Source: an uncultured Clostridia bacterium (GTDB lineage Bacteria > Bacillota > Clostridia > Oscillospirales > Ruminococcaceae). Taken from it: a DNA stretch of 64,000 bases. Shown piece after piece: positions 1 through 64,000 of the stretch (position 1 is the stretch's first letter; each line of letters opens with the position of its first letter). Both the position numbers and the translations under genes were made by a program. Location of the stretch: the NCBI GenBank assembly GCA_947389015.1, contig CANDVA010000003.1, forward strand, positions 124,001 through 188,000, in the 5' to 3' direction. The notes under the pieces were generated by a model. That model was not told where the DNA came from. It worked only from the letters and a program-made list of their open reading frames with translations, and did no database searches.

Positions 1-98
1 ATAAACTCCTTGTCCTTGATATTCATGGTGAAGTCCGAAACGGCTACAACGCCGCCCGCATAACGCTTATAAATGCCTCTTGCCGATAAACTTGCCAT
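1..98 (-). CDS. Sugar ABC transporter ATP-binding protein, MsmX/UgpC-like (5' end only)
   Basis: Only the first 32 codons are inside the window. The reading starts M-A-S-L-S-A-R-G-I-Y-K-R-Y and continues through G-G-V-V-A-V-S-D-F, which is the usual opening of MsmX/UgpC/MalK-type ATPases that power carbohydrate importers in Firmicutes. A strong AGGAGG lies 8 nt before the ATG. The Walker motifs are outside the window, so the family call rests on the N-terminus alone. In Gram-positives one such ATPase commonly energises many sugar permease pairs that lack their own, which fits the ATPase-less transporter operon at 47-59 kb (inference). Confidence 0.75.
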   Translation of the reverse strand, partial: MASLSARGIYKRYAGGVVAVSDFTMNIKDKEF

Positions 99-471
99 TT
101 ATATAACCTCCTACTAATGTAAATGTAACAAAATAATAGTTAATATTTCGCTAATAATATAATACCAAAACCAAGCAAAAAAATAAAGAGCCTAAACCAA
201 CAAATATTTTTGAATTCGTTTATATACTTTCACTAACGTTTACAAATTTCCCCGTAAAATCCGCCGCGTTGATTGGCACATTGCACAAAAAAACGCACAA
301 ATTTGCTTTGGCGTCAATGATAGAGCCGAATTTTCGGCATATCTTACAAAGACCGACGAAAGATTTTGGTAATATTGGCACAATATATTGTATTTTCTGT
401 GAAATTATCCGCATATAATAGTTACGGTCACGGACAATAATATCAAATACATTGTAAAGCGGAGGGATAGT
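99..471. other. Intergenic region between divergent genes
   Basis: AT-rich spacer separating the leftward ATPase gene from the rightward DUF4830 gene. It should hold promoters for both. A CATATAATAG box at 413-422 is a plausible -10 for the rightward gene, but I see no well-spaced -35. Open frames here are short and have no ribosome binding site. Confidence 0.5.
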
Positions 472-921
472 ATGGCGGGAAAAAAGCCGCGTCGAAGCAG
501 AAGCCTTACATTTGGGGTTCTGCTGATAGTGCTCGCGGGGATATGGTGCATATTCAAGCTGTCGTCGGGCGGGGGGGCGCATATCCCGGGCGCTACCAAC
601 GAAGAGCGCGTACAGTACATAGAAACTTTCGGCTGGGACGCCGCGCCCGTGCCGTCAAGCGTGGAGGAGGTGCGTATCCCCTCGCGCTTCGACGAGGCGT
701 ATACGCAATACAACGCGCTTCAGAAAGAGCAGGGCTTCGACCTGATGAAGTACCGCGCATGCTTCGCAAAAAAGTATACATATGATATAACCAATTTTGA
801 CGGAGCGGATCCCGTGGTGCCTATCTGCGCTAATTTGCTGGTCATAGACGGCGAGATCGTCGGGGCGGATATTTCCTCCTCGGAGGCTAACGGGCTGGTA
901 ACGGTGCTTGCCAAAAAATAG
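472..921 (+). CDS. Membrane-anchored DUF4830 family protein
   Basis: A 149-residue protein with a basic N-terminus (K-K-P-R-R-S-R-S), one hydrophobic segment at about residues 13-30, and a small extracellular C-terminal domain. The T-N-E-E-R-V-x-Y-I-E-T-F-G-W start of the domain, the I-P-x-x-F-D-E-x-Y motif and the L-L-V-I-D-G-E-I-V-G-A-D-I end resemble DUF4830 proteins of Clostridia. The function of that family is unknown. A GGAGGGA ribosome binding site sits 7 nt ahead of the ATG. The gene appears monocistronic, since a separate promoter follows it. Confidence 0.7.
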   Translation: MAGKKPRRSRSLTFGVLLIVLAGIWCIFKLSSGGGAHIPGATNEERVQYIETFGWDAAPVPSSVEEVRIPSRFDEAYTQYNALQKEQGFDLMKYRACFAKKYTYDITNFDGADPVVPICANLLVIDGEIVGADISSSEANGLVTVLAKK

Positions 922-928
922 ATAACAC

Positions 929-957
929 TTGACAATCTCGGTCTTTTGGTGTAAAAT
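929..957 (+). promoter_or_regulatory. Sigma-A type promoter for the transglutaminase lipoprotein
   Basis: TTGACA and TAAAAT are separated by 17 nt, with the GTG start about 28 nt downstream of the -10 box. Confidence 0.7.
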
Positions 958-984
958 AAAGTACATAATGATTGAGATTGCGGG

Positions 985-2175
985 GTGCTGTCTATAAAAA
1001 AGATTATTTTAATTTTTTCATTATGTATCGCGGCTTTGCTGCTTGGGGGGTGCGGAGAAAACGTACCCGACTTGCCGTCGTTCACTTTTCCCGGCAGCGG
1101 CTCGGAAAATTCCCGCTCGTCAAGCTCGGAGAGCATTTCCAAGCCCGACGGTACTGCGACAAGTACCGAGCCGCAGTCCGATACCTCCGAGACGTCCTCG
1201 TCTGTCGAAACGAGAGAGCCTGCGTCCGAAACAAGCGATCCCGTATCCGTCGATCCCGAGGTTTGCTCGCTGACGCTTTCGCACGACCCGATAAACGAAA
1301 AGACGGTCAAGATCAGCGGTAATACCGTAACGATCAACGGCAAAACTGCGGATAGCCCGATCGACCATATATCCGTGTTCCCGCGCGGCGCGGAATTTGA
1401 CCTGAATTTCGACAAGGACGGCTTTTCTGCGGAGATCGTGCTGACCGAGCCGCAAAGCGGATATCTTACCGTCACTCTGGTATACAAGGACGGTCATAAT
1501 GATGAGATTATGCTTGAAGTCACTCGGCAAGTCTTTGAATTTTGGGATCTTTCCGATATCGTGGAGAATAACAGAAAAGCAGTGGAAAACGCGATAGAGC
1601 AGCCGCAAAATCAGGTGGCGGAATATATCGTAAAGGGTGGAAAGCCCGACGAGATACGCAAAGTTCTCGAGGAGATACAGGCGCTGTCGGACGAGATATG
1701 CGCGGGTCTCAACGGCGATTACGACAAATTACGCGCGATATCTCGCTGGGTGTCGGCCAATATTTATTATGACTACCCGTCCTACGACAAGGGAGTACCC
1801 GAGGAAACGCTGTCGCTGAAGTATATGCTGGACAGGCACAGCAGCGTATGCGGCGGCTACTCCAATATGACCTCGGCGTTGTGTGCGGCTCAGGGGATAA
1901 AGTGCTGGAACGTACACGGCGGCGCGCTTAACGGCGGGCGTATGTTCGTGACCGATAGCGACAGCGAGTATCACGAATGGAATTTCGCGGAGATAGACGG
2001 GCGCATTATCTGGGTGGATTCGGGCTGGAACTCGTATTGTTATCTCCGTCGAGACGGCGTTTACGATAACGGCGGCATCTGTTATAAATATTTTGATATC
2101 GGCGAGGAATATTTTGCGCTTGATCATAAGGCAAACTACGCGGAATACAGAGACTATTTCGCGTTTTTAAGGTAA
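985..2175 (+). CDS. Lipoprotein with transglutaminase-like cysteine protease domain
   Basis: The 396-residue product starts at GTG with a lipoprotein signal: a hydrophobic stretch ending in L-G-G-C, with the acylated Cys at residue 23. A Ser/Thr/Glu-rich linker (about residues 30-85) follows, then a beta-rich region, then a transglutaminase-like core in the C-terminal third. The expected triad is visible: Cys in S-V-C-G-G-Y-S, His in H-E-W-N-F and Asp in W-V-D-S-G-W. Such exported proteins act on the cell wall or surface proteins, but the substrate cannot be told. It has its own promoter and ends in a strong hairpin. A downstream alternative start is possible, but the GTG keeps a complete signal peptide. 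Confidence 0.85.
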   Translation: MLSIKKIILIFSLCIAALLLGGCGENVPDLPSFTFPGSGSENSRSSSSESISKPDGTATSTEPQSDTSETSSSVETREPASETSDPVSVDPEVCSLTLSHDPINEKTVKISGNTVTINGKTADSPIDHISVFPRGAEFDLNFDKDGFSAEIVLTEPQSGYLTVTLVYKDGHNDEIMLEVTRQVFEFWDLSDIVENNRKAVENAIEQPQNQVAEYIVKGGKPDEIRKVLEEIQALSDEICAGLNGDYDKLRAISRWVSANIYYDYPSYDKGVPEETLSLKYMLDRHSSVCGGYSNMTSALCAAQGIKCWNVHGGALNGGRMFVTDSDSEYHEWNFAEIDGRIIWVDSGWNSYCYLRRDGVYDNGGICYKYFDIGEEYFALDHKANYAEYRDYFAFLR

Positions 2176-2177
2176 AC

Positions 2178-2213
2178 AAATCCGCTCTCCGATCACTTGA
2201 TCGGAGAGCGGAT
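2178..2213. terminator. Bidirectional terminator hairpin
   Basis: A near-perfect 17-bp inverted repeat with a very short loop, flanked by AAA on the left and TTTA on the right. It serves the lipoprotein gene on the + strand and the rubredoxin gene on the - strand, which converge here. Confidence 0.85.
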
Positions 2214-2217
2214 TTAT

Positions 2218-2397
2218 TTATTTCGCCGCGTTTATGACCTCGTTGCGTGAGCCGAAGTTATCCTTGGTGAGCCCGCAGACGGGGCAGACCCAGTCGTCGG
2301 GCAGGTCCTCGAATTTTGTTCCCGCGGCTATTCCCATTGACGGGCAGCCGCGCTCCTCGCTGTAAACATAGCCGCACGGGCAGATGTAGTTGTCCAT
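2218..2397 (-). CDS. Rubredoxin, with a shortened first metal-binding loop
   Basis: This 59-residue protein reads as a rubredoxin, a small iron electron carrier of anaerobes. The body matches the family well ([21 protein letters not shown]). The second iron knuckle is normal (C38-P-V-C41). The first is C6-P-C8-G, with one residue between cysteines where two are usual, and an extra Cys occurs at position 18. An AAGGAAG ribosome binding site supports the start. It is a single-gene unit converging with the lipoprotein gene. The fold assignment is secure; whether iron binding is normal is not known. Confidence 0.9.
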
Positions 2398-2438
2398 AAA
2401 AATGCACTTCCTTTCACAACTATTATTTGAAAATATCG

Positions 2439-2467
2439 TTGCAAAATTCTTGAAAATATGTTACAAT
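2439..2467 (+). promoter_or_regulatory. Sigma-A type promoter for the PHP phosphatase gene
   Basis: TTGCAA and TACAAT with 17-nt spacing; the start codon lies 36 nt further on. Confidence 0.6.
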
Positions 2468-2502
2468 ATTTACAGTAATTTTTGGAAATAAGGGGATACT
2501 TT

Positions 2503-3294
2503 ATGATAATCGCCGATATGCATACACATTCGTCATTCTCGACCGACAGTACCGAACCGCTGATGGAAATGGCGAGATCTGCCGTTGAAAAGGGCTTGCG
2601 GACTATATGCCTTACCGAGCACCTGGATTACGACTACCCCGGCGGTGAGTTTCAGCTTGATATCGCCGCTTACCGAGAGGAGCTTTTGCGCGTCAAGGCG
2701 GAGCTTTCGGATAGGGTAGAGGTGCTGTTCGGAGCGGAGCTGGGTATAATGGATTATCTCGCGCCGCGGTTGAACGAATTTGCTGCGGCGTGGGATCTTG
2801 ATTTTATCATTGGCTCGTCGCACCTTGTCGATGGAAAAGACCCGTATTATCCAGAATATTTTGAAGAATTCGGGAGCAAGAACGGTATTTTGCGTTATTT
2901 TGAGAGTATTCTCGCAAACATAAACGCATTCGCTAACTTTGATGTGTACGGACACCTTGACTATGTTGTACGGTACTCGCCCGAAAAGAGCTATGAGTCG
3001 CTTGACTATCGGGAAATAATCGACGAGATACTCAAAGCGCTGATAACGCGCGGCAAAGGAGTCGAGGTGAACACGGCGGGTATCGCGAGCGGCATGGGTT
3101 ATCCTCACCCGAACGCGTTCATACTTCGGCGATACAAGGAGCTTGGCGGGGAGATAGTTACCGTAGGCTCGGACGCTCACGACAGGACGCGCGTCGCCGC
3201 CGATTTTGATAAAGCTCGGGCGGCTCTGGAGAAATCAGGCTTTGAGCGTTACGCAATTTTTCGTCACAGACGGGCAGAGTTCGTTAAAATTTAA
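2503..3294 (+). CDS. PHP-family histidinol-phosphatase (HisK/HisJ type)
   Basis: A 263-residue PHP metal-dependent phosphoesterase. Family motifs appear in order: D-M-H-T-H-S at the N-terminus, L-T-E-H-L-D, G-A-E-L-G, G-S-S-H-L-V-D-G, Y-G-H-L-D-Y and the closing G-S-D-A-H. Together they supply the His/Asp/Glu ligands of a tri-metal centre. The length and motif order match Gram-positive histidinol-phosphate phosphatase, the penultimate step of histidine synthesis. No other his gene is nearby, so another phosphate substrate is possible. The ATG at 2503 is preferred over an upstream ATG because AAGGGG precedes it at proper distance. Confidence 0.8.
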   Translation: MIIADMHTHSSFSTDSTEPLMEMARSAVEKGLRTICLTEHLDYDYPGGEFQLDIAAYREELLRVKAELSDRVEVLFGAELGIMDYLAPRLNEFAAAWDLDFIIGSSHLVDGKDPYYPEYFEEFGSKNGILRYFESILANINAFANFDVYGHLDYVVRYSPEKSYESLDYREIIDEILKALITRGKGVEVNTAGIASGMGYPHPNAFILRRYKELGGEIVTVGSDAHDRTRVAADFDKARAALEKSGFERYAIFRHRRAEFVKI

Positions 3295-3368
3295 GCAAAA
3301 AAATCCTCTTATGTAACATAATTTTACAGTTGAATTTGTGAAAAGTATATAAAATTTATTTCTGATAC

Positions 3369-3397
3369 TTGCAAACTTTGTAATAATGTGTTAAAAT
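3369..3397 (+). promoter_or_regulatory. Sigma-A type promoter for hpf
   Basis: TTGCAA and TAAAAT with 17-nt spacing, about 50 nt upstream of the hpf start. Confidence 0.6.
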
Positions 3398-3448
3398 AAA
3401 CTTAAGAGACTATCAGTCTCACTCTAACTAACGGAAGGAATGAGTTGC

Positions 3449-3967
3449 ATGAAGGTTACAATTACCGCAAAGAAGCTCAACATTTCGCAGTCGTTCACCG
3501 ACTATGCGGAGCAGAAACTTAACGCAAAGCTGGACAGGTTTTTCCCCGAGGAGGCGGAGGCTAAGATCACCCTGGCCGAACGCCGCGATATGATCATACT
3601 GGAGCTTACCGTGAAATATAACGGCATGATCTGCCGTGCGGAGCAGACCGCGAAGGATAAAAACGACGCGCTCGACGTGACTATTGACCGTATTATCCGT
3701 CAGATAAGAAAGCAGAAAACGAAGATCGAAAAGAATTTGCGCGCGGACGCGTTCGCGGGGCTTGCTCCCGAGGTCGAGGAGGACAGCTACGAGGTCATTC
3801 GCTACAAGACCTTTCAGCTCCGTCCTATGTCGGTCGAGGAGGCTATTTTACAGATGAACCTGTTGGATCATACGTTCTTTATGTTTAAGAATGCCGAGAC
3901 GGGCGCTGTTAACGTCGTTTACAAGCGCGACGAGGGCAACTACGCGGTGCTTGTTCCCGAGGATTGA
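3449..3967 (+). CDS. hpf: Long-form ribosome hibernation promoting factor
   Basis: 172 residues. The N-terminal half (M-K-V-T-I-T-A-K-K-L-N-I-S-Q-S-F through the R-Q-I-R-K-Q-K-T-K-I helix) is the S30AE/YfiA ribosome-binding fold. After a linker rich in Glu comes the C-terminal dimerisation domain (V-I-R-Y-K-T-F-Q-L-R-P-M-S-V-E-E-A-I-L-Q-M-N-L-L-D, and F-F-x-F-x-N). Long HPF pairs two 30S subunits into inactive 100S dimers in stationary phase. The second ATG is chosen: GGAAGG directly abuts the first ATG at 3440 but lies 9-10 nt before this one. A terminator follows immediately. Confidence 0.95.
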   Translation: MKVTITAKKLNISQSFTDYAEQKLNAKLDRFFPEEAEAKITLAERRDMIILELTVKYNGMICRAEQTAKDKNDALDVTIDRIIRQIRKQKTKIEKNLRADAFAGLAPEVEEDSYEVIRYKTFQLRPMSVEEAILQMNLLDHTFFMFKNAETGAVNVVYKRDEGNYAVLVPED

Positions 3968-3977
3968 TCGGGTACGT

Positions 3978-4008
3978 CCCCCGTTCCGTTAGGGAGCGGG
4001 GGATTTTT
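3978..4008 (+). terminator. Rho-independent terminator after hpf
   Basis: Ten-bp stem CCCCCGTTCC / GGGAGCGGGG with a short loop and one G-U pair, then ATTTTT. Confidence 0.85.
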
Positions 4009-4023
4009 GCGGGAGGAGTGATC

Positions 4024-4548
4024 ATGGCGGGTTCGGAGAAAAACGCGCTTGGGCGTGTGCTGATGATCTCGCGCGAGGCGTATCTTGCTATTCGCGGTGA
4101 TAAGGGCGTGGAAAATCTGCCCGCGCTGTTGGACGGACTTTCGGCGGTGCTGTCACACATTAACGACCCTAAGAAGCCGATTGCCAAGCTGCTTGGCAGT
4201 CTGAAGCGTGATATCAGGTCGAAAAACGGGACATTTTATAACGAGGTAAAGCTGTATTTCGCAAAGATATATCCCGCTCCCGATTACGACTTTGACAAGG
4301 CGGTAAAGCATATCCCCGCGATAATTCTCGGCAACGACAGGATATGCGCCGCTGCGGTCTCGGGTCGACGCGACCGCGTTGAAGCGATGTGCGACGCTAT
4401 GAAAAGCTATCCCGGTTTTCTTTTCGGGGAGTTTGAAGCGTTGTCCGATAAGCAGTTCTACGATCTGGTTTTCGGGTTCTATCCCAAGATATACGACGAC
4501 GATTTTATCGGCGAGATGAAAGGGCTGTTTGAGGACGAAAAGGAATGA
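4024..4548 (+). CDS. Hypothetical protein
   Basis: A 174-residue soluble protein that I do not recognise. It is mostly helical in appearance, with a basic R-x-x-K-N central part and an acidic C-terminus (E-D-E-K-E). No signal peptide or membrane segment is seen. The ATG at 4024 has GGGAGGAG 7-8 nt upstream; an in-frame ATG at 3964 overlaps the hpf terminator and is rejected. The stop overlaps the start of the next gene (ATGA), so the two are probably translated together. Confidence 0.7.
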   Translation: MAGSEKNALGRVLMISREAYLAIRGDKGVENLPALLDGLSAVLSHINDPKKPIAKLLGSLKRDIRSKNGTFYNEVKLYFAKIYPAPDYDFDKAVKHIPAIILGNDRICAAAVSGRRDRVEAMCDAMKSYPGFLFGEFEALSDKQFYDLVFGFYPKIYDDDFIGEMKGLFEDEKE

Positions 4549-4778
4549 TCGTTGAGATAGAACATTATAGGGGTGACGTTATGCTGACGGGTAAGTCGCG
4601 CAGTGAGTCATCCCTTAAACGGCAGTTCGCCGAGATTGAAGGTCTGCGCGGCGGGGAGAGCGATAATTTCACGGAGCCGCTGTGCAGGAGATTCGGGTGG
4701 GCGGGGATACAAATGGACGAGCCGCCCGATTACGTCTATGATCGCGACGTTGGAATTCTCCGCGAATTCCGATGGTAA
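4545..4778 (+). CDS. Small hypothetical protein, coupled to the upstream gene
   Basis: 77 residues, starting at an ATG that overlaps the upstream stop codon by the ATGA arrangement. The protein is charged and has no membrane segment (I-V-E-I-E-H-Y-R-G-D-V-M-L-T-G-K at the start, D-V-G-I-L-R-E-F-R-W at the end). I do not recognise a family. Its coding status rests on the overlap and on codon use like its neighbour. Confidence 0.5.
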   Translation: MIVEIEHYRGDVMLTGKSRSESSLKRQFAEIEGLRGGESDNFTEPLCRRFGWAGIQMDEPPDYVYDRDVGILREFRW

Positions 4779-4837
4779 AGTGCACTGTTGCATAATTAAG
4801 ATGTGTTTAATTAACAGCAACATATTGTGGAGACAGA

Positions 4838-4902
4838 GCAAAATGCGCAATACAGCTTGGCTAACAAACGGAGCGAAGCGGAGTGAGTGGCGCGCATTTT
4901 GC
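4838..4902 (+). promoter_or_regulatory. Stem-loop leader upstream of uridine phosphorylase
   Basis: A perfect 11-bp long-range stem (GCAAAATGCGC with GCGCATTTTGC) encloses 43 nt containing AACGGAGCGAAGCGGAG, and ends 8 nt before the AGGAG of the next gene. A similar arrangement precedes the phosphofructokinase gene at 40.4 kb. It could be a regulatory leader or a dispersed hairpin repeat. Confidence 0.45.
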
Positions 4903-4920
4903 TTTGAGATAGGAGTTAAT

Positions 4921-5739
4921 ATGGCTACTATAATGAACGAAAACGAACGTTTTCACCTTAAAATAAAGAACGGCGACGTTGGCAGATATGTAATTCTCCC
5001 GGGCGACCCGGGGCGCGTTCCGAAGATCGCGGCGTATCTGGACGACGCCGTGCAGATTGCGCAGAACCGCGAGTACAACATCTACTCGGGATATATGAAC
5101 GGCGAGAAAGTGAGCGTGTGCTCGACGGGCATAGGTGGTCCCTCGGCGGCTATCGCGGTCGAGGAGCTTATCGACAGCGGCGCGGATACGTTTATCCGCG
5201 TGGGCACGAGCGGCGGTATCGATCTGTCGGTGTTCGGCGGCGATCTTATCGTCGCGGAGGCGGCTGTACGCGCGGAGGGCACAAGCTATGAGTATTTGCC
5301 GCATGGATACCCGTCGGTCGCGGATTTCGCGGTCACGACCGCGCTCGCGGACGCGGCGATGGAGCTTTCGGGCACTGAGCCGGGCAAGCGATATCATGTC
5401 GGAGTGGTACATTCCAAGGATAGCTTTTACGGAGAGGTCAATCCCGACGGGTCGGCGGTCGGTGAGAATATCAAGTCGCGTTGGGACAGCTATTTTAAAT
5501 GTGGCTGTCTGACGTCGGAAATGGAGTGCGCGGCAATCTACGCGGTAGGTCTGGTGAGGAGCGTATTCCCGAAGAAGATACGCTGTGGCGGTGTGCTGAC
5601 GGCGCTCTGGAACGCCGAGCGCTCCAAGAGGGATATGCCCGATAATATCACCGACGATTCCACACGCGGCATAAAGTGCGCGATTCGCGCGGTGGAGCTG
5701 TTGATTGAGAGGGATAAGGTAAATCAGAATTTATCTTAG
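4921..5739 (+). CDS. Uridine phosphorylase / nucleoside phosphorylase (PNP_UDP_1)
   Basis: 272 residues of the NP-I phosphorylase fold, which splits nucleosides with phosphate into free base and ribose-1-phosphate. Visible motifs are V-I-L-P-G-D-P-G-R (phosphate loop), C-S-T-G-I-G-G-P-S, R-V-G-T-S-G-G, and T-S-E-M-E-C-A-A-I near the C-terminus, as in uridine phosphorylases. The start is set by GATAGGAG 6-7 nt upstream; a long upstream frame extension has no ribosome binding site. The last codons overlap a 13-nt inverted repeat that bounds the hairpin element downstream, so the extreme C-terminus may have been altered by that insertion. Confidence 0.85.
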   Translation: MATIMNENERFHLKIKNGDVGRYVILPGDPGRVPKIAAYLDDAVQIAQNREYNIYSGYMNGEKVSVCSTGIGGPSAAIAVEELIDSGADTFIRVGTSGGIDLSVFGGDLIVAEAAVRAEGTSYEYLPHGYPSVADFAVTTALADAAMELSGTEPGKRYHVGVVHSKDSFYGEVNPDGSAVGENIKSRWDSYFKCGCLTSEMECAAIYAVGLVRSVFPKKIRCGGVLTALWNAERSKRDMPDNITDDSTRGIKCAIRAVELLIERDKVNQNLS

Positions 5740-6090
5740 CAAAGAGTTGTTTGGGTCGCTGATTAGTTTTTTCTGCCACCGGCAGAAAAAACTAATTTAT
5801 CAAGGATTTTGCCTGTTGGCAAAATCCTTGATTTGGGGAAAAACTCTTGTTTTTCCCCAAGCCCTTTTAGCGCCTTTTTTGTTCCGCCGCTTTGCGGCGG
5901 TGCGGCGCTCGCGCCTATGTTGCGCACTGTGTGCGCAACTGCCGTGCTTCGCACGGCGTTTTGGGCTGCCGCCCAAGCCTGCGCAGAGGCGCTGCCTCTG
6001 CACTCCGCAAGCCTTTTTGAAAAAAGGCTTGACGAAAAACTTTTATTCCGCGCTTCGCGCGGAGGGTGCTGCTAATATAAATTCTGATTT
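5721..6090. repeat. 370-bp non-coding element of ten tandem hairpins bounded by 13-bp inverted repeats
   Basis: The ends are AAATCAGAATTTA (5721-5733) and its exact complement TAAATTCTGATTT (6078-6090). Inside are consecutive perfect palindromes with 2-4 nt loops: stems at 5762-5777/5781-5796 (16 bp), 5799-5813/5818-5832 (15 bp), 5833-5844/5849-5860 (12 bp), 5869-5874/5904-5909 enclosing 5884-5890/5894-5900, 5919-5927/5931-5939, 5941-5947/5951-5957, 5961-5966/5971-5976, 5983-5990/5994-6001, 6008-6018/6021-6031 and 6047-6053/6057-6063. Open frames through it only translate the palindromes. It resembles a MITE-like mobile repeat or a highly structured RNA. Confidence 0.8.
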
Positions 6091-6151
6091 TTTACATCAA
6101 TTTCCTATAATCCTCATTTCTCGCTCTTTTATAAAAAAGTCCAAAACCCCC

Positions 6152-6180
6152 TTGATTTTTTCGTCAAAATGTTGTATAAT
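6152..6180 (+). promoter_or_regulatory. Sigma-A promoter of the SRP RNA gene
   Basis: TTGATT and TATAAT with exactly 17 nt between them; transcription should begin a few nt before the SRP RNA stem. Confidence 0.8.
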
Positions 6181-6201
6181 ATTATGAGATATTGAAAAAA
6201 T

Positions 6202-6326
6202 GCTTTCGATTATGGGGGCAGACCCTGTGCAACAGGGTGCCGTGAACCATGTCAGGCGGTGACCCGAGCAGCATTAAGCGGAATTCTCTGTGTGCCGCAG
6301 TAAGCCTGTTCCCATAATCGAGAGCG
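6202..6326 (+). ncRNA. ffs: Signal recognition particle RNA, small bacterial type
   Basis: The conserved SRP54-binding core is present: GTGAACCATGTCAGG, then an apical CGG-TGAC-CCG hairpin, then AGCAGCATTAAGCGG. The tetraloop reads UGAC rather than the more common GNAR. The 5' and 3' ends pair over about 15 bp (GCTTTCGATTATGGG with CCCATAATCGAGAGC, one G-U pair), and TTTT follows. The RNA works with Ffh to target nascent membrane proteins. Position just ahead of dnaX is a classic arrangement in Firmicutes. Exact ends are inferred from the closing stem. Confidence 0.93.
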
Positions 6327-6348
6327 TTTTGCTATCGGAGGTGAGCGT

Positions 6349-8190
6349 TTGTATCTGGCATTATACAGAAAATATCGTCCGAGAACGTTTGACGACGTTA
6401 TTTCTCAGGAGCATATCACTACGACGCTCAAAAATCAGATAATCAATGGTTCAGCAGGACACGCGTACCTGTTTACGGGGTCTCGTGGAACGGGTAAGAC
6501 TACCTGCGCAAAGATACTCGCCATGGCGGTGAACTGCCTCGAACCCAAGGACGGCAGTCCTTGTCTCGAGTGCGAGCGGTGCAGGGAGATAATGGACGGC
6601 ACTACAACGGATATTGTCGAAATGGACGCGGCATCAAACAACGGCGTAGACGATGTGCGGCAGCTCCGAGATGAGGTTGCGTACACGCCCGTAAGCTGTA
6701 AGTACCGCGTTTATATTATTGACGAGGTTCATATGCTGTCTGCCGCGGCGTTCAACGCGCTGCTGAAGACGCTTGAAGAGCCGCCGCCGCATGTGAAGTT
6801 CATTCTTGCGACGACCGAGCTTCATAAAGTCCCCGCGACCATTTCTTCGAGATGTCAGCGCTTTGAGTTCAGGCGCGTGAATATTGCGGACAGCGCGGAG
6901 AGATTGCTTGTCGTCGCGGAAAAAGAGGGCGTTTCGCTGGATCGTGACGCTGCGGAATTCATTTCGCGGCTTTCGGATGGCGGAATGAGAGACGCGTTGT
7001 CGATACTTGACCGCTGTATCTCGGCGGATACGCATATTACGTCGGAAACTGTTCGCGAGTGTGCCGGCGTTGCCGACAGAAAGCATTTGTTTGCGTTTTC
7101 TGAGATGATCGCGCAAAAAGATATTGCGGGCTGTATACGCCTGCTGGGCGAGCTGCACAAGGGCTCCAAGGATATTGCGCTTATCGTGGACGAGCTTTCT
7201 GGACAGTTTCGCGATCTTATGCTGTATAAGACCGTGCCGGACGATAAGGAGCTGCTGACCGCTCTCCCGGACGAATACGGAGAGCTTGCGCGTATCGCGG
7301 AAATGTATTCGATCGCGGATGTATTGCGTTGTCTGACGCTGTTGCAGCAGTGCGCGGACGGCATAGGCAAGGTAAAGCAGCGCAAGACGCTTGCCGAGAT
7401 GTGTTTCGTCAGAATGTGTATGGGTACGGATATCCGCGCGGAGAACGCGGCTGTGGCGAGGACTGCCGCTCCCGTACCGTCGCCCGTGTTTGAGATAAGG
7501 GAAACACCCGCCGAAAAGCCCGCGCTGAGACCAGTTGAGGAGATATCGCATACGGAGCGTAAGACACGTGCTCTTCTTGAGGAAGCGGTAAAGCTCGCGG
7601 AAACGCCTGCGCCTGTTCCTCAAAATTTGCGGGAATCGCCGATAGTTGCGGCTGAAGTGCCCGCTGCTACCGTAAGCGGCGCTTCTCCCATATCGGAGTC
7701 TCAGGAGCCGCCGCCTTTTTCCGATGACGACGCTCCACCGCTTGACGACGAGTATCCGATACCGTCGCCCGAGCCTGTGGTCAGATCGACTACCAAGGCT
7801 TCCAAAAAGACGGAAAAGGTCATGGAAAAGCATACGGATAAGATTTCCGAACCGATATGCGAGGTCACTCCGGAGGAATGGGTGGCGGCTGTCGAAAAGA
7901 TGGCTGATATCGACCTTGCCATGGGAGCAATGCTTCGGGGCTCGACTGTGCGGACAAAAGACGGTCGGCTGGTGATACGCTCATCCAACAGAATGCTGGT
8001 GGAAAACGTAAAGGGCGACGAGCTTATCCGCGTCGAGGGAGAGATATCCGAGGCGCTGGGATTTGCGGTGCGTGTGAGTATCGATGTGGAGAAGTCCGAG
8101 GACAATGACGAGAGCGGTCTTTCCGATATCGAAAAGTTTCTTAACACTGCACGCGGGCTCGGCATTGAGGTAAACGTCAAAAAACAATAA
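6349..8190 (+). CDS. dnaX: DNA polymerase III subunit gamma/tau
   Basis: 613 residues. The clamp-loader ATPase opens M-Y-L-A-L-Y-R-K-Y-R-P. Walker A is G-S-R-G-T-G-K-T (44-51), zinc-binding cysteines are at 63, 72, 75 and 78, Walker B D-E-V-H is at 125-128, and the S-R-C arginine-finger motif is at 167-169. A Pro/Glu-rich linker (about 380-510) precedes a tau-type C-terminal domain. The start is TTG, fixed by GGAGGTG 6 nt upstream and by the family's N-terminus. It loads the sliding clamp at the replication fork and is followed by ebfC. Confidence 0.97.
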   Translation: MYLALYRKYRPRTFDDVISQEHITTTLKNQIINGSAGHAYLFTGSRGTGKTTCAKILAMAVNCLEPKDGSPCLECERCREIMDGTTTDIVEMDAASNNGVDDVRQLRDEVAYTPVSCKYRVYIIDEVHMLSAAAFNALLKTLEEPPPHVKFILATTELHKVPATISSRCQRFEFRRVNIADSAERLLVVAEKEGVSLDRDAAEFISRLSDGGMRDALSILDRCISADTHITSETVRECAGVADRKHLFAFSEMIAQKDIAGCIRLLGELHKGSKDIALIVDELSGQFRDLMLYKTVPDDKELLTALPDEYGELARIAEMYSIADVLRCLTLLQQCADGIGKVKQRKTLAEMCFVRMCMGTDIRAENAAVARTAAPVPSPVFEIRETPAEKPALRPVEEISHTERKTRALLEEAVKLAETPAPVPQNLRESPIVAAEVPAATVSGASPISESQEPPPFSDDDAPPLDDEYPIPSPEPVVRSTTKASKKTEKVMEKHTDKISEPICEVTPEEWVAAVEKMADIDLAMGAMLRGSTVRTKDGRLVIRSSNRMLVENVKGDELIRVEGEISEALGFAVRVSIDVEKSEDNDESGLSDIEKFLNTARGLGIEVNVKKQ

Positions 8191-8220
8191 AATTAACATA
8201 AAAATCGAGAGGAGATCATT

Positions 8221-8568
8221 ATGAAATCAAGACTTCCTAAGGAATATCAGGGCTCTAACGCCAATATGAATCAGATGGTAAGAAAGGCTCAGAAAATGCA
8301 GGAGGATATCACCCGCGTTCAAGATGAGCTGGAGCAGAAGGAGTTTACCAAGCAGGTTGGCGGCGGCGCTCTGGAGCTCGTTATGACGGGCGACAAAAAG
8401 CTGAAGGCTGTCACGCTTAAGCCCGAGGTCGTTGACAAAGATGATATCGAAATGCTTCAGGACCTTATCATCAGCGGCGTAAACGAGATCATTCAGGAGA
8501 TTGAGGATTACAGCGCCGAGGAAATGGAAAAGGTAACGGGCGGCGTTTCTCTCCCTGGATTGTTCTGA
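8221..8568 (+). CDS. ebfC: YbaB/EbfC family nucleoid-associated protein
   Basis: 115 residues. A helical, Gln/Lys-rich N-terminus with M-V-R-K-A-Q-K-M-Q-E-D-I is followed by the family's G-G-G-A-L-E-L-V-M-T-G-D-K-K-L-K-A-V-T-L strand region and the L-Q-D-L-I-I-S-G-V-N-E dimer helix. The protein is a dimeric DNA-binding factor of unclear role. The stretch before the core (about residues 1-20) is slightly longer than usual. It lies 30 nt behind dnaX with a GAGAGGAG site, in the conserved dnaX-ebfC-recR order. Confidence 0.92.
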   Translation: MKSRLPKEYQGSNANMNQMVRKAQKMQEDITRVQDELEQKEFTKQVGGGALELVMTGDKKLKAVTLKPEVVDKDDIEMLQDLIISGVNEIIQEIEDYSAEEMEKVTGGVSLPGLF

Positions 8569-8580
8569 TCGTGAATTAGC

Positions 8581-10614
8581 TTGAAACGAGACGAAAACAA
8601 AAGAGCGGTTTTAAATCTTCCGCTTGTCAGATTCGCGCCGTTTATGGCGGTCGGAATGCTGGCGGCGTATTTCGGCGGCGGTCTGTTTTGCGGAATTCTT
8701 TTCGCGGCAGCCGCCGTTTCTGTAATTCATTTCGCCGTTAAGCGGAGCAGGGCGGTAATATGCGCGGTCGGTCTGCTATGGGGTATTGCGGTCATGACGG
8801 GTCATCTCGAATTTTATTGCAAGCCGATAACGGAATTCGGCGGAAAGACGGTGCGTGCGGAGTTTGTCGTGAACGAGGTTTCGATGCTGTCGGGCGGAAC
8901 CAAAGAGTATACCGTTGAGATGAACCTTGCGGGCCGAAAGGCTCTTGTCGGGATAACCGACAGTGAGAAATTCGAGGTTGGCGACAGGGTTAATGCCGTT
9001 GTAGAGCTGAGCTATTCCGACAGCGACGATATGCTTCAAAACCTCGCGGACGGAGTTCTGCTCTCGGGCGAGATCTCCGAGCTTATCACGGTCAAAAGCG
9101 GCAGTGCGGGTATTTCCTCGGTGATAAGAGGGCTGCGCGGACGCATGGTCGAAATGATTAGCGGGAACATATTCGGCAGCGGCGGAGAGCTTGCGCTGGC
9201 AATGCTCCTCGGCGAGGATTCGGCATTGTCTCCAATGCTGAGGGAAAAGCTGAAAATTTGCGGCGCAGCTCATTATACGGCGGTCTCGGGTTCACATTTC
9301 GCGCTGTTTGCGGCGGTGCTGCTGGGAGCGCTCCCTGAAAAGCGCCGCCATGCGAAGCAGGCTGTTTCGCTGTTGTTCGCTCCCGCGGCGGTGATATTTT
9401 TTGGACCGTCGCCGTCGGTGCTGCGCGCGTCCGTAATGTTTCTGCTGTATAGTCTCGCGCCGATATTTTATCGTAAGGCGGACACGCTCAATTCGCTTTG
9501 TATCGCGGTCGCGGTCATCGGCACGTTTTCGCCGGGCACGATACTCGATACGGGCTTTGCAATGTCGGTGTTCGGAGTATTCGGTGCGGGAGTTGTCGGT
9601 ACGGAGGTCTCGAAAAAGCTGTGTATGCTGCTGCCCGATAAGGTGAAAAAGCTTTCGCCCGCGGTGACGGCGCTGTCGGTATCGGTCTGCGCGCTGATCT
9701 GCACCTCGCCGATAAGTGTTTTCGCGTTCAAGGGCATTTCGCTTATGGGAGCGGTCTCGTCTGTGATACTTATGCCGCTTATGACGGTGAGCGTTATATT
9801 TATGATCCCGCTGGGGATCACGGGAATGAGCCTTTTCGCGCTGCCCGTCGACATTGCGATGAGGGTGGCAGCGGCAGTCGTGGAGTTTTTCGGAGGAATT
9901 CGCGGACTGTGGCTGACGCTGGATTTCGGGTTCGCGTGGGTATTGGCTGCGGGCTGCGTTTTGGCGCTTTCCGCGGCGGCGTTCGGAAATATGAAAACCC
10001 TGTGGTTTTCGGGAAAGTGCATTGTGGTGTTATCCGCCGTTTCGCTGTTTATTTCTTTGACGGTCTGCGAACGCCGAAGCGAGGTAAGATTTATAGGAAA
10101 TTACAGCACGGGCGCGGCGGTGATATTTGAGGAAAAAGAGGCGGTAGTATTTATATCGGGCAGCGGTACGGGTCTTGCAACGAGTGTTTCGCGGACGATG
10201 CGCGAGCACGGAGCGGTGAAGATCGCGTGTATCGCGGCGTTTGATGCGGATTACGGCGGCGCGCTTGCGATACGGGAGCTGTCGAAGATGACAGATATCG
10301 ACATTGTCTATTCCAACCGCGTTGTACAGACATTGCTTGACGAGATGAACGTGCGGACTGTTCCTGAGGGTTCGCGGCTGTCGGTCTCTGGAGTTACACT
10401 TGCCTCAGCGAAGTTCTCCGATAAGGAAACGTCGGCGGATATAGTGCTGTATAATGGCAGGCTCACAAAAGAGCCCGAAAGTCCCGCGAGATACGCGGTA
10501 TACTTTTCGAGCAGTGAAAAGGAAATGCCCAAAAACTGGCATAACGCGCGGCGCGATAGGGATTTTTACATAAGACTGGAAAACGGTATGAAGAATATTT
10601 CGGTCATACAATAA
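8581..10614 (+). CDS. ComEC/Rec2-like DNA channel protein with a degenerate C-terminal domain
   Basis: 677 residues. A short DUF4131-like N-terminus with two membrane spans is followed by the ComEC competence domain with many hydrophobic segments. It includes the typical A-M-L-L-G-E and H-Y-T-A-V-S-G-S-H-F motifs at about residues 206-240. The C-terminal region (from about 500) corresponds to the usual beta-lactamase-like nuclease domain, but the H-x-D-x-D-H ligand motif reads F-D-A-D-Y-G-G. That histidine loss suggests no metal catalysis. It starts at TTG with a weak ribosome binding site and sits unusually between ebfC and recR. Role in DNA uptake is inferred from family. Confidence 0.85.
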   Translation: MKRDENKRAVLNLPLVRFAPFMAVGMLAAYFGGGLFCGILFAAAAVSVIHFAVKRSRAVICAVGLLWGIAVMTGHLEFYCKPITEFGGKTVRAEFVVNEVSMLSGGTKEYTVEMNLAGRKALVGITDSEKFEVGDRVNAVVELSYSDSDDMLQNLADGVLLSGEISELITVKSGSAGISSVIRGLRGRMVEMISGNIFGSGGELALAMLLGEDSALSPMLREKLKICGAAHYTAVSGSHFALFAAVLLGALPEKRRHAKQAVSLLFAPAAVIFFGPSPSVLRASVMFLLYSLAPIFYRKADTLNSLCIAVAVIGTFSPGTILDTGFAMSVFGVFGAGVVGTEVSKKLCMLLPDKVKKLSPAVTALSVSVCALICTSPISVFAFKGISLMGAVSSVILMPLMTVSVIFMIPLGITGMSLFALPVDIAMRVAAAVVEFFGGIRGLWLTLDFGFAWVLAAGCVLALSAAAFGNMKTLWFSGKCIVVLSAVSLFISLTVCERRSEVRFIGNYSTGAAVIFEEKEAVVFISGSGTGLATSVSRTMREHGAVKIACIAAFDADYGGALAIRELSKMTDIDIVYSNRVVQTLLDEMNVRTVPEGSRLSVSGVTLASAKFSDKETSADIVLYNGRLTKEPESPARYAVYFSSSEKEMPKNWHNARRDRDFYIRLENGMKNISVIQ

Positions 10615-10629
10615 CAAGAGGGTGAATTT

Positions 10630-11226
10630 ATGTCGGAGTTTGTTTCATTGCCGCTGGCATTGGCGGCGGAGCAGTTTGCGAAACTGCCCGGTATCGGTAT
10701 CAAGACCGCTCAGCGGCTGGCTTATTATATGCTCAATCTGCCCGTGGGAGAGGTGGAGGAGTTCGCGGAGAATATCATTAAAGCGCGGCGAAGCGTGCAA
10801 TTGTGCAAGTGCTGTCAGAACTTTACGGAGCGCGAGATATGCGAGCTGTGCGACGACGATAACCGTGACAGGAGCGTTGTGTGCGTCGTTGAGTCGCCGA
10901 AGGACGTTTCTGCGTTTGAACGCGCGGGCGGCTATGACGGGCTGTATCACGTGCTGCACGGGCTGCTGTCGCCTATGGACGGTATCGGCGCGGAGGATCT
11001 TAAGATCAAGGAGCTGATAGCGCGGCTCGGCGACGTGAAAGAGGTCATCATGGCGACAAATCCCACCGTAGAGGGCGAGGCTACGGCAATGTATATCGGT
11101 CGGCTTATAAAGCCTATGGGCATTAAGGTCACGCGGCTGGCTTACGGGCTGCCTGCGGGATCGGCGCTGGAGTTTGCCGACGACGTTACCTTGGTAAAGG
11201 CTCTCGAGAACCGTAATGAATTGTGA
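10630..11226 (+). CDS. recR: Recombination mediator protein RecR
   Basis: 198 residues with the full RecR layout: a helix-hairpin-helix (L-P-G-I-G-I-K-T-A-Q-R-L, 19-30), a C4 zinc finger (C59-x2-C62 and C71-x2-C74), a Toprim domain starting V-C-V-V-E-S-P-K-D, and the closing R-L-A-Y-G-L-P-A-G-S. With RecF/RecO it loads RecA at gaps. GAGGGTG precedes the ATG. It is the last gene of the dnaX cluster and is followed by a hairpin shared with the convergent gene. Confidence 0.97.
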   Translation: MSEFVSLPLALAAEQFAKLPGIGIKTAQRLAYYMLNLPVGEVEEFAENIIKARRSVQLCKCCQNFTEREICELCDDDNRDRSVVCVVESPKDVSAFERAGGYDGLYHVLHGLLSPMDGIGAEDLKIKELIARLGDVKEVIMATNPTVEGEATAMYIGRLIKPMGIKVTRLAYGLPAGSALEFADDVTLVKALENRNEL

Positions 11227-11240
11227 GTGTACAATAATTT

Positions 11241-11263
11241 AACGGCGCAGTTTATGCGCCGTT
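11241..11263. terminator. Convergent hairpin between recR and the MBL gene
   Basis: AACGGCGCA / TGCGCCGTT, a 9-bp perfect stem with a 5-nt loop. It overlaps the last codons of the leftward gene. Confidence 0.6.
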
Positions 11264-11905
11264 TGCGTTTAATATCCAATTTCTGTTTTGTTTTGGTTTT
11301 CCGTGACCGAAATATATAGTCCGTTTTCCAAGCGAGGATATCCGCTCGGCGCTTTTGAGCATTTCCGCCTTGTCGTGAAATATCATTGAGGTCGTCGGAT
11401 AGAACATATTCATCAGCGCGTCGCCGACGAACAGGTGCTCCTCCGCGACGTCAACGGCTATTGAGCCGTCCGTGTGCCCGGGCAGGTGAAGAATTTTCGC
11501 ACGTATGCCGTACTCCTCCAAGCTGTCGCCCTCGTCAAGGAATACCGTTGGAGTGAACAAAGGTATCTTTTCGCTTTTAAAGCTTTTCAGCGAGGCGTTC
11601 AGCACTATCTTTCCGAGCAGCCCTTTGTAGCCGAGCGGCTGGGAATTGTTATCGGCGAGCAGCTGCAGATCGGCGCGGTGCATTGCTATGGGCGCGTTCA
11701 GCTCCTTTGACAGCGCGGCGGCGTTCTGTGCGTGATCGAAATGCCCGTGCGTAAGCAAAATAAGCCGTATGCTATACGGCTTACAGATATGTAAGATTTT
11801 GTAAACGCTGTCTGACTTGCAGGTATCTATCAAAACGGCGTTTTCGTTTTCGGAAACAATATAGCAGTTCCCGTTACCGCATTTTATTCGTTTAACCCTT
11901 GTCAT
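11252..11905 (-). CDS. MBL-fold metallo-hydrolase
   Basis: 217 residues of the metallo-beta-lactamase fold. Metal ligands are visible in T-H-G-H-F-D-H, L-P-G-H-T-D-G-S, V-G-D-A-L and the final F-G-H-G-K-P. The overall pattern is that of glyoxalase-II-like hydrolases; the substrate is unknown. The start overlaps the end of the ComFB-like gene by 14 nt, so the two are translationally linked. It may be a general thioesterase or a nucleotide-signal hydrolase, and the neighbour does not settle this. Confidence 0.8.
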   Translation of the reverse strand: MTRVKRIKCGNGNCYIVSENENAVLIDTCKSDSVYKILHICKPYSIRLILLTHGHFDHAQNAAALSKELNAPIAMHRADLQLLADNNSQPLGYKGLLGKIVLNASLKSFKSEKIPLFTPTVFLDEGDSLEEYGIRAKILHLPGHTDGSIAVDVAEEHLFVGDALMNMFYPTTSMIFHDKAEMLKSAERISSLGKRTIYFGHGKPKQNRNWILNANGA

Positions 11906-12182
11906 CGTTATTATTTTTGTTCTCGTGAGAGGGATGCGCGGAAATAACGTCTATCGCGTTAGCGACGGCAACGTTTATATCGATCGTGCTCTGGCGCACC
12001 GTAGCCGCAAGCTTTGAGAACAGCTCGCCGTTATGAGTGCTGACATATCTCGCGGGTAATTGGTTGAGTGCCTTTGCCTTCATATCTTCAAAGCAGCGGT
12101 CGCACTTGCAGCAGTCTTCCGCCTCAAGCATACGGTGCAGCTTTTCCTCGACGATGTTTTCCATTACATTTACCAGTGCCAT
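11892..12182 (-). CDS. ComFB-family (late competence development) protein
   Basis: 96 residues matching the ComFB fold: V-N-V-M-E-N-I-V-E-E-K-L near the N-terminus, a zinc-type C-C-K-C-D-R-C-F-E-D-M motif, L-N-Q-L-P-A-R-Y-V and a C-terminal helix. The tail is Asn/Asp-rich. The family name comes from the Bacillus competence operon; its biochemical role is poorly known. GGAGGAG lies upstream of the ATG. It is first in a two-gene leftward operon with the MBL hydrolase. Confidence 0.8.
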   Translation of the reverse strand: MALVNVMENIVEEKLHRMLEAEDCCKCDRCFEDMKAKALNQLPARYVSTHNGELFSKLAATVRQSTIDINVAVANAIDVISAHPSHENKNNNDDKG

Positions 12183-12307
12183 AAGCTCCTCCTATGAATG
12201 TCCGGGCAAAGCGCGGACAGATTGACCTCTATATAATATATTGTACAACAAAACGCGGAGTTTGTCAATAGTTTTTGTGAAATGTTTTGTTTTTCATATA
12301 TCGGCTT

Positions 12308-12337
12308 GTCATATTTGTCCTTTTGAGAGCATAGTTA
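12308..12337 (+). promoter_or_regulatory. Candidate sigma-E-like (sporulation) promoter of the deacetylase gene
   Basis: GTCATATT, 14 nt, then CATAGTTA. This resembles the mother-cell sigma-E consensus, with an ATA-containing -35 and a -10 starting CATA, better than sigma-A boxes. The match at the last four positions of the -10 is poor, so this is tentative. Confidence 0.35.
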
Positions 12338-12384
12338 TAGAGCAGTTACAGCAAATTACGATTTTTTTCACGGAGGGAAAATAT

Positions 12385-12917
12385 ATGAGAGCCATTACAT
12401 TCACGAAAAAGCAGATCAAGCGCATTGCCGCGGTGGCGGGACTTGCAGTGGTCACGGCTGCGGTAGGTATCACCGCGGCGGTGACTTCCGTCAGCAGTCA
12501 CGCTGAGCAGCGTCAGCTGCCGATTTACAGCGTGGAGCGCGGTGATAAGAAGATCGCGCTGACGTTTGACGTTGCGTGGGAGAACTCCAACACTCAGGAG
12601 CTTATCGACATTCTCGGGGATAACAACGCCAAGGCAACGTTTTTCATTACGGGCGACTGGTGCGACCGCTATCCCGACGATGTAAAGGCGTTCTTTGATG
12701 CGGGTCACGAGATCGAGAACCATTCCGATCAGCACCCGCACGTTGAGGGCATCAACGTCAACGATCTTATCAACGACACCAAGGAATGCAGCCGAAAGAT
12801 AAAGATGATAACGGGCGAGGAGCCCGCGCTCTACCGCGCGCCATACGGCGAGTTTGACGATAACCTCATCACAACGCTTGACGGTATGGGCATGAAGGTC
12901 ATTCAGTGGGATGTTGA
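12385..12917 (+). pseudogene. PdaB-like polysaccharide deacetylase, 5' part, interrupted by the integrated element
   Basis: The first 177 codons plus two bases of a NodB-fold deacetylase. It has an N-terminal membrane anchor (about 13-35), L-P-I-Y-S-V, motif 1 T-F-D (D62), the H113-x3-H117 metal motif and R151-A-P-Y-G. Coding sequence breaks after W-D-V; the frame runs on 27 foreign codons into the element and stops at 12999. The matching remainder, including the L-F-H-N catalytic motif, lies at 44267-44747. Joined at the shared GA, the gene reads 337 codons without a break. Deacetylases of this type trim N-acetyl groups from peptidoglycan; PdaB relatives act in sporulation. GGAGGG precedes the ATG. 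This fragment alone should be inactive. Confidence 0.9.
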
Positions 12918-12936
12918 AGCGGTGGATACAGATGGG
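12898..12936 (+). other. attL: left junction of the serine-recombinase element
   Basis: Deacetylase sequence (attB left half, containing CAGTGGGATGTT) meets the GA core at 12916-12917, followed by the element half-site AGCGGTGGATACAGATGGG. That half-site is the inverted counterpart (16 of 19 positions) of the half-site at the right end of the element. Confidence 0.85.
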
Positions 12937-12951
12937 AAACGTTATACAGAG

Positions 12952-12978
12952 AGCCCGCACAAGGTGTGCGGGCTTTTG
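12952..12978 (+). terminator. Terminator just inside the left end of the element
   Basis: AGCCCGCAC / GTGCGGGCT, a 9-bp stem with a 5-nt loop followed by TTTTG. It would stop transcription from the truncated deacetylase entering the element. Confidence 0.75.
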
Positions 12979-13089
12979 TGTTGCCTCGTTAAGCCGTAAA
13001 GCTTCATTCTTATATTGGGTTATTTGATGTGGTTTTGTAAATGATATTCGACAAACCTGCAATGAAAAACCGATTCGGCAATGTGAATC

Positions 13090-13118
13090 TTGACAATTTT
13101 CAACAGTTGTGATATAAT
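13090..13118 (+). promoter_or_regulatory. Consensus promoter of the glycan operon
   Basis: Perfect TTGACA and TATAAT with 17-nt spacing. The transcript would have a leader of about 150 nt containing a GTTTTCTTT / AAAGAAAAC stem before the first gene. Confidence 0.85.
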
Positions 13119-13272
13119 ATATTTGTATTGTTTAATATGTTTGCGTGTGTGAACGCCAACATACACTTAGTTTTCTTTGCGCGGCAGCGGTAAAATCCGT
13201 AATATAAAGAAAACGCGGGAACGGAGCGGATTTAACAGGGTAAACAATAGTTAGATTGAATATATTGCATTT

Positions 13273-15258
13273 ATGAACAGAAAGTGTGATTTCGTGGAAA
13301 ACGATAAAGCCATTCGGACAAAGTCTGATAGAATACTATCTTGTCTTAACGGAAAAACATGTAAAAAGGATATAATCTGGGTGCTGCTGCTATATATAGC
13401 GGGGGTTACAGTCCATTATTTTATAGGCAGCTTTCCGAAAAAAATTACCATACTTGCTGATGAGCTATTGTATTATTCTATAGCTCAAAGCATTCAGGAC
13501 GGTAATGGCATACTGTGCCTGAACGCTCATACAGGATTTAACAAGGTGATGTATTCGTTGGTTTTGTCGCCGTTCTTCGGGATAGACGATCCCGTTTTGC
13601 GGGTGAGTATGATCACGCTGTTCAACAGCGCTCTTATTATGTCGTCGCTGTTTTTGGTGTATCTTATCGGAAAAGAGCTTGAATTAAACCGCAGAAGTAT
13701 GCTATTGGCTCTGTTGATCACGTTTTTGTGTCCCGATCTTATGTACTCAAGCTCGTTTATGTCTGAAAATCTTAACTGGCCTCTTGCGCTGTTGGCTGTT
13801 TATCTGTGGCTAAGAAGCAAAAGATGCGGACGCGTTTGGGTATATTCGGCGGCGCTGGGCTGCTTGTGTTACATAGGTTACCTTTGCAAGGATACTTTTT
13901 TGGCGTTTTTGTTAAGCTATGTGCTGTTCGAGTTGGCGTATCCGATTTTTATGTACCTGATATACCGCAAGGACGTTCCCGATAAAAAGCTCGGGGAATA
14001 TTATGCCAAGGGCTGCCTGATCGGCTGCGGAATGGCAATAGCCGTTTTTGCCGCGTGTTATGCTGCGGGAAATGTTTTGCTGTTCGGCGGAGGCGACGCA
14101 AATGCTGTCGGCGCGATATCGGTCGGGCTTAAAGTGTTTAAAAATTCCTATGCGTTTTTATATTTGCTGTATGCTTTTGCATATCACCTAGCTGCTTCAC
14201 TTATTGCGGTGCTGGTATTGCCGATCGTTTACCCGGCGGCGGGCTTTAAGTACATGAGCCGTAATACGCAGAGCGCGTTCTCCTTTTTGATGCTGTATTT
14301 GCTTATTTCCTGTGCGATTATCTCATATACCATCAGCATAAAAGAGGACATTGGTACGACTCTGCCGAGAGTCCATTTGAGATATATCGGTTTTATCCTT
14401 CTGCTGTTAATTATAGTATTTTTGAAGGTTCTGCAAGACAAAACCGAGACCGACAAAATCATCTCAAAAAATCAATGCTTCTATTCGGTGCTTTCGGCGC
14501 TTCTGGCGTGCATTGTTTTTAAGGGCTCGTATTACAATTCCATTGATCAAGCCATGCTGAACATTTATTTAATGGTTTCGGGAAAGCTTCCGCCGCTCAC
14601 ATATGTTAAAGATGATTTGGTATTATACCCGGCTTCCGCTGCGGTGTTTTTGGTTTTGGCATTGATTATATTCATTGTAGACTACTATAAAAAAAGATCC
14701 CCCAAATTATCATCGTATGTTTTTGCCGTATTTATGATGTTGGTTTGTTTCCAAAACAACAGGATGGAGATCGAGGAATATAATACCGATTATTCTGCCG
14801 ACGAAAAAATAATAAGCGATATTGTAACCGCAAATCACTATTTTGATGAAGTTAATGGTGCAAAACGAATTTTGTATATTCCGGGTGACAATCGCAGTGA
14901 TTATTCAAAAACGCTAATAACATATTTTAATCATACAAGCGAAATTTGCCATTCCAATACGGAAGACATAAGCTTACTGGCTGACGGGAACGGTGTTATA
15001 GATGTGCCGAACGCTGAATTTGAAATTGCGTTCTACGGCTTTACCTATACTTACAGCCAATTAAGCGGTTTTGATTACATTATAACGGATCGCAATTCGG
15101 ATATTGAGTTAAAGGGAATTACGCCGATCAACGAGGCGAGCGGAGAATTCTACACGCTGTATAAAAACAATGAGCCGTCAACGGTCGAGATAGCTCCAAA
15201 AGCCGGCACGGAAGAAAAATCCGATTTGAGTGCCGAGGAGAAAACAACGTCGGCATAA
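13273..15258 (+). CDS. GT-C fold membrane glycosyltransferase, copy 1
   Basis: 661 residues with about a dozen membrane segments. The first extracytoplasmic loop carries an acidic A-D-E-L-L-Y-Y motif, the place where GT39/ArnT-like enzymes keep their catalytic acid. Such proteins move sugars from lipid-phosphate donors onto glycans outside the membrane. It is closely similar to the next gene over most of its length (S-P-F-F-G-I-D-D-P-V-L-R-V and G-K-E-L-E-L-N-R are shared), showing a tandem duplication. The C-terminus ends in a Glu/Lys/Ser tail. No strong ribosome binding site is seen; a GTG at 13294 is an alternative start. The acceptor and sugar are unknown. Confidence 0.75.
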   Translation: MNRKCDFVENDKAIRTKSDRILSCLNGKTCKKDIIWVLLLYIAGVTVHYFIGSFPKKITILADELLYYSIAQSIQDGNGILCLNAHTGFNKVMYSLVLSPFFGIDDPVLRVSMITLFNSALIMSSLFLVYLIGKELELNRRSMLLALLITFLCPDLMYSSSFMSENLNWPLALLAVYLWLRSKRCGRVWVYSAALGCLCYIGYLCKDTFLAFLLSYVLFELAYPIFMYLIYRKDVPDKKLGEYYAKGCLIGCGMAIAVFAACYAAGNVLLFGGGDANAVGAISVGLKVFKNSYAFLYLLYAFAYHLAASLIAVLVLPIVYPAAGFKYMSRNTQSAFSFLMLYLLISCAIISYTISIKEDIGTTLPRVHLRYIGFILLLLIIVFLKVLQDKTETDKIISKNQCFYSVLSALLACIVFKGSYYNSIDQAMLNIYLMVSGKLPPLTYVKDDLVLYPASAAVFLVLALIIFIVDYYKKRSPKLSSYVFAVFMMLVCFQNNRMEIEEYNTDYSADEKIISDIVTANHYFDEVNGAKRILYIPGDNRSDYSKTLITYFNHTSEICHSNTEDISLLADGNGVIDVPNAEFEIAFYGFTYTYSQLSGFDYIITDRNSDIELKGITPINEASGEFYTLYKNNEPSTVEIAPKAGTEEKSDLSAEEKTTSA

Positions 15259-15298
15259 ATTACCGCATTGAAAAACAAGTCGCAAAGGATGTGCTTTT

Positions 15299-17647
15299 AT
15301 GGGAAGTGACAACACCGTTCATACAAATTCCGCAAGATCAGATAGAATAAGGTCTTGGCTTGGCGATAAAACGGGAAAATATGGCATGCTTTTGGTGTTG
15401 CTGCTGTATATTGCGAGTGTTATAGCCCACTATTTTATAGGCAGTTTCCCGAAAAGGATCACTACCTACAACGACGAGCTTTTGTATTATACCATAGCGC
15501 AGAGTATTCATGACGGCAAAGGCATTCTGTGCCTGAACGCGCAGACCTCTTATAATAAGGTTGTATATTCGTTCGTGTTATCGCCGTTCTTTGGGATAGA
15601 CGATCCCGTTTTGCGGGTGAATATGATCACGCTGTTCAACAGCGCGCTTATTATGACTTCGCTGTTTTTTGTGTATCTTATCGGCAAAGAGCTTGAATTA
15701 AACCGCGGGAGTATGCTTCTGACGCTGGCGATTGCGCTTGTATGGCCCGACTTATTGTATTCAGTCACATTTATGTCGGAAAATCTCAACTGGCCGCTGA
15801 CACTGCTGGCTGTCTTTTTATGGCTCAAGAGCAAAAAAAGCAAGCGCACGGTGGCGTATTCGATAGCTCTTGGAGCAGTGTGCTATATAGGATATCTTTG
15901 CAAGGACATTTTTCTTGCGCTGGTATTAAGCACGGTGGTGTTTGAGGCGGCGTATCCCATTGTTATGTTCTTGATAAACCGCAAGGACGACGCTTGCCAA
16001 AAGCTTGGGAAATACTATGATAAGCATAGCTTGATCGGCTGCGGCATATCAATTGCGGTTTTTGCCGTGTGCTATGTTATCGGGAGCGCATTGTTGTACA
16101 GCGGAGCCGATTCCAATGCCGTCGGAGCGATTGCGGGCGGGTTGGGGAATTTAAAAAACAACTATGCCTTTTTGTATCTGTTGTATGCCTTTGTATATTA
16201 CCTTGCCGCGTCGTTTATTGCCGTGCTGATAATGCCCATAGCGTATTCGGCGGCAAGCTTTAAGCAAATGGATAAAAACACACGGGGATTGTTTTCGTTT
16301 TTAATTTTATATTTGGTGATCTCCTGCGCAATGATCTCTTATACCATTTCCATTAAAGAGGATATCGGGCAGGTTTTCCCGAGAGGGCATTTAAGATATT
16401 TAGGGTTTATTTTGCTTTTGCTGATCGTTGTGTTTTTTAAGGTCTTACAGGACAAAAATGATACAGACGAAAAACTTTCTCGAAAACAGATAATATTTAC
16501 AATGGCGGCGGCGTTTTTTGCTTGTATGATATTCAAGGGCTTTACAGATGGCAAAGCCTCGATCGACCAATCCGTATTGAATGTTTATCACTCGGCGGCG
16601 GAGGTGCTTCAGGCGTATACCGTCAAAGGCGGTCAAAAAAAGTTTTACATTATAACGCTTGTTTCCTTTGCGGTTTTTTCGGTAATCATATTTCTCGTAT
16701 ATTATTACAAGAACAAAAGGAGATCGGGACGGTCGGCGATCTGCATTTTTTCCGTGTTTATGTTGATGCTTTGCGTGCAAAACGGCAGACTTGAAATTGC
16801 ACAATACAGATCAAGCTACGGTACCAAAAAAGAGGTAATAAGCAACGTATTGGCAATCAATCAATATCTCGGCGAGGCGAATGACGCCAAGCAAATCCTT
16901 TATATCTTTGCACGCATACACAGTGATGAGCAAAAGGTCTTTGTAACATATTTCAACCATATAAACAAGCTTTGCCAATGCTATGAGGAAACCTTACCCT
17001 CGTACACCTCCGACGGCAGAGTGATAGACGTGCCAAACACCGAATTTGAATTAAATATTTCCAACTTTTTATATACTTACAATAACTTCAGCGGATTTGA
17101 TTATATTATAACGGACTGTAACTGTGATGTGGAATTAAGGGGCGTTTCTCCCATTGACGAAGCGAGCGGTGAATTTTACACGCTTTATAAAAACGACGAT
17201 CCCGCAGCGGTTGAGATAATTCCCGATGCATACGCGGGCGAGAGGCTGGAAATAACGTTCGCGGGCGAAGGCAATAACGCGGAAAAATTCTGCAAATCGG
17301 GAATAGAAGAAACGCCGGATGGATTTCCGTGGACCGACAGAGACAGGGTATCCTTTAAAATTCCGGTATTGGGCGAATATAACAGTGTTGACGTTACCAT
17401 TAGTATTGCGGAAACCTATGGTAACACACCGCAGCAATATATCGCAGTTCAAAAAAGCGATATTTTGTCCGAGGGAACATTGACCGGCGCAGGTGAAATT
17501 AGTTTTATCGTACCGGTCAAAGACAACAAGCTGACATTTGATCTTGTGTGTCCGACTGGTATCGGGAAAAGCGATGAAAACGAGCTGCTTATAGGTTACA
17601 ACAACACAAGATATGCATTTAGGTTAAACAAAATGACCGTAGGATAA
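15299..17647 (+). CDS. GT-C fold membrane glycosyltransferase, copy 2, with extra C-terminal domain
   Basis: 782 residues, a paralogue of the preceding gene. It has the same multi-span layout and the N-D-E-L-L-Y-Y acidic loop after the first span. It differs by about 130 added C-terminal residues, beta-rich in appearance and probably outside the membrane (from about 640; contains E-I-T-F-A-G-E-G and ends R-L-N-K-M-T-V-G). The extension may bind glycan. AAAGGA lies 9 nt upstream of the ATG. Together with the DPM1-like GT2 and DUF2304 genes next to it, it suggests a lipid-linked sugar donor route (inference). Confidence 0.75.
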   Translation: MGSDNTVHTNSARSDRIRSWLGDKTGKYGMLLVLLLYIASVIAHYFIGSFPKRITTYNDELLYYTIAQSIHDGKGILCLNAQTSYNKVVYSFVLSPFFGIDDPVLRVNMITLFNSALIMTSLFFVYLIGKELELNRGSMLLTLAIALVWPDLLYSVTFMSENLNWPLTLLAVFLWLKSKKSKRTVAYSIALGAVCYIGYLCKDIFLALVLSTVVFEAAYPIVMFLINRKDDACQKLGKYYDKHSLIGCGISIAVFAVCYVIGSALLYSGADSNAVGAIAGGLGNLKNNYAFLYLLYAFVYYLAASFIAVLIMPIAYSAASFKQMDKNTRGLFSFLILYLVISCAMISYTISIKEDIGQVFPRGHLRYLGFILLLLIVVFFKVLQDKNDTDEKLSRKQIIFTMAAAFFACMIFKGFTDGKASIDQSVLNVYHSAAEVLQAYTVKGGQKKFYIITLVSFAVFSVIIFLVYYYKNKRRSGRSAICIFSVFMLMLCVQNGRLEIAQYRSSYGTKKEVISNVLAINQYLGEANDAKQILYIFARIHSDEQKVFVTYFNHINKLCQCYEETLPSYTSDGRVIDVPNTEFELNISNFLYTYNNFSGFDYIITDCNCDVELRGVSPIDEASGEFYTLYKNDDPAAVEIIPDAYAGERLEITFAGEGNNAEKFCKSGIEETPDGFPWTDRDRVSFKIPVLGEYNSVDVTISIAETYGNTPQQYIAVQKSDILSEGTLTGAGEISFIVPVKDNKLTFDLVCPTGIGKSDENELLIGYNNTRYAFRLNKMTVG

Positions 17648-17777
17648 GGAACGCGTTGAAAATGCATTTTATGAAATATCTTTACGGCGTTCATTCGACT
17701 TTGACAACGGCATAAATGCTCGAAAATCCGCACATTTCCGCTAATGAATCGGAATATAAAAGCAAAGTGAGGTTTAT

Positions 17778-18491
17778 ATGCAGAAAGTATTGATAATAAT
17801 CCCCGCCTACAACGAGGAAGCCAATATTGAAAATGTTGTGGATGACCTTATTCAAAACTATCCGCAATACGATTATGCGGTTATCAACGACTGCTCTACC
17901 GACAGCACCGAGCAAATCCTGGAGAAACGCGGATTTAATTATATTTCACTGCCGACAAATCTGGGTATTGGTGGTGCGGTTCAAAGCGGCTATTTATACG
18001 CCGCCGAAAACGATTATGACATTTCCGTTCAGCTTGACGGCGATGGTCAGCATGACCCCGCGTATATCGACAAGCTGATCAAACCCATTCTAGACGGCGA
18101 AGCCGATATTGTGATAGGTTCGCGGTTCATCGAAAAAAACGGGTTTCAATCTTCCGCGCTGCGTAGGGCAGGAATCAGAATAATTCGGGGAGTAATTAAA
18201 TTGTGCTGTGGGGTTGACATAACCGATTCGACAAGCGGTTTTCGTGCCTGCAACAAAGAAGCAGCAGACTTTTTTTCGTTGAATTACGCAAACGATTACC
18301 CCGAGCCCGAGGCTGTTGTCTCATCGGCGCTTGCCGGATTTCAAATTAAGGAGATACCCGTAATAATGCGCGAACGCGGCGGCGGAGTTTCTTCGATCAA
18401 CATAAACCGCTCGATATATTATATGATAAAAGTATCTCTTTCGCTGCTGATTTGCAGGATCGGCGCCAAAAAAAGGAGTGTTAGAAAATGA
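17778..18491 (+). CDS. GT2 glycosyltransferase, polyprenyl-phosphate sugar synthase (DPM1-like)
   Basis: 237 residues. It starts L-I-I-I-P-A-Y-N-E-E, then I-N-D-C-S-T-D, then the donor-binding Q-L-D-G-D-G-Q-H-D motif and I-V-I-G-S-R-F, all typical of dolichyl-phosphate-mannose-synthase-like enzymes. These load a sugar from a nucleotide donor onto a lipid phosphate at the inner membrane face. A GTGAGG site precedes the ATG. It overlaps the DUF2304 gene by ATGA, a frequent pairing. No C-terminal transmembrane pair is present; the neighbour may supply the membrane part. Confidence 0.85.
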   Translation: MQKVLIIIPAYNEEANIENVVDDLIQNYPQYDYAVINDCSTDSTEQILEKRGFNYISLPTNLGIGGAVQSGYLYAAENDYDISVQLDGDGQHDPAYIDKLIKPILDGEADIVIGSRFIEKNGFQSSALRRAGIRIIRGVIKLCCGVDITDSTSGFRACNKEAADFFSLNYANDYPEPEAVVSSALAGFQIKEIPVIMRERGGGVSSININRSIYYMIKVSLSLLICRIGAKKRSVRK

Positions 18492-18886
18492 AGCTTATTC
18501 TTCAGATTTTTTTGATAGTGTGTGTGTTGATTTTTTTAGCTATAATAGTACACTATCTAGCCAAGAAAAAGCTCAATCTAAGGTATTCTCTCGTTTGGCT
18601 CGGTGCGGGACTCGGTATGTTGGTTCTCGCGATATTTCCTCAGATCGTTACGGCAGTGGGCAATTTGGTCGGAATAGATACCCCCGTAAATACGGTTTTT
18701 CTTTTTGCGGGAATGTTTATGCTTCTTATTATCTTCACGCTTACCATTATTGTGTCGCATATGAACAATCAGATATACAGATTAACGCAAAAGCAGGCAA
18801 TTTTGGAAAAGCGAGTGCGGGAACTCGAAAACAGCTGTGAGTTCGGCGCTTGCGAAGATCACAAATCAAGCGAAGAAATCGGCTGA
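18488..18886 (+). CDS. DUF2304 domain membrane protein
   Basis: 132 residues with three hydrophobic segments, a K-K-K-L-N-L-R-Y-S-L-V-W-L motif between the first two, and a C-terminal coiled coil (Q-K-Q-A-I-L-E-K-R-V-R-E-L). This matches DUF2304, a small membrane protein usually encoded directly after DPM1-like GT2 genes. It probably anchors or assists that enzyme. Start and upstream stop overlap. Confidence 0.85.
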   Translation: MKLILQIFLIVCVLIFLAIIVHYLAKKKLNLRYSLVWLGAGLGMLVLAIFPQIVTAVGNLVGIDTPVNTVFLFAGMFMLLIIFTLTIIVSHMNNQIYRLTQKQAILEKRVRELENSCEFGACEDHKSSEEIG

Positions 18887-19411
18887 TACGCTTAGAGCAT
18901 GTATTCATTGAATATTGCACACGTCTTTTCGGCAAATTCTCCCGATAACTGCGTTAAAATTTCTTGATGGGCGACAGCCCGCCAGCGAAATTTTTCCTTG
19001 TTATCGGAAAAATTGTGCTCGAAAATCCGCGCGCAAATCCAATGAGTACACGCTCTTATTTTGGCAAATGGACGCAGGCATCCTGCCCACAAAAATTCGG
19101 CGGCATCTCAAAAAGCCGACTGAAATGCCGCGTTTTGAACGCAGTCGGACTATTCAAGCGCTATGCAGTGTGTTTCGTGCGCGGTGAAAATTGCGGCAAT
19201 ATGTCGCAATTTTTTATTTGTAGGTAACACCGTACAATGACAAAAAACTCGGCATTGCTTGGGGAAGCATAACTTTTGTATATTTCTTGCAACGGCTCAT
19301 CGCTCAGAACGGACAGGTTTATTTGTTTGTTCATATTTTTACCATAACTTATTTTTCAAATTGGAGCAAGCGCTTTGTGCGGCGTTTTCTTTATTTTTAT
19401 CTGACATATCA
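18887..19411. repeat. Gene-free stretch with nested hairpins, possible decayed repeat
   Basis: No gene with a ribosome binding site is seen. At 18942-19007 CCGATAAC and GTTATCGG enclose AAAATTTC / GAAATTTT and a GGGC-GACA-GCCC tip. A second folded stretch (about 19070-19160) contains GCGGCATCT ... AAATGCCGC and repeated AGTCGG words. The leftward frame at 18892-19092 looks like the tail of a decayed coding repeat rather than a working gene. A genome-wide copy search would tell whether this is a dispersed element. Confidence 0.45.
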
Positions 19412-19440
19412 TTGACAATTATAAGGAATTGTGGTATAAT
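19412..19440 (+). promoter_or_regulatory. Consensus promoter inside the glycan operon
   Basis: Perfect TTGACA and TATAAT with 17-nt spacing, about 75 nt ahead of the GT2 gene; it can drive the downstream genes independently. Confidence 0.85.
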
Positions 19441-19514
19441 AAAACAGTATACAGCTTTACGACAAAATCGCCGCGGCTTGCGTTTGCCCTACAAATTTGC
19501 ATGGGGGTGTGTCT

Positions 19515-20549
19515 GTGAACAGAGGGATAACCGTTGTTATAACCACATATAATCTGGCAGACATGATCGGAAAGTGTCTTGAAGAGCTCCTTTGCCAAAC
19601 ATTTGAGGATTTCGACGTTTTGGTTGTAGACGATTGTTCCGAGGACAGCACTTGTTCGGTCGTTAAAGCTTATGAAAAGAAATTCGGCAACAGGCTGACC
19701 GTAATTTTTTGTGAGAGCAATAACGGTACCCCGGGAATGGTCAGAAACATTGCGTTAAATTCGGGACTTATCTCGGGAAAATACATACTCCTTCTCGACG
19801 GAGACGACGACATCGAAGTCAATATGCTCGAAAGATTGTACAACGCGGCTTGCGCACAAAATTCCGACGTTGTTTGCTGCGGCTACGATCGCGTTATTGC
19901 TTCAACCGGCAGCGTTTGTTCTGTCGAAATGAATAAGTTTTATGTAAAGAGCATCACGCCGGAATGCAATACCGAATACATTGCGCTTGTTAATGGCGCG
20001 CTTTGGAATAAGCTCATAAGAACCGAATGTGTTAAAGACATTCACTTCGCCCCGATCAAAATCGGCGAGGACGCATGCTTTCAGCTTGAATTGTTTGAAA
20101 AAGCAAAAAAAATTGTTTTCATAGACGATATTTTGATTCATTATAATGTGTATGAGAAGTCACTGATATCTAACGTGGATATAGACGAAGTTGTTAAGTT
20201 GTCCGAAAAGCTGCGCGATATATACGCGGGCTGCGGCAGCGAGACATACAGATCCGCGATAATACTGTCGGCATTTATTCATGTGGGGATATCGGCGTGC
20301 GTGAGAGTTTACCAAAGTAAACGCTCCAACGTGAACAGTCATATTGCGTGGACTAAAAAATACCTCGACGATAATTTTCCTAAGTGGTTTAAATCCGATT
20401 GCCTGAGGATGAGATTTTTAAGGAAACTGGGCGTCAAGGGCTTGGCAATAAAAACTTGCACATTTCTGTACCGAACAAAAATGTTTAAGCTTTTCTTGGT
20501 TATGTACACGTTTATGATAAACAAATTGGGAATTGATATCAAATGGTAA
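19515..20549 (+). CDS. GT2 family glycosyltransferase
   Basis: 344 residues. The N-terminal GT-A domain has V-V-I-T-T-Y-N-L-A, V-V-D-D-C-S-E-D-S and the metal-binding L-L-L-D-G-D-D-D, as in inverting GT2 enzymes that build surface glycans in the cytoplasm. G-E-D-A-C-F in the middle is the usual acidic ED motif near the acceptor site. The C-terminal quarter is basic and may bind the membrane. GTG with GGGGG upstream is preferred to a TTG six codons earlier. The end overlaps the flippase start by 7 nt. Confidence 0.85.
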   Translation: MNRGITVVITTYNLADMIGKCLEELLCQTFEDFDVLVVDDCSEDSTCSVVKAYEKKFGNRLTVIFCESNNGTPGMVRNIALNSGLISGKYILLLDGDDDIEVNMLERLYNAACAQNSDVVCCGYDRVIASTGSVCSVEMNKFYVKSITPECNTEYIALVNGALWNKLIRTECVKDIHFAPIKIGEDACFQLELFEKAKKIVFIDDILIHYNVYEKSLISNVDIDEVVKLSEKLRDIYAGCGSETYRSAIILSAFIHVGISACVRVYQSKRSNVNSHIAWTKKYLDDNFPKWFKSDCLRMRFLRKLGVKGLAIKTCTFLYRTKMFKLFLVMYTFMINKLGIDIKW

Positions 20550-21805
20550 ACGAAAATTCATCTTCGGCAAGCTTTAAACGCAATACCGTTATTAATTTTA
20601 TCGGTTACGGAATTTATATGGGATTTCAGTGGCTTATAAATATAGCGGTTGTAAGAATGATGGGCTATGAGTCAGCCGGCGTTTTGTCGCTCGCAATTAC
20701 GGTGACCTCGTCTTTTTACGTTGTCGCGCATTTTAATGTCAGGACATATCAGGTGTCCGATTATAAAAACAAGTTTTCAGCGGGAGAGTATGTCGGTCAG
20801 AGACTTGTTAACTGTGGAGCGGCAATGCTCTTTTGCGTTATTTATTCGTTGATTTGCGGCTATTCGGGCGAAAAGCTCCTGTGCATAATCGTTTATATGC
20901 TTTTTAAGCTGACCGAATCATTCCTTGATGTTTTGCACGGTATTTTGCAAAAAAATTACCGTTTGGACACAATAGGTTATTCCTTTGCGATCAGAGGAGT
21001 TATAACGTTTTTATCCTTTGCCCTCGGGGTTTGGCTTGCCCAAAGTATTGTTGTCGCTTCGGGGCTTATGTTTTTGACCTCTTTTGCTATGCTGTTTTGC
21101 TATGAGGTTCCGTACGCGTCAAAGAACGCGTCTTTAAAGCCTGTTTTCCGCTTGAAATCCATGATGCAGATCTATAAAGCCAGCTTATTGGTGTTTGCGT
21201 ATTATTTTATTTTTAATATACTTACGATAATGCCGAGAAGTCTTTTGGAGTATTATCATGGTAGCGAAACGCTGGGCGTATTTAATTCCGTCGCCTCGCC
21301 CGTGTTTATTGTTCAGCTATCGGCAACACTGATACTTTCCCCCGTCGTGAATGTTTTTACCGAAGCGTACGCAGCCGGAGATAAAAAGAAATTCAACAGA
21401 GCTTATGTGATCAGTGCGTCTGCGATTTTGGCGATTTGTCTTATTTGGCTTTTTGCGGCATACTTATTTGGCGACGCTCTCCTGAGGCTTTTGATCGGAG
21501 AAAGCATCACGCCGTATACATATATCTTTATCCCGCTTATGATATCGACGGCATTTCTTGTGCTGTCCTCTCTGGAATCCGGTATATTAACGGTCATAAG
21601 GGATATGAAGGGGTTGATTTTGAGTGCGTGTATGGGGCTTGCCGCCTGCACTGTTTCATCGTTGCTGTTTATACCGAAATACGGGCTTGACGGCATAACC
21701 GCCGTGATGATAATTTCATTTGCCTTTATGGCGGTGGCAACGTTTATTTATACGATAATCAAATTACATCTTGTTTTTAAAGGAGCCGGACATGATAAGA
21801 GTTAA
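20543..21805 (+). CDS. Polysaccharide flippase, Wzx/MATE-like
   Basis: 420 residues with about twelve hydrophobic segments and the N-terminal N-F-I-G-Y-G-I-Y-M-G-F-Q-W motif of polysaccharide transporters. It would flip lipid-linked oligosaccharide to the outer membrane face. It overlaps both neighbours, so the three genes are co-translated. No Wzy polymerase or initiating phosphoglycosyltransferase is seen in the window, so assembly must use host enzymes or another mechanism. Confidence 0.85.
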   Translation: MVNENSSSASFKRNTVINFIGYGIYMGFQWLINIAVVRMMGYESAGVLSLAITVTSSFYVVAHFNVRTYQVSDYKNKFSAGEYVGQRLVNCGAAMLFCVIYSLICGYSGEKLLCIIVYMLFKLTESFLDVLHGILQKNYRLDTIGYSFAIRGVITFLSFALGVWLAQSIVVASGLMFLTSFAMLFCYEVPYASKNASLKPVFRLKSMMQIYKASLLVFAYYFIFNILTIMPRSLLEYYHGSETLGVFNSVASPVFIVQLSATLILSPVVNVFTEAYAAGDKKKFNRAYVISASAILAICLIWLFAAYLFGDALLRLLIGESITPYTYIFIPLMISTAFLVLSSLESGILTVIRDMKGLILSACMGLAACTVSSLLFIPKYGLDGITAVMIISFAFMAVATFIYTIIKLHLVFKGAGHDKS

Positions 21806-22745
21806 TCTGATAGGGGGATTGGGAAATCAAATGTTCGAGTATGCCTATGCAAGGGCAATCGCCGAGGAATCCGGAGATACGGATATCATCGTCAATCCTT
21901 TTTTCAATACTTATTATCATATTCCCGTGGAAAAAAAAATACTTTTGTTTGAAAATTCGTTGAAATATCTGGTTCTTAACAAAGATGTGCATGAGTTATC
22001 TCGGGCAAAGGGCGTGATACTTGCCGCCTTGGATTTTATTAGATATGCCGCAGACGCGGTTTTGTATAAATTTATGACCCGTCAAAAATTCGCGGACAGG
22101 ACCGCACGCGGCAATTATATGCTGTGCAGATATGGGTATACTTATTATGAGCACAGCAAAAAATTCCGTTCTGAAAAGGTTCTGGCGGGATTATATCAAA
22201 GCGAACGTTTTTTTGAAAAAATACGTCCGACCATTGTTGAGGAATTTCGCGTAAAAAACGAACCGTCAAAGGAAAATGCCGCAATGATAAATGAGCTTTC
22301 CGGATGTAATTCGGTGTGCGTCCATATAAGGAGAGGAGATTATTCCGATCCCAAGTGGAGCTTTTTGAAAATTTGCAATGAGCAATATTACCGTGATGGA
22401 ATGGACTATATCGCGGAACACGTTGTTGATCCCGTTTTTTATATTTTTTCAAATAATTCACGGGATCTGAAGTGGATAAAAGACAATTATCATTTTGATC
22501 ATGATGTCAGATATGTAGATATGGGAAATTCGGCTTGTGAGGATATGAGATTAATGTCTTTCTGTAAGCATTTTGTTCTCTCCAACAGTACTTTGGGGTG
22601 GTGGGGCTCATACTTATCCGAAAACGTCGATAAGATAGTGGTTGTTCCGGATGTATGGCAAAAAGAGGAAACTTATACGGATGCATTTGATATCTATCGT
22701 GATGATATGGTAAAAATTCATGTAAACCCGAAGGAGAACTTATGA
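21792..22745 (+). CDS. GT11 family glycosyltransferase (alpha-1,2-fucosyltransferase-like)
   Basis: 317 residues. The GT11 signature is clear: [13 protein letters not shown] at the N-terminus, H-I-R-R-G-D-Y in the middle and N-S-T-L-G-W-W-G near the C-terminus. GT11 enzymes use GDP-L-fucose; some homologues in Gram-negative O-antigen loci are thought to use the related 3,6-dideoxy sugar colitose. The neighbouring GDP-sugar genes leave both possible. The ATG with AAAGGAG upstream is chosen over a start 7 codons earlier. It overlaps the flippase gene by 14 nt and gmd by ATGA. Confidence 0.88.
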
Positions 22746-23764
22746 AAACCGCGCTTATTACAGGGATAACGGGACAAGACGGCTCATATCTGTCGGAGCT
22801 TCTGCTCGAAAAGGGCTACGAGGTACACGGCATAGTCCGCCGCAGCTCGGTCGACCGCAAGGAGCGTATCGAACACTTAGAAAATAATTCGCACTTTCAT
22901 ATACACTACGGAGATATGACAGATTCGATCAGCCTTGTAAAGATCGTGAGCGCCGTAAAGCCCGATGAAATTTACAATCTCGCGGCGCAGAGCCATGTCA
23001 AGGTATCGTTCGAGGTTCCCGAATATACCGCGGACGCGGACGCAGTGGGAACGCTGCGTATGCTTGAAGCAATACGAATGGCAGGGCTGGAGAAAACCTG
23101 CAAATTCTATCAGGCGTCGACCTCGGAATTATTCGGCAAGGTTCAGGAAATCCCGCAGAGTGAGACCACGCCCTTCTACCCATATTCACCTTATGCGGCG
23201 GCAAAGCAGTACGCGTTCTGGATAGTCCGCAATTACCGTGAGGCTTACGGTATTTTCGCGTCCAACGGAATTCTGTTTAATCACGAATCGGAACGCCGCG
23301 GTGAAACGTTTGTAACACGCAAAATCACTTTGGCGGCGGCAAATATCGCGGCGGGAAAACAGGACAAGCTGTATCTCGGAAACCTTGACGCGCTCCGCGA
23401 CTGGGGCTACGCAAAGGATTATGTCGAGTGTATGTGGCTTATTTTACAGCACTACAAGCCCGACGATTTTGTTATCGCGACGGGCGAGCAACACTCCGTC
23501 CGCGAGTTCTGCACGTTGTCATTCCATTATGCGGGAACAGAACTTGAATGGCGCGGAAGCGGAGTTGACGAAAAAGGAGTCGACAAGGAAACGGGTAAAG
23601 TTCTCGTCGAGGTGTCTCCCGAATATTTCCGTCCGACGGACGTTGTAACGCTGCTCGGAAATCCCGCAAAGGCCAAGGCGGCGCTCGGTTGGAATCCCAC
23701 CAAAACGTCGTTTGAGGAGCTTGTGCGGTTAATGACTGAAAACGATATCAAGAACGTAAAGTGA
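22742..23764 (+). CDS. gmd: GDP-mannose 4,6-dehydratase
   Basis: 340 residues of the short-chain dehydrogenase fold. [14 protein letters not shown] is the NADP-binding start, R-R-S-S follows, and Y-S-P-Y-A-A-A-K holds the catalytic Y-x3-[16 protein letters not shown] and R-D-W-G-Y-A-K-D-Y are Gmd hallmarks. It converts GDP-mannose to GDP-4-keto-6-deoxymannose, the branch point for fucose, colitose and related sugars. The donor can come from ManC in the same operon. Codon use is GC-richer than the adjoining glycosyltransferases. Confidence 0.95.
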
Positions 23765-24942
23765 GTGGAAAAATGAAATACAAATTAAGCGACGACACCT
23801 GGGATAAAAATGAATTCTCCGCAATACAAGAGGTGCTGGATTCAAATATGTTTTCAATGGGCAAGCGCGTTGCTAAATACGAAACGGAATTTGCGGAGAA
23901 ATTCGGCGTAAAATATCCGCTTATGGTAAGCTCGGGCTCGGCGGCAAATCTGCTTGCGGCGGCGGGTCTGGTGTATTCGGGTCGGCTGAACAAGGGCGAC
24001 GAGGTGATCGTTCCTGCGGTGTCGTGGAGCACTACATATTTTCCGCTGTACCAGATGGGCTTGAAGCTGCGGTTTGTTGATATCGACAGGAATACGTTAA
24101 ATATAGATACGGACAAGCTCGCTTCGGCAATAACCGACAGCACGAGGATGATCTGCCTTGTAAATCTTCTCGGAAATCCCAATGAGTTTGAAAAAATTGC
24201 GGAGATCTGCAGTCAAAAAAACATTATCATTATGGAGGATAACTGCGAATCGCTCGGCGCTAAATACAACGGCAAACAGGCGGGAACGTTCGGGCTTGTC
24301 GGAACGTTTTCGACGTTTTATTCTCACCACCTCTGCACAATGGAGGGAGGTATGGTCGTTACCAATGACGAGGAATTGTATCATTATATGCTCTGCGTGA
24401 GAGCGCACGGCTGGACGAGAAATCTCCCGAAGGACAGCGCGATCTACAAAAAAAGCGAGAACGCGTTTTACGAGAGCTTTAATTTTATAGTTCCCGGATT
24501 TAATCTTCGTCCTCTCGAAGTTGAGGGCGCAGCGGGTTCGGAGCAGCTTAAGAAAATGGACGGCATAATCGCTCAGCGTCGTGAGAACGCGAAATATTTC
24601 CGAGAGAAAATAAAGCGGTTCAAGGACATCCGTATCCAGGAGGAGATTGGCGAAAGCTCGTGGTTCGGATTTGCGGTGATACTTGATGGCGCGTTAAAGG
24701 GTAAGCGTGACGAGATAGTAAAGGCACTTTCCGATGCTGAGATAGAGGTGCGGCCGATCGTCGCGGGAAACTTTACGCGGAACAGCGTTATAAAATATCT
24801 TGACTACACGATAGCGGGCGAGCTTACGGCGAGTGACGATATACACGATAACGGCTTCTTTATTGGAAATCACAGCAAAAATAACTTCGCGGAGATCGAT
24901 TATTTTGTTGAGGTCTTTGAGAATTTTATAAAAAATATTTGA
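23761..24942 (+). CDS. ColD-like PLP-dependent GDP-4-keto-6-deoxymannose 3-dehydratase (DegT fold)
   Basis: 393 residues of the DegT/DnrJ/EryC1 family. Key PLP-site motifs are S-S-G-S-A-A-N, W-S-T-T and E-D-N-C-E-S-L-G. The Lys that forms the PLP Schiff base in aminotransferases is replaced: the motif reads F-Y-S-H189-H-L-C-T-M-E-G-G. His at this site is the mark of sugar 3-dehydratases (ColD, RfbH), which remove the C3 hydroxyl. Coming right after gmd, it should give GDP-4-keto-3,6-dideoxymannose. The GTG overlaps the gmd stop; an ATG at 23773 is an alternative start. Substrate assignment is inferred from context. Confidence 0.82.
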
Positions 24943-24951
24943 GGTCAGGCA

Positions 24952-25875
24952 ATGGAAAAAGGAGCAAAAATTTATGTAGCCGGTCACAACGGAATGGTTG
25001 GATCGGCGATAGTACGACGGCTGAAAAGCGCGGGATATACGAATATAATTTGCAGAACGCATACGGAGCTTGATCTTACACGGCAGTCAGACGTTGAGAG
25101 TTTTTTTGCAGCGGAAAAGCCGGAGTATGTTTTTGTCGCTGCCGCAAAAGTTGGCGGAATCCGCGCAAACTCGGCTTATCCCGTTGAATTTGCGGTGGAA
25201 AACGCATATATCGGACTTAATATTATTACAGCTGCTCACAATAACTGCGTTAAAAAGCTGCTGTATTTAAGCAGCGCCTGCTGTTATCCGAATTCGGCGG
25301 AGATGCCGATAAAAGAATCGGCTTTGCTTAGCGGTGCTCCCGAGAAAACCAACGAGGCATACGCAATGGCGAAAAACCTTTGCCTGCGCCTGTGTGAATA
25401 TTACAAGCGTGAATACAACGACGATTTTGTCGCAGTAATGCCCTCGAACTGCTACGGGGAAGGCGACAGCTTCGACCCGATGAACTCGCACGTTATCCCG
25501 TCGCTGATAATGAAATACCACAACGCCAAGCTGAATGGTACCGAACAGATAGAGGTCTGGGGCAGCGGAAGACCGCTTCGTGAATTTATCTACGTTGACG
25601 ACCTTGCCGACGCGTGTATTTTCGTTATGGAGAACTATTCCGGCGAAGATCATATAAATATCGGTACGGGTGAAGAAATATCTATTCTCGAGCTTGCTCG
25701 GCTTGTCAGCCGAACGGTAGGATATGAGGGAAAAATCGTATGTGATACTACCAAGCCTGACGGCAAGATGCGGAATTATATTGATTCTTCAAAGCTGGCG
25801 GAGCTGGGGTGGAAACCGCGATTTGGTATCGAGGATGGGCTGAAGAAAGTATACGGTTATTTTCTTTCAAAATAA
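24952..25875 (+). CDS. GDP-L-fucose synthase / GDP-L-colitose synthase-like epimerase-reductase
   Basis: 307 residues of the extended SDR fold. G-H-N-G-M-V-G-S-A-I is the NADP motif and Y137-x3-K141 (E-A-Y-A-M-A-K) the catalytic pair. M-P-S-N-C-Y-G and N-S-H-V-I-P-S-L-I are shared with WcaG/Fcl. The same fold serves Fcl (GDP-fucose) and ColC (GDP-colitose). Because a ColD-like dehydratase precedes it, the colitose branch is at least as likely as fucose. The Ser-Ser-Ala-Cys-Cys-Tyr-Pro motif differs slightly from the usual S-S-C-I-Y-P. Confidence 0.85.
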   Translation: MEKGAKIYVAGHNGMVGSAIVRRLKSAGYTNIICRTHTELDLTRQSDVESFFAAEKPEYVFVAAAKVGGIRANSAYPVEFAVENAYIGLNIITAAHNNCVKKLLYLSSACCYPNSAEMPIKESALLSGAPEKTNEAYAMAKNLCLRLCEYYKREYNDDFVAVMPSNCYGEGDSFDPMNSHVIPSLIMKYHNAKLNGTEQIEVWGSGRPLREFIYVDDLADACIFVMENYSGEDHINIGTGEEISILELARLVSRTVGYEGKIVCDTTKPDGKMRNYIDSSKLAELGWKPRFGIEDGLKKVYGYFLSK

Positions 25876-25891
25876 AAATTTGGAGGCATTT

Positions 25892-26653
25892 ATGGAAGAG
25901 TTGTTTAACATCAAAGGCAAAAACGTGGTGATAACCGGAGCATCTTCGGGTATCGGAGAAAATCTGGCGCGTATGTATGCGCAATATTCCGCAAATGTCG
26001 CTTTATTAGCAAGAAGCAAAGAAAAACTCACCGATCTTGCCGAAGAACTTAAGTCCAAATATAAAGTGGAAGCATTTCCGATACCTTGCGATGTAACATC
26101 GGAAGAACAGATTATACGCGCAGTGGAGAAAGCGGTTTCGTGTTTTGGACAGATTCATGTTTTGGTAAACGATGCCGGGGTAACCGAAAAATCCGAAGAT
26201 TTTACAACTCATACAAAAGAGCAATGGGATAAAGTTATAAATACTAATCTGACGGGCGTTTACTTGGTTTCAAAAGAAGTTGCAAAAAATATGAAGGAAC
26301 ATAATTACGGCAAGATCATAAATATAGCTTCGACAGCCGGATATATGGGAATGTTTAATCAAATAAGCTACACTGCCTCAAAAGCAGGGGTGATCGGTAT
26401 GACGAAATCAATGGCGGTTGAAATGGGCAAATACAATATAACCGTTAATGGGATCGCTCCCGGATATATACTTACAAAAATGACCAATCCCAACAGCAGC
26501 GGCTATCGATATTATAAAAGCAGAACTATTTTGGGTTATGTAGGAGAACCGGATTATTTACGCGGGACGGCACTTTTGCTGTCGACAGACGCATCAAGAT
26601 TTATTACGGGAACTACGATCGTTGTTGACGGCGGAAGTCTATCCAATTCGTAG
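25892..26653 (+). CDS. Short-chain dehydrogenase/reductase (FabG/IdnO-like)
   Basis: 253 residues of the classical SDR family. The cofactor motif is V-I-T-G-A-S-S-G-I-G, N-D-A-G follows, and the catalytic Ser (N-I-A-S-T-A-G) and Y-T-A-S-K pair are in place. The end G-T-T-I-V-V-D-G-G-S is typical. Gluconate 5-dehydrogenase and 3-oxoacyl reductases share this pattern, so the substrate is open. GGAGG lies 5-6 nt before the ATG. Given its neighbours it may reduce a keto group on a modified sugar or its precursor (inference). It marks the start of a more AT-rich sub-block. Confidence 0.8.
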   Translation: MEELFNIKGKNVVITGASSGIGENLARMYAQYSANVALLARSKEKLTDLAEELKSKYKVEAFPIPCDVTSEEQIIRAVEKAVSCFGQIHVLVNDAGVTEKSEDFTTHTKEQWDKVINTNLTGVYLVSKEVAKNMKEHNYGKIINIASTAGYMGMFNQISYTASKAGVIGMTKSMAVEMGKYNITVNGIAPGYILTKMTNPNSSGYRYYKSRTILGYVGEPDYLRGTALLLSTDASRFITGTTIVVDGGSLSNS

Positions 26654-26740
26654 GATTTTTTGACCTTGTGCGCACCGAAATGGCAATGGCGCAGTTATTA
26701 TAAGCCGGCAGATGTATCGATTTTATGGAGGAAAACAGTT

Positions 26741-28552
26741 ATGCGGGTAAGCGATTATTTGGCAAGCGCATTATACAACGCGGGCGTGGAGGATGTTTTT
26801 CTGGTTACCGGAGGGGGCTGTATGTTCTTAACGGACGGGTTCGCCTGCCACGAAAAGATAAGATGCGTTCCCTGCCTGCACGAACAGGCCGCGTCTATGG
26901 CGGCGATAGGCTATTCGCAATATCGGGAAAATTACGGGGCGTGTCTTGTCACGACGGGGTGCGGAGGAACAAACGCTGTTACCGGAACTCTGCACGCGTG
27001 GCAGGATCATCTGCCCGTAATATACATTTCCGGACAGTGCAACAGAAGCGAGATGATGTCATCCGTAAATGTTCCCGTTCGGGCGATAGGTATGCAGGAG
27101 GCGGACATTGTGTCCATTGTGAAAAGCATAACAAAATACGCGGTTACGATCATGGACGAAAACGACGCCGTTTATCATATCGAGAAAGCAATGTATTTGG
27201 CAAAAGCGGGCTGCCGCGGACCGGTGTGGCTGGACATTCCTTTAGACGTTCAGGAGGCTGCGATTGATCCCGAGCAGGTGAGGCATTTTGATCCGACAGA
27301 ATTAGATGAGGTTAAGACGAGACCCGATACGGACGAAATAAATTATGTCGTCAATGCTCTTAGTGAAGCCGAACGTCCGATCGTGCTCCTGGGAGCGGGC
27401 GTGAGAGATTCCGGCGCAAGCGATGAATTTGAGACATTCGTTCATAATAATCAAATACCGTATGTCAGTACACGCCGCGGCTGGGATATATGCCCCAAAA
27501 GCGATTCTCTGCACATAGGTATAGCGGATATACGCGGAAACAGAGCCGCAAGTCTTGCAATACAAAATGCCGATACCGTTCTTGTTTTGGGCAGTCGCTT
27601 ATCGCTGCTTACCACGGGTTATAATTATGAGCTTTTTGCGCGCGGTGCGAAAAATATTATCGTGGTGGATATTGACAAAGACGAGCACCGAAAAAACACC
27701 GTTCGATTGGATAAGGTCATTAACGCGGATATCAAGGAATTTCTGACCGCAATATCAAGCCTGAAGCTCACGCATAAAACGGAGTGGGTAAACAAATGCA
27801 TCCACTGGAAAGAGATTTTCCCCGCTATTTTGCCGGAGCATATGGATGATTCCAACGGCATAAGCAAGTTGGCGTTTATTGACGTATTAAACCGAAACTT
27901 AAAGCCCGACAGCGTTGTTGTTACCGACGCGGGTGCGACCACCGAGATACCGATGCAGTGTTTATACTATACGGACAAGCGCCAGCGATATATCGGAAGT
28001 GCGGAGCAGTGTGAAATGGGGTACGCGCTTCCCGGCGCGGTGGGCGTCAGCATTGCTCGCGGCAAGGACGAGGCATTGTGTATCGTAGGAGACGGCAGTC
28101 TGCAAATGAATATACAAGAACTTCAGACCTGCGTTACTCAAAAGCTGCCCGTTAAAATATTTGTATGGAATAACGGCGGTTATGCTACGATCTATTCTCA
28201 TCAGAAAAGTATCTTTAAGGGAAGATTTGTCGGTGTGAATGAAGCCTCAGGAACGGCGTTTCCCTCGCTTGAGAAGATCGCGTATGCATACGGGCTTGAA
28301 TATTACAGAGCCGAAAAGCTGTCGGAACTCGAAGAGGTGCTTCCAAAGGTCATGAACAGTTCTTCTCCCGTGCTTTGCGACGTTGTATGCCTTAAGGAGG
28401 AAATAGTACCGATTCCCCAGGCAAAAGCAAAATATCGTCTGTCGGACGGCAGCGCGATAGCATTGCCTATGGAGGATATGTTCCCGCCAATCGATCGGGA
28501 GCTGTTTGAGCGCGAGATGATCATCGAGCCGATTAGATGGTGGAACAACTGA
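26741..28552 (+). CDS. Thiamine diphosphate enzyme, acetolactate-synthase-like
   Basis: 603 residues with the three-domain layout of the acetolactate synthase/pyruvate oxidase group. The catalytic Glu lies in L-H-E-Q-A-A, and the C-terminal TPP motif is I-V-G-D-G-S-L-Q-M-N followed by N-N. This is a whole-length enzyme. No regulatory subunit or other branched-chain amino acid gene is near. In sugar loci, relatives such as YerE attach a two-carbon unit from pyruvate to a keto-sugar, giving branched sugars; that is a reasonable guess here. ATG with GGAGG upstream; the frame is open further but without a better start. Confidence 0.8.
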   Translation: MRVSDYLASALYNAGVEDVFLVTGGGCMFLTDGFACHEKIRCVPCLHEQAASMAAIGYSQYRENYGACLVTTGCGGTNAVTGTLHAWQDHLPVIYISGQCNRSEMMSSVNVPVRAIGMQEADIVSIVKSITKYAVTIMDENDAVYHIEKAMYLAKAGCRGPVWLDIPLDVQEAAIDPEQVRHFDPTELDEVKTRPDTDEINYVVNALSEAERPIVLLGAGVRDSGASDEFETFVHNNQIPYVSTRRGWDICPKSDSLHIGIADIRGNRAASLAIQNADTVLVLGSRLSLLTTGYNYELFARGAKNIIVVDIDKDEHRKNTVRLDKVINADIKEFLTAISSLKLTHKTEWVNKCIHWKEIFPAILPEHMDDSNGISKLAFIDVLNRNLKPDSVVVTDAGATTEIPMQCLYYTDKRQRYIGSAEQCEMGYALPGAVGVSIARGKDEALCIVGDGSLQMNIQELQTCVTQKLPVKIFVWNNGGYATIYSHQKSIFKGRFVGVNEASGTAFPSLEKIAYAYGLEYYRAEKLSELEEVLPKVMNSSSPVLCDVVCLKEEIVPIPQAKAKYRLSDGSAIALPMEDMFPPIDRELFEREMIIEPIRWWNN

Positions 28553-28567
28553 TCTAAAGGAGCGTAT

Positions 28568-29587
28568 ATGTCTGACAATAAAAATCAGAGTATTCTTGAC
28601 TGCACTCTCCGTGACGGAGGATATGTAAACAATTGGGAATTTGACACCGACACGGCGCTCTCCGTTATGTCGGGGTTATACAGCAGCGGGGTTCGGTACA
28701 TCGAAATCGGAATTATGGGCGCTAATGCAAAGCCGGGCGCTCAAACAAAATACAACGACTTTTCCGAGATGGAACCGCTTCTCGAACGACGTAAAAATGA
28801 CTGTCATTATGCGGTAATGACTACTACGGAAAATTCCGTCGGCTTTGAACTGCCCGTTCGCAGCGAAAAAACACCGGATATTATCAGGCTTGCGTATTTT
28901 AAAAAAGATCTGTATGCCGCTCTCAAAAGCGCGGCAATGTATAAGGAAAAAGGCTATTCCGTATTTCTTCAGGCAATGGCGACGTTTATGTATTCGGAGG
29001 AAGAAATGAATGAAATGCTTCGGATCGTAAATGAGCTTAAGCCCGCCGCATTCTATATGGTGGACAGTTTCAGTACCATGTATCCCGACGATGTGAAAAA
29101 GATGCGTGATGATGTCCTGCTTCGTCTTTCTTCGGATATTGCTTTCGGTTTTCATGCACATAACAACATTCAAATGGCATTCGCCAATGTACAAGAATTT
29201 CTGAGGATTGAAGACAACGAACGGCAGTTTTTTATTGATTCAAGCATATTCGGCATGGGCAGGGGCGCGGGAAATGTGCCCACGGAACTGCTTATGGAGT
29301 ATCTCAATCGTCAAAACCGTCAATATGATGTTTCCCCGCTTTTGCCCGTTTTTCAAAAATATCTGGAGCCTATTTACCGTCAATATGGCTGGGGATATAC
29401 GCTGCCGTATTTTCTAACAGCGAAACATAAAACAAATTCGGCATACGGTTGGTATTACCTTAATCACGGAACAATATCTCTCGAAGATCTGAACTCTGCA
29501 CTGGAAATGATACCCGATGACGTACGTTATACATTAAAAAAGGATACCGCGGAAGAAATTTTGAAGAAGGTGAAGGAACTTGGATGA
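28568..29587 (+). CDS. HMGL-like aldolase domain protein
   Basis: 339 residues. L-D-C-T-L-R-D-G-G-Y at the N-terminus and F-H-A-H-N-N in the middle are the metal-binding motifs of the pyruvate carboxylase/HMG-CoA-lyase aldolase superfamily (4-hydroxy-2-oxovalerate aldolase, isopropylmalate synthase). The length fits a stand-alone aldolase. It would make or split a C-C bond to a pyruvate-type unit. Such genes are seen in polysaccharide loci without a defined role. AAAGGAG precedes the ATG, 15 nt after the TPP enzyme. Confidence 0.78.
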   Translation: MSDNKNQSILDCTLRDGGYVNNWEFDTDTALSVMSGLYSSGVRYIEIGIMGANAKPGAQTKYNDFSEMEPLLERRKNDCHYAVMTTTENSVGFELPVRSEKTPDIIRLAYFKKDLYAALKSAAMYKEKGYSVFLQAMATFMYSEEEMNEMLRIVNELKPAAFYMVDSFSTMYPDDVKKMRDDVLLRLSSDIAFGFHAHNNIQMAFANVQEFLRIEDNERQFFIDSSIFGMGRGAGNVPTELLMEYLNRQNRQYDVSPLLPVFQKYLEPIYRQYGWGYTLPYFLTAKHKTNSAYGWYYLNHGTISLEDLNSALEMIPDDVRYTLKKDTAEEILKKVKELG

Positions 29588-30365
29588 AACGGCTGTTTTA
29601 AAATCTCTGCGCAAGGGTATCCTTAATACGGCGCATATCGGTCGGGACGGAAACATTCAAAGCTGTTTTTCATCGCTCGAAATACTGTGGGCATTGTATA
29701 ACGGCGGAATGAACTATACGCCCGAAAACAGGGGAACGCCCTTTCATGACCGCTTCGTTCTGAGCAAGGGGCAATCAAATCTAGCGCTTATGGCGGTGCT
29801 GGCAGAATGCGGATATATCGGTCGAGAGGAGCTGAACAGTTTTTGTAAAATAAATTCGCGTATTTCCATGCAGGCGGACAGAACTAAATTCGACGGTTTG
29901 ATAGAATGTTCCGCAGGCAGTTTGGGTCATGGATTTCCCATTGCTGTCGGAATGGCTTTTGCAGCTAAAATACGCGGTTCAGGGGAGCATATTTTCACTC
30001 TTGTCGGCGACGGAGAAATGAACGAGGGAACAATGTGGGAAACTATGCTTTTCGCCGCCTCCGAAGATCTTGATAATCTTACAATGATAATCGACGACAA
30101 CGGTTCAATAAATAAAATGCTGAAAGGTTTTGATCTTACGAAAAAGCTTGAGGCATTTGGTTTTGTTGTGGAAAAGGTCAGCGGACATAATGTTGACGAA
30201 ATAAAAAACGCCCTGCAAAAGCGCGGCGGCAAGCCCACAGCTATAATTGCCAAAACTGTCAGAGGATACGGCTGCAAGACCGTTATGGAAGATAATTCGT
30301 GGTTTCACAGATATCCGCAAGATGATGAGCTTGCAGTATTGTGCAGGGAGGTCGATGAATTTTGA
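29580..30365 (+). CDS. Transketolase N-terminal (TPP-binding) subunit
   Basis: 261 residues. G-S-L-G-H-G-F and the TPP motif G-D-G-E-M-N-E-G with a downstream D-N-G match split transketolases. It overlaps the aldolase end by 8 nt and its partner by 4 nt (start TTG with GAAGG upstream). Split transketolases move two-carbon units; in this location the acceptor is probably a sugar intermediate and not the pentose phosphate pathway (inference). Confidence 0.85.
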   Translation: MDETAVLKSLRKGILNTAHIGRDGNIQSCFSSLEILWALYNGGMNYTPENRGTPFHDRFVLSKGQSNLALMAVLAECGYIGREELNSFCKINSRISMQADRTKFDGLIECSAGSLGHGFPIAVGMAFAAKIRGSGEHIFTLVGDGEMNEGTMWETMLFAASEDLDNLTMIIDDNGSINKMLKGFDLTKKLEAFGFVVEKVSGHNVDEIKNALQKRGGKPTAIIAKTVRGYGCKTVMEDNSWFHRYPQDDELAVLCREVDEF

Positions 30366-31234
30366 GAAAAGCCATGCAAAAAGCTGTCGGCGAATTTATC
30401 TCAAGTGATCCCATGTCCTCTCTTCTCTTGGTTGATATCGGAGTATGGGCGTTTAGAGATCTGCTGCGCGAATATCCGTCAAGGGTTAAGAATATCGGTA
30501 TTTTTGAACCGGGTACCGTCGGTATTGCGGCAGGCTTGTCATTGTTGGGAATAACGCCGACGATTTACGGTATATCGCCGTTTATTGTCCAACGATCTCT
30601 TGAGCAGCTGAAGCTGGATTTTGTTTATCAGAAAACAGGCGGAAACTTTATTACGACAGGCGCGTCATACGATTTTTCAACCCTCGGGTATTCTCATTAT
30701 TGTCCCGAGGACGTTATAACGTTAAAAACTCTTCCCGGGTTCGAGATACTTACTCCCGCGACGCCGGATCAATTTACACGTCTTTATAAAGCTTGCGCTA
30801 ATAACGGAAAGCCCACATATTTCCGCATGACCGACCATTGCAATAAAAACGAAGCGGAGATCGAATTCGGCAAGGCAAAGCTGATAAAAAGCGGGAAAAA
30901 AGGAACCGTAGCCGTTTGGGCGGAAATGCTCGACGCGGTGGTTGAGTCATGCCGCGATATTGACGTGAATATTCTGTACTACACATCCGCGGTACCGTTT
31001 GACTATGCGGCTCTGCAAGAATGTACAGACAGCAAATTGGTGTTATGTCACCCGTTTTATAAGGGAACGTTTTCCGATGATGTTCAGAAAACGTTCGGCG
31101 GAACGGTCGAGATATGCGAGATCGCAGTTCCGCGTGAAGTTCTGAGAAATTATGGAACAAAAGCAGAAAAGGATATGGCTCTCGAGCTTACTCCTTCGGG
31201 GATAAAGAGCAAGATAGACAATTTCCTTAAATGA
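30362..31234 (+). CDS. Transketolase C-terminal subunit
   Basis: 290 residues. The N-terminal pyrimidine-binding domain shows G-I-F-E-P-G-T-V-G-I-A-A-G-L with the catalytic Glu. The R-M-T-D-H region and a C-terminal transketolase-like domain follow. It starts at TTG within the upstream stop (TTGA) and pairs with the preceding subunit. About 45 nt separates it from manC. Confidence 0.85.
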   Translation: MRKAMQKAVGEFISSDPMSSLLLVDIGVWAFRDLLREYPSRVKNIGIFEPGTVGIAAGLSLLGITPTIYGISPFIVQRSLEQLKLDFVYQKTGGNFITTGASYDFSTLGYSHYCPEDVITLKTLPGFEILTPATPDQFTRLYKACANNGKPTYFRMTDHCNKNEAEIEFGKAKLIKSGKKGTVAVWAEMLDAVVESCRDIDVNILYYTSAVPFDYAALQECTDSKLVLCHPFYKGTFSDDVQKTFGGTVEICEIAVPREVLRNYGTKAEKDMALELTPSGIKSKIDNFLK

Positions 31235-31279
31235 TCTGCTGCAATACTCAATAAATTCGATTATGATACGGAGAAAAAA

Positions 31280-32647
31280 ATGAACATAATCCTCCTTTCC
31301 GGCGGCTCGGGCAAGCGCTTGTGGCCGCTGTCAAACGAAATACGCTCAAAGCAGTTTTTAAAGATAGTCAAGAGCGAAAACGGCGAGATCGAGTCAATGG
31401 TGCAACGTGTTTACCGTCAGATAAAGACCGCTGATATCGACGCGGAGATCGCGATAGCTACGGGTGAAACGCAGGTCGAGGCTATAAAAAATCAGCTTGG
31501 CAACAAGGTTGCTGTCATCGTCGAACCCGAGCGTCGGAATACCTTTCCCGCGATAATGCTTTCGGCGGCATATCTTTATTTTAAGAAGAAGTGTCCCGAA
31601 AATGAAACCGTTGTGATTCTTCCCGTTGACCCGTATGTTGACGATAAATATTTTCAAGTGCTCAAATCGCTGGATAGCGCGGTACAAAATAACTCTGCCG
31701 ACCTCGTTTTAATGGGCGTTAAGCCAACATATCCGTCCGAGAAATACGGTTACATAATCCCCGAAAACGGATGCTCCGTCCGTGAATTTAAGGAGAAGCC
31801 GGACGCTGAAACGGCAGAAAATTTAATTGCTCAAGGCGGGCTTTGGAACTGCGGAGTAGTGTCGGCAAAGCTCTCGTATTTAATGGAGATTCTGCGCTCG
31901 AAAATCGAGTGCAATTCCTACGCCGAGGTGCTCGAAAAGTATTCGGAATTGGAGAAAAACAGCTTCGATTATGTCGTCCTGGAAAAGTCCGGATCGGTTG
32001 CGGTCGTGCCTTATGACGGCGAGTGGAAAGACCTCGGAACATGGAACACGCTCACGGAGGTAATGGACAACGTGCCTATCGGCGACGTAAAAATGTCCGA
32101 CGATTGCGTAAATACTCACGTCGTAAACGAGCTTGAAATTCCGGTCGTGGTTATGGGCGCAAAGGATATGGTCATTGCGGCAAGTCCTGATGGAATTTTA
32201 GTTGCGGACAAAGTACAGAGCTCGTACATAAAAAAATACGTCGATGATCTCAATATGCGCCCGATGTTTGAGGAGCGCTCGTGGGGGGATTATAGAGTTT
32301 TGGATTTCGTGGTTAATGACGACGGATCCAAGTCGCTTACCAAGCGAAAGAAGATACTTAAAGGAAGATGCTTGGAATATCAATCCCACCGAAATCGTTC
32401 GGAGGTTATAACCGTTATCAGCGGAAAGTGCATTATAACAATAAATGGGCGGGCGCATGAAGCATACGCCGGAGATACGTATGCCGTCGCGGAAGGTGTG
32501 TGGCATGGTTTGGAGGCTGTCGAGGATACTGAGATCATCGAGGTACAGGTTGGAGAGGAGCTTATCGCCGATGGAACGGAACAGTCTCAAAACGGCAAGG
32601 AATACTATCCGAATAAAAATTCGGATAGTACAGAGAGGAAGAAGTAG
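31280..32647 (+). CDS. manC: Mannose-1-phosphate guanylyltransferase (ManC type, with cupin domain)
   Basis: 455 residues. The nucleotidyltransferase signature is L-S-G-G-S-G-K-R-L-W-P-L-S; P-V-D-P and F-K-E-K-P-D follow. The last 110 residues form a cupin like the type II mannose-6-phosphate isomerase domain (L-E-Y-Q-S-H-R-N-R-S-E and A-E-G-V-W-H). It makes GDP-mannose, the substrate of Gmd. Whether the cupin is an active isomerase is uncertain: the usual Q-x-H ligand pattern reads Q-S-H. Confidence 0.9.
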   Translation: MNIILLSGGSGKRLWPLSNEIRSKQFLKIVKSENGEIESMVQRVYRQIKTADIDAEIAIATGETQVEAIKNQLGNKVAVIVEPERRNTFPAIMLSAAYLYFKKKCPENETVVILPVDPYVDDKYFQVLKSLDSAVQNNSADLVLMGVKPTYPSEKYGYIIPENGCSVREFKEKPDAETAENLIAQGGLWNCGVVSAKLSYLMEILRSKIECNSYAEVLEKYSELEKNSFDYVVLEKSGSVAVVPYDGEWKDLGTWNTLTEVMDNVPIGDVKMSDDCVNTHVVNELEIPVVVMGAKDMVIAASPDGILVADKVQSSYIKKYVDDLNMRPMFEERSWGDYRVLDFVVNDDGSKSLTKRKKILKGRCLEYQSHRNRSEVITVISGKCIITINGRAHEAYAGDTYAVAEGVWHGLEAVEDTEIIEVQVGEELIADGTEQSQNGKEYYPNKNSDSTERKK

Positions 32648-32649
32648 TT

Positions 32650-33720
32650 ATGAATTTTATTGAAAAAATGATCGATGAGGTAAAAGCGTCAGAGTTACCC
32701 ACCATATTGTATGGCTCCGGCGCTTTATCTGTAATTGTCAGCAAGTATCTGGAGGAAAAAGGGATAAGCATTATCGGCTTTGCGGCTGATCGGGAATATT
32801 ACAAGGGAAATTCGATGCATGACGGAAAACCCGTCTACATTTTGGAGGAATATATTGCTGAAAATCCGTGTAATATCATTCTTGCATTTTCGTATCTGTC
32901 GCTCGAGTGGGAAAATAAGATTCGCAATAAGGCGGCTGCATATCAGGATACAAAAATTTATATTTTGGATTTTCAGGCTTATTTATCGCTTGTCGGTGAT
33001 CATACATCGTATGAGACTTTTTATAAAAATAATAAACAGACGTTGGAAAAGCTTAGAGACGAACTTTGTGACGAAAACTCCAAAAGTGCCCTTGACGATT
33101 TTATTGAGCAGAAGCTGACCGGAACTTACAGAAAACCCTTTTCAAATGATCCGCAGTACTTTGAAAGTGACATAATTGGTTTGTCCGATAATGAGATATT
33201 TATTGATTGCGGCGCATTCACCGGTGATACTGTAATAGAATTTGCGGAACGCTTAAAGCAAAGCGGAAAATTTCCTTACAAGAAGGTTTATGCGCTTGAA
33301 CCCGATCCTCAAAATGCTGAGGAGCTTAACAAAAATCTGAAGGACTATGAAAACGTTACCGTTATTGTAAAGGGTGTTTATGACCATACCGGAATTTTGC
33401 ATTTTACTGCCGATGCCAATTCAGGTTCCCGTATTACCGATGATGGAATAGAAATTGAAGTTACAAGCATTGATGATATTATACAAGATGATAATGTCAC
33501 ATTTATAAAAATGGACATAGAAGGCTCCGAACTGATGGCGTTGAAGGGCGCGGAAAAAACCATTCGCCGTTGCAAGCCTAAACTTGCCATATGTGTATAT
33601 CACCGCGTTGAGGATCTGACGACCATTCCGCAGTACATTAAAAGTCTTAATCCAGATTACAGGCTGTATTTCAGAAAGTATTGGCCCAATGCGCTTGAAG
33701 CGGTATTATACGCTGTTTAA
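32650..33720 (+). CDS. FkbM family methyltransferase with N-terminal nucleotide-fold region
   Basis: 356 residues. The first 110 residues resemble a Rossmann-like sensor (I-L-Y-G-S-G-A-L-S, then I-G-F-A-A-D). The C-terminal half is an FkbM SAM-dependent O-methyltransferase: F-I-D-C-G-A-F-T-G-D-T, A-L-E-P-D-P and M-D-I-E-G-S-E. Enzymes with this two-part layout methylate sugars in surface glycans. It is the last gene of the glycan operon. Its codon use is AT-rich, like the glycosyltransferases at the operon start. Confidence 0.85.
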   Translation: MNFIEKMIDEVKASELPTILYGSGALSVIVSKYLEEKGISIIGFAADREYYKGNSMHDGKPVYILEEYIAENPCNIILAFSYLSLEWENKIRNKAAAYQDTKIYILDFQAYLSLVGDHTSYETFYKNNKQTLEKLRDELCDENSKSALDDFIEQKLTGTYRKPFSNDPQYFESDIIGLSDNEIFIDCGAFTGDTVIEFAERLKQSGKFPYKKVYALEPDPQNAEELNKNLKDYENVTVIVKGVYDHTGILHFTADANSGSRITDDGIEIEVTSIDDIIQDDNVTFIKMDIEGSELMALKGAEKTIRRCKPKLAICVYHRVEDLTTIPQYIKSLNPDYRLYFRKYWPNALEAVLYAV

Positions 33721-34083
33721 ACTCGTATATACTGCCCACGATCGGCACGGTTTTGAATGATCTTACCGTACTTAGCGGCAAGGCTGTGATTAACATTAAC
33801 AAACAAAATTACAGTTGACACGGACGACGCGGTTCTTGTATACGATAAAAACAGTACGCAGAACATAAAAGCGCTGCGAAGTAGCTTAAAGGAAAAACGC
33901 AAGGAATTATTTATATTGATACTTGAAGCAAATCTCCTTTGCTATGGCAAGGGAGATTTGCTTTTGCCGCACTTAAACGCGGTATGTTCGCTCTAGTTCG
34001 TTACCCCCTTGACATAAAAATATATAAGTGCTATAATATATAAGAATAAATAACCCCCAAATGGGAATTTAAGGAATTGCGCT
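33721..34083 (+). other. Intergenic region with terminator, promoter and a possible coding remnant
   Basis: A 17-bp hairpin at 33926-33963 (one G-U pair, 4-nt loop, then TTTT) ends the glycan operon. A perfect promoter, TTGACA at 34009-34014 and TATAAT at 34032-34037 with 17-nt spacing, drives trkA. Before the hairpin, a frame from about 33816 (V-D-T-D-D-A-V-L-V-Y) lacks a start and ribosome binding site and looks like a remnant. Confidence 0.75.
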
Positions 34084-35439
34084 ATGAAAATGGTAATAAT
34101 TGGCAACGGCAAGGCGGGAAGCGGCTTGGCTTCAATGCTCTCGAACGAGGGCCACGACGTTACAGTCATAGACATAAACGGCACGGCGCTTGAGAAAACT
34201 CAGAACACCGAGGATGTAATGTGTATCGAGGGCAACGGCATTGACGCGGACGTTCAGCGTGACGCGGCGGTAAACAAGGCGGGCATAGTCATAGCGGCGA
34301 CGCATTACGACGAGGTAAACCTGCTGTGCTGCCTTATCGCGAAAAAGCTTGGCGCGAAAAGGACTATCGCGAGGGTAAGAAATCCCGAATACCATAAGCA
34401 GATAGACTTTATAAGAGACGACCTCGGTCTGTCCATGGTAATAAATCCCGAGAGCATAACCGCCGACGAGATACTCAGAGTGCTGATAACCCCCGCAGCA
34501 GCCAAGGTCGAGGTATTTGAAAAGGGCAAAATGGAGCTCGTGGAGTATAAGATACCCGACAACTCGCCGATACTTGACCGCAGTCTGCTCGAAATTTATA
34601 AGCAAACGGGAATAAAGCTGCTGATATGCGCGGTTCAGCGTGACTCCGAGATATACATACCCGGCGGTAATTTCGTTCTCCGGCCGGGTGACAGGATAAG
34701 CATTGCGGCTACCCATAAAGACATCGAACGCTTTTTCAAGATGTGCGGCTCGATAAAGGACAAGGTAAAGTCTTGCATTATCGTCGGCGGCGGCAGGATA
34801 AGCTATTATCTCACGAGAAGTCTGCTCGGAATGGGTATGCACGTCAAAATTATCGAGAAGGATTTGGACAACTGCAAACGGCTTGCTCAGCTTTTCCCGA
34901 AAGCATCGGTCATTCACGGAGACGGCACCGATCAGGATATGCTTGCCGAGGAGGGGATTCGCGACGCTGATGCGTTTGTCGCGGTTACGGGTATTGACGA
35001 GGAGAATATCATTATGTCGCTCTATGCGAAGAACAACTCCAACGCCAAGGTCGTCACCAAAGTAAACCGCGACAGCTATGTCGGCTTGACGGGACAGATA
35101 GGGCTTGACTGCATAATCTCCCCGAAGCATCTGGCTACAAGCTCCGTGCTTACATATGTGCGAAGTCTTGACAATACCGAAAGTAATATCGAAGCAATAT
35201 ATCACATAGTGGATAACCGCGTTGAGGCTGCGGAGTTCAAGATAAGGGAAAATATGCCTAGGATAATAGGCGTACCGCTTAAAGACCTTAAAATCAAGAA
35301 AAATATACTGATTTGTTCCGTAGTGAGAGGTCGTCAGGTGATGATCCCCGACGGAAGTACGACGATAGAGCTCGGCGATTCGGTCGTTGTCGTCTCAAAG
35401 GAGCATCGTTTCTCGGATATACGGGATATTTTGGAATAG
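34084..35439 (+). CDS. trkA: Trk potassium uptake regulatory subunit TrkA
   Basis: 451 residues with two RCK repeats. Each begins with a nucleotide-binding motif: I-I-G-N-G-K-A-G-S-G at the N-terminus and I-V-G-G-G-R-I-S at about 235. Each is followed by a V-I-D/I-I-E acid and a T-x-x-D/D-G-T-D region, plus a small TrkA_C domain. It gates the TrkH channel by binding NAD(H) or ATP. This is normally a chromosomal gene, yet it lies inside the integrated element. Its GC-rich codons contrast with the preceding operon. Confidence 0.93.
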   Translation: MKMVIIGNGKAGSGLASMLSNEGHDVTVIDINGTALEKTQNTEDVMCIEGNGIDADVQRDAAVNKAGIVIAATHYDEVNLLCCLIAKKLGAKRTIARVRNPEYHKQIDFIRDDLGLSMVINPESITADEILRVLITPAAAKVEVFEKGKMELVEYKIPDNSPILDRSLLEIYKQTGIKLLICAVQRDSEIYIPGGNFVLRPGDRISIAATHKDIERFFKMCGSIKDKVKSCIIVGGGRISYYLTRSLLGMGMHVKIIEKDLDNCKRLAQLFPKASVIHGDGTDQDMLAEEGIRDADAFVAVTGIDEENIIMSLYAKNNSNAKVVTKVNRDSYVGLTGQIGLDCIISPKHLATSSVLTYVRSLDNTESNIEAIYHIVDNRVEAAEFKIRENMPRIIGVPLKDLKIKKNILICSVVRGRQVMIPDGSTTIELGDSVVVVSKEHRFSDIRDILE

Positions 35440-35447
35440 AGGTGAAT

Positions 35448-35486
35448 ATGTCCGCTCGACTTTGCGGTCTTGCCGAAAAAGAATGA
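35448..35486 (+). CDS. Possible 12-codon leader peptide before trkH
   Basis: An ATG with GAGGTGAAT just upstream opens a frame M-S-A-R-L-C-G-L-A-E-K-E whose stop (TGA) overlaps the trkH ATG. TrkH itself has only a weak ribosome binding site, so reinitiation from this short frame may set TrkH level. It may equally be a chance frame. Confidence 0.3.
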   Translation: MSARLCGLAEKE

Positions 35487-36928
35487 ATAAGACTTTAGTT
35501 TTCCATTATTTGTCTAAAATGACTCTTGCAGGCTCGGCGCTGTTTTTGCTGCCTGCGGTCGTAAGCCTTTGCTATGGCGAATTCGACACCGTGCTGACAT
35601 TTGTGCTCGTCGGCGCGGGGCTTGCCGTGTTGTCTCTGCCGATGGCGTTTGTCAAGCCCAAGTCAAAGGATATGTACACCAAAGAGGGCTTGATAATAGT
35701 CGCTATGCTTTGGATAGCGTTTCCGCTGGCAGGTGCTGTGCCGTTTTACATAAGCGGGGAGATACCGCGTTTTATCGACGCTGTTTTTGAAAGCGTCTCG
35801 GGATTTACCACTACGGGTTCGACGATACTTGCGGACGTGGAGAGCCTGTCGCACGGTATGCTTTTCTGGCGCAGTTTTACTCACTGGATTGGCGGTATGG
35901 GAATACTGGTGTTCGCGTTGGCTGTTTTCCCGTCGTCAAAGGACTCGCTGTACCTGATGAGGGCGGAGTGTCCGGGTCCGCAGGTCGGGAAATTCGTCCC
36001 GAAGGGCAAGAACACGGCGATGTATATGTACGCTATGTACGGCGTGCTCACCGTAGTGACCGTAATATTGCTGTGCGCGGGAGGAATGCCGTTTTTCGAC
36101 AGCGTATGCCACGCGATGGGCACGGCGGGCACGGGCGGCTTCGGTATCAAGAACGCTGGTGTGGCGTTCTATAACTCCGCGTATATCGACGGCGTTATCA
36201 CGGTGATGATGATACTGTTCGGCGTGAATTTCAACATATTCTATTTCCTGCTGATAAGGCGCTTTAAGGACGTCGGCAAGAACCTCGAGCTGAGAGTATA
36301 CTTTATAATATTAGCCGCGGCGACGGTGTTGATAGGCGCTAATATTTATCCGATATACAAATCCGTCGGCGAGAGCTTCAGATACGCGGTTTTTCAGGTC
36401 GCTTCAATAATGACGACAACGGGCTTTGCCACCGCGGACTATAATTTGTGGCCCGCGTTCTCGCAGATGATACTGGTAATGCTTATGCTTGTCGGAGCGT
36501 GCGCGGGGTCTACGGGCGGAGGATTTAAAGTCCAGCGACTGATAATCATCTTCAAGAATGTCGGGAAGTATTTCAAGAAGCTGCTTCACCCGAAATCGGT
36601 AAGCCTTGTGACGAGCGAGGACAAGGCAATGGATACCGATACGGTTCACGGAGTGCATTGCTATCTCGGGATATATATGTTCCTGATGCTGGCGTCTATG
36701 CTGCTGCTCTCGATTGATAATCAGGATTTCGCGACTTCATTCACTGCTGTGGCGGCGTGCTTCAACAATATAGGTCCCGGAATAAGCAAGGTGGGACCGA
36801 TGGAGAATTTCTCGTTCTTTTCGGATTTCTCAAAATGCGTTCTGTCGCTGGATATGCTTTTCGGAAGACTGGAATGTCTGCCTATGATGATGCTGTTCGT
36901 TCCCGCGGTATGGAAGAAAAAGTTCTGA
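35483..36928 (+). CDS. trkH: Trk potassium uptake channel TrkH
   Basis: 481 residues from the ATG at 35483. Multiple membrane segments and the repeated selectivity-loop motifs of Trk/Ktr channels are seen: S-G-F-T-T-T-G-S-T, T-G-G-F-G near the second, T-T-T-G-F-A-T-A-D in the third and F-N-N-I-G-P-G in the fourth. H-W-I-G-G-M-G-I-L and G-S-T-G-G-G-F-K are conserved. It forms the K+ pathway with TrkA. The track's longer reading has no better start, and M-N-K fits the family N-terminus. Confidence 0.93.
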   Translation: MNKTLVFHYLSKMTLAGSALFLLPAVVSLCYGEFDTVLTFVLVGAGLAVLSLPMAFVKPKSKDMYTKEGLIIVAMLWIAFPLAGAVPFYISGEIPRFIDAVFESVSGFTTTGSTILADVESLSHGMLFWRSFTHWIGGMGILVFALAVFPSSKDSLYLMRAECPGPQVGKFVPKGKNTAMYMYAMYGVLTVVTVILLCAGGMPFFDSVCHAMGTAGTGGFGIKNAGVAFYNSAYIDGVITVMMILFGVNFNIFYFLLIRRFKDVGKNLELRVYFIILAAATVLIGANIYPIYKSVGESFRYAVFQVASIMTTTGFATADYNLWPAFSQMILVMLMLVGACAGSTGGGFKVQRLIIIFKNVGKYFKKLLHPKSVSLVTSEDKAMDTDTVHGVHCYLGIYMFLMLASMLLLSIDNQDFATSFTAVAACFNNIGPGISKVGPMENFSFFSDFSKCVLSLDMLFGRLECLPMMMLFVPAVWKKKF

Positions 36929-36933
36929 AAAAA

Positions 36934-36968
36934 GCCTGCACGTTTATCGCGTGCAGGCTCGTTTTTTC
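36934..36968 (+). terminator. Terminator after trkH
   Basis: GCCTGCACG / CGTGCAGGC stem (9 bp), 7-nt loop, then TCGTTTTTTC. Confidence 0.85.
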
Positions 36969-37019
36969 TTTACAGTGTGCGGAAGCTTCAATGCTGAACG
37001 AATATAAAAGCAAGATGTA

Positions 37020-37057
37020 AAAACTCCGGACACGATACAAACCGTGTTCGGAGTTTT
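37020..37057. terminator. Terminator at the 3' end of the histidine kinase gene
   Basis: AAACTCCGGACACG / CGTGTTCGGAGTTT stem (14 bp with one G-U) flanked by A- and T-runs, so it can act in both directions; it sits 10 nt past the kinase stop. Confidence 0.8.
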
Positions 37058-37066
37058 TATCGGATT

Positions 37067-39148
37067 TTAAGTTTTCCGGTCGAGAACGTCTGCGATAAGC
37101 GACAGCAGATATTCCATATTGAGGGGTTTTGGCGCGTGTGCGTCCATTCCCGATTCGATCGCCTTTTTTTTGTCCTCGGCGTATGTATTGGCAGAGAGAG
37201 CTATTATCGGTATATCCGCCCGCGCCCCGTTAAGCGCGCGTATTGCGCGGGTTGCTTCGTAGCCGTTCATGCGCGGCATCTGTATATCCATTAGGATCAA
37301 GTTGAAATAGTCCGCGTCGGCTTCCTTAACCATTTCCACGGCAACGTCTCCATCGGACGCGGTCTCAACGATAAAGCCTTCCACGGTGAGCAGCTCCTCG
37401 GCGATCTCGCAGTTGATATCGTTATCCTCCACGAGCAATATGCGCATACCTTCAAGCGTTACCGGCTCGTTCGATTTTACGATAGCGGGGCTTTCGGCGT
37501 TTTCAAGCTGCTTTAGAGTGACCGTTACGGTAAAGCGGCTGCCTTCGTTTTGACGGCTCATCACGGATATTTCGCCGCCCATGAGGTCGACGAGATTTTT
37601 CACCACTGTCATTCCCAGACCGCTGCCGAGAACTCCGCTTTGAGTGGTGTTGTTTTCCCTCGCAAACGGCTCGAACAGGCGATCCATAAATTCCTCGGAA
37701 ATTCCGCTGCCCGTATCTTCCACGGTGAAAACATATTTCCCGTAGCCGTCGGTATGCTGCTGTTCCTCGGCGCGGAGAATAACGTATCCGCCGTTTTCGG
37801 TATACTTTGCGGCGTTGTCGAGAAGCTGTGCAAGCACCTCGGTAAGACGAGTGAAATCAGCGAGCACGTTTGGGTGAACGATCCGAGACCTGTCGATTTT
37901 AAAGTGCAGATCCTTGGCGTTCATTTCGGGGAGCACAGTCTTTTCGGTCTCATCGAGCATATCGGCGAGACTGCCCTCGATCTCCGCGAGCACCGCTTTT
38001 CCCGACTCCATACGAGTGACCTCGAGCGCCTCGCTTACGATAGTAAGCAGCTGATTTCCCGAAGCGCGTATTTTTTCAAGGTATTCCTCGGTTTTCTCAC
38101 GGTCGCCGACGTGCATTTTAATAAGGTCGGCAAAGCCGAGAATGGCGTTGAGCGGGGTCTTGATATCGTGCGACATATTCGCGAGGAACGTACTTTTCGC
38201 GATAGCCGCGGTCTGCGCCTGGCGGAGCGTATCGTTCAGGAACTTGCGGCGGTCGGACTGCTCTGTGATATCCTTTACGATAATAAGCGCGCCCGTTGTA
38301 CCGTCTGCGACGCTTTTTCCAAGCAGTACCACATAGTGCAGCAGATGAGTTTTTCCGAGCTTGTCCGCGGCATGTCTGTCGTAGACTTGCTCAAGTTCGC
38401 CGTTTTCACAGCATTTCATCAAGCGTCCGAGATCGAAAAACTCTAAGTAGTCGTGCCGGTCGGCAGGAGATATGAGCTCGGAGGCTATTTTGATGAAATC
38501 GGTGAAACGAGTGCCGTCGAGACTGCCCTGCGAGCGTATTATATCGGACACGGGGAAGATATTGTTTTCGCCTGCCTGGGTGACGGCTGTGACGAACCTG
38601 TTTTCGGATAAGCTAACCTCGTAAAAGAACAGCGCGTCGTAAAGTATCGCCTTGCGGTATTGGCTCTCCCGCGCGGATATCCGAAGAAGGGTCTCGTTTG
38701 CGCGTTCAAGGCGCTCCATGCGCTTTTTCATAAGCTCGGTGTTGTCGACGATAAAAACGTAAAATATATCCCCGAACGCCTCAGTATGCGTAAAGCGTCC
38801 ATAGTCGGCTATCCAGCGCGTGGAACCGTCCTTCTGCTTTATACGGTATTCCACATAGTCGGTTTTTTCGACGCTGTTGGATATCTGTTCGGCAATGCTT
38901 TTTTCAACGTTATCTATATCGTCCGGGTGAACCATTCCGCGGAATGAATTCCCCGTAAGCTCGACGAATTCTTTTAAGGTATCACAGCCGAAAATTTTCA
39001 GGGCCGCCCTGTTGAGGTGAAGTATTTCCTCGCTCTCGTCTGCGCGGTACGCGAAAAATCCCCCGGGCATCTGTTCCACAAAATCGCGGAAAAAGTCGTC
39101 CGAATTTTCGCTCAGGGCTTTCATAAATTTTTTTAAGCTGTTTTCCAT
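37067..39148 (-). CDS. Hybrid sensor histidine kinase with PAS and receiver domains
   Basis: 693 residues without membrane spans. A PAS domain (about 20-150, with the M-V-H-P-D-D motif) and a second PAS-like region (about 165-300) come first. They are followed by the HisKA dimer (F-L-A-N-M-S-H-D-I-K-T-P-L-N-A, His near 325) and HATPase (Q-L-L-D-N-A-A-K-Y, D-T-G-S-G-I, G-S-G-L-G-M). A C-terminal receiver (V-E-D-N-D-I-N, phospho-Asp in L-M-D-I-Q-M-P, K-P) completes it. It is a cytoplasmic phosphorelay kinase with no output partner visible. It is transcribed against its neighbours. The signal is unknown. Confidence 0.92.
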   Translation of the reverse strand: MENSLKKFMKALSENSDDFFRDFVEQMPGGFFAYRADESEEILHLNRAALKIFGCDTLKEFVELTGNSFRGMVHPDDIDNVEKSIAEQISNSVEKTDYVEYRIKQKDGSTRWIADYGRFTHTEAFGDIFYVFIVDNTELMKKRMERLERANETLLRISARESQYRKAILYDALFFYEVSLSENRFVTAVTQAGENNIFPVSDIIRSQGSLDGTRFTDFIKIASELISPADRHDYLEFFDLGRLMKCCENGELEQVYDRHAADKLGKTHLLHYVVLLGKSVADGTTGALIIVKDITEQSDRRKFLNDTLRQAQTAAIAKSTFLANMSHDIKTPLNAILGFADLIKMHVGDREKTEEYLEKIRASGNQLLTIVSEALEVTRMESGKAVLAEIEGSLADMLDETEKTVLPEMNAKDLHFKIDRSRIVHPNVLADFTRLTEVLAQLLDNAAKYTENGGYVILRAEEQQHTDGYGKYVFTVEDTGSGISEEFMDRLFEPFARENNTTQSGVLGSGLGMTVVKNLVDLMGGEISVMSRQNEGSRFTVTVTLKQLENAESPAIVKSNEPVTLEGMRILLVEDNDINCEIAEELLTVEGFIVETASDGDVAVEMVKEADADYFNLILMDIQMPRMNGYEATRAIRALNGARADIPIIALSANTYAEDKKKAIESGMDAHAPKPLNMEYLLSLIADVLDRKT

Positions 39149-39273
39149 AAACCCTTCCTCCGAAGATCAATTTGAATGTTGGGGATTGTTTATATTTTAC
39201 AACATATTTATAAATTTTGCAAGTGGTTTTTATAACTTTGTGGAATTTATTGGGAATTTGTATAGGAGCAAAT

Positions 39274-39302
39274 TTGATTTTTTCGGGAAAATATTGTATA
39301 AT
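39274..39302 (+). promoter_or_regulatory. Sigma-A type promoter for the aldo/keto reductase
   Basis: TTGATT and TATAAT with 17-nt spacing, 52 nt before the start codon. Confidence 0.75.
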
Positions 39303-39354
39303 AACAATGAGGCGCTGTCAATGCGCGGATAAATATACGATTTGGAGGTCAAAT

Positions 39355-40299
39355 ATGAACGAAAAAACACCAAAGCTTGCTCTCGGAGCATGGTCATGGG
39401 GTACGGGAAACGCGGGCGGAGATGCGGTTTTCGGTAATCATCTTTCGGCGGAGGATTTAAAACCCGTATTCGCCAAGGCAATGGAGCACGGACTAAACCT
39501 CTGGGATACCGCGCCCGTATACGGCGACGGCAGCTCGGAGACGATACTCGGCGGCTTTATCCGTGACATGGACAGGCGGGATATCATCATTTCCACCAAG
39601 TTTACGCCGCATATCGCGGGTGCTTCTCCGAGCGCGGCGCGAGAGATGCTGGAGGGCAGTCTCGGACGCCTGAACACGGATTATGTCGACATTTACTGGA
39701 TACACAATCCCAACGACGTAGAGCGCTTTACTCCCATGCTCATACCGCTTGCGAAGGAGGGGCTTATCAAGTCGATAGGCGTGTCCAACCACAACCTCGC
39801 CGAGATAAAGCGCGTACGGGAGATACTTGGCACGGAGGGTCTGCGGCTTTCCGCGGTACAGAACCATTACAGCCTGCTTCACCGTTCGTCCGAGCGTGCG
39901 GGTATCCTCGACTATTGCAGGGAAAATAAGATCACGTTCTTTTCGTATATGGTGCTGGAGCAGGGCGCGCTTACGGGAAAATTCGATCTTGCCCACCCAT
40001 TCCCCGAGGGCAGCTCCCGCGCTAAAACTTATAACGGTATGCTGACTGAGTTGGAGACTCTGATCGAGGAAATGCACCGTATCGGAGAACGTCACGGCGC
40101 AAGCCCCGCGCAGATAGCTGTCGCATGGGCGAGGTCAAAGGGAACGCTTCCGATAATCGGAGTGACAAAGGTAGGTCAGGCGGAGGAAGCGGCAAAGACG
40201 GCGGAGATGGTTCTCGCCGCCGAGGAAATATCTTCTCTCGAGGAGCTGGCCGACCAAACGGGAGTAAGCACCCTGCGCGGCTGGGAAAGAGAGATGTAA
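39355..40299 (+). CDS. Aldo/keto reductase
   Basis: 314 residues of the AKR barrel. D-T-A-P-V-Y-G carries the catalytic Asp and Tyr, S-T-K-F-T-P the Lys, and I-H-N-P-N-D replaces the usual active-site His context. S-N-H-N, S-A-V-Q-N-H-Y-S-L-L and the C-terminal G-V-T-K-V-G-Q-A-E-E cofactor loop are present. These NADPH enzymes reduce aldehydes and ketones; the substrate is unknown. GGAGG lies 8 nt before the ATG, so the long upstream frame is not used. Confidence 0.88.
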   Translation: MNEKTPKLALGAWSWGTGNAGGDAVFGNHLSAEDLKPVFAKAMEHGLNLWDTAPVYGDGSSETILGGFIRDMDRRDIIISTKFTPHIAGASPSAAREMLEGSLGRLNTDYVDIYWIHNPNDVERFTPMLIPLAKEGLIKSIGVSNHNLAEIKRVREILGTEGLRLSAVQNHYSLLHRSSERAGILDYCRENKITFFSYMVLEQGALTGKFDLAHPFPEGSSRAKTYNGMLTELETLIEEMHRIGERHGASPAQIAVAWARSKGTLPIIGVTKVGQAEEAAKTAEMVLAAEEISSLEELADQTGVSTLRGWEREM

Positions 40300-40344
40300 T
40301 TTCCGCAAAAGTCACTATTGTCCATAATAATATCGTTTTTTTGC

Positions 40345-40373
40345 TTGCAGAATTATTGCTTATATTGTATAAT
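40345..40373 (+). promoter_or_regulatory. Sigma-A type promoter for the phosphofructokinase gene
   Basis: TTGCAG and TATAAT with 17-nt spacing; leaves a leader of about 145 nt before the start codon. Confidence 0.7.
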
Positions 40374-40432
40374 AAAATTATTAAGTAATCGTATACATTG
40401 GCGTTAAAAAACAATCTGCGGACGAAGCAGGA

Positions 40433-40501
40433 GCAAAACTCGCAAGCAAGCGTTATTGCCGAAGCGGAAAGCGGGCAATGTCGATCGGTGCGAGGTTTTG
40501 T
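40433..40501 (+). promoter_or_regulatory. Structured leader upstream of phosphofructokinase
   Basis: GCAAAACTCGCA pairs with TGCGAGGTTTTGT (one bulged base), enclosing an inner ATTGCC / GGCAAT hairpin. The layout, the GAGCAAAA opening and the position just ahead of GATAGGAGG copy the leader at 4838-4902. It may be a shared regulatory RNA or a repeat. Confidence 0.45.
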
Positions 40502-40524
40502 CTTTTGGATAGGAGGATATATCT

Positions 40525-41751
40525 ATGGCTTTGGGAAATGTTATTGTCGGGCAGTCGGGCGGACCTACCTCGGTCATCAATTCAAGCCTTGTGGGTGTGT
40601 TCAAGACCGCAAAGGACGCGGGCTGTCCTCATGTTTACGGTATGCGCAACGGTATTGAGGGGCTTTTGCAGGAGCATTATGTCGACCTTGCGGAATATGT
40701 GCGCAGCGATCTCGATATCGAGCTGCTGAAGCGCACGCCGTCGTCGTTTCTCGGAACCTGCCGTTACAAGCTCCCCGACTTCGCAAAGGACGAGGATACT
40801 TATAAGAAGATATTTGCTATCCTTAAGAAAATGGATATCAAGCACTTTTTCTATATCGGCGGCAACGATTCAATGGATACTATCGACAAGCTGTCGAAAT
40901 ACGCCGATATCATAAAGAGCGACATTACGTTTATCGGCGTTCCCAAGACTATCGATAACGATCTTGCGATGACCGATCACACTCCGGGCTACGGCAGCGC
41001 GGCGAAGTATATTGCATCGGCAATGAAAGAGATAATCCGCGACGCGAACACCTACCCGAACGAGTCGGTCAACATTGTCGAAATAATGGGACGTGACGCG
41101 GGCTGGCTCACCTGCGCGGCTACGCTGTCGCGTTCGGAGGACTGTGCGGGTCCCGATATAATCTGTCTGCCCGAGACGGTTTTCGATTACGATAACTTTA
41201 TCAATAAGATCAACGAGGCGCGTTCGCGGAAAAAGGTCATTACGATCGCAGTATCCGAGGGTATCAAGACCGCCGACGGAAAGTACGTCTGTGAGGCGAA
41301 CAGAAAGGCTATGCGCGAGGACGCGTTCGGTCATAAGGCGCTGGGCGGTACCGCGCTTTATCTCGCGGACTTTATCGGCGCGGAGCTTGGAATAAAGAAC
41401 AGAGGTATCGTGTTCTCGACATTACAGCGGTGCGCGTCGCATATCGTTTCCCGCCGTGATATCACCGAGGCGTTCACCGCGGGTGCTGACGGAGTTCAGC
41501 TCGCGCTGAACGGCGAAACGGGAAAGATGATCGTTTTCGAGAGAATATCCAATAATCCTTATCAGTTAAAGACAGGATCCTGCCCCGCTTCCGCGGTTGC
41601 CAACGTTGAAAAGCTTGTCCCCAAGGAATGGATAATCAACGACGGAACCTATGTTTCAAAGGAGTTCTTTGAGTATGCACGTCCACTGATAATCGGCGAG
41701 CTTTCGCCGTTTATGGTAGACGGTCTGCCCAGGCACCTGTTTATTGATTGA
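40525..41751 (+). CDS. Pyrophosphate-dependent 6-phosphofructokinase
   Basis: 408 residues of the PFK fold. G-Q-S-G-G-P-T-S at the N-terminus, G-G-N-D-S-M in the phosphate site and P-K-T-I-D-N-D in the catalytic loop. The Asp in G-G-N-D-S and the Lys in P-K-T-I-D-N-D mark PPi-dependent enzymes (ATP-PFKs carry Gly at both places). M-G-R-D-A-G-W binds fructose-6-phosphate. It runs glycolysis reversibly with pyrophosphate, common in anaerobic Clostridia. It is unexpected inside an integrated element. AGGAGG precedes the ATG. Confidence 0.93.
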   Translation: MALGNVIVGQSGGPTSVINSSLVGVFKTAKDAGCPHVYGMRNGIEGLLQEHYVDLAEYVRSDLDIELLKRTPSSFLGTCRYKLPDFAKDEDTYKKIFAILKKMDIKHFFYIGGNDSMDTIDKLSKYADIIKSDITFIGVPKTIDNDLAMTDHTPGYGSAAKYIASAMKEIIRDANTYPNESVNIVEIMGRDAGWLTCAATLSRSEDCAGPDIICLPETVFDYDNFINKINEARSRKKVITIAVSEGIKTADGKYVCEANRKAMREDAFGHKALGGTALYLADFIGAELGIKNRGIVFSTLQRCASHIVSRRDITEAFTAGADGVQLALNGETGKMIVFERISNNPYQLKTGSCPASAVANVEKLVPKEWIINDGTYVSKEFFEYARPLIIGELSPFMVDGLPRHLFID

Positions 41752-41766
41752 CTGCCTAAGATTTTG

Positions 41767-41807
41767 CTCCCCCTTGCCGTTTCCTCTCGGCGGGGGGAGT
41801 TTTTTTA
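41767..41807 (+). terminator. Terminator after phosphofructokinase
   Basis: CTCCCCC...GCCG with CGGC...GGGGGAG, followed by eight T residues. Confidence 0.85.
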
Positions 41808-41881
41808 CGGTCAAGAAATAATAAAAAAAACGCTCTGATTGTTCAGATTGTTTTTTTACAGGAAACCAAAAGTTTACTTTC

Positions 41882-41910
41882 TTTACATTTTTTGTTAGAT
41901 ATGTTATAAT
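41882..41910 (+). promoter_or_regulatory. Sigma-A type promoter of the small DUF6514-like gene
   Basis: TTTACA and TATAAT with 17-nt spacing, 50 nt before the TTG start. Confidence 0.7.
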
Positions 41911-41960
41911 TATCTACGGGCAGAGAAATTTGCAATTTTAATCCCGGAGGATATATAATT

Positions 41961-42161
41961 TTGTGGCAAATTGTATTCGGCACGGCAGTGACCGAGGACG
42001 GTAAGCAGGTCGAGACATACGGTTTGAAATGTAATTCAACCGTGATCGGCGACATCACGACCAACAAGCAAGACATAACAGAGTTTGCTGAGCAGCTTAA
42101 CCGTCTCGGCGCGTCGGAAATTCACGCGTATGAATTGGTGGAAAATTTTCTGGGGAAGTAA
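41961..42161 (+). CDS. Small cytoplasmic protein, DUF6514-like
   Basis: 66 residues, starting at TTG with GGAGG 11 nt upstream. The pattern T-Y-G-L-K-C, then I-G-D-I-T-T-N, then F-A-E-Q-L-N-R-L, then I-H-A-Y-E-L-V-E-N-F-L resembles short clostridial proteins of DUF6514, whose function is unknown. It has its own promoter and a weak hairpin terminator. The family call is from memory of the motif spacing and could be wrong; that it is a real gene is more certain. Confidence 0.55.
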   Translation: MWQIVFGTAVTEDGKQVETYGLKCNSTVIGDITTNKQDITEFAEQLNRLGASEIHAYELVENFLGK

Positions 42162-42529
42162 AAGATTGTACAACTGCATAGCAATTGCCGCTTTAGGGGA
42201 AGCGGTTTTTGTGTTTTGGGGTAAAAAATGTGCGAAAGGACCGAAAAGCTGCGAAGCAGTATGTATAAAGAAACCCGTTTGGAGCTCTGTGTAATATCAT
42301 ATAATTGCGATGGATTTTACGATCCATCGCATTTTTTTTGAGAGGTAAAACTGCTAACTCCGCCTCTTTTAGGAGAGGGCATTGGAATGTCGTCGGAATA
42401 ATCTAAGACCGTAGTTAATATAAATATCATAGCTGCCGTTTAAAGGGGCTTGGCGTTCACAATTGCTATATAACGCAAGAGCAATAAAAATGTTCGCATT
42501 GAATCGCTTGATCGGAGGGGGACTGTCCT
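42162..42529 (+). other. Intergenic region with two terminators, upstream of the recombinase operon
   Basis: A CCGCTT / AAGCGG hairpin with TTTTT at 42188-42210 ends the small gene. A much stronger one, TGCGATGGAT / ATCCATCGCA followed by eight T residues, is at 42306-42339; what it terminates is unclear. Between 42340 and 42529 must lie the recombinase promoter, but I see no pair of boxes with good spacing. Confidence 0.7.
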
Positions 42530-42670
42530 ATGGCGTCTTATCAAGTTGTACATACCGTAAATTCACCGAGCACAAATAAAGATGATGTTAAGCTCGCAGC
42601 TGCTCGTGCGTTATACGCCGAGCTGCTGAAATATTACAAAACAAAAGCGGCGCAGGCAAGATCCGCCTGA
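42530..42670 (+). CDS. 46-residue protein upstream of the serine recombinase
   Basis: A short gene with a strong CGGAGGGGG ribosome binding site. The protein starts M-A-S-Y-Q-V-V-H-T-V-N-S-P-S-T-N, then forms one long basic-amphipathic helix (V-K-L-A-A-A-R-A-L-Y-A-E-L-L-K-Y-Y-K-T-K). It ends 23 nt before the recombinase start, so the two are one operon. I do not recognise a family. Small basic partners encoded by serine integrase genes can act as directionality factors, which makes this a candidate for controlling excision (inference only). Confidence 0.65.
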   Translation: MASYQVVHTVNSPSTNKDDVKLAAARALYAELLKYYKTKAAQARSA

Positions 42671-42693
42671 CCGCCGATAAGGGAAGTGAAAAT

Positions 42694-44178
42694 ATGACGG
42701 CGATCTATGCGCGGCAGAGCGTTGACAAAAAAGACAGCATCTCGATCGAGACGCAGATAGAGATGTGCAGGCGGTATTGTACGGACGAATACCGCGTTTA
42801 TTCAGATAAGGGCTGGAGCGGCAAAAACCTCGACCGCCCCGAATTTCAACGGCTGCTTTCCGATATCGAGAACGGGCAGGTGGACAAGCTTGTAGTATAC
42901 AAGCTCGACCGTATCAGCCGTTCGCTGAACGACTTCTCCAACCTTATGGAGACGTTCAAACAGTACGGCGTGGAATTCGCGTCGACGGTGGAAACGTTTG
43001 ACACGTCAACGCCGATCGGACGAGCAATGCTGGGAATAATTATGGTGTTTGCGGAGCTGGAGCGCGAGAATATCCTTCTGCGCGTCAAGGACAACTATTA
43101 CGCGCGCGGCGAAAAGGGTCTGTATCTCGGCGGAGTTCCCGTGTACGGATTCGACAAGATCCCCGCAAAACTTAACGGCATAAAGACCTCGGTGCTGATA
43201 CCCAATAACGATCTTGCGGCGGTCAAGTACATTTTCTCCGCGTATCGTGAAAGTGGCAGCTCGCTCGGGCAGATAGTCAAGGCTCTGAACGAGCGCGGCG
43301 TGCCGTCTCCCGCGGGAAAGCTCTGGGACAGCAGCAAGCTGAGCCGTCTTCTGCGTTCGCCTACATATGTAATGGCGGACGTTGAGGTATATCGTTATTT
43401 CAAGGAAAAGGGTGCGAAAATCTCCAATCCCGTTGAGGATTTCACGGGGGAGCGCGGCTGTTTTCTTTACGGAAAGCGCGAGGCTAACGAAAGAAAATAC
43501 ACCGACGTTCACGACCATGTGTTGTCGCTGGGGCTTCACGACGGGGTGATATCGCCCGAGCTGTGGCTTGACGTTCAGCGAAAGCTCGACGGAAATACAC
43601 AGATAAAAAAGGGGAAAAGCGGCTCGTATTCGTGGCTCACGGGGCTTATCAAGTGTGGCAAATGCGGTTATGCAATGCGCGTTCAGGGCGGCAAATATTT
43701 TTATTGTACGGGCAAGGCTAATCACGGAGCGTGCGAGGGCGTTGACGGAAAACCGCGTATCGCGGACGTTGAATTCGCGGTCTATGCCGAGCTGAAACGT
43801 AAATTCGACGAGATACGCGATATCGTTATGGAGGAGAAAAAAAACGTCTCGTCGCCGAAAGCGAACAAGCTGAAAATGCGCTTGGAGGCGTTGAATGTAC
43901 AAATCGATAATCTTGTTGACAAGATAACTGAGACCACCGAGGCAATTGGCGCGGTGCTTGAAAAGAAGCTCGAAGCGCTTATTGCGGAACGCGCGGAAAT
44001 ACAGTCGGAGCTGGACAAACTTGGGGACGCCAAAACAAAGCTTGCTTACTCGGACGTTATTCCGCTGATCGACGAGTTTTCGGAAATGCCGCTTGAGACA
44101 AAGCGCGAAATAGCGAGGCAGTTTATCGTGAAGATCCTGCTGTGGGAGGATAAGATCGAGATCGTGTGGAAATTCTGA
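42694..44178 (+). CDS. Large serine recombinase (integrase of the element)
   Basis: 494 residues. The N-terminal resolvase domain has the Y-A-R-Q-S9 nucleophile motif, Y-K-L-D-R-I-S-R and F-A-E-L-E-R-E-N-I. A recombinase domain (about 150-270) and a zinc ribbon (C-G-K-C-G-Y-A-M, then F-Y-C-T-G-x9-C) follow. A long coiled coil (about 370-445) and a short C-terminus complete the TndX/phiC31-type plan. It would cut attP and attB at the GA core and rejoin them without host factors. GGGAAGTGA precedes the ATG. The stop lies 67 nt from the right half-site, the usual int-attP arrangement. Confidence 0.93.
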   Translation: MTAIYARQSVDKKDSISIETQIEMCRRYCTDEYRVYSDKGWSGKNLDRPEFQRLLSDIENGQVDKLVVYKLDRISRSLNDFSNLMETFKQYGVEFASTVETFDTSTPIGRAMLGIIMVFAELERENILLRVKDNYYARGEKGLYLGGVPVYGFDKIPAKLNGIKTSVLIPNNDLAAVKYIFSAYRESGSSLGQIVKALNERGVPSPAGKLWDSSKLSRLLRSPTYVMADVEVYRYFKEKGAKISNPVEDFTGERGCFLYGKREANERKYTDVHDHVLSLGLHDGVISPELWLDVQRKLDGNTQIKKGKSGSYSWLTGLIKCGKCGYAMRVQGGKYFYCTGKANHGACEGVDGKPRIADVEFAVYAELKRKFDEIRDIVMEEKKNVSSPKANKLKMRLEALNVQIDNLVDKITETTEAIGAVLEKKLEALIAERAEIQSELDKLGDAKTKLAYSDVIPLIDEFSEMPLETKREIARQFIVKILLWEDKIEIVWKF

Positions 44179-44180
44179 AA

Positions 44181-44213
44181 AAACCGAAATGCGTACGTCG
44201 CATTTCGGTTTTT
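44181..44213 (+). terminator. Terminator of the recombinase gene
   Basis: AAACCGAAATGCG / CGCATTTCGGTTT, 13-bp perfect stem with a 5-nt loop, then TTTT. Confidence 0.9.
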
Positions 44214-44245
44214 GTTTTTGATAAATGCGGCATAACCAAGCGCCT

Positions 44246-44284
44246 CCCATCCGTATCCAACGCCGATAGTATAGACTGGAAAAA
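44246..44284 (+). other. attR: right junction of the serine-recombinase element
   Basis: The element half-site CCCATCCGTATCCAACGCC meets the GA core (44265-44266), followed by host sequence TAGTATAGACTGG that resumes the deacetylase. Placed before the left half-site it forms a 19+2+19 nt near-palindrome. Confidence 0.85.
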
Positions 44285-44747
44285 ACCGTCGGCGGAGCAG
44301 ATAAAGAAAAGGGTACTGAAGAACACAAAGTCGGGATCGATTTTGTTGTTCCATAACGATCTTGAAAATACGACCGAAGCGCTGCCCGATATCCTGAAAA
44401 CTCTGAATTCGCAGGGGTACGAGTTTGTGACGGTCAAAGAACTGGTCTATCCCGACAATTATACCATCGACGCTAACGGCAAGCAGATACCGATAAGTCA
44501 GAGCTCGATAAATCTGAATGAGGAGCGTATTGAAGAGGTTCTTGCGCAGTATTCCGACAGCCTGACGGCGGCAGGAGTGACCGAGGAGCAGATCGCGGCG
44601 GCGGTAGCGGCTATAAAGCGCGGCGATCTGAGCGTTCTCCCGGCGGAGCTCCAACCACTTGCGGCGGAGGTCATGGCAAAGGTAACGTCGTCGACGTCTT
44701 CATCGTCCACGTCAACAAGCAGCACGACAAGCTCCGCGCAGAAATAA
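44267..44747 (+). pseudogene. PdaB-like polysaccharide deacetylase, 3' part
   Basis: This is residues 178-337 of the deacetylase interrupted at 12917. It resumes D-S-I-D-W-K-K-P-S-A-E-Q-I and carries the catalytic S-G-S-I-L-L-F-H-N motif (H207 of the joined protein), A-L-P-D-I-L and Y-E-F-V-T-V-K-E-L. A tail ends in a Ser/Thr-only stretch. In place it has no start of its own; a GTG at 44166, within the recombinase end, could open a chimeric frame, but without a ribosome binding site. It becomes useful only if the element excises. Confidence 0.9.
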
Positions 44748-44773
44748 TTAAGATAGCACACAGCCACAAATCC

Positions 44774-45011
44774 GCCGATTTGCGGAAGATGATGTTGTTT
44801 TCATAGATAATTGCTGCAAATCGGCTGCGCGAAAACGCAGTGTAATTTTTCCGGTTTTGTGTGAAGCCAAAAATTGAATTGGAATTAGGGCAATTCAAAG
44901 GGAAATTTGCGCAGGCAAAGAGCGCTCAAGGTGCCGCGCGCGGTGGGATGGCTTGAGCGCCTTTGCCATTTGAAAACCCCCTCGGCATTGCCGAGGGGGT
45001 TTTCAAATGGC
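44774..45011. repeat. Series of palindromes between the deacetylase and tRNA-Arg
   Basis: GCCGATTTGC (44774-44783) pairs with GCAAATCGGC (44816-44825). GGCAAAG-A-GCGCTCAAG pairs with CTTGAGCGC-CTTTGCC (44914-44967). A perfect 22-bp palindrome with a 3-nt loop fills 44965-45011 and touches the 3' end of the tRNA gene. The last is a possible terminator for the leftward tRNA, although no T-run follows it on either strand. Confidence 0.75.
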
Positions 45012-45084
45012 GTCGCTGAGGGGATTCGAACCTCCGGCCTACCGCTTAGGAGGCGGTCGCTCTATCCTGCTGAGCTACAGCGAC
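45012..45084 (-). tRNA. tRNA-Arg (anticodon CCT)
   Basis: The 73-nt gene folds into a full cloverleaf: acceptor GTCGCTG / CAGCGAC, a D-arm with AGCTCAGCAGGATAGAGC, anticodon stem ACCGC / GCGGT with loop CTCCTAA, and T-arm GGAGGTTCGAATCCCC. The CCT anticodon reads AGG. The CCA end is not encoded. The gene is not used as an attachment site by the neighbouring element, whose junction is 750 nt away. Confidence 0.96.
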
Positions 45085-45247
45085 ATAAATCTTGACTTAT
45101 CTATTATAGCACCTTTTTTGGAAATATTCAATATAAAAGTATTTTTTTATGCAAAACTGCCAAATAATAGGTGTTATGTCAGGATAATTTTAGAATGCAC
45201 TGTGTAAAACAAACGAAAAAATTAAAAAGATTTAGACAAAATGCATA

Positions 45248-45276
45248 TTGACTTAATTATCTTAAAATGTTATAGT
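45248..45276 (+). promoter_or_regulatory. Sigma-A type promoter of the surface protein gene
   Basis: TTGACT and TATAGT with 17-nt spacing. A leader of about 90 nt follows, with a GGGCG...CGCCC hairpin and CCGCGGTATGCGGGG, before AGGAGG. Confidence 0.65.
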
Positions 45277-45371
45277 TATACTAAGGGCGATAGTAGGCGA
45301 AGTATGCCGTTGCGCCCAACTGTGATTTATCCCGCGGTATGCGGGGAATGATTTTTAGGAGGATTTATTTT

Positions 45372-46208
45372 ATGAAGTTTTCAAAGATTGCATCGGTAGC
45401 TGCTGCTATTACTGCTGCCGGAATGATGTCAGTTTCCGCAAATGCGCTTTGGTTACCCGTAAAGGATGCGGACAAGGCCGAAAAGCTGCATACTGCGGTT
45501 GGCGCAAGCTGGATGCTTGTTCCTTATTTTGACGGCGTGGCAAAGGCGGATGAGGGTAAGCCTGTTGGCGGCATTGACGGACTTGATTATTCCAAGATCG
45601 CTAAAATCTCCTGCACCTTCTCTGTTGCTGAAGCTGACAGACCTTTCTGGGACGGCGCTATCGGCGGTGCGATGGTATTATCTATAAACGGCGGTGATCT
45701 CGGCTGTGATGATAACAAGAGCGATAAGTATGACACTTATAACTGGCCCGCTCAGGAATGGTGGGGCGTTGTCGATGAGGACTTGGGTATAACCAGTTCT
45801 GGAGACGAGAAGATTGGCGCCGTTAAGGTTGGCGACTACACTTATAAAGTAACGTCCAACGCTTTTGAGAACCCGCTTGCAAACGGCGATGCTGAGACAA
45901 TAGGTCTTATTCAGGTTGCTATGCAAGATTACGCGGGTACCGCTCTGTGCCAGTGCCAGGTTGATAAGGTTGAGCTTCTGGACACTTCCGACAATGTACT
46001 GGTAACGTTCGACGGTAAGGGCAACTACACCGTTGCCGGCGGTTCTTCCGATCCCGCTCCCGATTCCGGTTCCGACAAGACTGATGACAAGACCGACACT
46101 TCGACTCCCTCCAACAACGTTGACACCGGCGTTGAGGGCGTAGCTGCCGTTGTAGGCGTAGCTGCTCTGGCGGCAGGCGCGGTTGTTCTTTCCAGAAAGA
46201 GAAAGTAA
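45372..46208 (+). CDS. Secreted wall-attached protein with carbohydrate-module-like body
   Basis: 278 residues. The N-terminal signal peptide (K-F-S-K-I-A-S-V-A-A-A) ends at about S-A-N-A. A beta-rich domain (about 30-220) with many Trp and Asp recalls exported carbohydrate-binding or cohesin-partner modules, but I cannot name the family. An Asp/Ser/Thr linker then leads to N-V-D-T-G-V-E-G, a hydrophobic span and R-K-R-K, a sorting-type C-terminus. TAGGAGG lies 9-10 nt before the ATG. A strong terminator follows, so it is a single gene, probably well expressed. Confidence 0.75.
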   Translation: MKFSKIASVAAAITAAGMMSVSANALWLPVKDADKAEKLHTAVGASWMLVPYFDGVAKADEGKPVGGIDGLDYSKIAKISCTFSVAEADRPFWDGAIGGAMVLSINGGDLGCDDNKSDKYDTYNWPAQEWWGVVDEDLGITSSGDEKIGAVKVGDYTYKVTSNAFENPLANGDAETIGLIQVAMQDYAGTALCQCQVDKVELLDTSDNVLVTFDGKGNYTVAGGSSDPAPDSGSDKTDDKTDTSTPSNNVDTGVEGVAAVVGVAALAAGAVVLSRKRK

Positions 46209-46233
46209 TCAACGCGTAAATTTAATAATTTCC

Positions 46234-46271
46234 GTAAACCCCGCTGTAAGCATGCGGGGTTTACTTTTTTT
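46234..46271 (+). terminator. Terminator after the surface protein gene
   Basis: GTAAACCCCGC / GCGGGGTTTAC, 11-bp perfect stem with 9-nt loop, then seven T residues. Confidence 0.92.
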
Positions 46272-46440
46272 ATTTTTTTCAAAAATTTTTAAAAAATTCC
46301 GAAACTTTTTGCCTTTTTTTAATGACTACTGCTATGAACGGAGAAAAAACCGTCACGGGCGGTGGATTTTGAAGTTTACACACGAGGAAATATAAAATAG
46401 ACAGAGAAAGAAAATATTGGGGTAAGATATAAAAAACCCA

Positions 46441-46825
46441 CAGGGTACGCTAAGCGCGCCCGCAATCACCACAGCCGTGAAAGCGGCAAAGGTTCCCGAT
46501 ATTGCGGCGGATATCAATGCCGAAGCAGCCGCCAACGAGGGTACGGCGGTCCCGAAGGTTTCGTGAAAGCACAGCAAGCGCAAAAGTGCAGAAAGAGCGG
46601 AAGCGGAAAACGAGGGCGGCAAAGGTAAAAGCGGCATAGACCGAAAATCAAAACGGCAGTTCCAAAGGTGCGGACGCTCCGAGGACAGACAACAACTCCG
46701 GCGAAAGCGGCGTGGGCTCGGCTCCGAGCGGAAGATCCGCCGCCGGCAATGGTAAGACTAATCGCCTTGACAAATGCTCCCGCAGTTATCGCAGGCGCAG
46801 CTGTTATTGCTGTTAAGGAAAATTA
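46441..46825 (+). pseudogene. Decayed C-terminal part of a surface-anchored protein
   Basis: No intact gene lies between 46.27 and 47.0 kb, but broken frames spell a recognisable protein end. One gives T-L-S-A-P-A-I-T-T-A-V-K-A-A-K-V-P-D-I-A-A-D. A second gives a Gly/Ser linker (N-G-S-S-K-G-A-D, then S-G-E-S-G-V-G-S-A-P-S-G-R). A third gives A-L-T-N-A-P-A-V-I-A-G-A-A-V-I-A-V-K-E-N, a hydrophobic tail. Together they look like a wall-anchored protein that has lost its frame. The identity is tentative. The leftward hydrophobic frame over it is a mirror of Ala-rich codons. Confidence 0.35.
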
Positions 46826-47017
46826 AGTCGAAAAATCGGGAATTTAAACTTAATAAACCGCTCCGAGAGAGGCGTATCGTTAAGCAAAGCCGAAAGGTTT
46901 TCGTTGCGATTGTGTGTGAATTTTCACATTACGTCAAATCTCGGGGCGGTTTTTTGTTTATATTTATGAAATCTTCTGCTTATTTTTTTGCAAAATCACC
47001 AAAATGTACAATAGTTA

Positions 47018-47046
47018 TTGACACGGAGTGATAATTTTGTTATAAT
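47018..47046 (+). promoter_or_regulatory. Consensus promoter of the sugar transporter operon
   Basis: Perfect TTGACA and TATAAT with 17-nt spacing, 50 nt upstream of the GTG start. Confidence 0.88.
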
Positions 47047-47096
47047 AAAGTGAGATATATATTCAGCTAATTTGTTGTGGAAAGGTGGATATTACT

Positions 47097-50063
47097 GTGA
47101 CAAAAAAGCACAAATTCGGGCTTAAAAGATTTCTTTCGCTCGCAATGTCGGCGGTGACCGCTCTGTCTTTAATGCAGGTGAGCGGCGGAGTCGTGTCATA
47201 TGCGCAGGACAATGCGGAGGAAGAGGAGGTCACTGTCGATAACCTTAATATTGTCAGCAATACCAACGCTTACAAAAACTATATAAAGAGGTTTTCCGAC
47301 GCGGCAAAGCCTATGGAGGAGATCACCGTCGATATGACGAAGTTCTCCGCGTCAAACGGCGCGGAGTGCGAGCTCGTCGATTTTGAGGGTGAAAAGGACT
47401 GTGTTTCGTGGCTTGACAGCGTAGGGACGGTCTCGTGGGATTTCGAGGTGAAAACTGCGGGTCTTTATAATATGGAAATGTTCTATTACCCCGTTGCGGG
47501 CAGCAACACTACCGTCGAGGTGGAGATGCAGTTGGACGGTGAATCGCCGTTTGACGAGGTAAGGCTGGTCGAGCTGGACAGATACTGGCGCAACAAGACC
47601 ACCAGCATTCAGTACGACGCGCTCAATAAGAATCAGAAGCGCCCTCCGCAGGTGGAATACGACTGCTGGGTCACATATCCGATCAAGGACAAGGACGGTC
47701 TTATCAATACTCCGTACTTCTTCTACCTTGACGCGGGCAAGCATACGCTTACGCTTAACGGTATCAAGACCAATATATACATGAAAAATATCCGTTTCTA
47801 TAACTCCGAGGAACTGCCCTCTTACGCGGACATCAAGCCCTCGCAGGCGGATATCGATAATACTCCCGCGCTGACGGGCGGCGCTGCTATCCTCGTTGAG
47901 GCCGAAACGCCGAAGTATACCACGTCGTCCACTCTGTATCCCACATACGACCGTTCGGACTACACGATAAGTCCCTCTCACCCTGTAAACAAGCGCTACA
48001 ACACTATCGGCGCGGATACATGGAGCAAGGCGACTATGACCACCGTGTACGAGGTCACCGTACCCGCGGACGGCTGGTACAATATAAATATGAGAGTTCG
48101 TCAGAGCACAATGCGCGGCTTCTTCTCGAACAGACGTATCTACGTCAACGGAGTTGTTCCCTGCAAGGAGCTTGACGACGTAAAGATACAGTACAGCCCT
48201 AAGTGGCAGACTGTTGAACCTAAGACTGCGGACGGCGAGCCTATCTACATAAAGCTTAACGCGGGCGTCAATACCATAGCGTTCGAAGCCGTTCCCGGCG
48301 ACATCGGCGAGGTCATGGAGCGTCTTGACGATATCGTTTACCAGATGAACTACTATTACAGACGTATCGTAATGATCACCTCAACCGACCCCGATGAATA
48401 CAACGATTACTACATTCAGGAGCAGATCCCGGAGCTTATCCCGTTCTTCCGCTCAACGATCAATGCGCTTTATGCCGAGAAAGAGGGCATAGAGAGGCTT
48501 ACGGGCTCCGGCGGCTCCGAGGCTACCACGCTTCAGACGATGGCGGTTATTCTGAATATGGCGGTAAAGCATCCCGAGGATATCCCGATGATGGTATCGT
48601 CAAGAACGTCCGGCATCCGCGATCAGATTAACTCGCTTTCCGCGTGGATGAGAGACTATCGCGGTCAGCCGCTTGAAATGGATTATTTTGAGGTAAGGAC
48701 GGTTCACGATAAGTACAAGAATTCAAAGTCCAACTTCTTCCAGGCGCTGGCATTCAACTTCCAGTCGTTTATGGGCTCTTTCTTCGAGGATTACACCTCG
48801 ATTTCCGAGAGCAATTCCAAGTCGCTGAACGTCTGGGTATCCCTCGGACGTGACCAGGCGACGGTCATTAACGAGATCGTATCGAGCGAATATAATCCCG
48901 AGCATACCACGCAGGTAGGTATAAGGCTTGTGCAGGGCGCTATCCTTGAAGCGACGCTTGCAGATAAGGGACCCGAGGTCGCGCTGTTTATCGGCGGCGA
49001 TTTCCCCGTAGTCTGTGCGTCAAGAGGATTGGTTGTCAACCTTAAGGAATTGCCCGGCTATAACGAGGTTATGAAGCGTTTCCCCGAGAACGTTTCCACG
49101 CTGTATGAGTATGAGGACGGCGTTTACGGACTGCCGCTGACGGATAACTTCCCAATGCTGTTTTACCGTACCGACGTGCTTGAGGAGCTCGGTCAGGAGC
49201 CTCCCGAGACATGGACGCAGCTTATCGAAATGCTCCCCGATCTACAGAGAAAATATTTGCAGGTAGGTCTTATACTGCCGTCCAATATTTCCTCGCAGGT
49301 ATTTGACGCGGGCAACACGTTCGTGCTGCTGATGAATCAGACGGGTCAGAGCTTCTACAACGACGAGCTTACCGCTACGACGTTCGATACCGAGGCAGCT
49401 GTCGAGGCGTTCACACAGTGGACAAAGTTCTACACCGTATTTGACTTCAAGCAGACATATGACGCGTTCTCGCTGTTCAGAACGGGTGAAATGCCGCTCG
49501 TTATCCAGAACTACGCGGGCTTTTACAGCCAGCTGTCCGTAGCGGCGCCCGAGATCAAGGGCTTATGGGATTTCACTCACATTCCCGGAACGATCAGAAA
49601 GGACGCTAACGGTAACGACGTTCTTGACTATACCGCTAACTCCGGTTCGTCTGGCGCGGTAATTTTCAACAGCTGCTCCGATGTAAACGCGGCCTGGGAT
49701 TTCATTACATGGTTCACCTCCACGGACGTGCAGGTAGAGTACGGCAAGACCATCGAGGCGGTAATGGGTCCGCTCGGACGCTACGATACCGCGAACGTCG
49801 AGGCTCTTGCGAAGCTTAACTGGTCTACCGCGGAATATGAGAAGATCTACGATCAGATGCAGAATTTGAAAGAGGTTCCGATCATTCCCGCTTCTTACGC
49901 TGTAACGAGAAACGTTTACAACGCGTTCAGAGCCGTTGTCAACAGCAAGAAGTCACCGCGCTTCCAGCTTTCGTCCTACAACCGCGACATCAATGCCGAG
50001 ATCGTGAGAAAGCTTGAGGATCTGGGTTATAACATTGACGACGACGGTCATATCGTGCGGTAA
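47097..50063 (+). CDS. Sugar ABC transporter solute-binding protein with N-terminal carbohydrate-binding modules
   Basis: 988 residues. After a signal peptide (cleavage near V-V-S-Y-A-Q) come two beta-sandwich modules (about 60-240 and 255-420). Each has V-S-W-D-F-E-V-K-T-A-G-L-Y or Y-E-V-T-V-P-A-D-G-W-Y, as in CBM6/35-like or CBM-associated domains. A helical linker and then a family 1 extracellular binding domain follow (about 560-960; A-L-F-I-G-G-D-F-P, G-L-P-L-T-D-N-F-P-M-L-F-Y-R-T-D). No lipobox is seen, so anchoring must be by the uncleaved helix or the modules. The start is GTG with AAAGGTGG upstream. It is the first gene of the operon. Confidence 0.85.
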   Translation: MTKKHKFGLKRFLSLAMSAVTALSLMQVSGGVVSYAQDNAEEEEVTVDNLNIVSNTNAYKNYIKRFSDAAKPMEEITVDMTKFSASNGAECELVDFEGEKDCVSWLDSVGTVSWDFEVKTAGLYNMEMFYYPVAGSNTTVEVEMQLDGESPFDEVRLVELDRYWRNKTTSIQYDALNKNQKRPPQVEYDCWVTYPIKDKDGLINTPYFFYLDAGKHTLTLNGIKTNIYMKNIRFYNSEELPSYADIKPSQADIDNTPALTGGAAILVEAETPKYTTSSTLYPTYDRSDYTISPSHPVNKRYNTIGADTWSKATMTTVYEVTVPADGWYNINMRVRQSTMRGFFSNRRIYVNGVVPCKELDDVKIQYSPKWQTVEPKTADGEPIYIKLNAGVNTIAFEAVPGDIGEVMERLDDIVYQMNYYYRRIVMITSTDPDEYNDYYIQEQIPELIPFFRSTINALYAEKEGIERLTGSGGSEATTLQTMAVILNMAVKHPEDIPMMVSSRTSGIRDQINSLSAWMRDYRGQPLEMDYFEVRTVHDKYKNSKSNFFQALAFNFQSFMGSFFEDYTSISESNSKSLNVWVSLGRDQATVINEIVSSEYNPEHTTQVGIRLVQGAILEATLADKGPEVALFIGGDFPVVCASRGLVVNLKELPGYNEVMKRFPENVSTLYEYEDGVYGLPLTDNFPMLFYRTDVLEELGQEPPETWTQLIEMLPDLQRKYLQVGLILPSNISSQVFDAGNTFVLLMNQTGQSFYNDELTATTFDTEAAVEAFTQWTKFYTVFDFKQTYDAFSLFRTGEMPLVIQNYAGFYSQLSVAAPEIKGLWDFTHIPGTIRKDANGNDVLDYTANSGSSGAVIFNSCSDVNAAWDFITWFTSTDVQVEYGKTIEAVMGPLGRYDTANVEALAKLNWSTAEYEKIYDQMQNLKEVPIIPASYAVTRNVYNAFRAVVNSKKSPRFQLSSYNRDINAEIVRKLEDLGYNIDDDGHIVR

Positions 50064-50102
50064 CCGTTTGGGTTTACCTATTAAATTTTAGGAGGAATCA
50101 GC

Positions 50103-51041
50103 TTGTTCGGTAAAGAAAAATCTCAATATATCGAGGACAGCAAGTTTCGCTATACGATGCGCGAGATGAAGAAAAACACCAGCGCGTATGTCCTCGCTCT
50201 GCCGTACTTCCTACTGTTCATAGTCTTTACGGCGATACCCGTATTGATCTCTCTGCCTGTCGGCTTTACGAACTTCAATATGGCTCAGTTCCCGAAGTGG
50301 ACGGGATTATCAAACTTCTACACACTGTTTCTGGCGGACGACGTATTTCTGATAGCTATTCAGAATACGCTGGTATTCGCGATAATTACAGGTCCCGTGA
50401 GCTACATTATGTGCTTTATGCTCGCGTGGCTTATCAACGAGATGCCCGGTCCGCTGAAGACTGTGTTCACCTACATCTTCTACGCGCCGACGCTTGCCGG
50501 CAACATCTACGCGACATGGCAGCTCATTTTCTCGGGCGACGCGCAGGGACCGCTTAACTCAATACTTATGAATCTCGGTGTCATCAGAGGACCGCAGCAG
50601 TGGCTGACCGACTCACGATACATACTGATGTGCGTTATTATAGTACAGATGTGGATGTCGCTTGGTGCGGGCTTCCTAGCGATACGTGCAGGCTTGCAGG
50701 GCATAGACAAGGCGGGCTACGAGGCAGGAGCTATTGAAGGTATCAAGAACCGTTTTCAGGAGCTTATCTACATAACGGTGCCCGCAATGGGACCGCAGCT
50801 GCTGTTCGCGGCAGTCATGCAGATCACCGCTTCCTTTACGGCGGGCGATATCGGAAGATATCTGACGGCTTTCCCGTCGACGGACTACGCGGCGCACACA
50901 CTGATGACACACGCGTTCGACTACGGTTCGATCAGGTTTGAGATGGGCTACGCTTGTGCGGTCTGCTTCTTCCTGTTCGTTGTGATGCTGCTTGTAAACA
51001 ATGTTATCCGCAAGGCAATGAGCGGAATTCTCGATACGTAA
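50103..51041 (+). CDS. Sugar ABC transporter permease (UgpA-like)
   Basis: 312 residues with six expected membrane spans and the EAA loop E-A-G-A-I-E-G-I-K-N-R-F-Q-E-L that contacts the ATPase. Start TTG with AGGAGG 7 nt upstream. It pairs with the permease at 51246; the gene between them encodes a small membrane protein. No ATPase gene lies in the operon. Confidence 0.9.
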   Translation: MFGKEKSQYIEDSKFRYTMREMKKNTSAYVLALPYFLLFIVFTAIPVLISLPVGFTNFNMAQFPKWTGLSNFYTLFLADDVFLIAIQNTLVFAIITGPVSYIMCFMLAWLINEMPGPLKTVFTYIFYAPTLAGNIYATWQLIFSGDAQGPLNSILMNLGVIRGPQQWLTDSRYILMCVIIVQMWMSLGAGFLAIRAGLQGIDKAGYEAGAIEGIKNRFQELIYITVPAMGPQLLFAAVMQITASFTAGDIGRYLTAFPSTDYAAHTLMTHAFDYGSIRFEMGYACAVCFFLFVVMLLVNNVIRKAMSGILDT

Positions 51042-51054
51042 GGAGGGCTTTGAG

Positions 51055-51255
51055 ATGAAGTTTCTGAAAAAAGAGTTTTCCGAGGAAAATGTTTGCGAAA
51101 AGGAATGCTCCTGCCCGATGAAGCTGTTTGACAGCGAGATCATGAGAGTGCTTGCCGTTGGTATGCTGGCGGTGCTGGCGACGTCGGCGATTGTCGCTCT
51201 TGCCTGCCATACCATTAAAAGGCTCACGGGAGAGGAGGACTTCACTTGCGATTAA
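51055..51255 (+). CDS. Small Cys-rich single-span membrane protein
   Basis: 66 residues. The N-terminal part is charged and holds C-E-K-E-C-S-C (positions 14-20). One hydrophobic span (about 31-52, M-R-V-L-A-V-G-M-L-A-V-L-A) follows, then a short tail ending in F-T-C-D. AAGGAGGG lies before the ATG and the end overlaps the next permease start by 10 nt, so it is clearly translated with the operon. I do not recognise a family. Position between two permease genes suggests an accessory subunit. Confidence 0.7.
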   Translation: MKFLKKEFSEENVCEKECSCPMKLFDSEIMRVLAVGMLAVLATSAIVALACHTIKRLTGEEDFTCD

Positions 51256-52106
51256 TTAAGAAAAGAAGAATGTGGGGCGGCTCCCGCGGCGGTGATATCG
51301 CGATCTTTATCCTCCTCGCACTGGTCGGCATATTTATGCTGTTCCCGATCTATTTCTCGATCATTCAGTCGATTAAGCCCGTTGAGGAGTTGTTCCTGTT
51401 CCCGCCTAAGCTGTATGTTCAGCGTCCGACTATGCAGTCTTTCGAGGATATGCTGAAGGTCGCGGGCGGTATGGATGTCCCGTTCTCAAGATACGTGTTC
51501 AACTCCGTGTTCGTTTCGGTAGTCGTTACCGTTGCGCAACTGCTTTTCGCCTCATCCGCGGCATATGTGTTGGCTAAGGTGAAAGCACCGGGCGTTAGGG
51601 CGATGAACAAGATCATTGAGGTAGCGTTGCTGTTTACATCATCCGTTACATATATCGTACAGTATATCGTAATGGCGAAAATGGGACTTATCGATACCTA
51701 TTTCGCTCTTACTTTGCCCTACATCGCAACTCCTATGGGGTTGTTCCTTATGAAGCAGTTTATGGGGCAGATACCCGAGTCTATGATTGAGGCGGCAAAG
51801 CTTGACGGCGCTTCTCATCTGAGAATTTGCTGGCAGATAGTTATGCCGAACGTAAAGCCCGCGTGGCTGACGCTGATGATATTCGCGTTCCAGGGCGCAT
51901 GGCAGATCACGGGTTATCTGTTTGTTTACTCCGAGCAGCTGAAGCCTATCCCGATCGTAATGCAGCAGATAGCGGCTTCCGGTTTGGCGAGAGCGGGCGT
52001 TTCCTATGCTACGGTCGTCGTATTGATGCTGCCGCCCATGATACTGTTCCTTATTTTGCAGAGCAACGTTGTTGAAACAATGGCTCATTCGGGTCTTAAG
52101 GACTGA
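51246..52106 (+). CDS. Sugar ABC transporter permease (UgpE-like)
   Basis: 286 residues with six spans and the EAA loop E-A-A-K-L-D-G-A-S-H-L-R-I. The N-terminus is K-K-R-R-M-W-G-G. Starts at TTG with GAGGAGG upstream, within the end of the small membrane protein gene. Partner of the permease at 50103. Confidence 0.9.
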   Translation: MRLIKKRRMWGGSRGGDIAIFILLALVGIFMLFPIYFSIIQSIKPVEELFLFPPKLYVQRPTMQSFEDMLKVAGGMDVPFSRYVFNSVFVSVVVTVAQLLFASSAAYVLAKVKAPGVRAMNKIIEVALLFTSSVTYIVQYIVMAKMGLIDTYFALTLPYIATPMGLFLMKQFMGQIPESMIEAAKLDGASHLRICWQIVMPNVKPAWLTLMIFAFQGAWQITGYLFVYSEQLKPIPIVMQQIAASGLARAGVSYATVVVLMLPPMILFLILQSNVVETMAHSGLKD

Positions 52107-52138
52107 CGTGCGATTTTACTTACGAAAGGATGATTTCG

Positions 52139-53782
52139 GTGCCATCAATTAAACGCATCGCAAGACGGGTCGTGTCTGCTGTTCTGGCGGCGGCTATGTT
52201 GTGCACGGGCGTTGTTGCATATGCAGACGAGCCGTATACGGGCTATAATTACGACTGGTGGGGCGATCCCGTTCCGTCACAGAACGGCTACGTTGTTGAC
52301 AAGGTTATTTCGGGTCTGGATATAGGCTGCGGTCAGCTGACAAATCCTGCCGATCTGTACTTTGACGACAATGAAAAGCTTTATATCGCGGACAGCGGCT
52401 ACACGGGCAATTACGATACGAGAGACCAGAAAGGGCGCATCGTTATAACCGATAAGGATATGAATCTCATAACTACCGTCGAGTACCTCGATTTCTCCGA
52501 CAAGCAGGAATGGCTCAAGGAGGAAGAGGCGAGGTTTGAGCGCGGCGAGCTTACCGAGGAGCGTTTCCAAAAGGAAATAAATGTCTATTTCAATAACCCG
52601 ACGGGTGTGTTTGTCGACGATGACAACGTTTATGTCGCCGACAGCGAAAACGAGCGCGTGGTGCAGTTCACTGTTGATACGGACAAAAGCGGCAATGGCT
52701 GCGGAAAGGTCGTAGAGGTATTTACGAGACCCGACGCAACCTATTATGACGCGGGTACAACGTTCAGACCCGAAAAGGTGCTTGTTGACGCGGCCAAGAA
52801 CGTTTATGTCTGCATTACCACGATCACGAGAGGCGCGGTCGTATTCTCGCGCGAGGGCGAGTTCAACGGATACTACGGCGCAAACCGTGTAGAGAAAACG
52901 GGCGAGGTTATCCTGAACGCTTTCTGGAAGCTGATCATGACGACGGAACAGATCAAGCGTATGAAGAGAAGCGTCCCCGTTGAGCTCAGCAATTTCGATA
53001 TAGATGACGATAACTTCGTCTATACCGTAACAAAGAATAAGAATTCCGATACGGACGTTCTCAAGAAGATGAACTCGGCAGGTACGAACATCTTCATCAA
53101 CCTCGGCTATAACGAGTATTCCTTCGGAGATCCGCTTATAAAGTATTACCGCGGCACAACATACAGTTCGCAGATATGCGACGTAGACGTCGGACCAAAC
53201 GGAGAGATCAATCTGCTCGATCTTCAGACGGGGCGCGTGTTCCAGTATGACGACGAGTGTACACTGATGTTTATCTTCGGCGGAAGCGGCGACCAGAAGG
53301 GAACCTTCACAACAGTCAACGCGATCGAGAGCATTGACACCAACGTATATGTTCTTGACAGCAGAAAGAGCACGATTACGATATTTAAGCGTACCGAGTT
53401 CGGCTCGATCGTTCATGAGGCGATGTCCTTGTTCAACGCGGGCAAATATAACGAGGCTATGGAGCCTTGGAATGAGGTGCTGCGCCGCGATTCCAATTAC
53501 TGGATGGCATATATCGGTCTTGGAAACGCTTACCTTAACGCCAAGGACTACGAAGCGGCTATGGATAACTTCTATTTCCAGTCGAGGAGCGGGTATTCCG
53601 ACGCGTTCAAGAGTTGGCGTATGAACTTTATTCGTGAGAACTTCACGCTTTTTGCGGTCATTATCATTGCAATTTTTGTCGCGATTTATGTGATCTCCTC
53701 CATAAGAGGAAAGGCAAGATTGAAAAAACGCGCTGCGGCGGATAAGATACTTCGTGAGCAGCAAAAGAAAGAGGAGGGGTAA
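52139..53782 (+). CDS. Exported NHL-repeat and TPR protein with C-terminal membrane anchor
   Basis: 547 residues. A signal peptide (A-A-M-L-C-T-G-V-V-A-Y-A) leads to a beta-propeller region with NHL-type units (N-P-A-D-L-Y-F-D-D, L-Y-I-A-D-S-G, N-P-T-G-V-F-V-D, V-Y-V-A-D-S-E-N). Two TPR-like helices (about 430-490) and one membrane span (about 505-525) with a basic tail follow. The GTG is preferred because AAAGG abuts the ATG at 52130. It recurs with YIP1 and DUF5696 genes in such operons, and probably serves as an extracellular scaffold. No catalytic residues are apparent. Confidence 0.8.
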   Translation: MPSIKRIARRVVSAVLAAAMLCTGVVAYADEPYTGYNYDWWGDPVPSQNGYVVDKVISGLDIGCGQLTNPADLYFDDNEKLYIADSGYTGNYDTRDQKGRIVITDKDMNLITTVEYLDFSDKQEWLKEEEARFERGELTEERFQKEINVYFNNPTGVFVDDDNVYVADSENERVVQFTVDTDKSGNGCGKVVEVFTRPDATYYDAGTTFRPEKVLVDAAKNVYVCITTITRGAVVFSREGEFNGYYGANRVEKTGEVILNAFWKLIMTTEQIKRMKRSVPVELSNFDIDDDNFVYTVTKNKNSDTDVLKKMNSAGTNIFINLGYNEYSFGDPLIKYYRGTTYSSQICDVDVGPNGEINLLDLQTGRVFQYDDECTLMFIFGGSGDQKGTFTTVNAIESIDTNVYVLDSRKSTITIFKRTEFGSIVHEAMSLFNAGKYNEAMEPWNEVLRRDSNYWMAYIGLGNAYLNAKDYEAAMDNFYFQSRSGYSDAFKSWRMNFIRENFTLFAVIIIAIFVAIYVISSIRGKARLKKRAAADKILREQQKKEEG

Positions 53783-53785
53783 GCA

Positions 53786-54547
53786 ATGCGGTTTGATCTG
53801 GATCTTCCGGCTTGGAAATGGCCGTTTTACATTATGCGTCACCCCTTCGAGGGCTATGAGGATCTGCGCTGGAAGAAAGCGTATAATATGAAGGTGGCCA
53901 TGATTATCGTCGCGCTGTTCTTTGTTGTCAGCGTATGTGACCAGCTTTTGACCGGCTTCCTGCATAATTATTCGATGACAAAGGTATTTAACATAGTTCC
54001 TGTCATTATTCAGTCGATCCTGTTATTTGTTACATGGGTAGTCGGAAACTGGGCGCTGTGTACGCTGTTTAACGGCGAGGGCACGATGAGGAACATCTGT
54101 GTCAATACGGCTTACGCTCTTGTTCCGTACATTATCGGCAGAATCATAAACATAATCCTCTCCAACTGTCTTACAAGAGACGAGGCTACATTCCTGACAT
54201 TTGTAAATATCATTACGGTAGGCTACACCGCGCTTTTGCTTATCTCGGGAATGAAAACCGTTCACCAGTACAATTTCTGGCAAACGATAGTTTCAATGCT
54301 GTTTACGATAGTGGCGATGGTTATCATCATAATTCTGGCAGTGCTCCTTGTGTCGCTGTTCCAACAGGTTTACCTGTTCGTTTACGCGATATACACCGAG
54401 CTGCTTTACAGAAATCCGAGCTTATCCTCCTCCGCGCTGATACTTATAATGGTCGGCGTTGTCGTAGCGGTAATAGCTATCGTATGCGTTGCGTATACTC
54501 TGTACGAGAAAGCACAGATAAAGAAGGAGCAGAAGAAACTGCGTTAA
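53786..54547 (+). CDS. YIP1 family membrane protein
   Basis: 253 residues with five hydrophobic segments and the Yip1-type N-terminal motif R-H-P-F-E-G-Y-E-D-L-R-W, followed by G-N-W-A-L-C-T-L-F-N-G-E-G. A basic tail (K-K-E-Q-K-K-L-R) ends it. GGAGGGG lies just upstream, overlapping the end of the NHL gene. Function is unknown, but it is a regular companion of the NHL and DUF5696 genes. Confidence 0.85.
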   Translation: MRFDLDLPAWKWPFYIMRHPFEGYEDLRWKKAYNMKVAMIIVALFFVVSVCDQLLTGFLHNYSMTKVFNIVPVIIQSILLFVTWVVGNWALCTLFNGEGTMRNICVNTAYALVPYIIGRIINIILSNCLTRDEATFLTFVNIITVGYTALLLISGMKTVHQYNFWQTIVSMLFTIVAMVIIIILAVLLVSLFQQVYLFVYAIYTELLYRNPSLSSSALILIMVGVVVAVIAIVCVAYTLYEKAQIKKEQKKLR

Positions 54548-54572
54548 ATAGTTTGAAGATGGTGGTGTAAAA

Positions 54573-56927
54573 ATGCTGCAATTTCGCAAGAAAATAATGA
54601 TTTCCGCGCTTTGCGCAGTTATGCTGGTAACAACGAGCCAGAGTGCATGGTCTGAGGCGGCGGATAATACCGAGACCGCGCAGCCCGCAGAAGCCGACGG
54701 ATCTTCCGACAACGCGGGAGACACTGACGGCGCGGGGCAGGACGTCTCTCCCGAGCAGCCGCAGATAACCGAGGAAGAAGCTCTTGCCGCTATGACGGAG
54801 TGTGCGTCATCCTCAACTCTGAAAATGTACGTCAACGAAATGACGGGTTCGTTTGCGGTGGAATGTCTTGACAACGGCGAGATAATCTGGAGCAATCCGT
54901 ATAATGCCGACAGCGATCCCAACACGAGAAGCGCACAGTTAAAGGCTCAGCTGAAGTCCGCTATGACCATCAATGCCGTTAAAGTAACCGACAGCGACGC
55001 GCCTGTTTTGTTTGTGCGTTCGGCTTACGACGGCACTACGACGGTTGAAAAGACCAATAACGGCTTTAAGGCGACGGTTGAATTTCCCGAGCAGGGAATT
55101 ACGGTTCCCTATTATGTAACGCTCACGGACGATCATTACGATGTTTCTGTGGCGCTCGACGAAGTTTATGAGCTGGAGATGGAGGCGCCCGGCGACTCTA
55201 ACGAGTCTACGCGCTCTATTGTTGATCTGAGCTTGTTTCCCGGTATGAACGCCGCATATGTTGATGAGGACGGATATTTTGTTATCCCCGACGGTTCGGG
55301 TGCCGTTATCAACTTCAACAACGGAAAAACGTCGTCGAATAAGTATTCACAGAAAATGTACGGTCGTGACTACTCGCTCTCTCAGGAAAGAGCCCCCAAA
55401 AAGACCGAACAGGCGTATCTGCCAATACTTGGCGTAGTTAAGGAAAATTCCGCGCTCCTTGAGGTTATTACGGAGGGCGCCGCTTATGCGACCGCTAAGG
55501 CGGGCGTCGCGGGTCAGGAGGCTACGGGCTTCAACACGGCGTATTTTGAATTCGCGATAAGAGCGAATGATCAGTACTCCCTGGGCGGCGTGAACGCCTC
55601 AAATCTTAAAGCGTATGAGCAGACAAGAGTTCCCGAGCCTCGGCTCACCGTTCGGTACTATCCGATCGCGAAAAGCGGCGCGACATATGTCGACGTTGCA
55701 AAGCGTTATCAGAAGTATCTGTTGGACGAGGGGCTGATGTCAAAGAAGGCGGATACAAACAATTCGCTATATATTGACCTTTACGGCGGTGCGGTCAAGG
55801 AGCGTTCCGTTATGGGTCTCCCGCTCAAGCTGGAAACGCCAGCGACGACTTATGAACAGGCTAAGTTCATTCTTGAGGAGCTGAAAAACCGCGGCGTTGA
55901 CAATATGGTTGTTGCGTACAACGACTTCAATAAGGCGGGTCTTACCGATAGAATATCCAATTCCGTCGATTACGCAAGCTCGCTTGGCGGAAAGAGCGCG
56001 TTCAAGGCGCTTCAGGAATACTGCGTAGCCGCGGGTATTACGCTCGCTCCCAACGTAGATCTGACGGAGTTTGAGCGCAGCGGAAACGGTTATTCCAGAA
56101 CGGGAGCGTCCGTTATCGGCGTTACAAAGGCATACGCTACTCAGGGTGAGTACGAGATAGCGTTTGGTACGCCGCATGATACAAGACCGAACTGGTTCAT
56201 ACTTACTCCCGCTTATTATAATAAGGTTTACGGCGAGGTCGTTTCAAGCTACTCGTCGGAGGGCATCGGCGCTATCTCTGTCGGAAACGGCACGAGTCTG
56301 CTGTATGGCGATTACAGCGGAAGCGCAAATAAGAGAACATCCAGGCAACAGGCTGTTGAAAACCTCAAGAAGAGCTATGAGCTTATCAATACCAGCGGTA
56401 TCAAGTTCGCGGCTTCGGCTTGCAACGACTATGCGCTGAAATATGTTGACAGCATCAGAAATATACCGCTTTACAGCAGTGGTTTCGACATTACGGACTA
56501 TGATATACCGTTCTATCAGATAGTGGTACACGGATATATTCCGTACACCTCTAAGGCGAGGAACGCGAGCGCCAGCGCAGACGAGCTGTTCCTGCTCTCC
56601 GTTGTTACTGGCACTCCGCTGCACTACGACTTTATGTACGAGTCGCCGAACACGCTTACGGACTGCAAGTACGAGAAGCTGTTCTACACGCATTACGAGG
56701 GTTGGCTTGACATCGCAGCTGAGGAATATAAGTTCTTCAATGAAAACATCGCGGGCGTGTCCGGCTCGGCTATAACGGATCACAAGTTTATCTCTTCCGG
56801 AGTGGTCGAGTGTACGTTTGAAAATGGCACTGTTCTTACGGCGGATCTTGACAATTACACGCTTAAGATCAACGGCACAGAGGTCAAGCTGCCGGCAAAA
56901 TCTTGGAAAGGAGTGACGACTGACTGA
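54573..56927 (+). CDS. DUF5696 family exported protein, glycoside-hydrolase-like
   Basis: 784 residues. A signal peptide, an acidic Asp/Glu/Pro linker (30-75) and a large globular part matching DUF5696 are seen. It contains F-V-I-P-D-G-S-G-A-V-I-N-F-N-N-G, a barrel-like segment with Y-N-D-F-N-K-A-G and L-A-P-N-V-D-L, and D-Y-A-L-K-Y near the end. The family looks like a retaining-hydrolase barrel but has no proven activity. It lies between the two permease pairs, suggesting a role in processing the imported glycan. The stop overlaps the next start (ATGA-type). Confidence 0.8.
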   Translation: MLQFRKKIMISALCAVMLVTTSQSAWSEAADNTETAQPAEADGSSDNAGDTDGAGQDVSPEQPQITEEEALAAMTECASSSTLKMYVNEMTGSFAVECLDNGEIIWSNPYNADSDPNTRSAQLKAQLKSAMTINAVKVTDSDAPVLFVRSAYDGTTTVEKTNNGFKATVEFPEQGITVPYYVTLTDDHYDVSVALDEVYELEMEAPGDSNESTRSIVDLSLFPGMNAAYVDEDGYFVIPDGSGAVINFNNGKTSSNKYSQKMYGRDYSLSQERAPKKTEQAYLPILGVVKENSALLEVITEGAAYATAKAGVAGQEATGFNTAYFEFAIRANDQYSLGGVNASNLKAYEQTRVPEPRLTVRYYPIAKSGATYVDVAKRYQKYLLDEGLMSKKADTNNSLYIDLYGGAVKERSVMGLPLKLETPATTYEQAKFILEELKNRGVDNMVVAYNDFNKAGLTDRISNSVDYASSLGGKSAFKALQEYCVAAGITLAPNVDLTEFERSGNGYSRTGASVIGVTKAYATQGEYEIAFGTPHDTRPNWFILTPAYYNKVYGEVVSSYSSEGIGAISVGNGTSLLYGDYSGSANKRTSRQQAVENLKKSYELINTSGIKFAASACNDYALKYVDSIRNIPLYSSGFDITDYDIPFYQIVVHGYIPYTSKARNASASADELFLLSVVTGTPLHYDFMYESPNTLTDCKYEKLFYTHYEGWLDIAAEEYKFFNENIAGVSGSAITDHKFISSGVVECTFENGTVLTADLDNYTLKINGTEVKLPAKSWKGVTTD

Positions 56928-58087
56928 TGAGTAAGAATAAAAAGGCAGCATCGGAAGTATCGGAAAGCACCCCCAAGGTTGAAGAAGCGGTTGAAAAGAT
57001 CGAGGAAACCGCAGACACGGTTGAACAGACAGTGCAGGAGGCTCCCGTCGTGAAGCGCTCGGCGCACAACACCGCCGCCGCTGCCGCGTTCAACGCGGCG
57101 GGCGAGGAGGTTGACGTCCGCAGACAAAATGGTGAGAAGAGGGAGCGCAAGATCAAGACTAACAAGATACCGTATGAACGTAAAAAGCACCTGTATGGTT
57201 ACGGATTTATCGCGTTGTGGCTTATCGGTACGCTTTGGCTGTTTATATCCCCCGTCATCACCTCGCTTGCATATTCGATGAGCAAGACAACGCTTATGGA
57301 TAAGGCCGACGCCCTCGCGGCAGGCTACACAAGCGCCGGTATCCGTATGGAGTGGAACAACTTCGCCCACTACATAAGAGCGTTTACGGGAGACGCGGAT
57401 TTCCCGAGACTGCTGGTCGAGTCGATCGGCGAAATTATTCCGCAGGCGTTCGTAATTATGGTATTCTCGCTGTTTATAGCAATTATGCTTAATCAGAAGT
57501 TCAGAGGCAGAACCTTGGCGAGAGCGATATTCTTCCTGCCCGTGCTTATTGCGACAGGTCCGATTATTACGGTAATCAACGGTGATATGGCGTCGCAGGG
57601 TATCTCCGGAGCAACGCAGTTCAGCGCACTGTTCAAAACAGATCTGGTATCAGAGCTTATGGAGTTTGTGGGTATCTACAATATCAATCCGCAGTTCACC
57701 GATTTTATAGAGGATCTTACCGCAAACATTCTTAATCTCGTGTGGAACTCCGGTATCCAGATATTGATATTCCTTTCCGCTTTGCAGAATATTCCGCCGT
57801 CCGCGAAGGAGGCGGCAAATATGGAGGGCGCGACCGCATGGGAGTTCTTCTGGAAAATTACTTTCCCGATAATAAGCCCGATGATTCTGGCAAATCTGAT
57901 TTATACGATAATAGACGCGTTCGTCTCAACGGACAACGAAGTAATGAATCTGGTTCTTAAGCAGTCGCAGCTTGGCGATTACGGTTACTCCGCTGCGCTG
58001 GCGTGGATATACTTCGCGATAATTGGCGCGATACTCGGACTTGTTGTCGTGATAGTAAGCAGATTTGTTTACTACGAGAACGAATAA
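56927..58087 (+). CDS. Sugar ABC transporter permease (UgpA-like) with long N-terminal extension
   Basis: 386 residues. About 85 residues of charged, Glu/Ala-rich sequence, unusual for the family, precede the six membrane spans. The EAA loop is E-A-A-N-M-E-G-A-T-A-W-E-F-F. It pairs with the next gene as a second permease couple in the same operon, although only one binding protein is present. Confidence 0.88.
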   Translation: MSKNKKAASEVSESTPKVEEAVEKIEETADTVEQTVQEAPVVKRSAHNTAAAAAFNAAGEEVDVRRQNGEKRERKIKTNKIPYERKKHLYGYGFIALWLIGTLWLFISPVITSLAYSMSKTTLMDKADALAAGYTSAGIRMEWNNFAHYIRAFTGDADFPRLLVESIGEIIPQAFVIMVFSLFIAIMLNQKFRGRTLARAIFFLPVLIATGPIITVINGDMASQGISGATQFSALFKTDLVSELMEFVGIYNINPQFTDFIEDLTANILNLVWNSGIQILIFLSALQNIPPSAKEAANMEGATAWEFFWKITFPIISPMILANLIYTIIDAFVSTDNEVMNLVLKQSQLGDYGYSAALAWIYFAIIGAILGLVVVIVSRFVYYENE

Positions 58088-58100
58088 GGAGGTGCTTTAA

Positions 58101-59210
58101 TTGTCAGAGAAAATCATTAAAAATACCTCCGACCTTGAGGAAGCGGCTGCTGCCGCATCCGCTGTCAACGGTACTTCCGTATCGGACGTTGAGCCAGGGA
58201 GAGATAAGAAGCATTATCGTGTGACAAATTGGAGCATTATCAAAAATTACCCGCACTATACCCACGAAGAGCGTAAACACTACACCTATATCTTCTGGCG
58301 CAGAGTGGGCGGCTGGATATGGCCTATATTCAGAGCTGTTCTGATTTTTGGTCTGGCGTTTGTAATTCTGTATCCGATCATGTATATGATAAGTGCCTCG
58401 CTCCGTCCGCAGGCTGAAATGCAGGATCCGTCTGTAATGTGGATCCCGAAAAACGTGCGTCTCGATAATTTCAAGGACGTCTGGGAAGCGATCAATTATC
58501 CCGAGGTGCTTTGGAACACGATACAGCTTAACATTGTAGCGTCCGTTCTTCAGGTAGCGTCGTGCGCCATTACAGGATACGGCTTTGCGCGCTTTCAGTT
58601 TAAGGGCAAGAAAGCATTGTTTGCGCTGGTACTTCTTCAGATCATTGTACCGCCGCAGATCATCATTCTGCCTCAGTTCAATCTGTTCAGAAACTTTGAT
58701 ATATTCGGCTTGTTGAACGCGCTGACGGGCAGTTCCATAAGCTTTATCAACAATAACTTTACGATGTATATTCCTGCGCTGTTCGGCAACGGTATCCGCG
58801 GCGGTCTGTTCATCTATCTGTTCAGACAGTTCTTCCGCGGGCTGCCCAAGGAGCTTGAGGACGCGGCATATCTTGACGGTTGCGGTCCGTTTAAGACCTT
58901 TATCAGCGTTATGGTTCCGAACGCGGCAAGTTCATTCCTTACCGTCTTCATCTTCTCGATCGTATGGTATTGGAACGACTACTTCATCAGCTCGATGTTC
59001 TTCACGAATTCCCAGACCATCTCCCTGAACATTCTGGGTCTCGCGAATATAATGTCGCTCAAGCTTACGGGATTGGTTGGTCTTGCTTCCGACTACATGG
59101 TATGGGTTGAAGCGGGCTGTCTTATGGCGATAGCGCCGATCCTGATAATGTATATCTTCCTGCAAAAGTACTTTACGGAAGGTATCGAAAGAGCGGGTCT
59201 CGCAAACTGA
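58101..59210 (+). CDS. Sugar ABC transporter permease (UgpE-like)
   Basis: 369 residues with a roughly 75-residue cytoplasmic N-terminus before six spans, and the EAA loop E-D-A-A-Y-L-D-G-C-G-P-F-K-T-F. Start TTG with AAGGAGGTG upstream. It is the last gene of the operon and is followed by a terminator. Confidence 0.88.
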   Translation: MSEKIIKNTSDLEEAAAAASAVNGTSVSDVEPGRDKKHYRVTNWSIIKNYPHYTHEERKHYTYIFWRRVGGWIWPIFRAVLIFGLAFVILYPIMYMISASLRPQAEMQDPSVMWIPKNVRLDNFKDVWEAINYPEVLWNTIQLNIVASVLQVASCAITGYGFARFQFKGKKALFALVLLQIIVPPQIIILPQFNLFRNFDIFGLLNALTGSSISFINNNFTMYIPALFGNGIRGGLFIYLFRQFFRGLPKELEDAAYLDGCGPFKTFISVMVPNAASSFLTVFIFSIVWYWNDYFISSMFFTNSQTISLNILGLANIMSLKLTGLVGLASDYMVWVEAGCLMAIAPILIMYIFLQKYFTEGIERAGLAN

Positions 59211-59251
59211 TACACGGTATCGTTTGTGGATGCACATATTCAAGAAAAAAT

Positions 59252-59279
59252 ATCCGTCCTCGTCAGAGGGCGGATTTTC
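59252..59279 (+). terminator. Terminator of the transporter operon
   Basis: ATCCGTCCTC / GAGGGCGGAT, 10-bp stem with one G-U and a 4-nt loop, followed by TTTTC. Confidence 0.85.
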
Positions 59280-59308
59280 TTGACTTTATGGCGGTTTTGT
59301 AGTATAAT
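59280..59308 (+). promoter_or_regulatory. Sigma-A type promoter of rnhA-queH
   Basis: TTGACT and TATAAT with 17-nt spacing, directly after the preceding terminator. Confidence 0.8.
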
Positions 59309-59332
59309 AAGTTTATTGAGAGGTGCATTATT

Positions 59333-59776
59333 ATGAGATTTGTTGAAATTTACAGTGACGGCGCGTGCAGCGGCAATCCGGGTCCCGGGGGATTTGGCGC
59401 GATACTGCGCTGTGACGGTAAGGAAAAGGAAATAAGCGGCGGCGACGCTCATACTACCAATAACCGTATGGAGCTGCTTGGCGTGATAACGGCACTGGAG
59501 GCTCTCAAATTTCCGTGCGAGGTAAGGATAACGACAGACAGCAAGTATGTCGTCGACGGGATAACCAAGGGCTGGGCGGTCAGCTGGAGAAAACGCGGCT
59601 GGAAGAAAAGCGATGGCAAGCCCGCGCTGAATCCCGATCTTTGGGAGCGTCTGCTGAATTTGCTGGATGTGCATAAGGCGGAATTCTGCTGGATAAAGGG
59701 TCATGCGGGTCACGCCGAGAACGAGCGCTGCGACAGGCTCGCGGTCGCGCAGCGCGACAAATACGCGGGGAAGTAA
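59333..59776 (+). CDS. rnhA: Ribonuclease HI
   Basis: 147 residues. Catalytic acids are in place: Y-S-D9-G-A-C-S-G-N-P-G, N-R-M-E47 and T-D69-S-K-Y-V, with C-D-R-L-A near the end. The basic handle (W-R-K-R-G-W-K-K-S) of RNase HI is present. It removes RNA from RNA-DNA hybrids. GAGAGGTG precedes the ATG. It forms an operon with queH, 2 nt downstream. Confidence 0.96.
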
Positions 59777-59778
59777 CA

Positions 59779-60390
59779 ATGAACGAGCAGAAGGTAAACT
59801 ATCAGAGAAAGCTGGAAGAGACGCTGAATACGCTGGAGGGTACGCCAAGGCTGCTGCTGCACAGCTGCTGCGCTCCGTGCTCAAGCTATTGTCTGGAATA
59901 TTTGTCGCAGTATTTTTCCATTACGGATCTGTACTACAATCCGAATATCTCGCCTAAAGAGGAGTTTGACAAGCGCGCAGAGGAGCAACGTCGGCTGATA
60001 GCGGAGCTTTCGGTGAAGAATCCCGTAACGCTTGTCGTTGACAAATACGATCCCGAGGAGTTTTTCAAAGCGGTGAGTGGGCTGGAGCAATGTGCGGAGG
60101 GCGGCGAGCGGTGTTTCGTATGTTACAGGCTGAGACTGGAACGCGCCGCGAAATATGCCGCGGAGCATGGGTTTGATTATTTCTGCTCCACATTGTCGAT
60201 AAGTCCGCTCAAAAATGCTCAAAAACTTAACGAGATCGGCGCGGAGCTTTCGGAGATATACGGGGTAAAAAATTTGCCGAACGATTTCAAGAAAAAGGGC
60301 GGCTATCTGCGGTCGATAGAATTGTCGCGCGAGTACGGGCTGTACAGGCAGAATTACTGCGGCTGTGTATTCAGCAGACCGAAATTATAG
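59779..60390 (+). CDS. queH: Epoxyqueuosine reductase QueH
   Basis: 203 residues of the DUF208/QueH family, which reduces epoxyqueuosine in tRNA to queuosine, the final step of that modification. The Cys motif is H-S-C30-C31-A-P-C34 and C38; E-R-C-F-V-C-Y-R-L-R, F-C-S-T-L-S-I-S-P and N-Y-C-G-C complete the metal and Fe-S ligands. Length is typical. Directly after rnhA. Confidence 0.94.
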   Translation: MNEQKVNYQRKLEETLNTLEGTPRLLLHSCCAPCSSYCLEYLSQYFSITDLYYNPNISPKEEFDKRAEEQRRLIAELSVKNPVTLVVDKYDPEEFFKAVSGLEQCAEGGERCFVCYRLRLERAAKYAAEHGFDYFCSTLSISPLKNAQKLNEIGAELSEIYGVKNLPNDFKKKGGYLRSIELSREYGLYRQNYCGCVFSRPKL

Positions 60391-60516
60391 AGGTGTTAAA
60401 CTTACGCATCGGGTATAACCGTAAAGCAGACAAAGTGCGCAAACATCGGTTCAGCTGTAACGGAGCGAAGCGCAATCTGTGCGGTACGCAGCAATGCCAT
60501 TTAGATAGGAGTAAAA

Positions 60517-61884
60517 ATGCTTGACGAGGTAACACAGAAAAAAGTTGAAAAAATAGCGCTGGAAATAATCAATATGTCGCGCAACAAGCTGCTGGTAAAT
60601 CTGCGGTTTCTCGATATGGCGCTGAGTCGTTTCGACATTGGCCCGAAACCCGATTTCACTGCCTGTACGGCAACCGACGGGCGCGTGTATCTGTATGACC
60701 CGAAGCATATTTTGACGTCTTACCGAGTGGAGGAAAACCTGCCCGTGCGCGGTTTCCTGCATTCGGTATTTCATTGCGTATTCAAGCATATGTTTATTAG
60801 CCCTGCGGTCGACAGGGAGTTGTGGAATATCGCGTGCGACGTAGCCGTTGAGAGCGCGATAAACGACTTAACGTTGCCGTATCTCAACACCCTTCGCGCG
60901 GATCGTCAGAAGCAGTTTCTGGAGGGCTTCGGCAGTGAACTGACCATTCTTTCGGCGGAAAAGATGTATCGCTTTCTTGTTGATAAAAAGCTCCCCGAAA
61001 AGACCGTAAAGACATTGGAAATGCTGTTTAAATGCGACGATCATCTGATATGGTACATGACCGATGAGCAGAAAGCGAATCACGGTATTCCGTGGTATAG
61101 GCGAGGTTTACGCGGAGAGGGCGGCGATGACAATCTGCGGAGTGAGCGTTTTGAGCTTGCTCAAGATTGGGGCGGCATTGCCGAGCGTATGCAGATGGAT
61201 ATGGAGGCATTCGGGAAACAGCATGGATACGATGCGGGACTGCTCACGCAAAACCTGCGCGAGGTAACGCGTGAGCGCTACAACTACACCGAGTTCCTGA
61301 AAAAATTTGCGGTGCGCGGTGAGGTAATTAAGATTAATCCTGACGAGTTCGACTACAACTTCTATACCTACGGGTTGGAGCTTTACGAGAATATGCCGCT
61401 TATCGAGCCGCTGGAATACAAGGACACAAAGCGTATCCGTGAGTTTGTCATCGCGATAGACACATCGGGCTCGGTATCGGGCGAGCAGGTTCAGATGTTC
61501 GTACAGAAAACCTACAATATCCTCAAATCTACCGAGAGCTTTTTTACAAAAATTAACATCCATATTATCCAATGCGACGCTGCCATACATGAGGACGTGA
61601 AAATAACCACGCAGAAGGAATTTGATAACTATCTGAAAAATATGCAGCTCCACGGATTCGGCGGCACGGACTTCCGTCCCGTGTTCAGCTATGTGGATTC
61701 GCTGGTCGAGATAAAGGAGTTTGACAATTTAAAAGGGCTTATCTACTTTACCGACGGTTATGGAACATTCCCCGCGAAAATGCCTTCGTATGACGCGGCG
61801 TTTGTGTTTGTCGATGAGAATTATGAGATACCCGAGGTTCCCGCGTGGGCGATAAAGCTCGTGCTGAGGAAAGATGAAATATGA
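60517..61884 (+). CDS. VWA-like domain protein (DUF2201 type)
   Basis: 455 residues. The N-terminal 290 residues look like the DUF2201 metallopeptidase-related region: S-V-F-H-C-V-F-K-H-M-F takes the place of an H-E-x-x-H helix, then W-N-I-A-C-D-V-A-V-E. The C-terminal part is a VWA fold with the metal site D-T-S-G-S-V-S and D-x-R-P-V-F. Such proteins pair with MoxR AAA ATPases, encoded here three genes on. The upstream gap (60391-60516) has an AACGGAGCGAAGCG word shared with the leader at 4.8 kb. GATAGGAG precedes the ATG. Confidence 0.85.
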   Translation: MLDEVTQKKVEKIALEIINMSRNKLLVNLRFLDMALSRFDIGPKPDFTACTATDGRVYLYDPKHILTSYRVEENLPVRGFLHSVFHCVFKHMFISPAVDRELWNIACDVAVESAINDLTLPYLNTLRADRQKQFLEGFGSELTILSAEKMYRFLVDKKLPEKTVKTLEMLFKCDDHLIWYMTDEQKANHGIPWYRRGLRGEGGDDNLRSERFELAQDWGGIAERMQMDMEAFGKQHGYDAGLLTQNLREVTRERYNYTEFLKKFAVRGEVIKINPDEFDYNFYTYGLELYENMPLIEPLEYKDTKRIREFVIAIDTSGSVSGEQVQMFVQKTYNILKSTESFFTKINIHIIQCDAAIHEDVKITTQKEFDNYLKNMQLHGFGGTDFRPVFSYVDSLVEIKEFDNLKGLIYFTDGYGTFPAKMPSYDAAFVFVDENYEIPEVPAWAIKLVLRKDEI

Positions 61885-62083
61885 CGAATTCGTCTTAGCA
61901 TTAATACGCGAACTCAGGGAAGCGTCTGTCGGAGAGCTTGCCAAAATATTGGATTTGCTCCGCGCGGAAACCGACAAGCCGCTGTACTTCTCCGAACCGC
62001 TGCTGTTTCGGGGGAACGAGGCTCGTATGCGGAAAATTACTGTAAGGAAAGCGTTCTGCTTTATAAAGTTGCGGAGGATTAAC
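61874..62083 (+). pseudogene. Small gene with a frameshift in a G-run
   Basis: The ATG overlaps the VWA stop (ATGA type). The frame reads M-K-Y-D-E-F-V-L-A-L-I-R-E-L-R-E, then L-Y-F-S-E-P-L-L-F-R-G. At the GGGGG run 62010-62014 the natural continuation moves to another frame: G-S-Y-A-E-N-Y-C-K-E-S-V-L-L-Y-K-V-A-E-D and a stop 1-2 nt before the next start. One extra G would restore about 70 codons. It may be a true mutation, a phase-variable tract or a sequencing error. No family is recognised. Confidence 0.5.
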
Positions 62084-62084
62084 T

Positions 62085-62928
62085 ATGAACGACTTTTATT
62101 CATTCGGAACACAGTACGGTCAAGCGGACGCGCTTTTTCGGGCGGCGTTGTCTGCCGACAAACTCAGGGTCAATACGCTCAGAGCGAACGGAACAACGCT
62201 TACAGACGAGGTGAAGCAGACGCTTTTAAGCGGCGGTGGAAGTATGTTTTCCAACGATCCTAAGGTTAATTTATGGTATTATTATCTTACCGATCTCGGG
62301 TATCTGAGCGCGGAGGATTTTATTTATGCTTCGCGTATCTTCCGCGATGAGACAGGCGGACCGCTTTATTATTCGGACACGTTCGGCGCGGCTATTGTAA
62401 ATATATTATATGAAATGAATGTATTTATCTGCATTACGGAATGCTATGACCTTAAGCGGATAAAGAAAAAGCAGACCTTGCAAACCATAATTCGTAAGAA
62501 TAAGACCGAGCTTCTTGCGATATGTGAAAAGCTCGGTTGGCTGAAAAACACGAAAACGCGCGACGAGCTTATCGAATATGCACAGCAGAACAACCGTATC
62601 GAGTGCGTCGCGTGGCTGCTCAATTTCAAAAATCGCACTGCCGACTTCGCCGCCGAGCGTGCGCGTTATCGATAGATACGCTTTCGGGGGATCCGGCTGT
62701 GTAAAGGGAAATTTCAACGCGTTCTCGCTGCTTGAGGAAGTGGTATTGCCCGACAGCCTTGAAATATTTACCGATAAATACGCCGCCGAAAAAGCACCGA
62801 AAATTTTTGTGAACTGCCCGAAGCTCACGGTGAAGATACCTCATTCGCCATATGCCGAGCAGTTTTGCAGAAATAATAAAGTAAATTATATTTTTGCGGA
62901 GGTAAAAAATGAACATAAAACAGGCTAA
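62085..62928 (+). pseudogene. Frame-disrupted gene: helical repeat domain plus BspA-like LRR tail
   Basis: The first frame (196 codons, to a stop at 62675) encodes a helical, ankyrin-like protein ending L-I-E-Y-A-Q-Q-N-N-R-I-E-C-V-A-W-L-L-N-F-K-N-R. Right after the stop a different frame continues with a BspA-type leucine-rich repeat: I-D-R-Y-A-F-G-G, L-L-E-E-V-V-L-P-D-S-L-E-I-F, then N-C-P-K-L-T-V-K-I-P and a final Y-A-E-Q-F-C. Related proteins carry both parts in one chain with a longer link, so an internal deletion with loss of frame is likely. GGAGG lies before the ATG. Confidence 0.6.
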
Positions 62929-64000
62929 GGACAATATAAAGAACGCTGTGTCGGCATATTTGACGCGTGACAAATTCGGCAATTTCGTTATCCCGATTGA
63001 AAAGCAGCGTCCGATTTTCCTTATGGGCGCGCCGGGAATAGGCAAGACGGCGATCATGGAGCAGATCGCCGAGGAGATGAGGATCGGCTTGGTGAGCTAC
63101 TCAATGACCCATCACACAAGGCAATCTGCGCTCGGACTGCCGTTTATCGTGAAGAAGAAATATGGCGGCGAGGAGTATAGCGTCTCCGAATACACGATGA
63201 GCGAGATAATCGCGAGCGTTTACGATATGATTGAGTTTACGGGCGTTACCGAGGGAATTCTTTTCCTTGACGAGATCAACTGCGTTTCGGAAACGTTAGC
63301 GCCCGCCATGCTGCAATTTTTGCAGTACAAGACGTTCGGGCGGCACCGCGTTCCCGACGGGTGGATAGTCGTTACCGCGGGCAATCCTCCCGAGTACAAT
63401 AACTCCGTCCGCGAGTTCGATATCGTTACATGGGATCGTTTAAAGCGCATTGACGTGGAGGCGAATTACGACGCGTGGAAGGAATACGCCTATACCAAGG
63501 GCGTTCACGCCGCGGTCGTCACCTATCTCGATATCAAAAAGGATGATTTCTACAAGATCGAGACCACGGTCGACGGCAAGAGCTTTGCTACTGCACGCGG
63601 CTGGTCGGACTTGTCCGAGATGATTAAGCTGTACGAGCAAAAGGGCTTTGCAGTTAATGAGCAGCTTATCGGGCAGTATTTGCAGAACAAGAAGATAGCC
63701 AAGAGCTTCGCTATATATTATGACCTGTTCAATAAGTACAAGTCGGATTATCAGGTAGATAAGATACTTGAGGGCAGGGCGGACAAGGGGATCGCAGAGC
63801 GTGCCGGGAATGCGAAATTTGACGAGATACTGTCGCTTATCGGACTTATGCTGGACGGACTGGTCGGGGGGATTCGCGAAACGTTCCTGTCGGAGAGCAG
63901 TCTTACTGAGCTTATGGGTTGCCTGAAAACCGCGAAGTTCGACTTCACCGTCGACAAGAATTTCGAGGACTCGCTTGCCCGACAGATTGAGGCAAAGCAA
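62909..64000 (+). CDS. MoxR-like AAA+ ATPase (3' end beyond window)
   Basis: 364 codons are visible and the frame is open to the window end. Walker A G-A-P-G-I-G-K-T is at 40-47, Walker B L-F-L-D-E-I-N at 118-124, sensor 1 T-A-G-N-P-P-E-Y is near 155, and W-D-R-L-K-R-I-D-V follows. MoxR ATPases act with VWA proteins as chaperones for metal insertion or complex assembly. GCGGAGG lies before the ATG. It overlaps the end of the LRR frame. The C-terminal lid is present (A-R-G-W-S-D-L-S). Confidence 0.92.
   Translation, partial: MNIKQAKDNIKNAVSAYLTRDKFGNFVIPIEKQRPIFLMGAPGIGKTAIMEQIAEEMRIGLVSYSMTHHTRQSALGLPFIVKKKYGGEEYSVSEYTMSEIIASVYDMIEFTGVTEGILFLDEINCVSETLAPAMLQFLQYKTFGRHRVPDGWIVVTAGNPPEYNNSVREFDIVTWDRLKRIDVEANYDAWKEYAYTKGVHAAVVTYLDIKKDDFYKIETTVDGKSFATARGWSDLSEMIKLYEQKGFAVNEQLIGQYLQNKKIAKSFAIYYDLFNKYKSDYQVDKILEGRADKGIAERAGNAKFDEILSLIGLMLDGLVGGIRETFLSESSLTELMGCLKTAKFDFTVDKNFEDSLARQIEAKQ

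Follow-up and report, generated by a model that had tools for sequence, protein, structure and literature searches.

The window (the whole stretch of DNA analysed, 64,000 nt) carries a gene for a PdaB-like polysaccharide deacetylase that is broken after codon 177 by an island of 31,349 bp, with the dinucleotide GA at each end. The features of the locus are as follows, in window coordinates:

12308..12333, + strand: sigma-E-like promoter of the deacetylase gene, GTCATATT-N14-CATA, conserved upstream of the gene in relatives
12385..12915, + strand: 5' part of the PdaB-like deacetylase gene, 177 codons (omega 0.029 between the split genomes G000, the window's own, and G029)
12916..12917, + strand: left GA core (attL), identical in 8/8 split genomes
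12918..12936, + strand: left island half-site, from junction comparison
13273..33720, + strand: low-GC cargo encoding glycosyltransferases, GDP-mannose dehydratase, DegT aminotransferase, TPP and transketolase enzymes, and FkbM methyltransferase (Pfam)
34084..36928, + strand: trkA-trkH, potassium uptake, common to the islands of G014 and G029
37067..39148, - strand: hybrid histidine kinase (Pfam)
39217..40299, + strand: aldo/keto reductase (Pfam)
40525..41751, + strand: PPi-dependent phosphofructokinase (PFK), common to the island of G029
42395..42424, + strand: weak sigma-E-like site upstream of the small ORF and recombinase gene (score 9.1, shuffle p 0.043)
42530..42670, + strand: 46-aa ORF, candidate recombination directionality factor (RDF), with a homologue in place in 7/7 split genomes
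42694..44178, + strand: large serine recombinase (LSR), 494 aa, with Resolvase, Recombinase and zinc-ribbon domains
44179..44213, + strand: terminator-like stem-loop 3' of the LSR gene
44246..44264, + strand: right island half-site, from junction comparison
44265..44266, + strand: right GA core (attR), from junction comparison
44267..44747, + strand: 3' part of the deacetylase gene (omega 0.092 between G000 and G029)

A sequence-only reading of this DNA had proposed the element along with its boundaries, core, attP and attB, and that proposal is supported, the decisive evidence being the comparison with 8/8 split and 33/33 intact genomes described below. The deacetylase frame was said to stop at codon 177 and to resume 31,349 bp further on, and this is exact to the base: homology covers 177 whole codons, the interrupted frame then runs for 27 more codons to a stop ending at 12999, and joining the host flanks through a single GA yields a stop-free translation of 337 aa. 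The proposed GA core occurs at both junctions, and the left and right island ends are indeed inverted copies at 16/19 positions, a match expected by chance at about 1e-7 for one fixed pair. The LSR gene, claimed to end close to the right half-site, has its stop at 44178, and a gap of 67 nt separates this from the start of the half-site at 44246. A dyad proposed for attB (CAGT-8-GA-8-ACTG) is present, but its arms are just 4 bp long and its conservation in relatives is incomplete, and we gave it no weight.

The joined deacetylase protein was searched in 100 genomes, the window's own included, 43 of which belong to the same genus. Within the genus the gene is intact in 33 genomes, split at the same GA in eight, and absent from two (G002 and G007, where the match to the deacetylase is only 27-29%). 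Relatives of the same gene order without any intact deacetylase would have counted against the sequence-only reading; the 33 intact copies, several of which adjoin recR as in the window, speak in its favour. The split genomes, each a separate species using this common site, are G000, G003, G004, G014, G015, G025, G029 and G031; the break falls at the same residue, and the GA core with related half-sites is found at 8/8 left and 8/8 right junctions. All 33 intact genes read straight through the site, where GA forms the first two bases of an Asp codon in a WDxDSxDW motif. G029 has an insert of 9.5 kb, G031 one of 4.4 kb and G025 one of 24.8 kb, while the deacetylase halves are on different contigs in G003, G004, G014 and G015. 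A chimeric assembly is unlikely, since the DNA of G029 beyond the deacetylase 3' part follows the window's gene order, matching window ORFs at 45339 and 47085.

One reading of a gene split in this way is that the halves assemble as separate proteins, without any excision, and both halves are in fact open and constrained (see below). Three points weigh against it: the break lies inside the WDxDSxDW motif, which is kept in 33/33 intact relatives, the 3' part has no evident signal sequence, and the frame upstream of the 3' part is island DNA that differs between genomes. We regard this reading as very improbable.

LSRs close to the window's (74-88% identity) are encoded by exactly the seven other split genomes, the one in G003 being partial at a contig end. 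The best LSR match is 42% among the 35 unsplit genomes of the genus, and 44% outside the genus among 396 genomes of the family, a figure based on three scored candidates in each genome. Where the LSR gene lies within the island and which way it points differ among split genomes, and G015 has an intact LSR located outside the split gene. Directly upstream of the LSR gene, all seven split genomes with DNA there (not G003) have homologues of the 46-aa ORF, 40-50 aa long with 8 invariant positions. This ORF is fast-evolving, with G000-G029 identity at 59% vs 87% for the LSR and omega of ~0.3; the LSRs of ~42% identity in G038 and G039 are preceded by a different small ORF. By its position, conservation and size, the 46-aa ORF is a candidate RDF. 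For comparison, SprB of SP-beta has 58 aa (PMC4191935), and the RDFs compared in PMC10747680 have 72 and 53 aa. AlphaFold predicts one helix for the small protein (mean pLDDT 77, pTM 0.40); a lone helix of this kind matches many folds.

We scanned 23 island proteins with Pfam, a set that leaves aside short ORFs between 18.9 and 19.6 kb and around 42.0 kb. One of the 23 is the LSR; the others comprise envelope-polysaccharide and nucleotide-sugar enzymes, the further enzymes and proteins listed above and a few more, and the cargo at 13273..33720 includes three proteins without a Pfam family. The island trkA is the sole trkA in the window genome at E <= 1e-50. The PPi-type PFK is the single copy of its type, while the idea that it is the genome's only PFK is weakened by two distant PFKs (~30% identity) encoded elsewhere. 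The other islands differ in cargo: a two-component system in G031, cell-wall enzymes in G025, polysaccharide-type genes in G004 and G014, trkA-trkH in G014 and G029, and an ISL3 transposase in G015 (20 proteins were scanned for this comparison, one of which lies beyond the split gene and another on a contig not assigned to either side). The trkA-trkH pair is thus common to G000, G029 and G014, and lies inside the insert in all three.

None of the 23 island proteins has a Pfam match to phage structural, packaging or lysis functions, nor to a relaxase or type IV secretion system, leaving a prophage or conjugative element unsupported; PHROGs applied to 10 island ORFs likewise returned no phage structural, packaging or lysis category. 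Virus collections yielded neither a free form of the element nor a free attP-like site, and the matches listed from phage records and from at least 5000 plasmid records were all below 60% identity, the best listed at 33% and 39%. SprA of SP-beta appears as a PDB match of 37.5 bits to the N-terminal part of the LSR. A staphylococcal-type cassette chromosome is not supported either, the LSR being far below the Ccr family cut-offs: 152.6 bits against 900 for CcrB (its best NCBIfam match), 113.4 against 900 for CcrC, and 61.5 against 700 for CcrA. The staphylococcal cassette chromosome is, like this island, a serine recombinase island with one fixed site and exchangeable cargo; its insertion point, however, is the far end of the target gene, which is left in one piece.

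An rpoB tree covering 39/43 genomes (without G006, G013, G019 and G037) unites G014, G000 and G029 with the unsplit G020 in a supported clade. The remaining split genomes are scattered, with intact relatives nearby, and at least 7 changes of state are needed. The LSR tree has one main division in common with the rpoB tree; on the former G004 groups with G031 and G003, whereas on the latter it joins G015, G012 and G021. This scatter, the close intact relatives of several split genomes, the exchange of cargo among islands and the lack of the gene in 2/43 genomes are what would be expected of an ordinary LSR-borne, cassette-chromosome-like island, whose attB is a catalytic motif that is conserved although the gene is dispensable, and which inactivates that gene; the halves would look intact because the insertions are recent and independent. 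As a general account we find this unlikely, because G000 and G029 share island genes, their LSRs have diverged as their host genes have, and the deacetylase halves are still constrained. It may hold for split genomes that have no long-split partner, such as G031 and G003.

The divergence data are as follows. For the LSR, dS between G000 and G029 is 0.93, vs 0.48-0.60 for four nearby host genes; a value no lower than that of the host genes means that the LSR was not recently exchanged between the two, and recent spread of one element is rejected for this pair. We argue for an old insertion in G000, G029 and G014 only. Between G000 and G029, omega is 0.029 for the 5' half and 0.092 for the 3' half, indicating purifying selection, and there is no stop. 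Omega for the other pairs of split genomes runs from 0.044 to 0.182, and for the computable pairs of intact genes from 0.022 to 0.154, with dS near saturation in several of the pairs compared; the 3' value for G029-G014, 0.182, lies beyond the highest intact-intact value. Over the regions compared, no frame is interrupted in 8/8 split genomes (the 5' part in G014 is cut by the contig end). Neutral simulation at the observed dS gave an expectation of ~10 stops per half, with stop-free runs in 0/2000, the 5' simulation using the untrimmed 230-codon frame; at dS 0.5, the 3' half accumulated a mean of 7 stops, and 2/2000 runs were stop-free. Judged by these substitution patterns, the split deacetylase gene appears to be in use. 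Constrained, open halves in long-split lineages would imply such use, and a gene in use would need the island to be cut out precisely at some point. The constraint on the halves while split thus points to programmed precise excision over plain inactivation.

As to when excision might occur, the best family for the joined protein is PdaB, at 216 bits (below the cut-off of 237.4), and the family name joins ybaN and pdaB. The promoter pattern GTCATATT-N14-CATA, at 10 or more of 12 positions, is present upstream of the gene in 38/40 genomes examined, a count made without G014, whose contig has no DNA upstream of the gene. The pattern fails in G040 and G033, the latter perhaps through a misplaced start, and it occurs in 0/54 control upstreams, taken from mechanically called window ORFs of 200 aa or more. 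It equals ATA-N16-CATA and so resembles the sigma-E promoter of Clostridioides difficile spoIIID, given as ATA-N16-CATATATA in PMC3789822. The same source reports three polysaccharide deacetylase genes on which sigma-E acts positively and SpoIIID negatively, and in Bacillus subtilis SpoIIID was bound upstream of ybaN (PMC517825).

A matrix built from 33 of the gene promoters was applied to the LSR-operon upstreams: 6/7 score 8.0-20.6, vs a control maximum of 6.3 (n=54), with shuffle p of 0.003-0.043 in those six, and G029 fails (p 0.53). The window's own weak site lies 135 nt before the start codon. Across the window genome the strict promoter pattern matches this gene only, and a looser pattern gave no match; the deacetylase promoter therefore failed as a regulon marker there, being tied to no known sporulation gene. 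The hexamer TTGTCC occurs in 26/33 gene upstreams and in 2/7 LSR-operon upstreams, reversed in a third; it resembles what we take to be the SpoIIID consensus, and we do not rely on it. Spo0A is above cut-off in 37/43 genomes of the genus. SpoIIID-type matches are found in 38/43 (9 above cut-off, 29 below), with none in G004, itself a split genome; among 14 controls only B. subtilis has one. The sigma-E match of the window genome falls short of its cut-off by 4 bits. Taking these sequence signals together, sporulation is our best guess for the timing of excision.

Excision could instead be non-developmental, a stochastic or stress-driven switch that turns the deacetylase on and off during growth, the island integrating again afterwards. 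With an RDF, LSR reactions can run in both directions, and the promoter evidence for the LSR operon is uneven. Free yin element was present at all time points in Clostridium botulinum cultures (PMC10747680). The target, however, is PdaB-like with a conserved sigma-E-like promoter, and loss of the island should be costly in growing cells, since it holds the genome's only trkA. A switch of this kind seems improbable to us, though less so than function of the separate halves.

The best reading is that of a non-phage sporulation gene-intervening element, like gin in gerE or SP-beta in spsM. With a probability of roughly 0.65, this is a non-phage island at a fixed GA that is precisely excised by the LSR and the probable RDF, likely in the sporulating mother cell; we infer excision itself, the RDF role of the small ORF and the sporulation timing. 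The LSR would have inserted the island by attP x attB recombination. Together with the small protein encoded upstream, it would then recombine attL with attR, releasing the island as a circle and restoring the 337-codon gene precisely. This would most likely take place in the mother cell under sigma-E, when the deacetylase gene itself would be transcribed, and because the mother cell dies, the dividing lineage would keep the island.

A broader proposal, which we hold tentatively and with less confidence than the excision mechanism, is one of soma-versus-germline DNA elimination. A family of cassette-like islands with exchangeable cargo, in one genus of gut bacteria, would dock at a PdaB-like spore gene and also employ it as a switch, and would be discarded only in the doomed mother cell. 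Retention in the dividing lineage would come through the sole trkA and the sole PPi-type PFK, and the recombinase operon would now be under the promoter type of the gene that it interrupts.

Several known gene-intervening elements invite comparison. (i) The gin element in gerE of Bacillus cereus ATCC10987 is the closest, because it too is non-phage (PMC5595907). It is similar in size (28.6 kb), lacks phage genes, has serine recombination and a split coding region, and its att site is an inverted repeat around a central dinucleotide; its excision, shown by experiment, is driven by a small extra factor, GirX. It differs in its gene, its branch of the phylum and its three recombinase genes, whereas the present island has its site used in 8 species and its cargo exchanged. 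(ii) In SP-beta/spsM of B. subtilis, the LSR SprA and the small RDF SprB restore a split sporulation gene (PMC4191935), but SP-beta is an active phage and SprA is only distantly alike. (iii) The skin element in sigK of C. difficile uses an LSR and a small RDF, as proposed here, and its RDF gene has a sigma-E promoter and is SpoIIID-dependent (PMC5025042); skin is prophage-like, and mother-cell control is shown for it but inferred for our island. (iv) The yin element in yabG of C. botulinum lies inside a clostridial sporulation gene, with an LSR and a candidate RDF (PMC10747680); it is prophage-like and reported from one strain, unlike this non-phage island of 8 species. We found no report of an element in a pdaB-type gene in open-licence PMC texts, and the passages of PMC4191935 and PMC10747680 cited here make no mention of a deacetylase.

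If the excision reading is true, gene-intervening elements would gain a new target, a spore-type deacetylase, and a new lineage, one genus of uncultured gut bacteria, and a cargo-swapping non-phage form would be added to the few known. The eight genomes also supply an LSR family along with its natural att sites, all with one core, and a candidate RDF. Eight split species with intact relatives would allow study of the way a mobile island is brought into a developmental programme, and the finding would raise the question of developmental DNA excision in spore-enriched gut samples.

Among the genomes whose deacetylase gene is unsplit, G020 (loci L160 on G020:C14 and L159 on G020:C6) is placed inside the clade formed with the window genome (G000), G029 and G014, and it carries comEC, recR, trkA, trkH and a phosphofructokinase (PFK) gene consecutively. 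At this row no deacetylase half, large serine recombinase (LSR) or small ORF was found, and the intact G020 deacetylase is located on a different contig. In G020 the gene seems to have moved and the cargo to have remained in place. The island trk genes may themselves be one-time neighbours of the deacetylase gene, because in G030 (L157) and G038 (L158) trkA-trkH lie 5-8 kb or less from an intact deacetylase.

Two features in and beside the island were also annotated:

26660-31234: TPP enzyme, HMGL-like enzyme and transketolase (as two ORFs), consecutive, within the polysaccharide cargo
45008-45084, minus strand: tRNA-Arg (CCT), 260 bp beyond the deacetylase

The enzyme row suggests an unusual sugar or acid branch. 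The tRNA gene does not serve as the attachment site of the island.

In G015 (L079, 1846-3333; L063/L070) the intact LSR is located ~4 kb upstream of the split gene instead of inside it, and a further LSR copy, disrupted so that it spans two frames, is present on a different contig. The LSR of the island matches G000 at 18 places (E <= 0.001), and thus there are many serine recombinases in the window genome; several of the matches form tandem arrays on small contigs (C41, C46). Same-genus LSRs of ~42% identity in G038 and G039 (L054, L055) have a different small ORF (~62 aa) just upstream, and therefore this LSR family as a whole may be accompanied by small partner genes.
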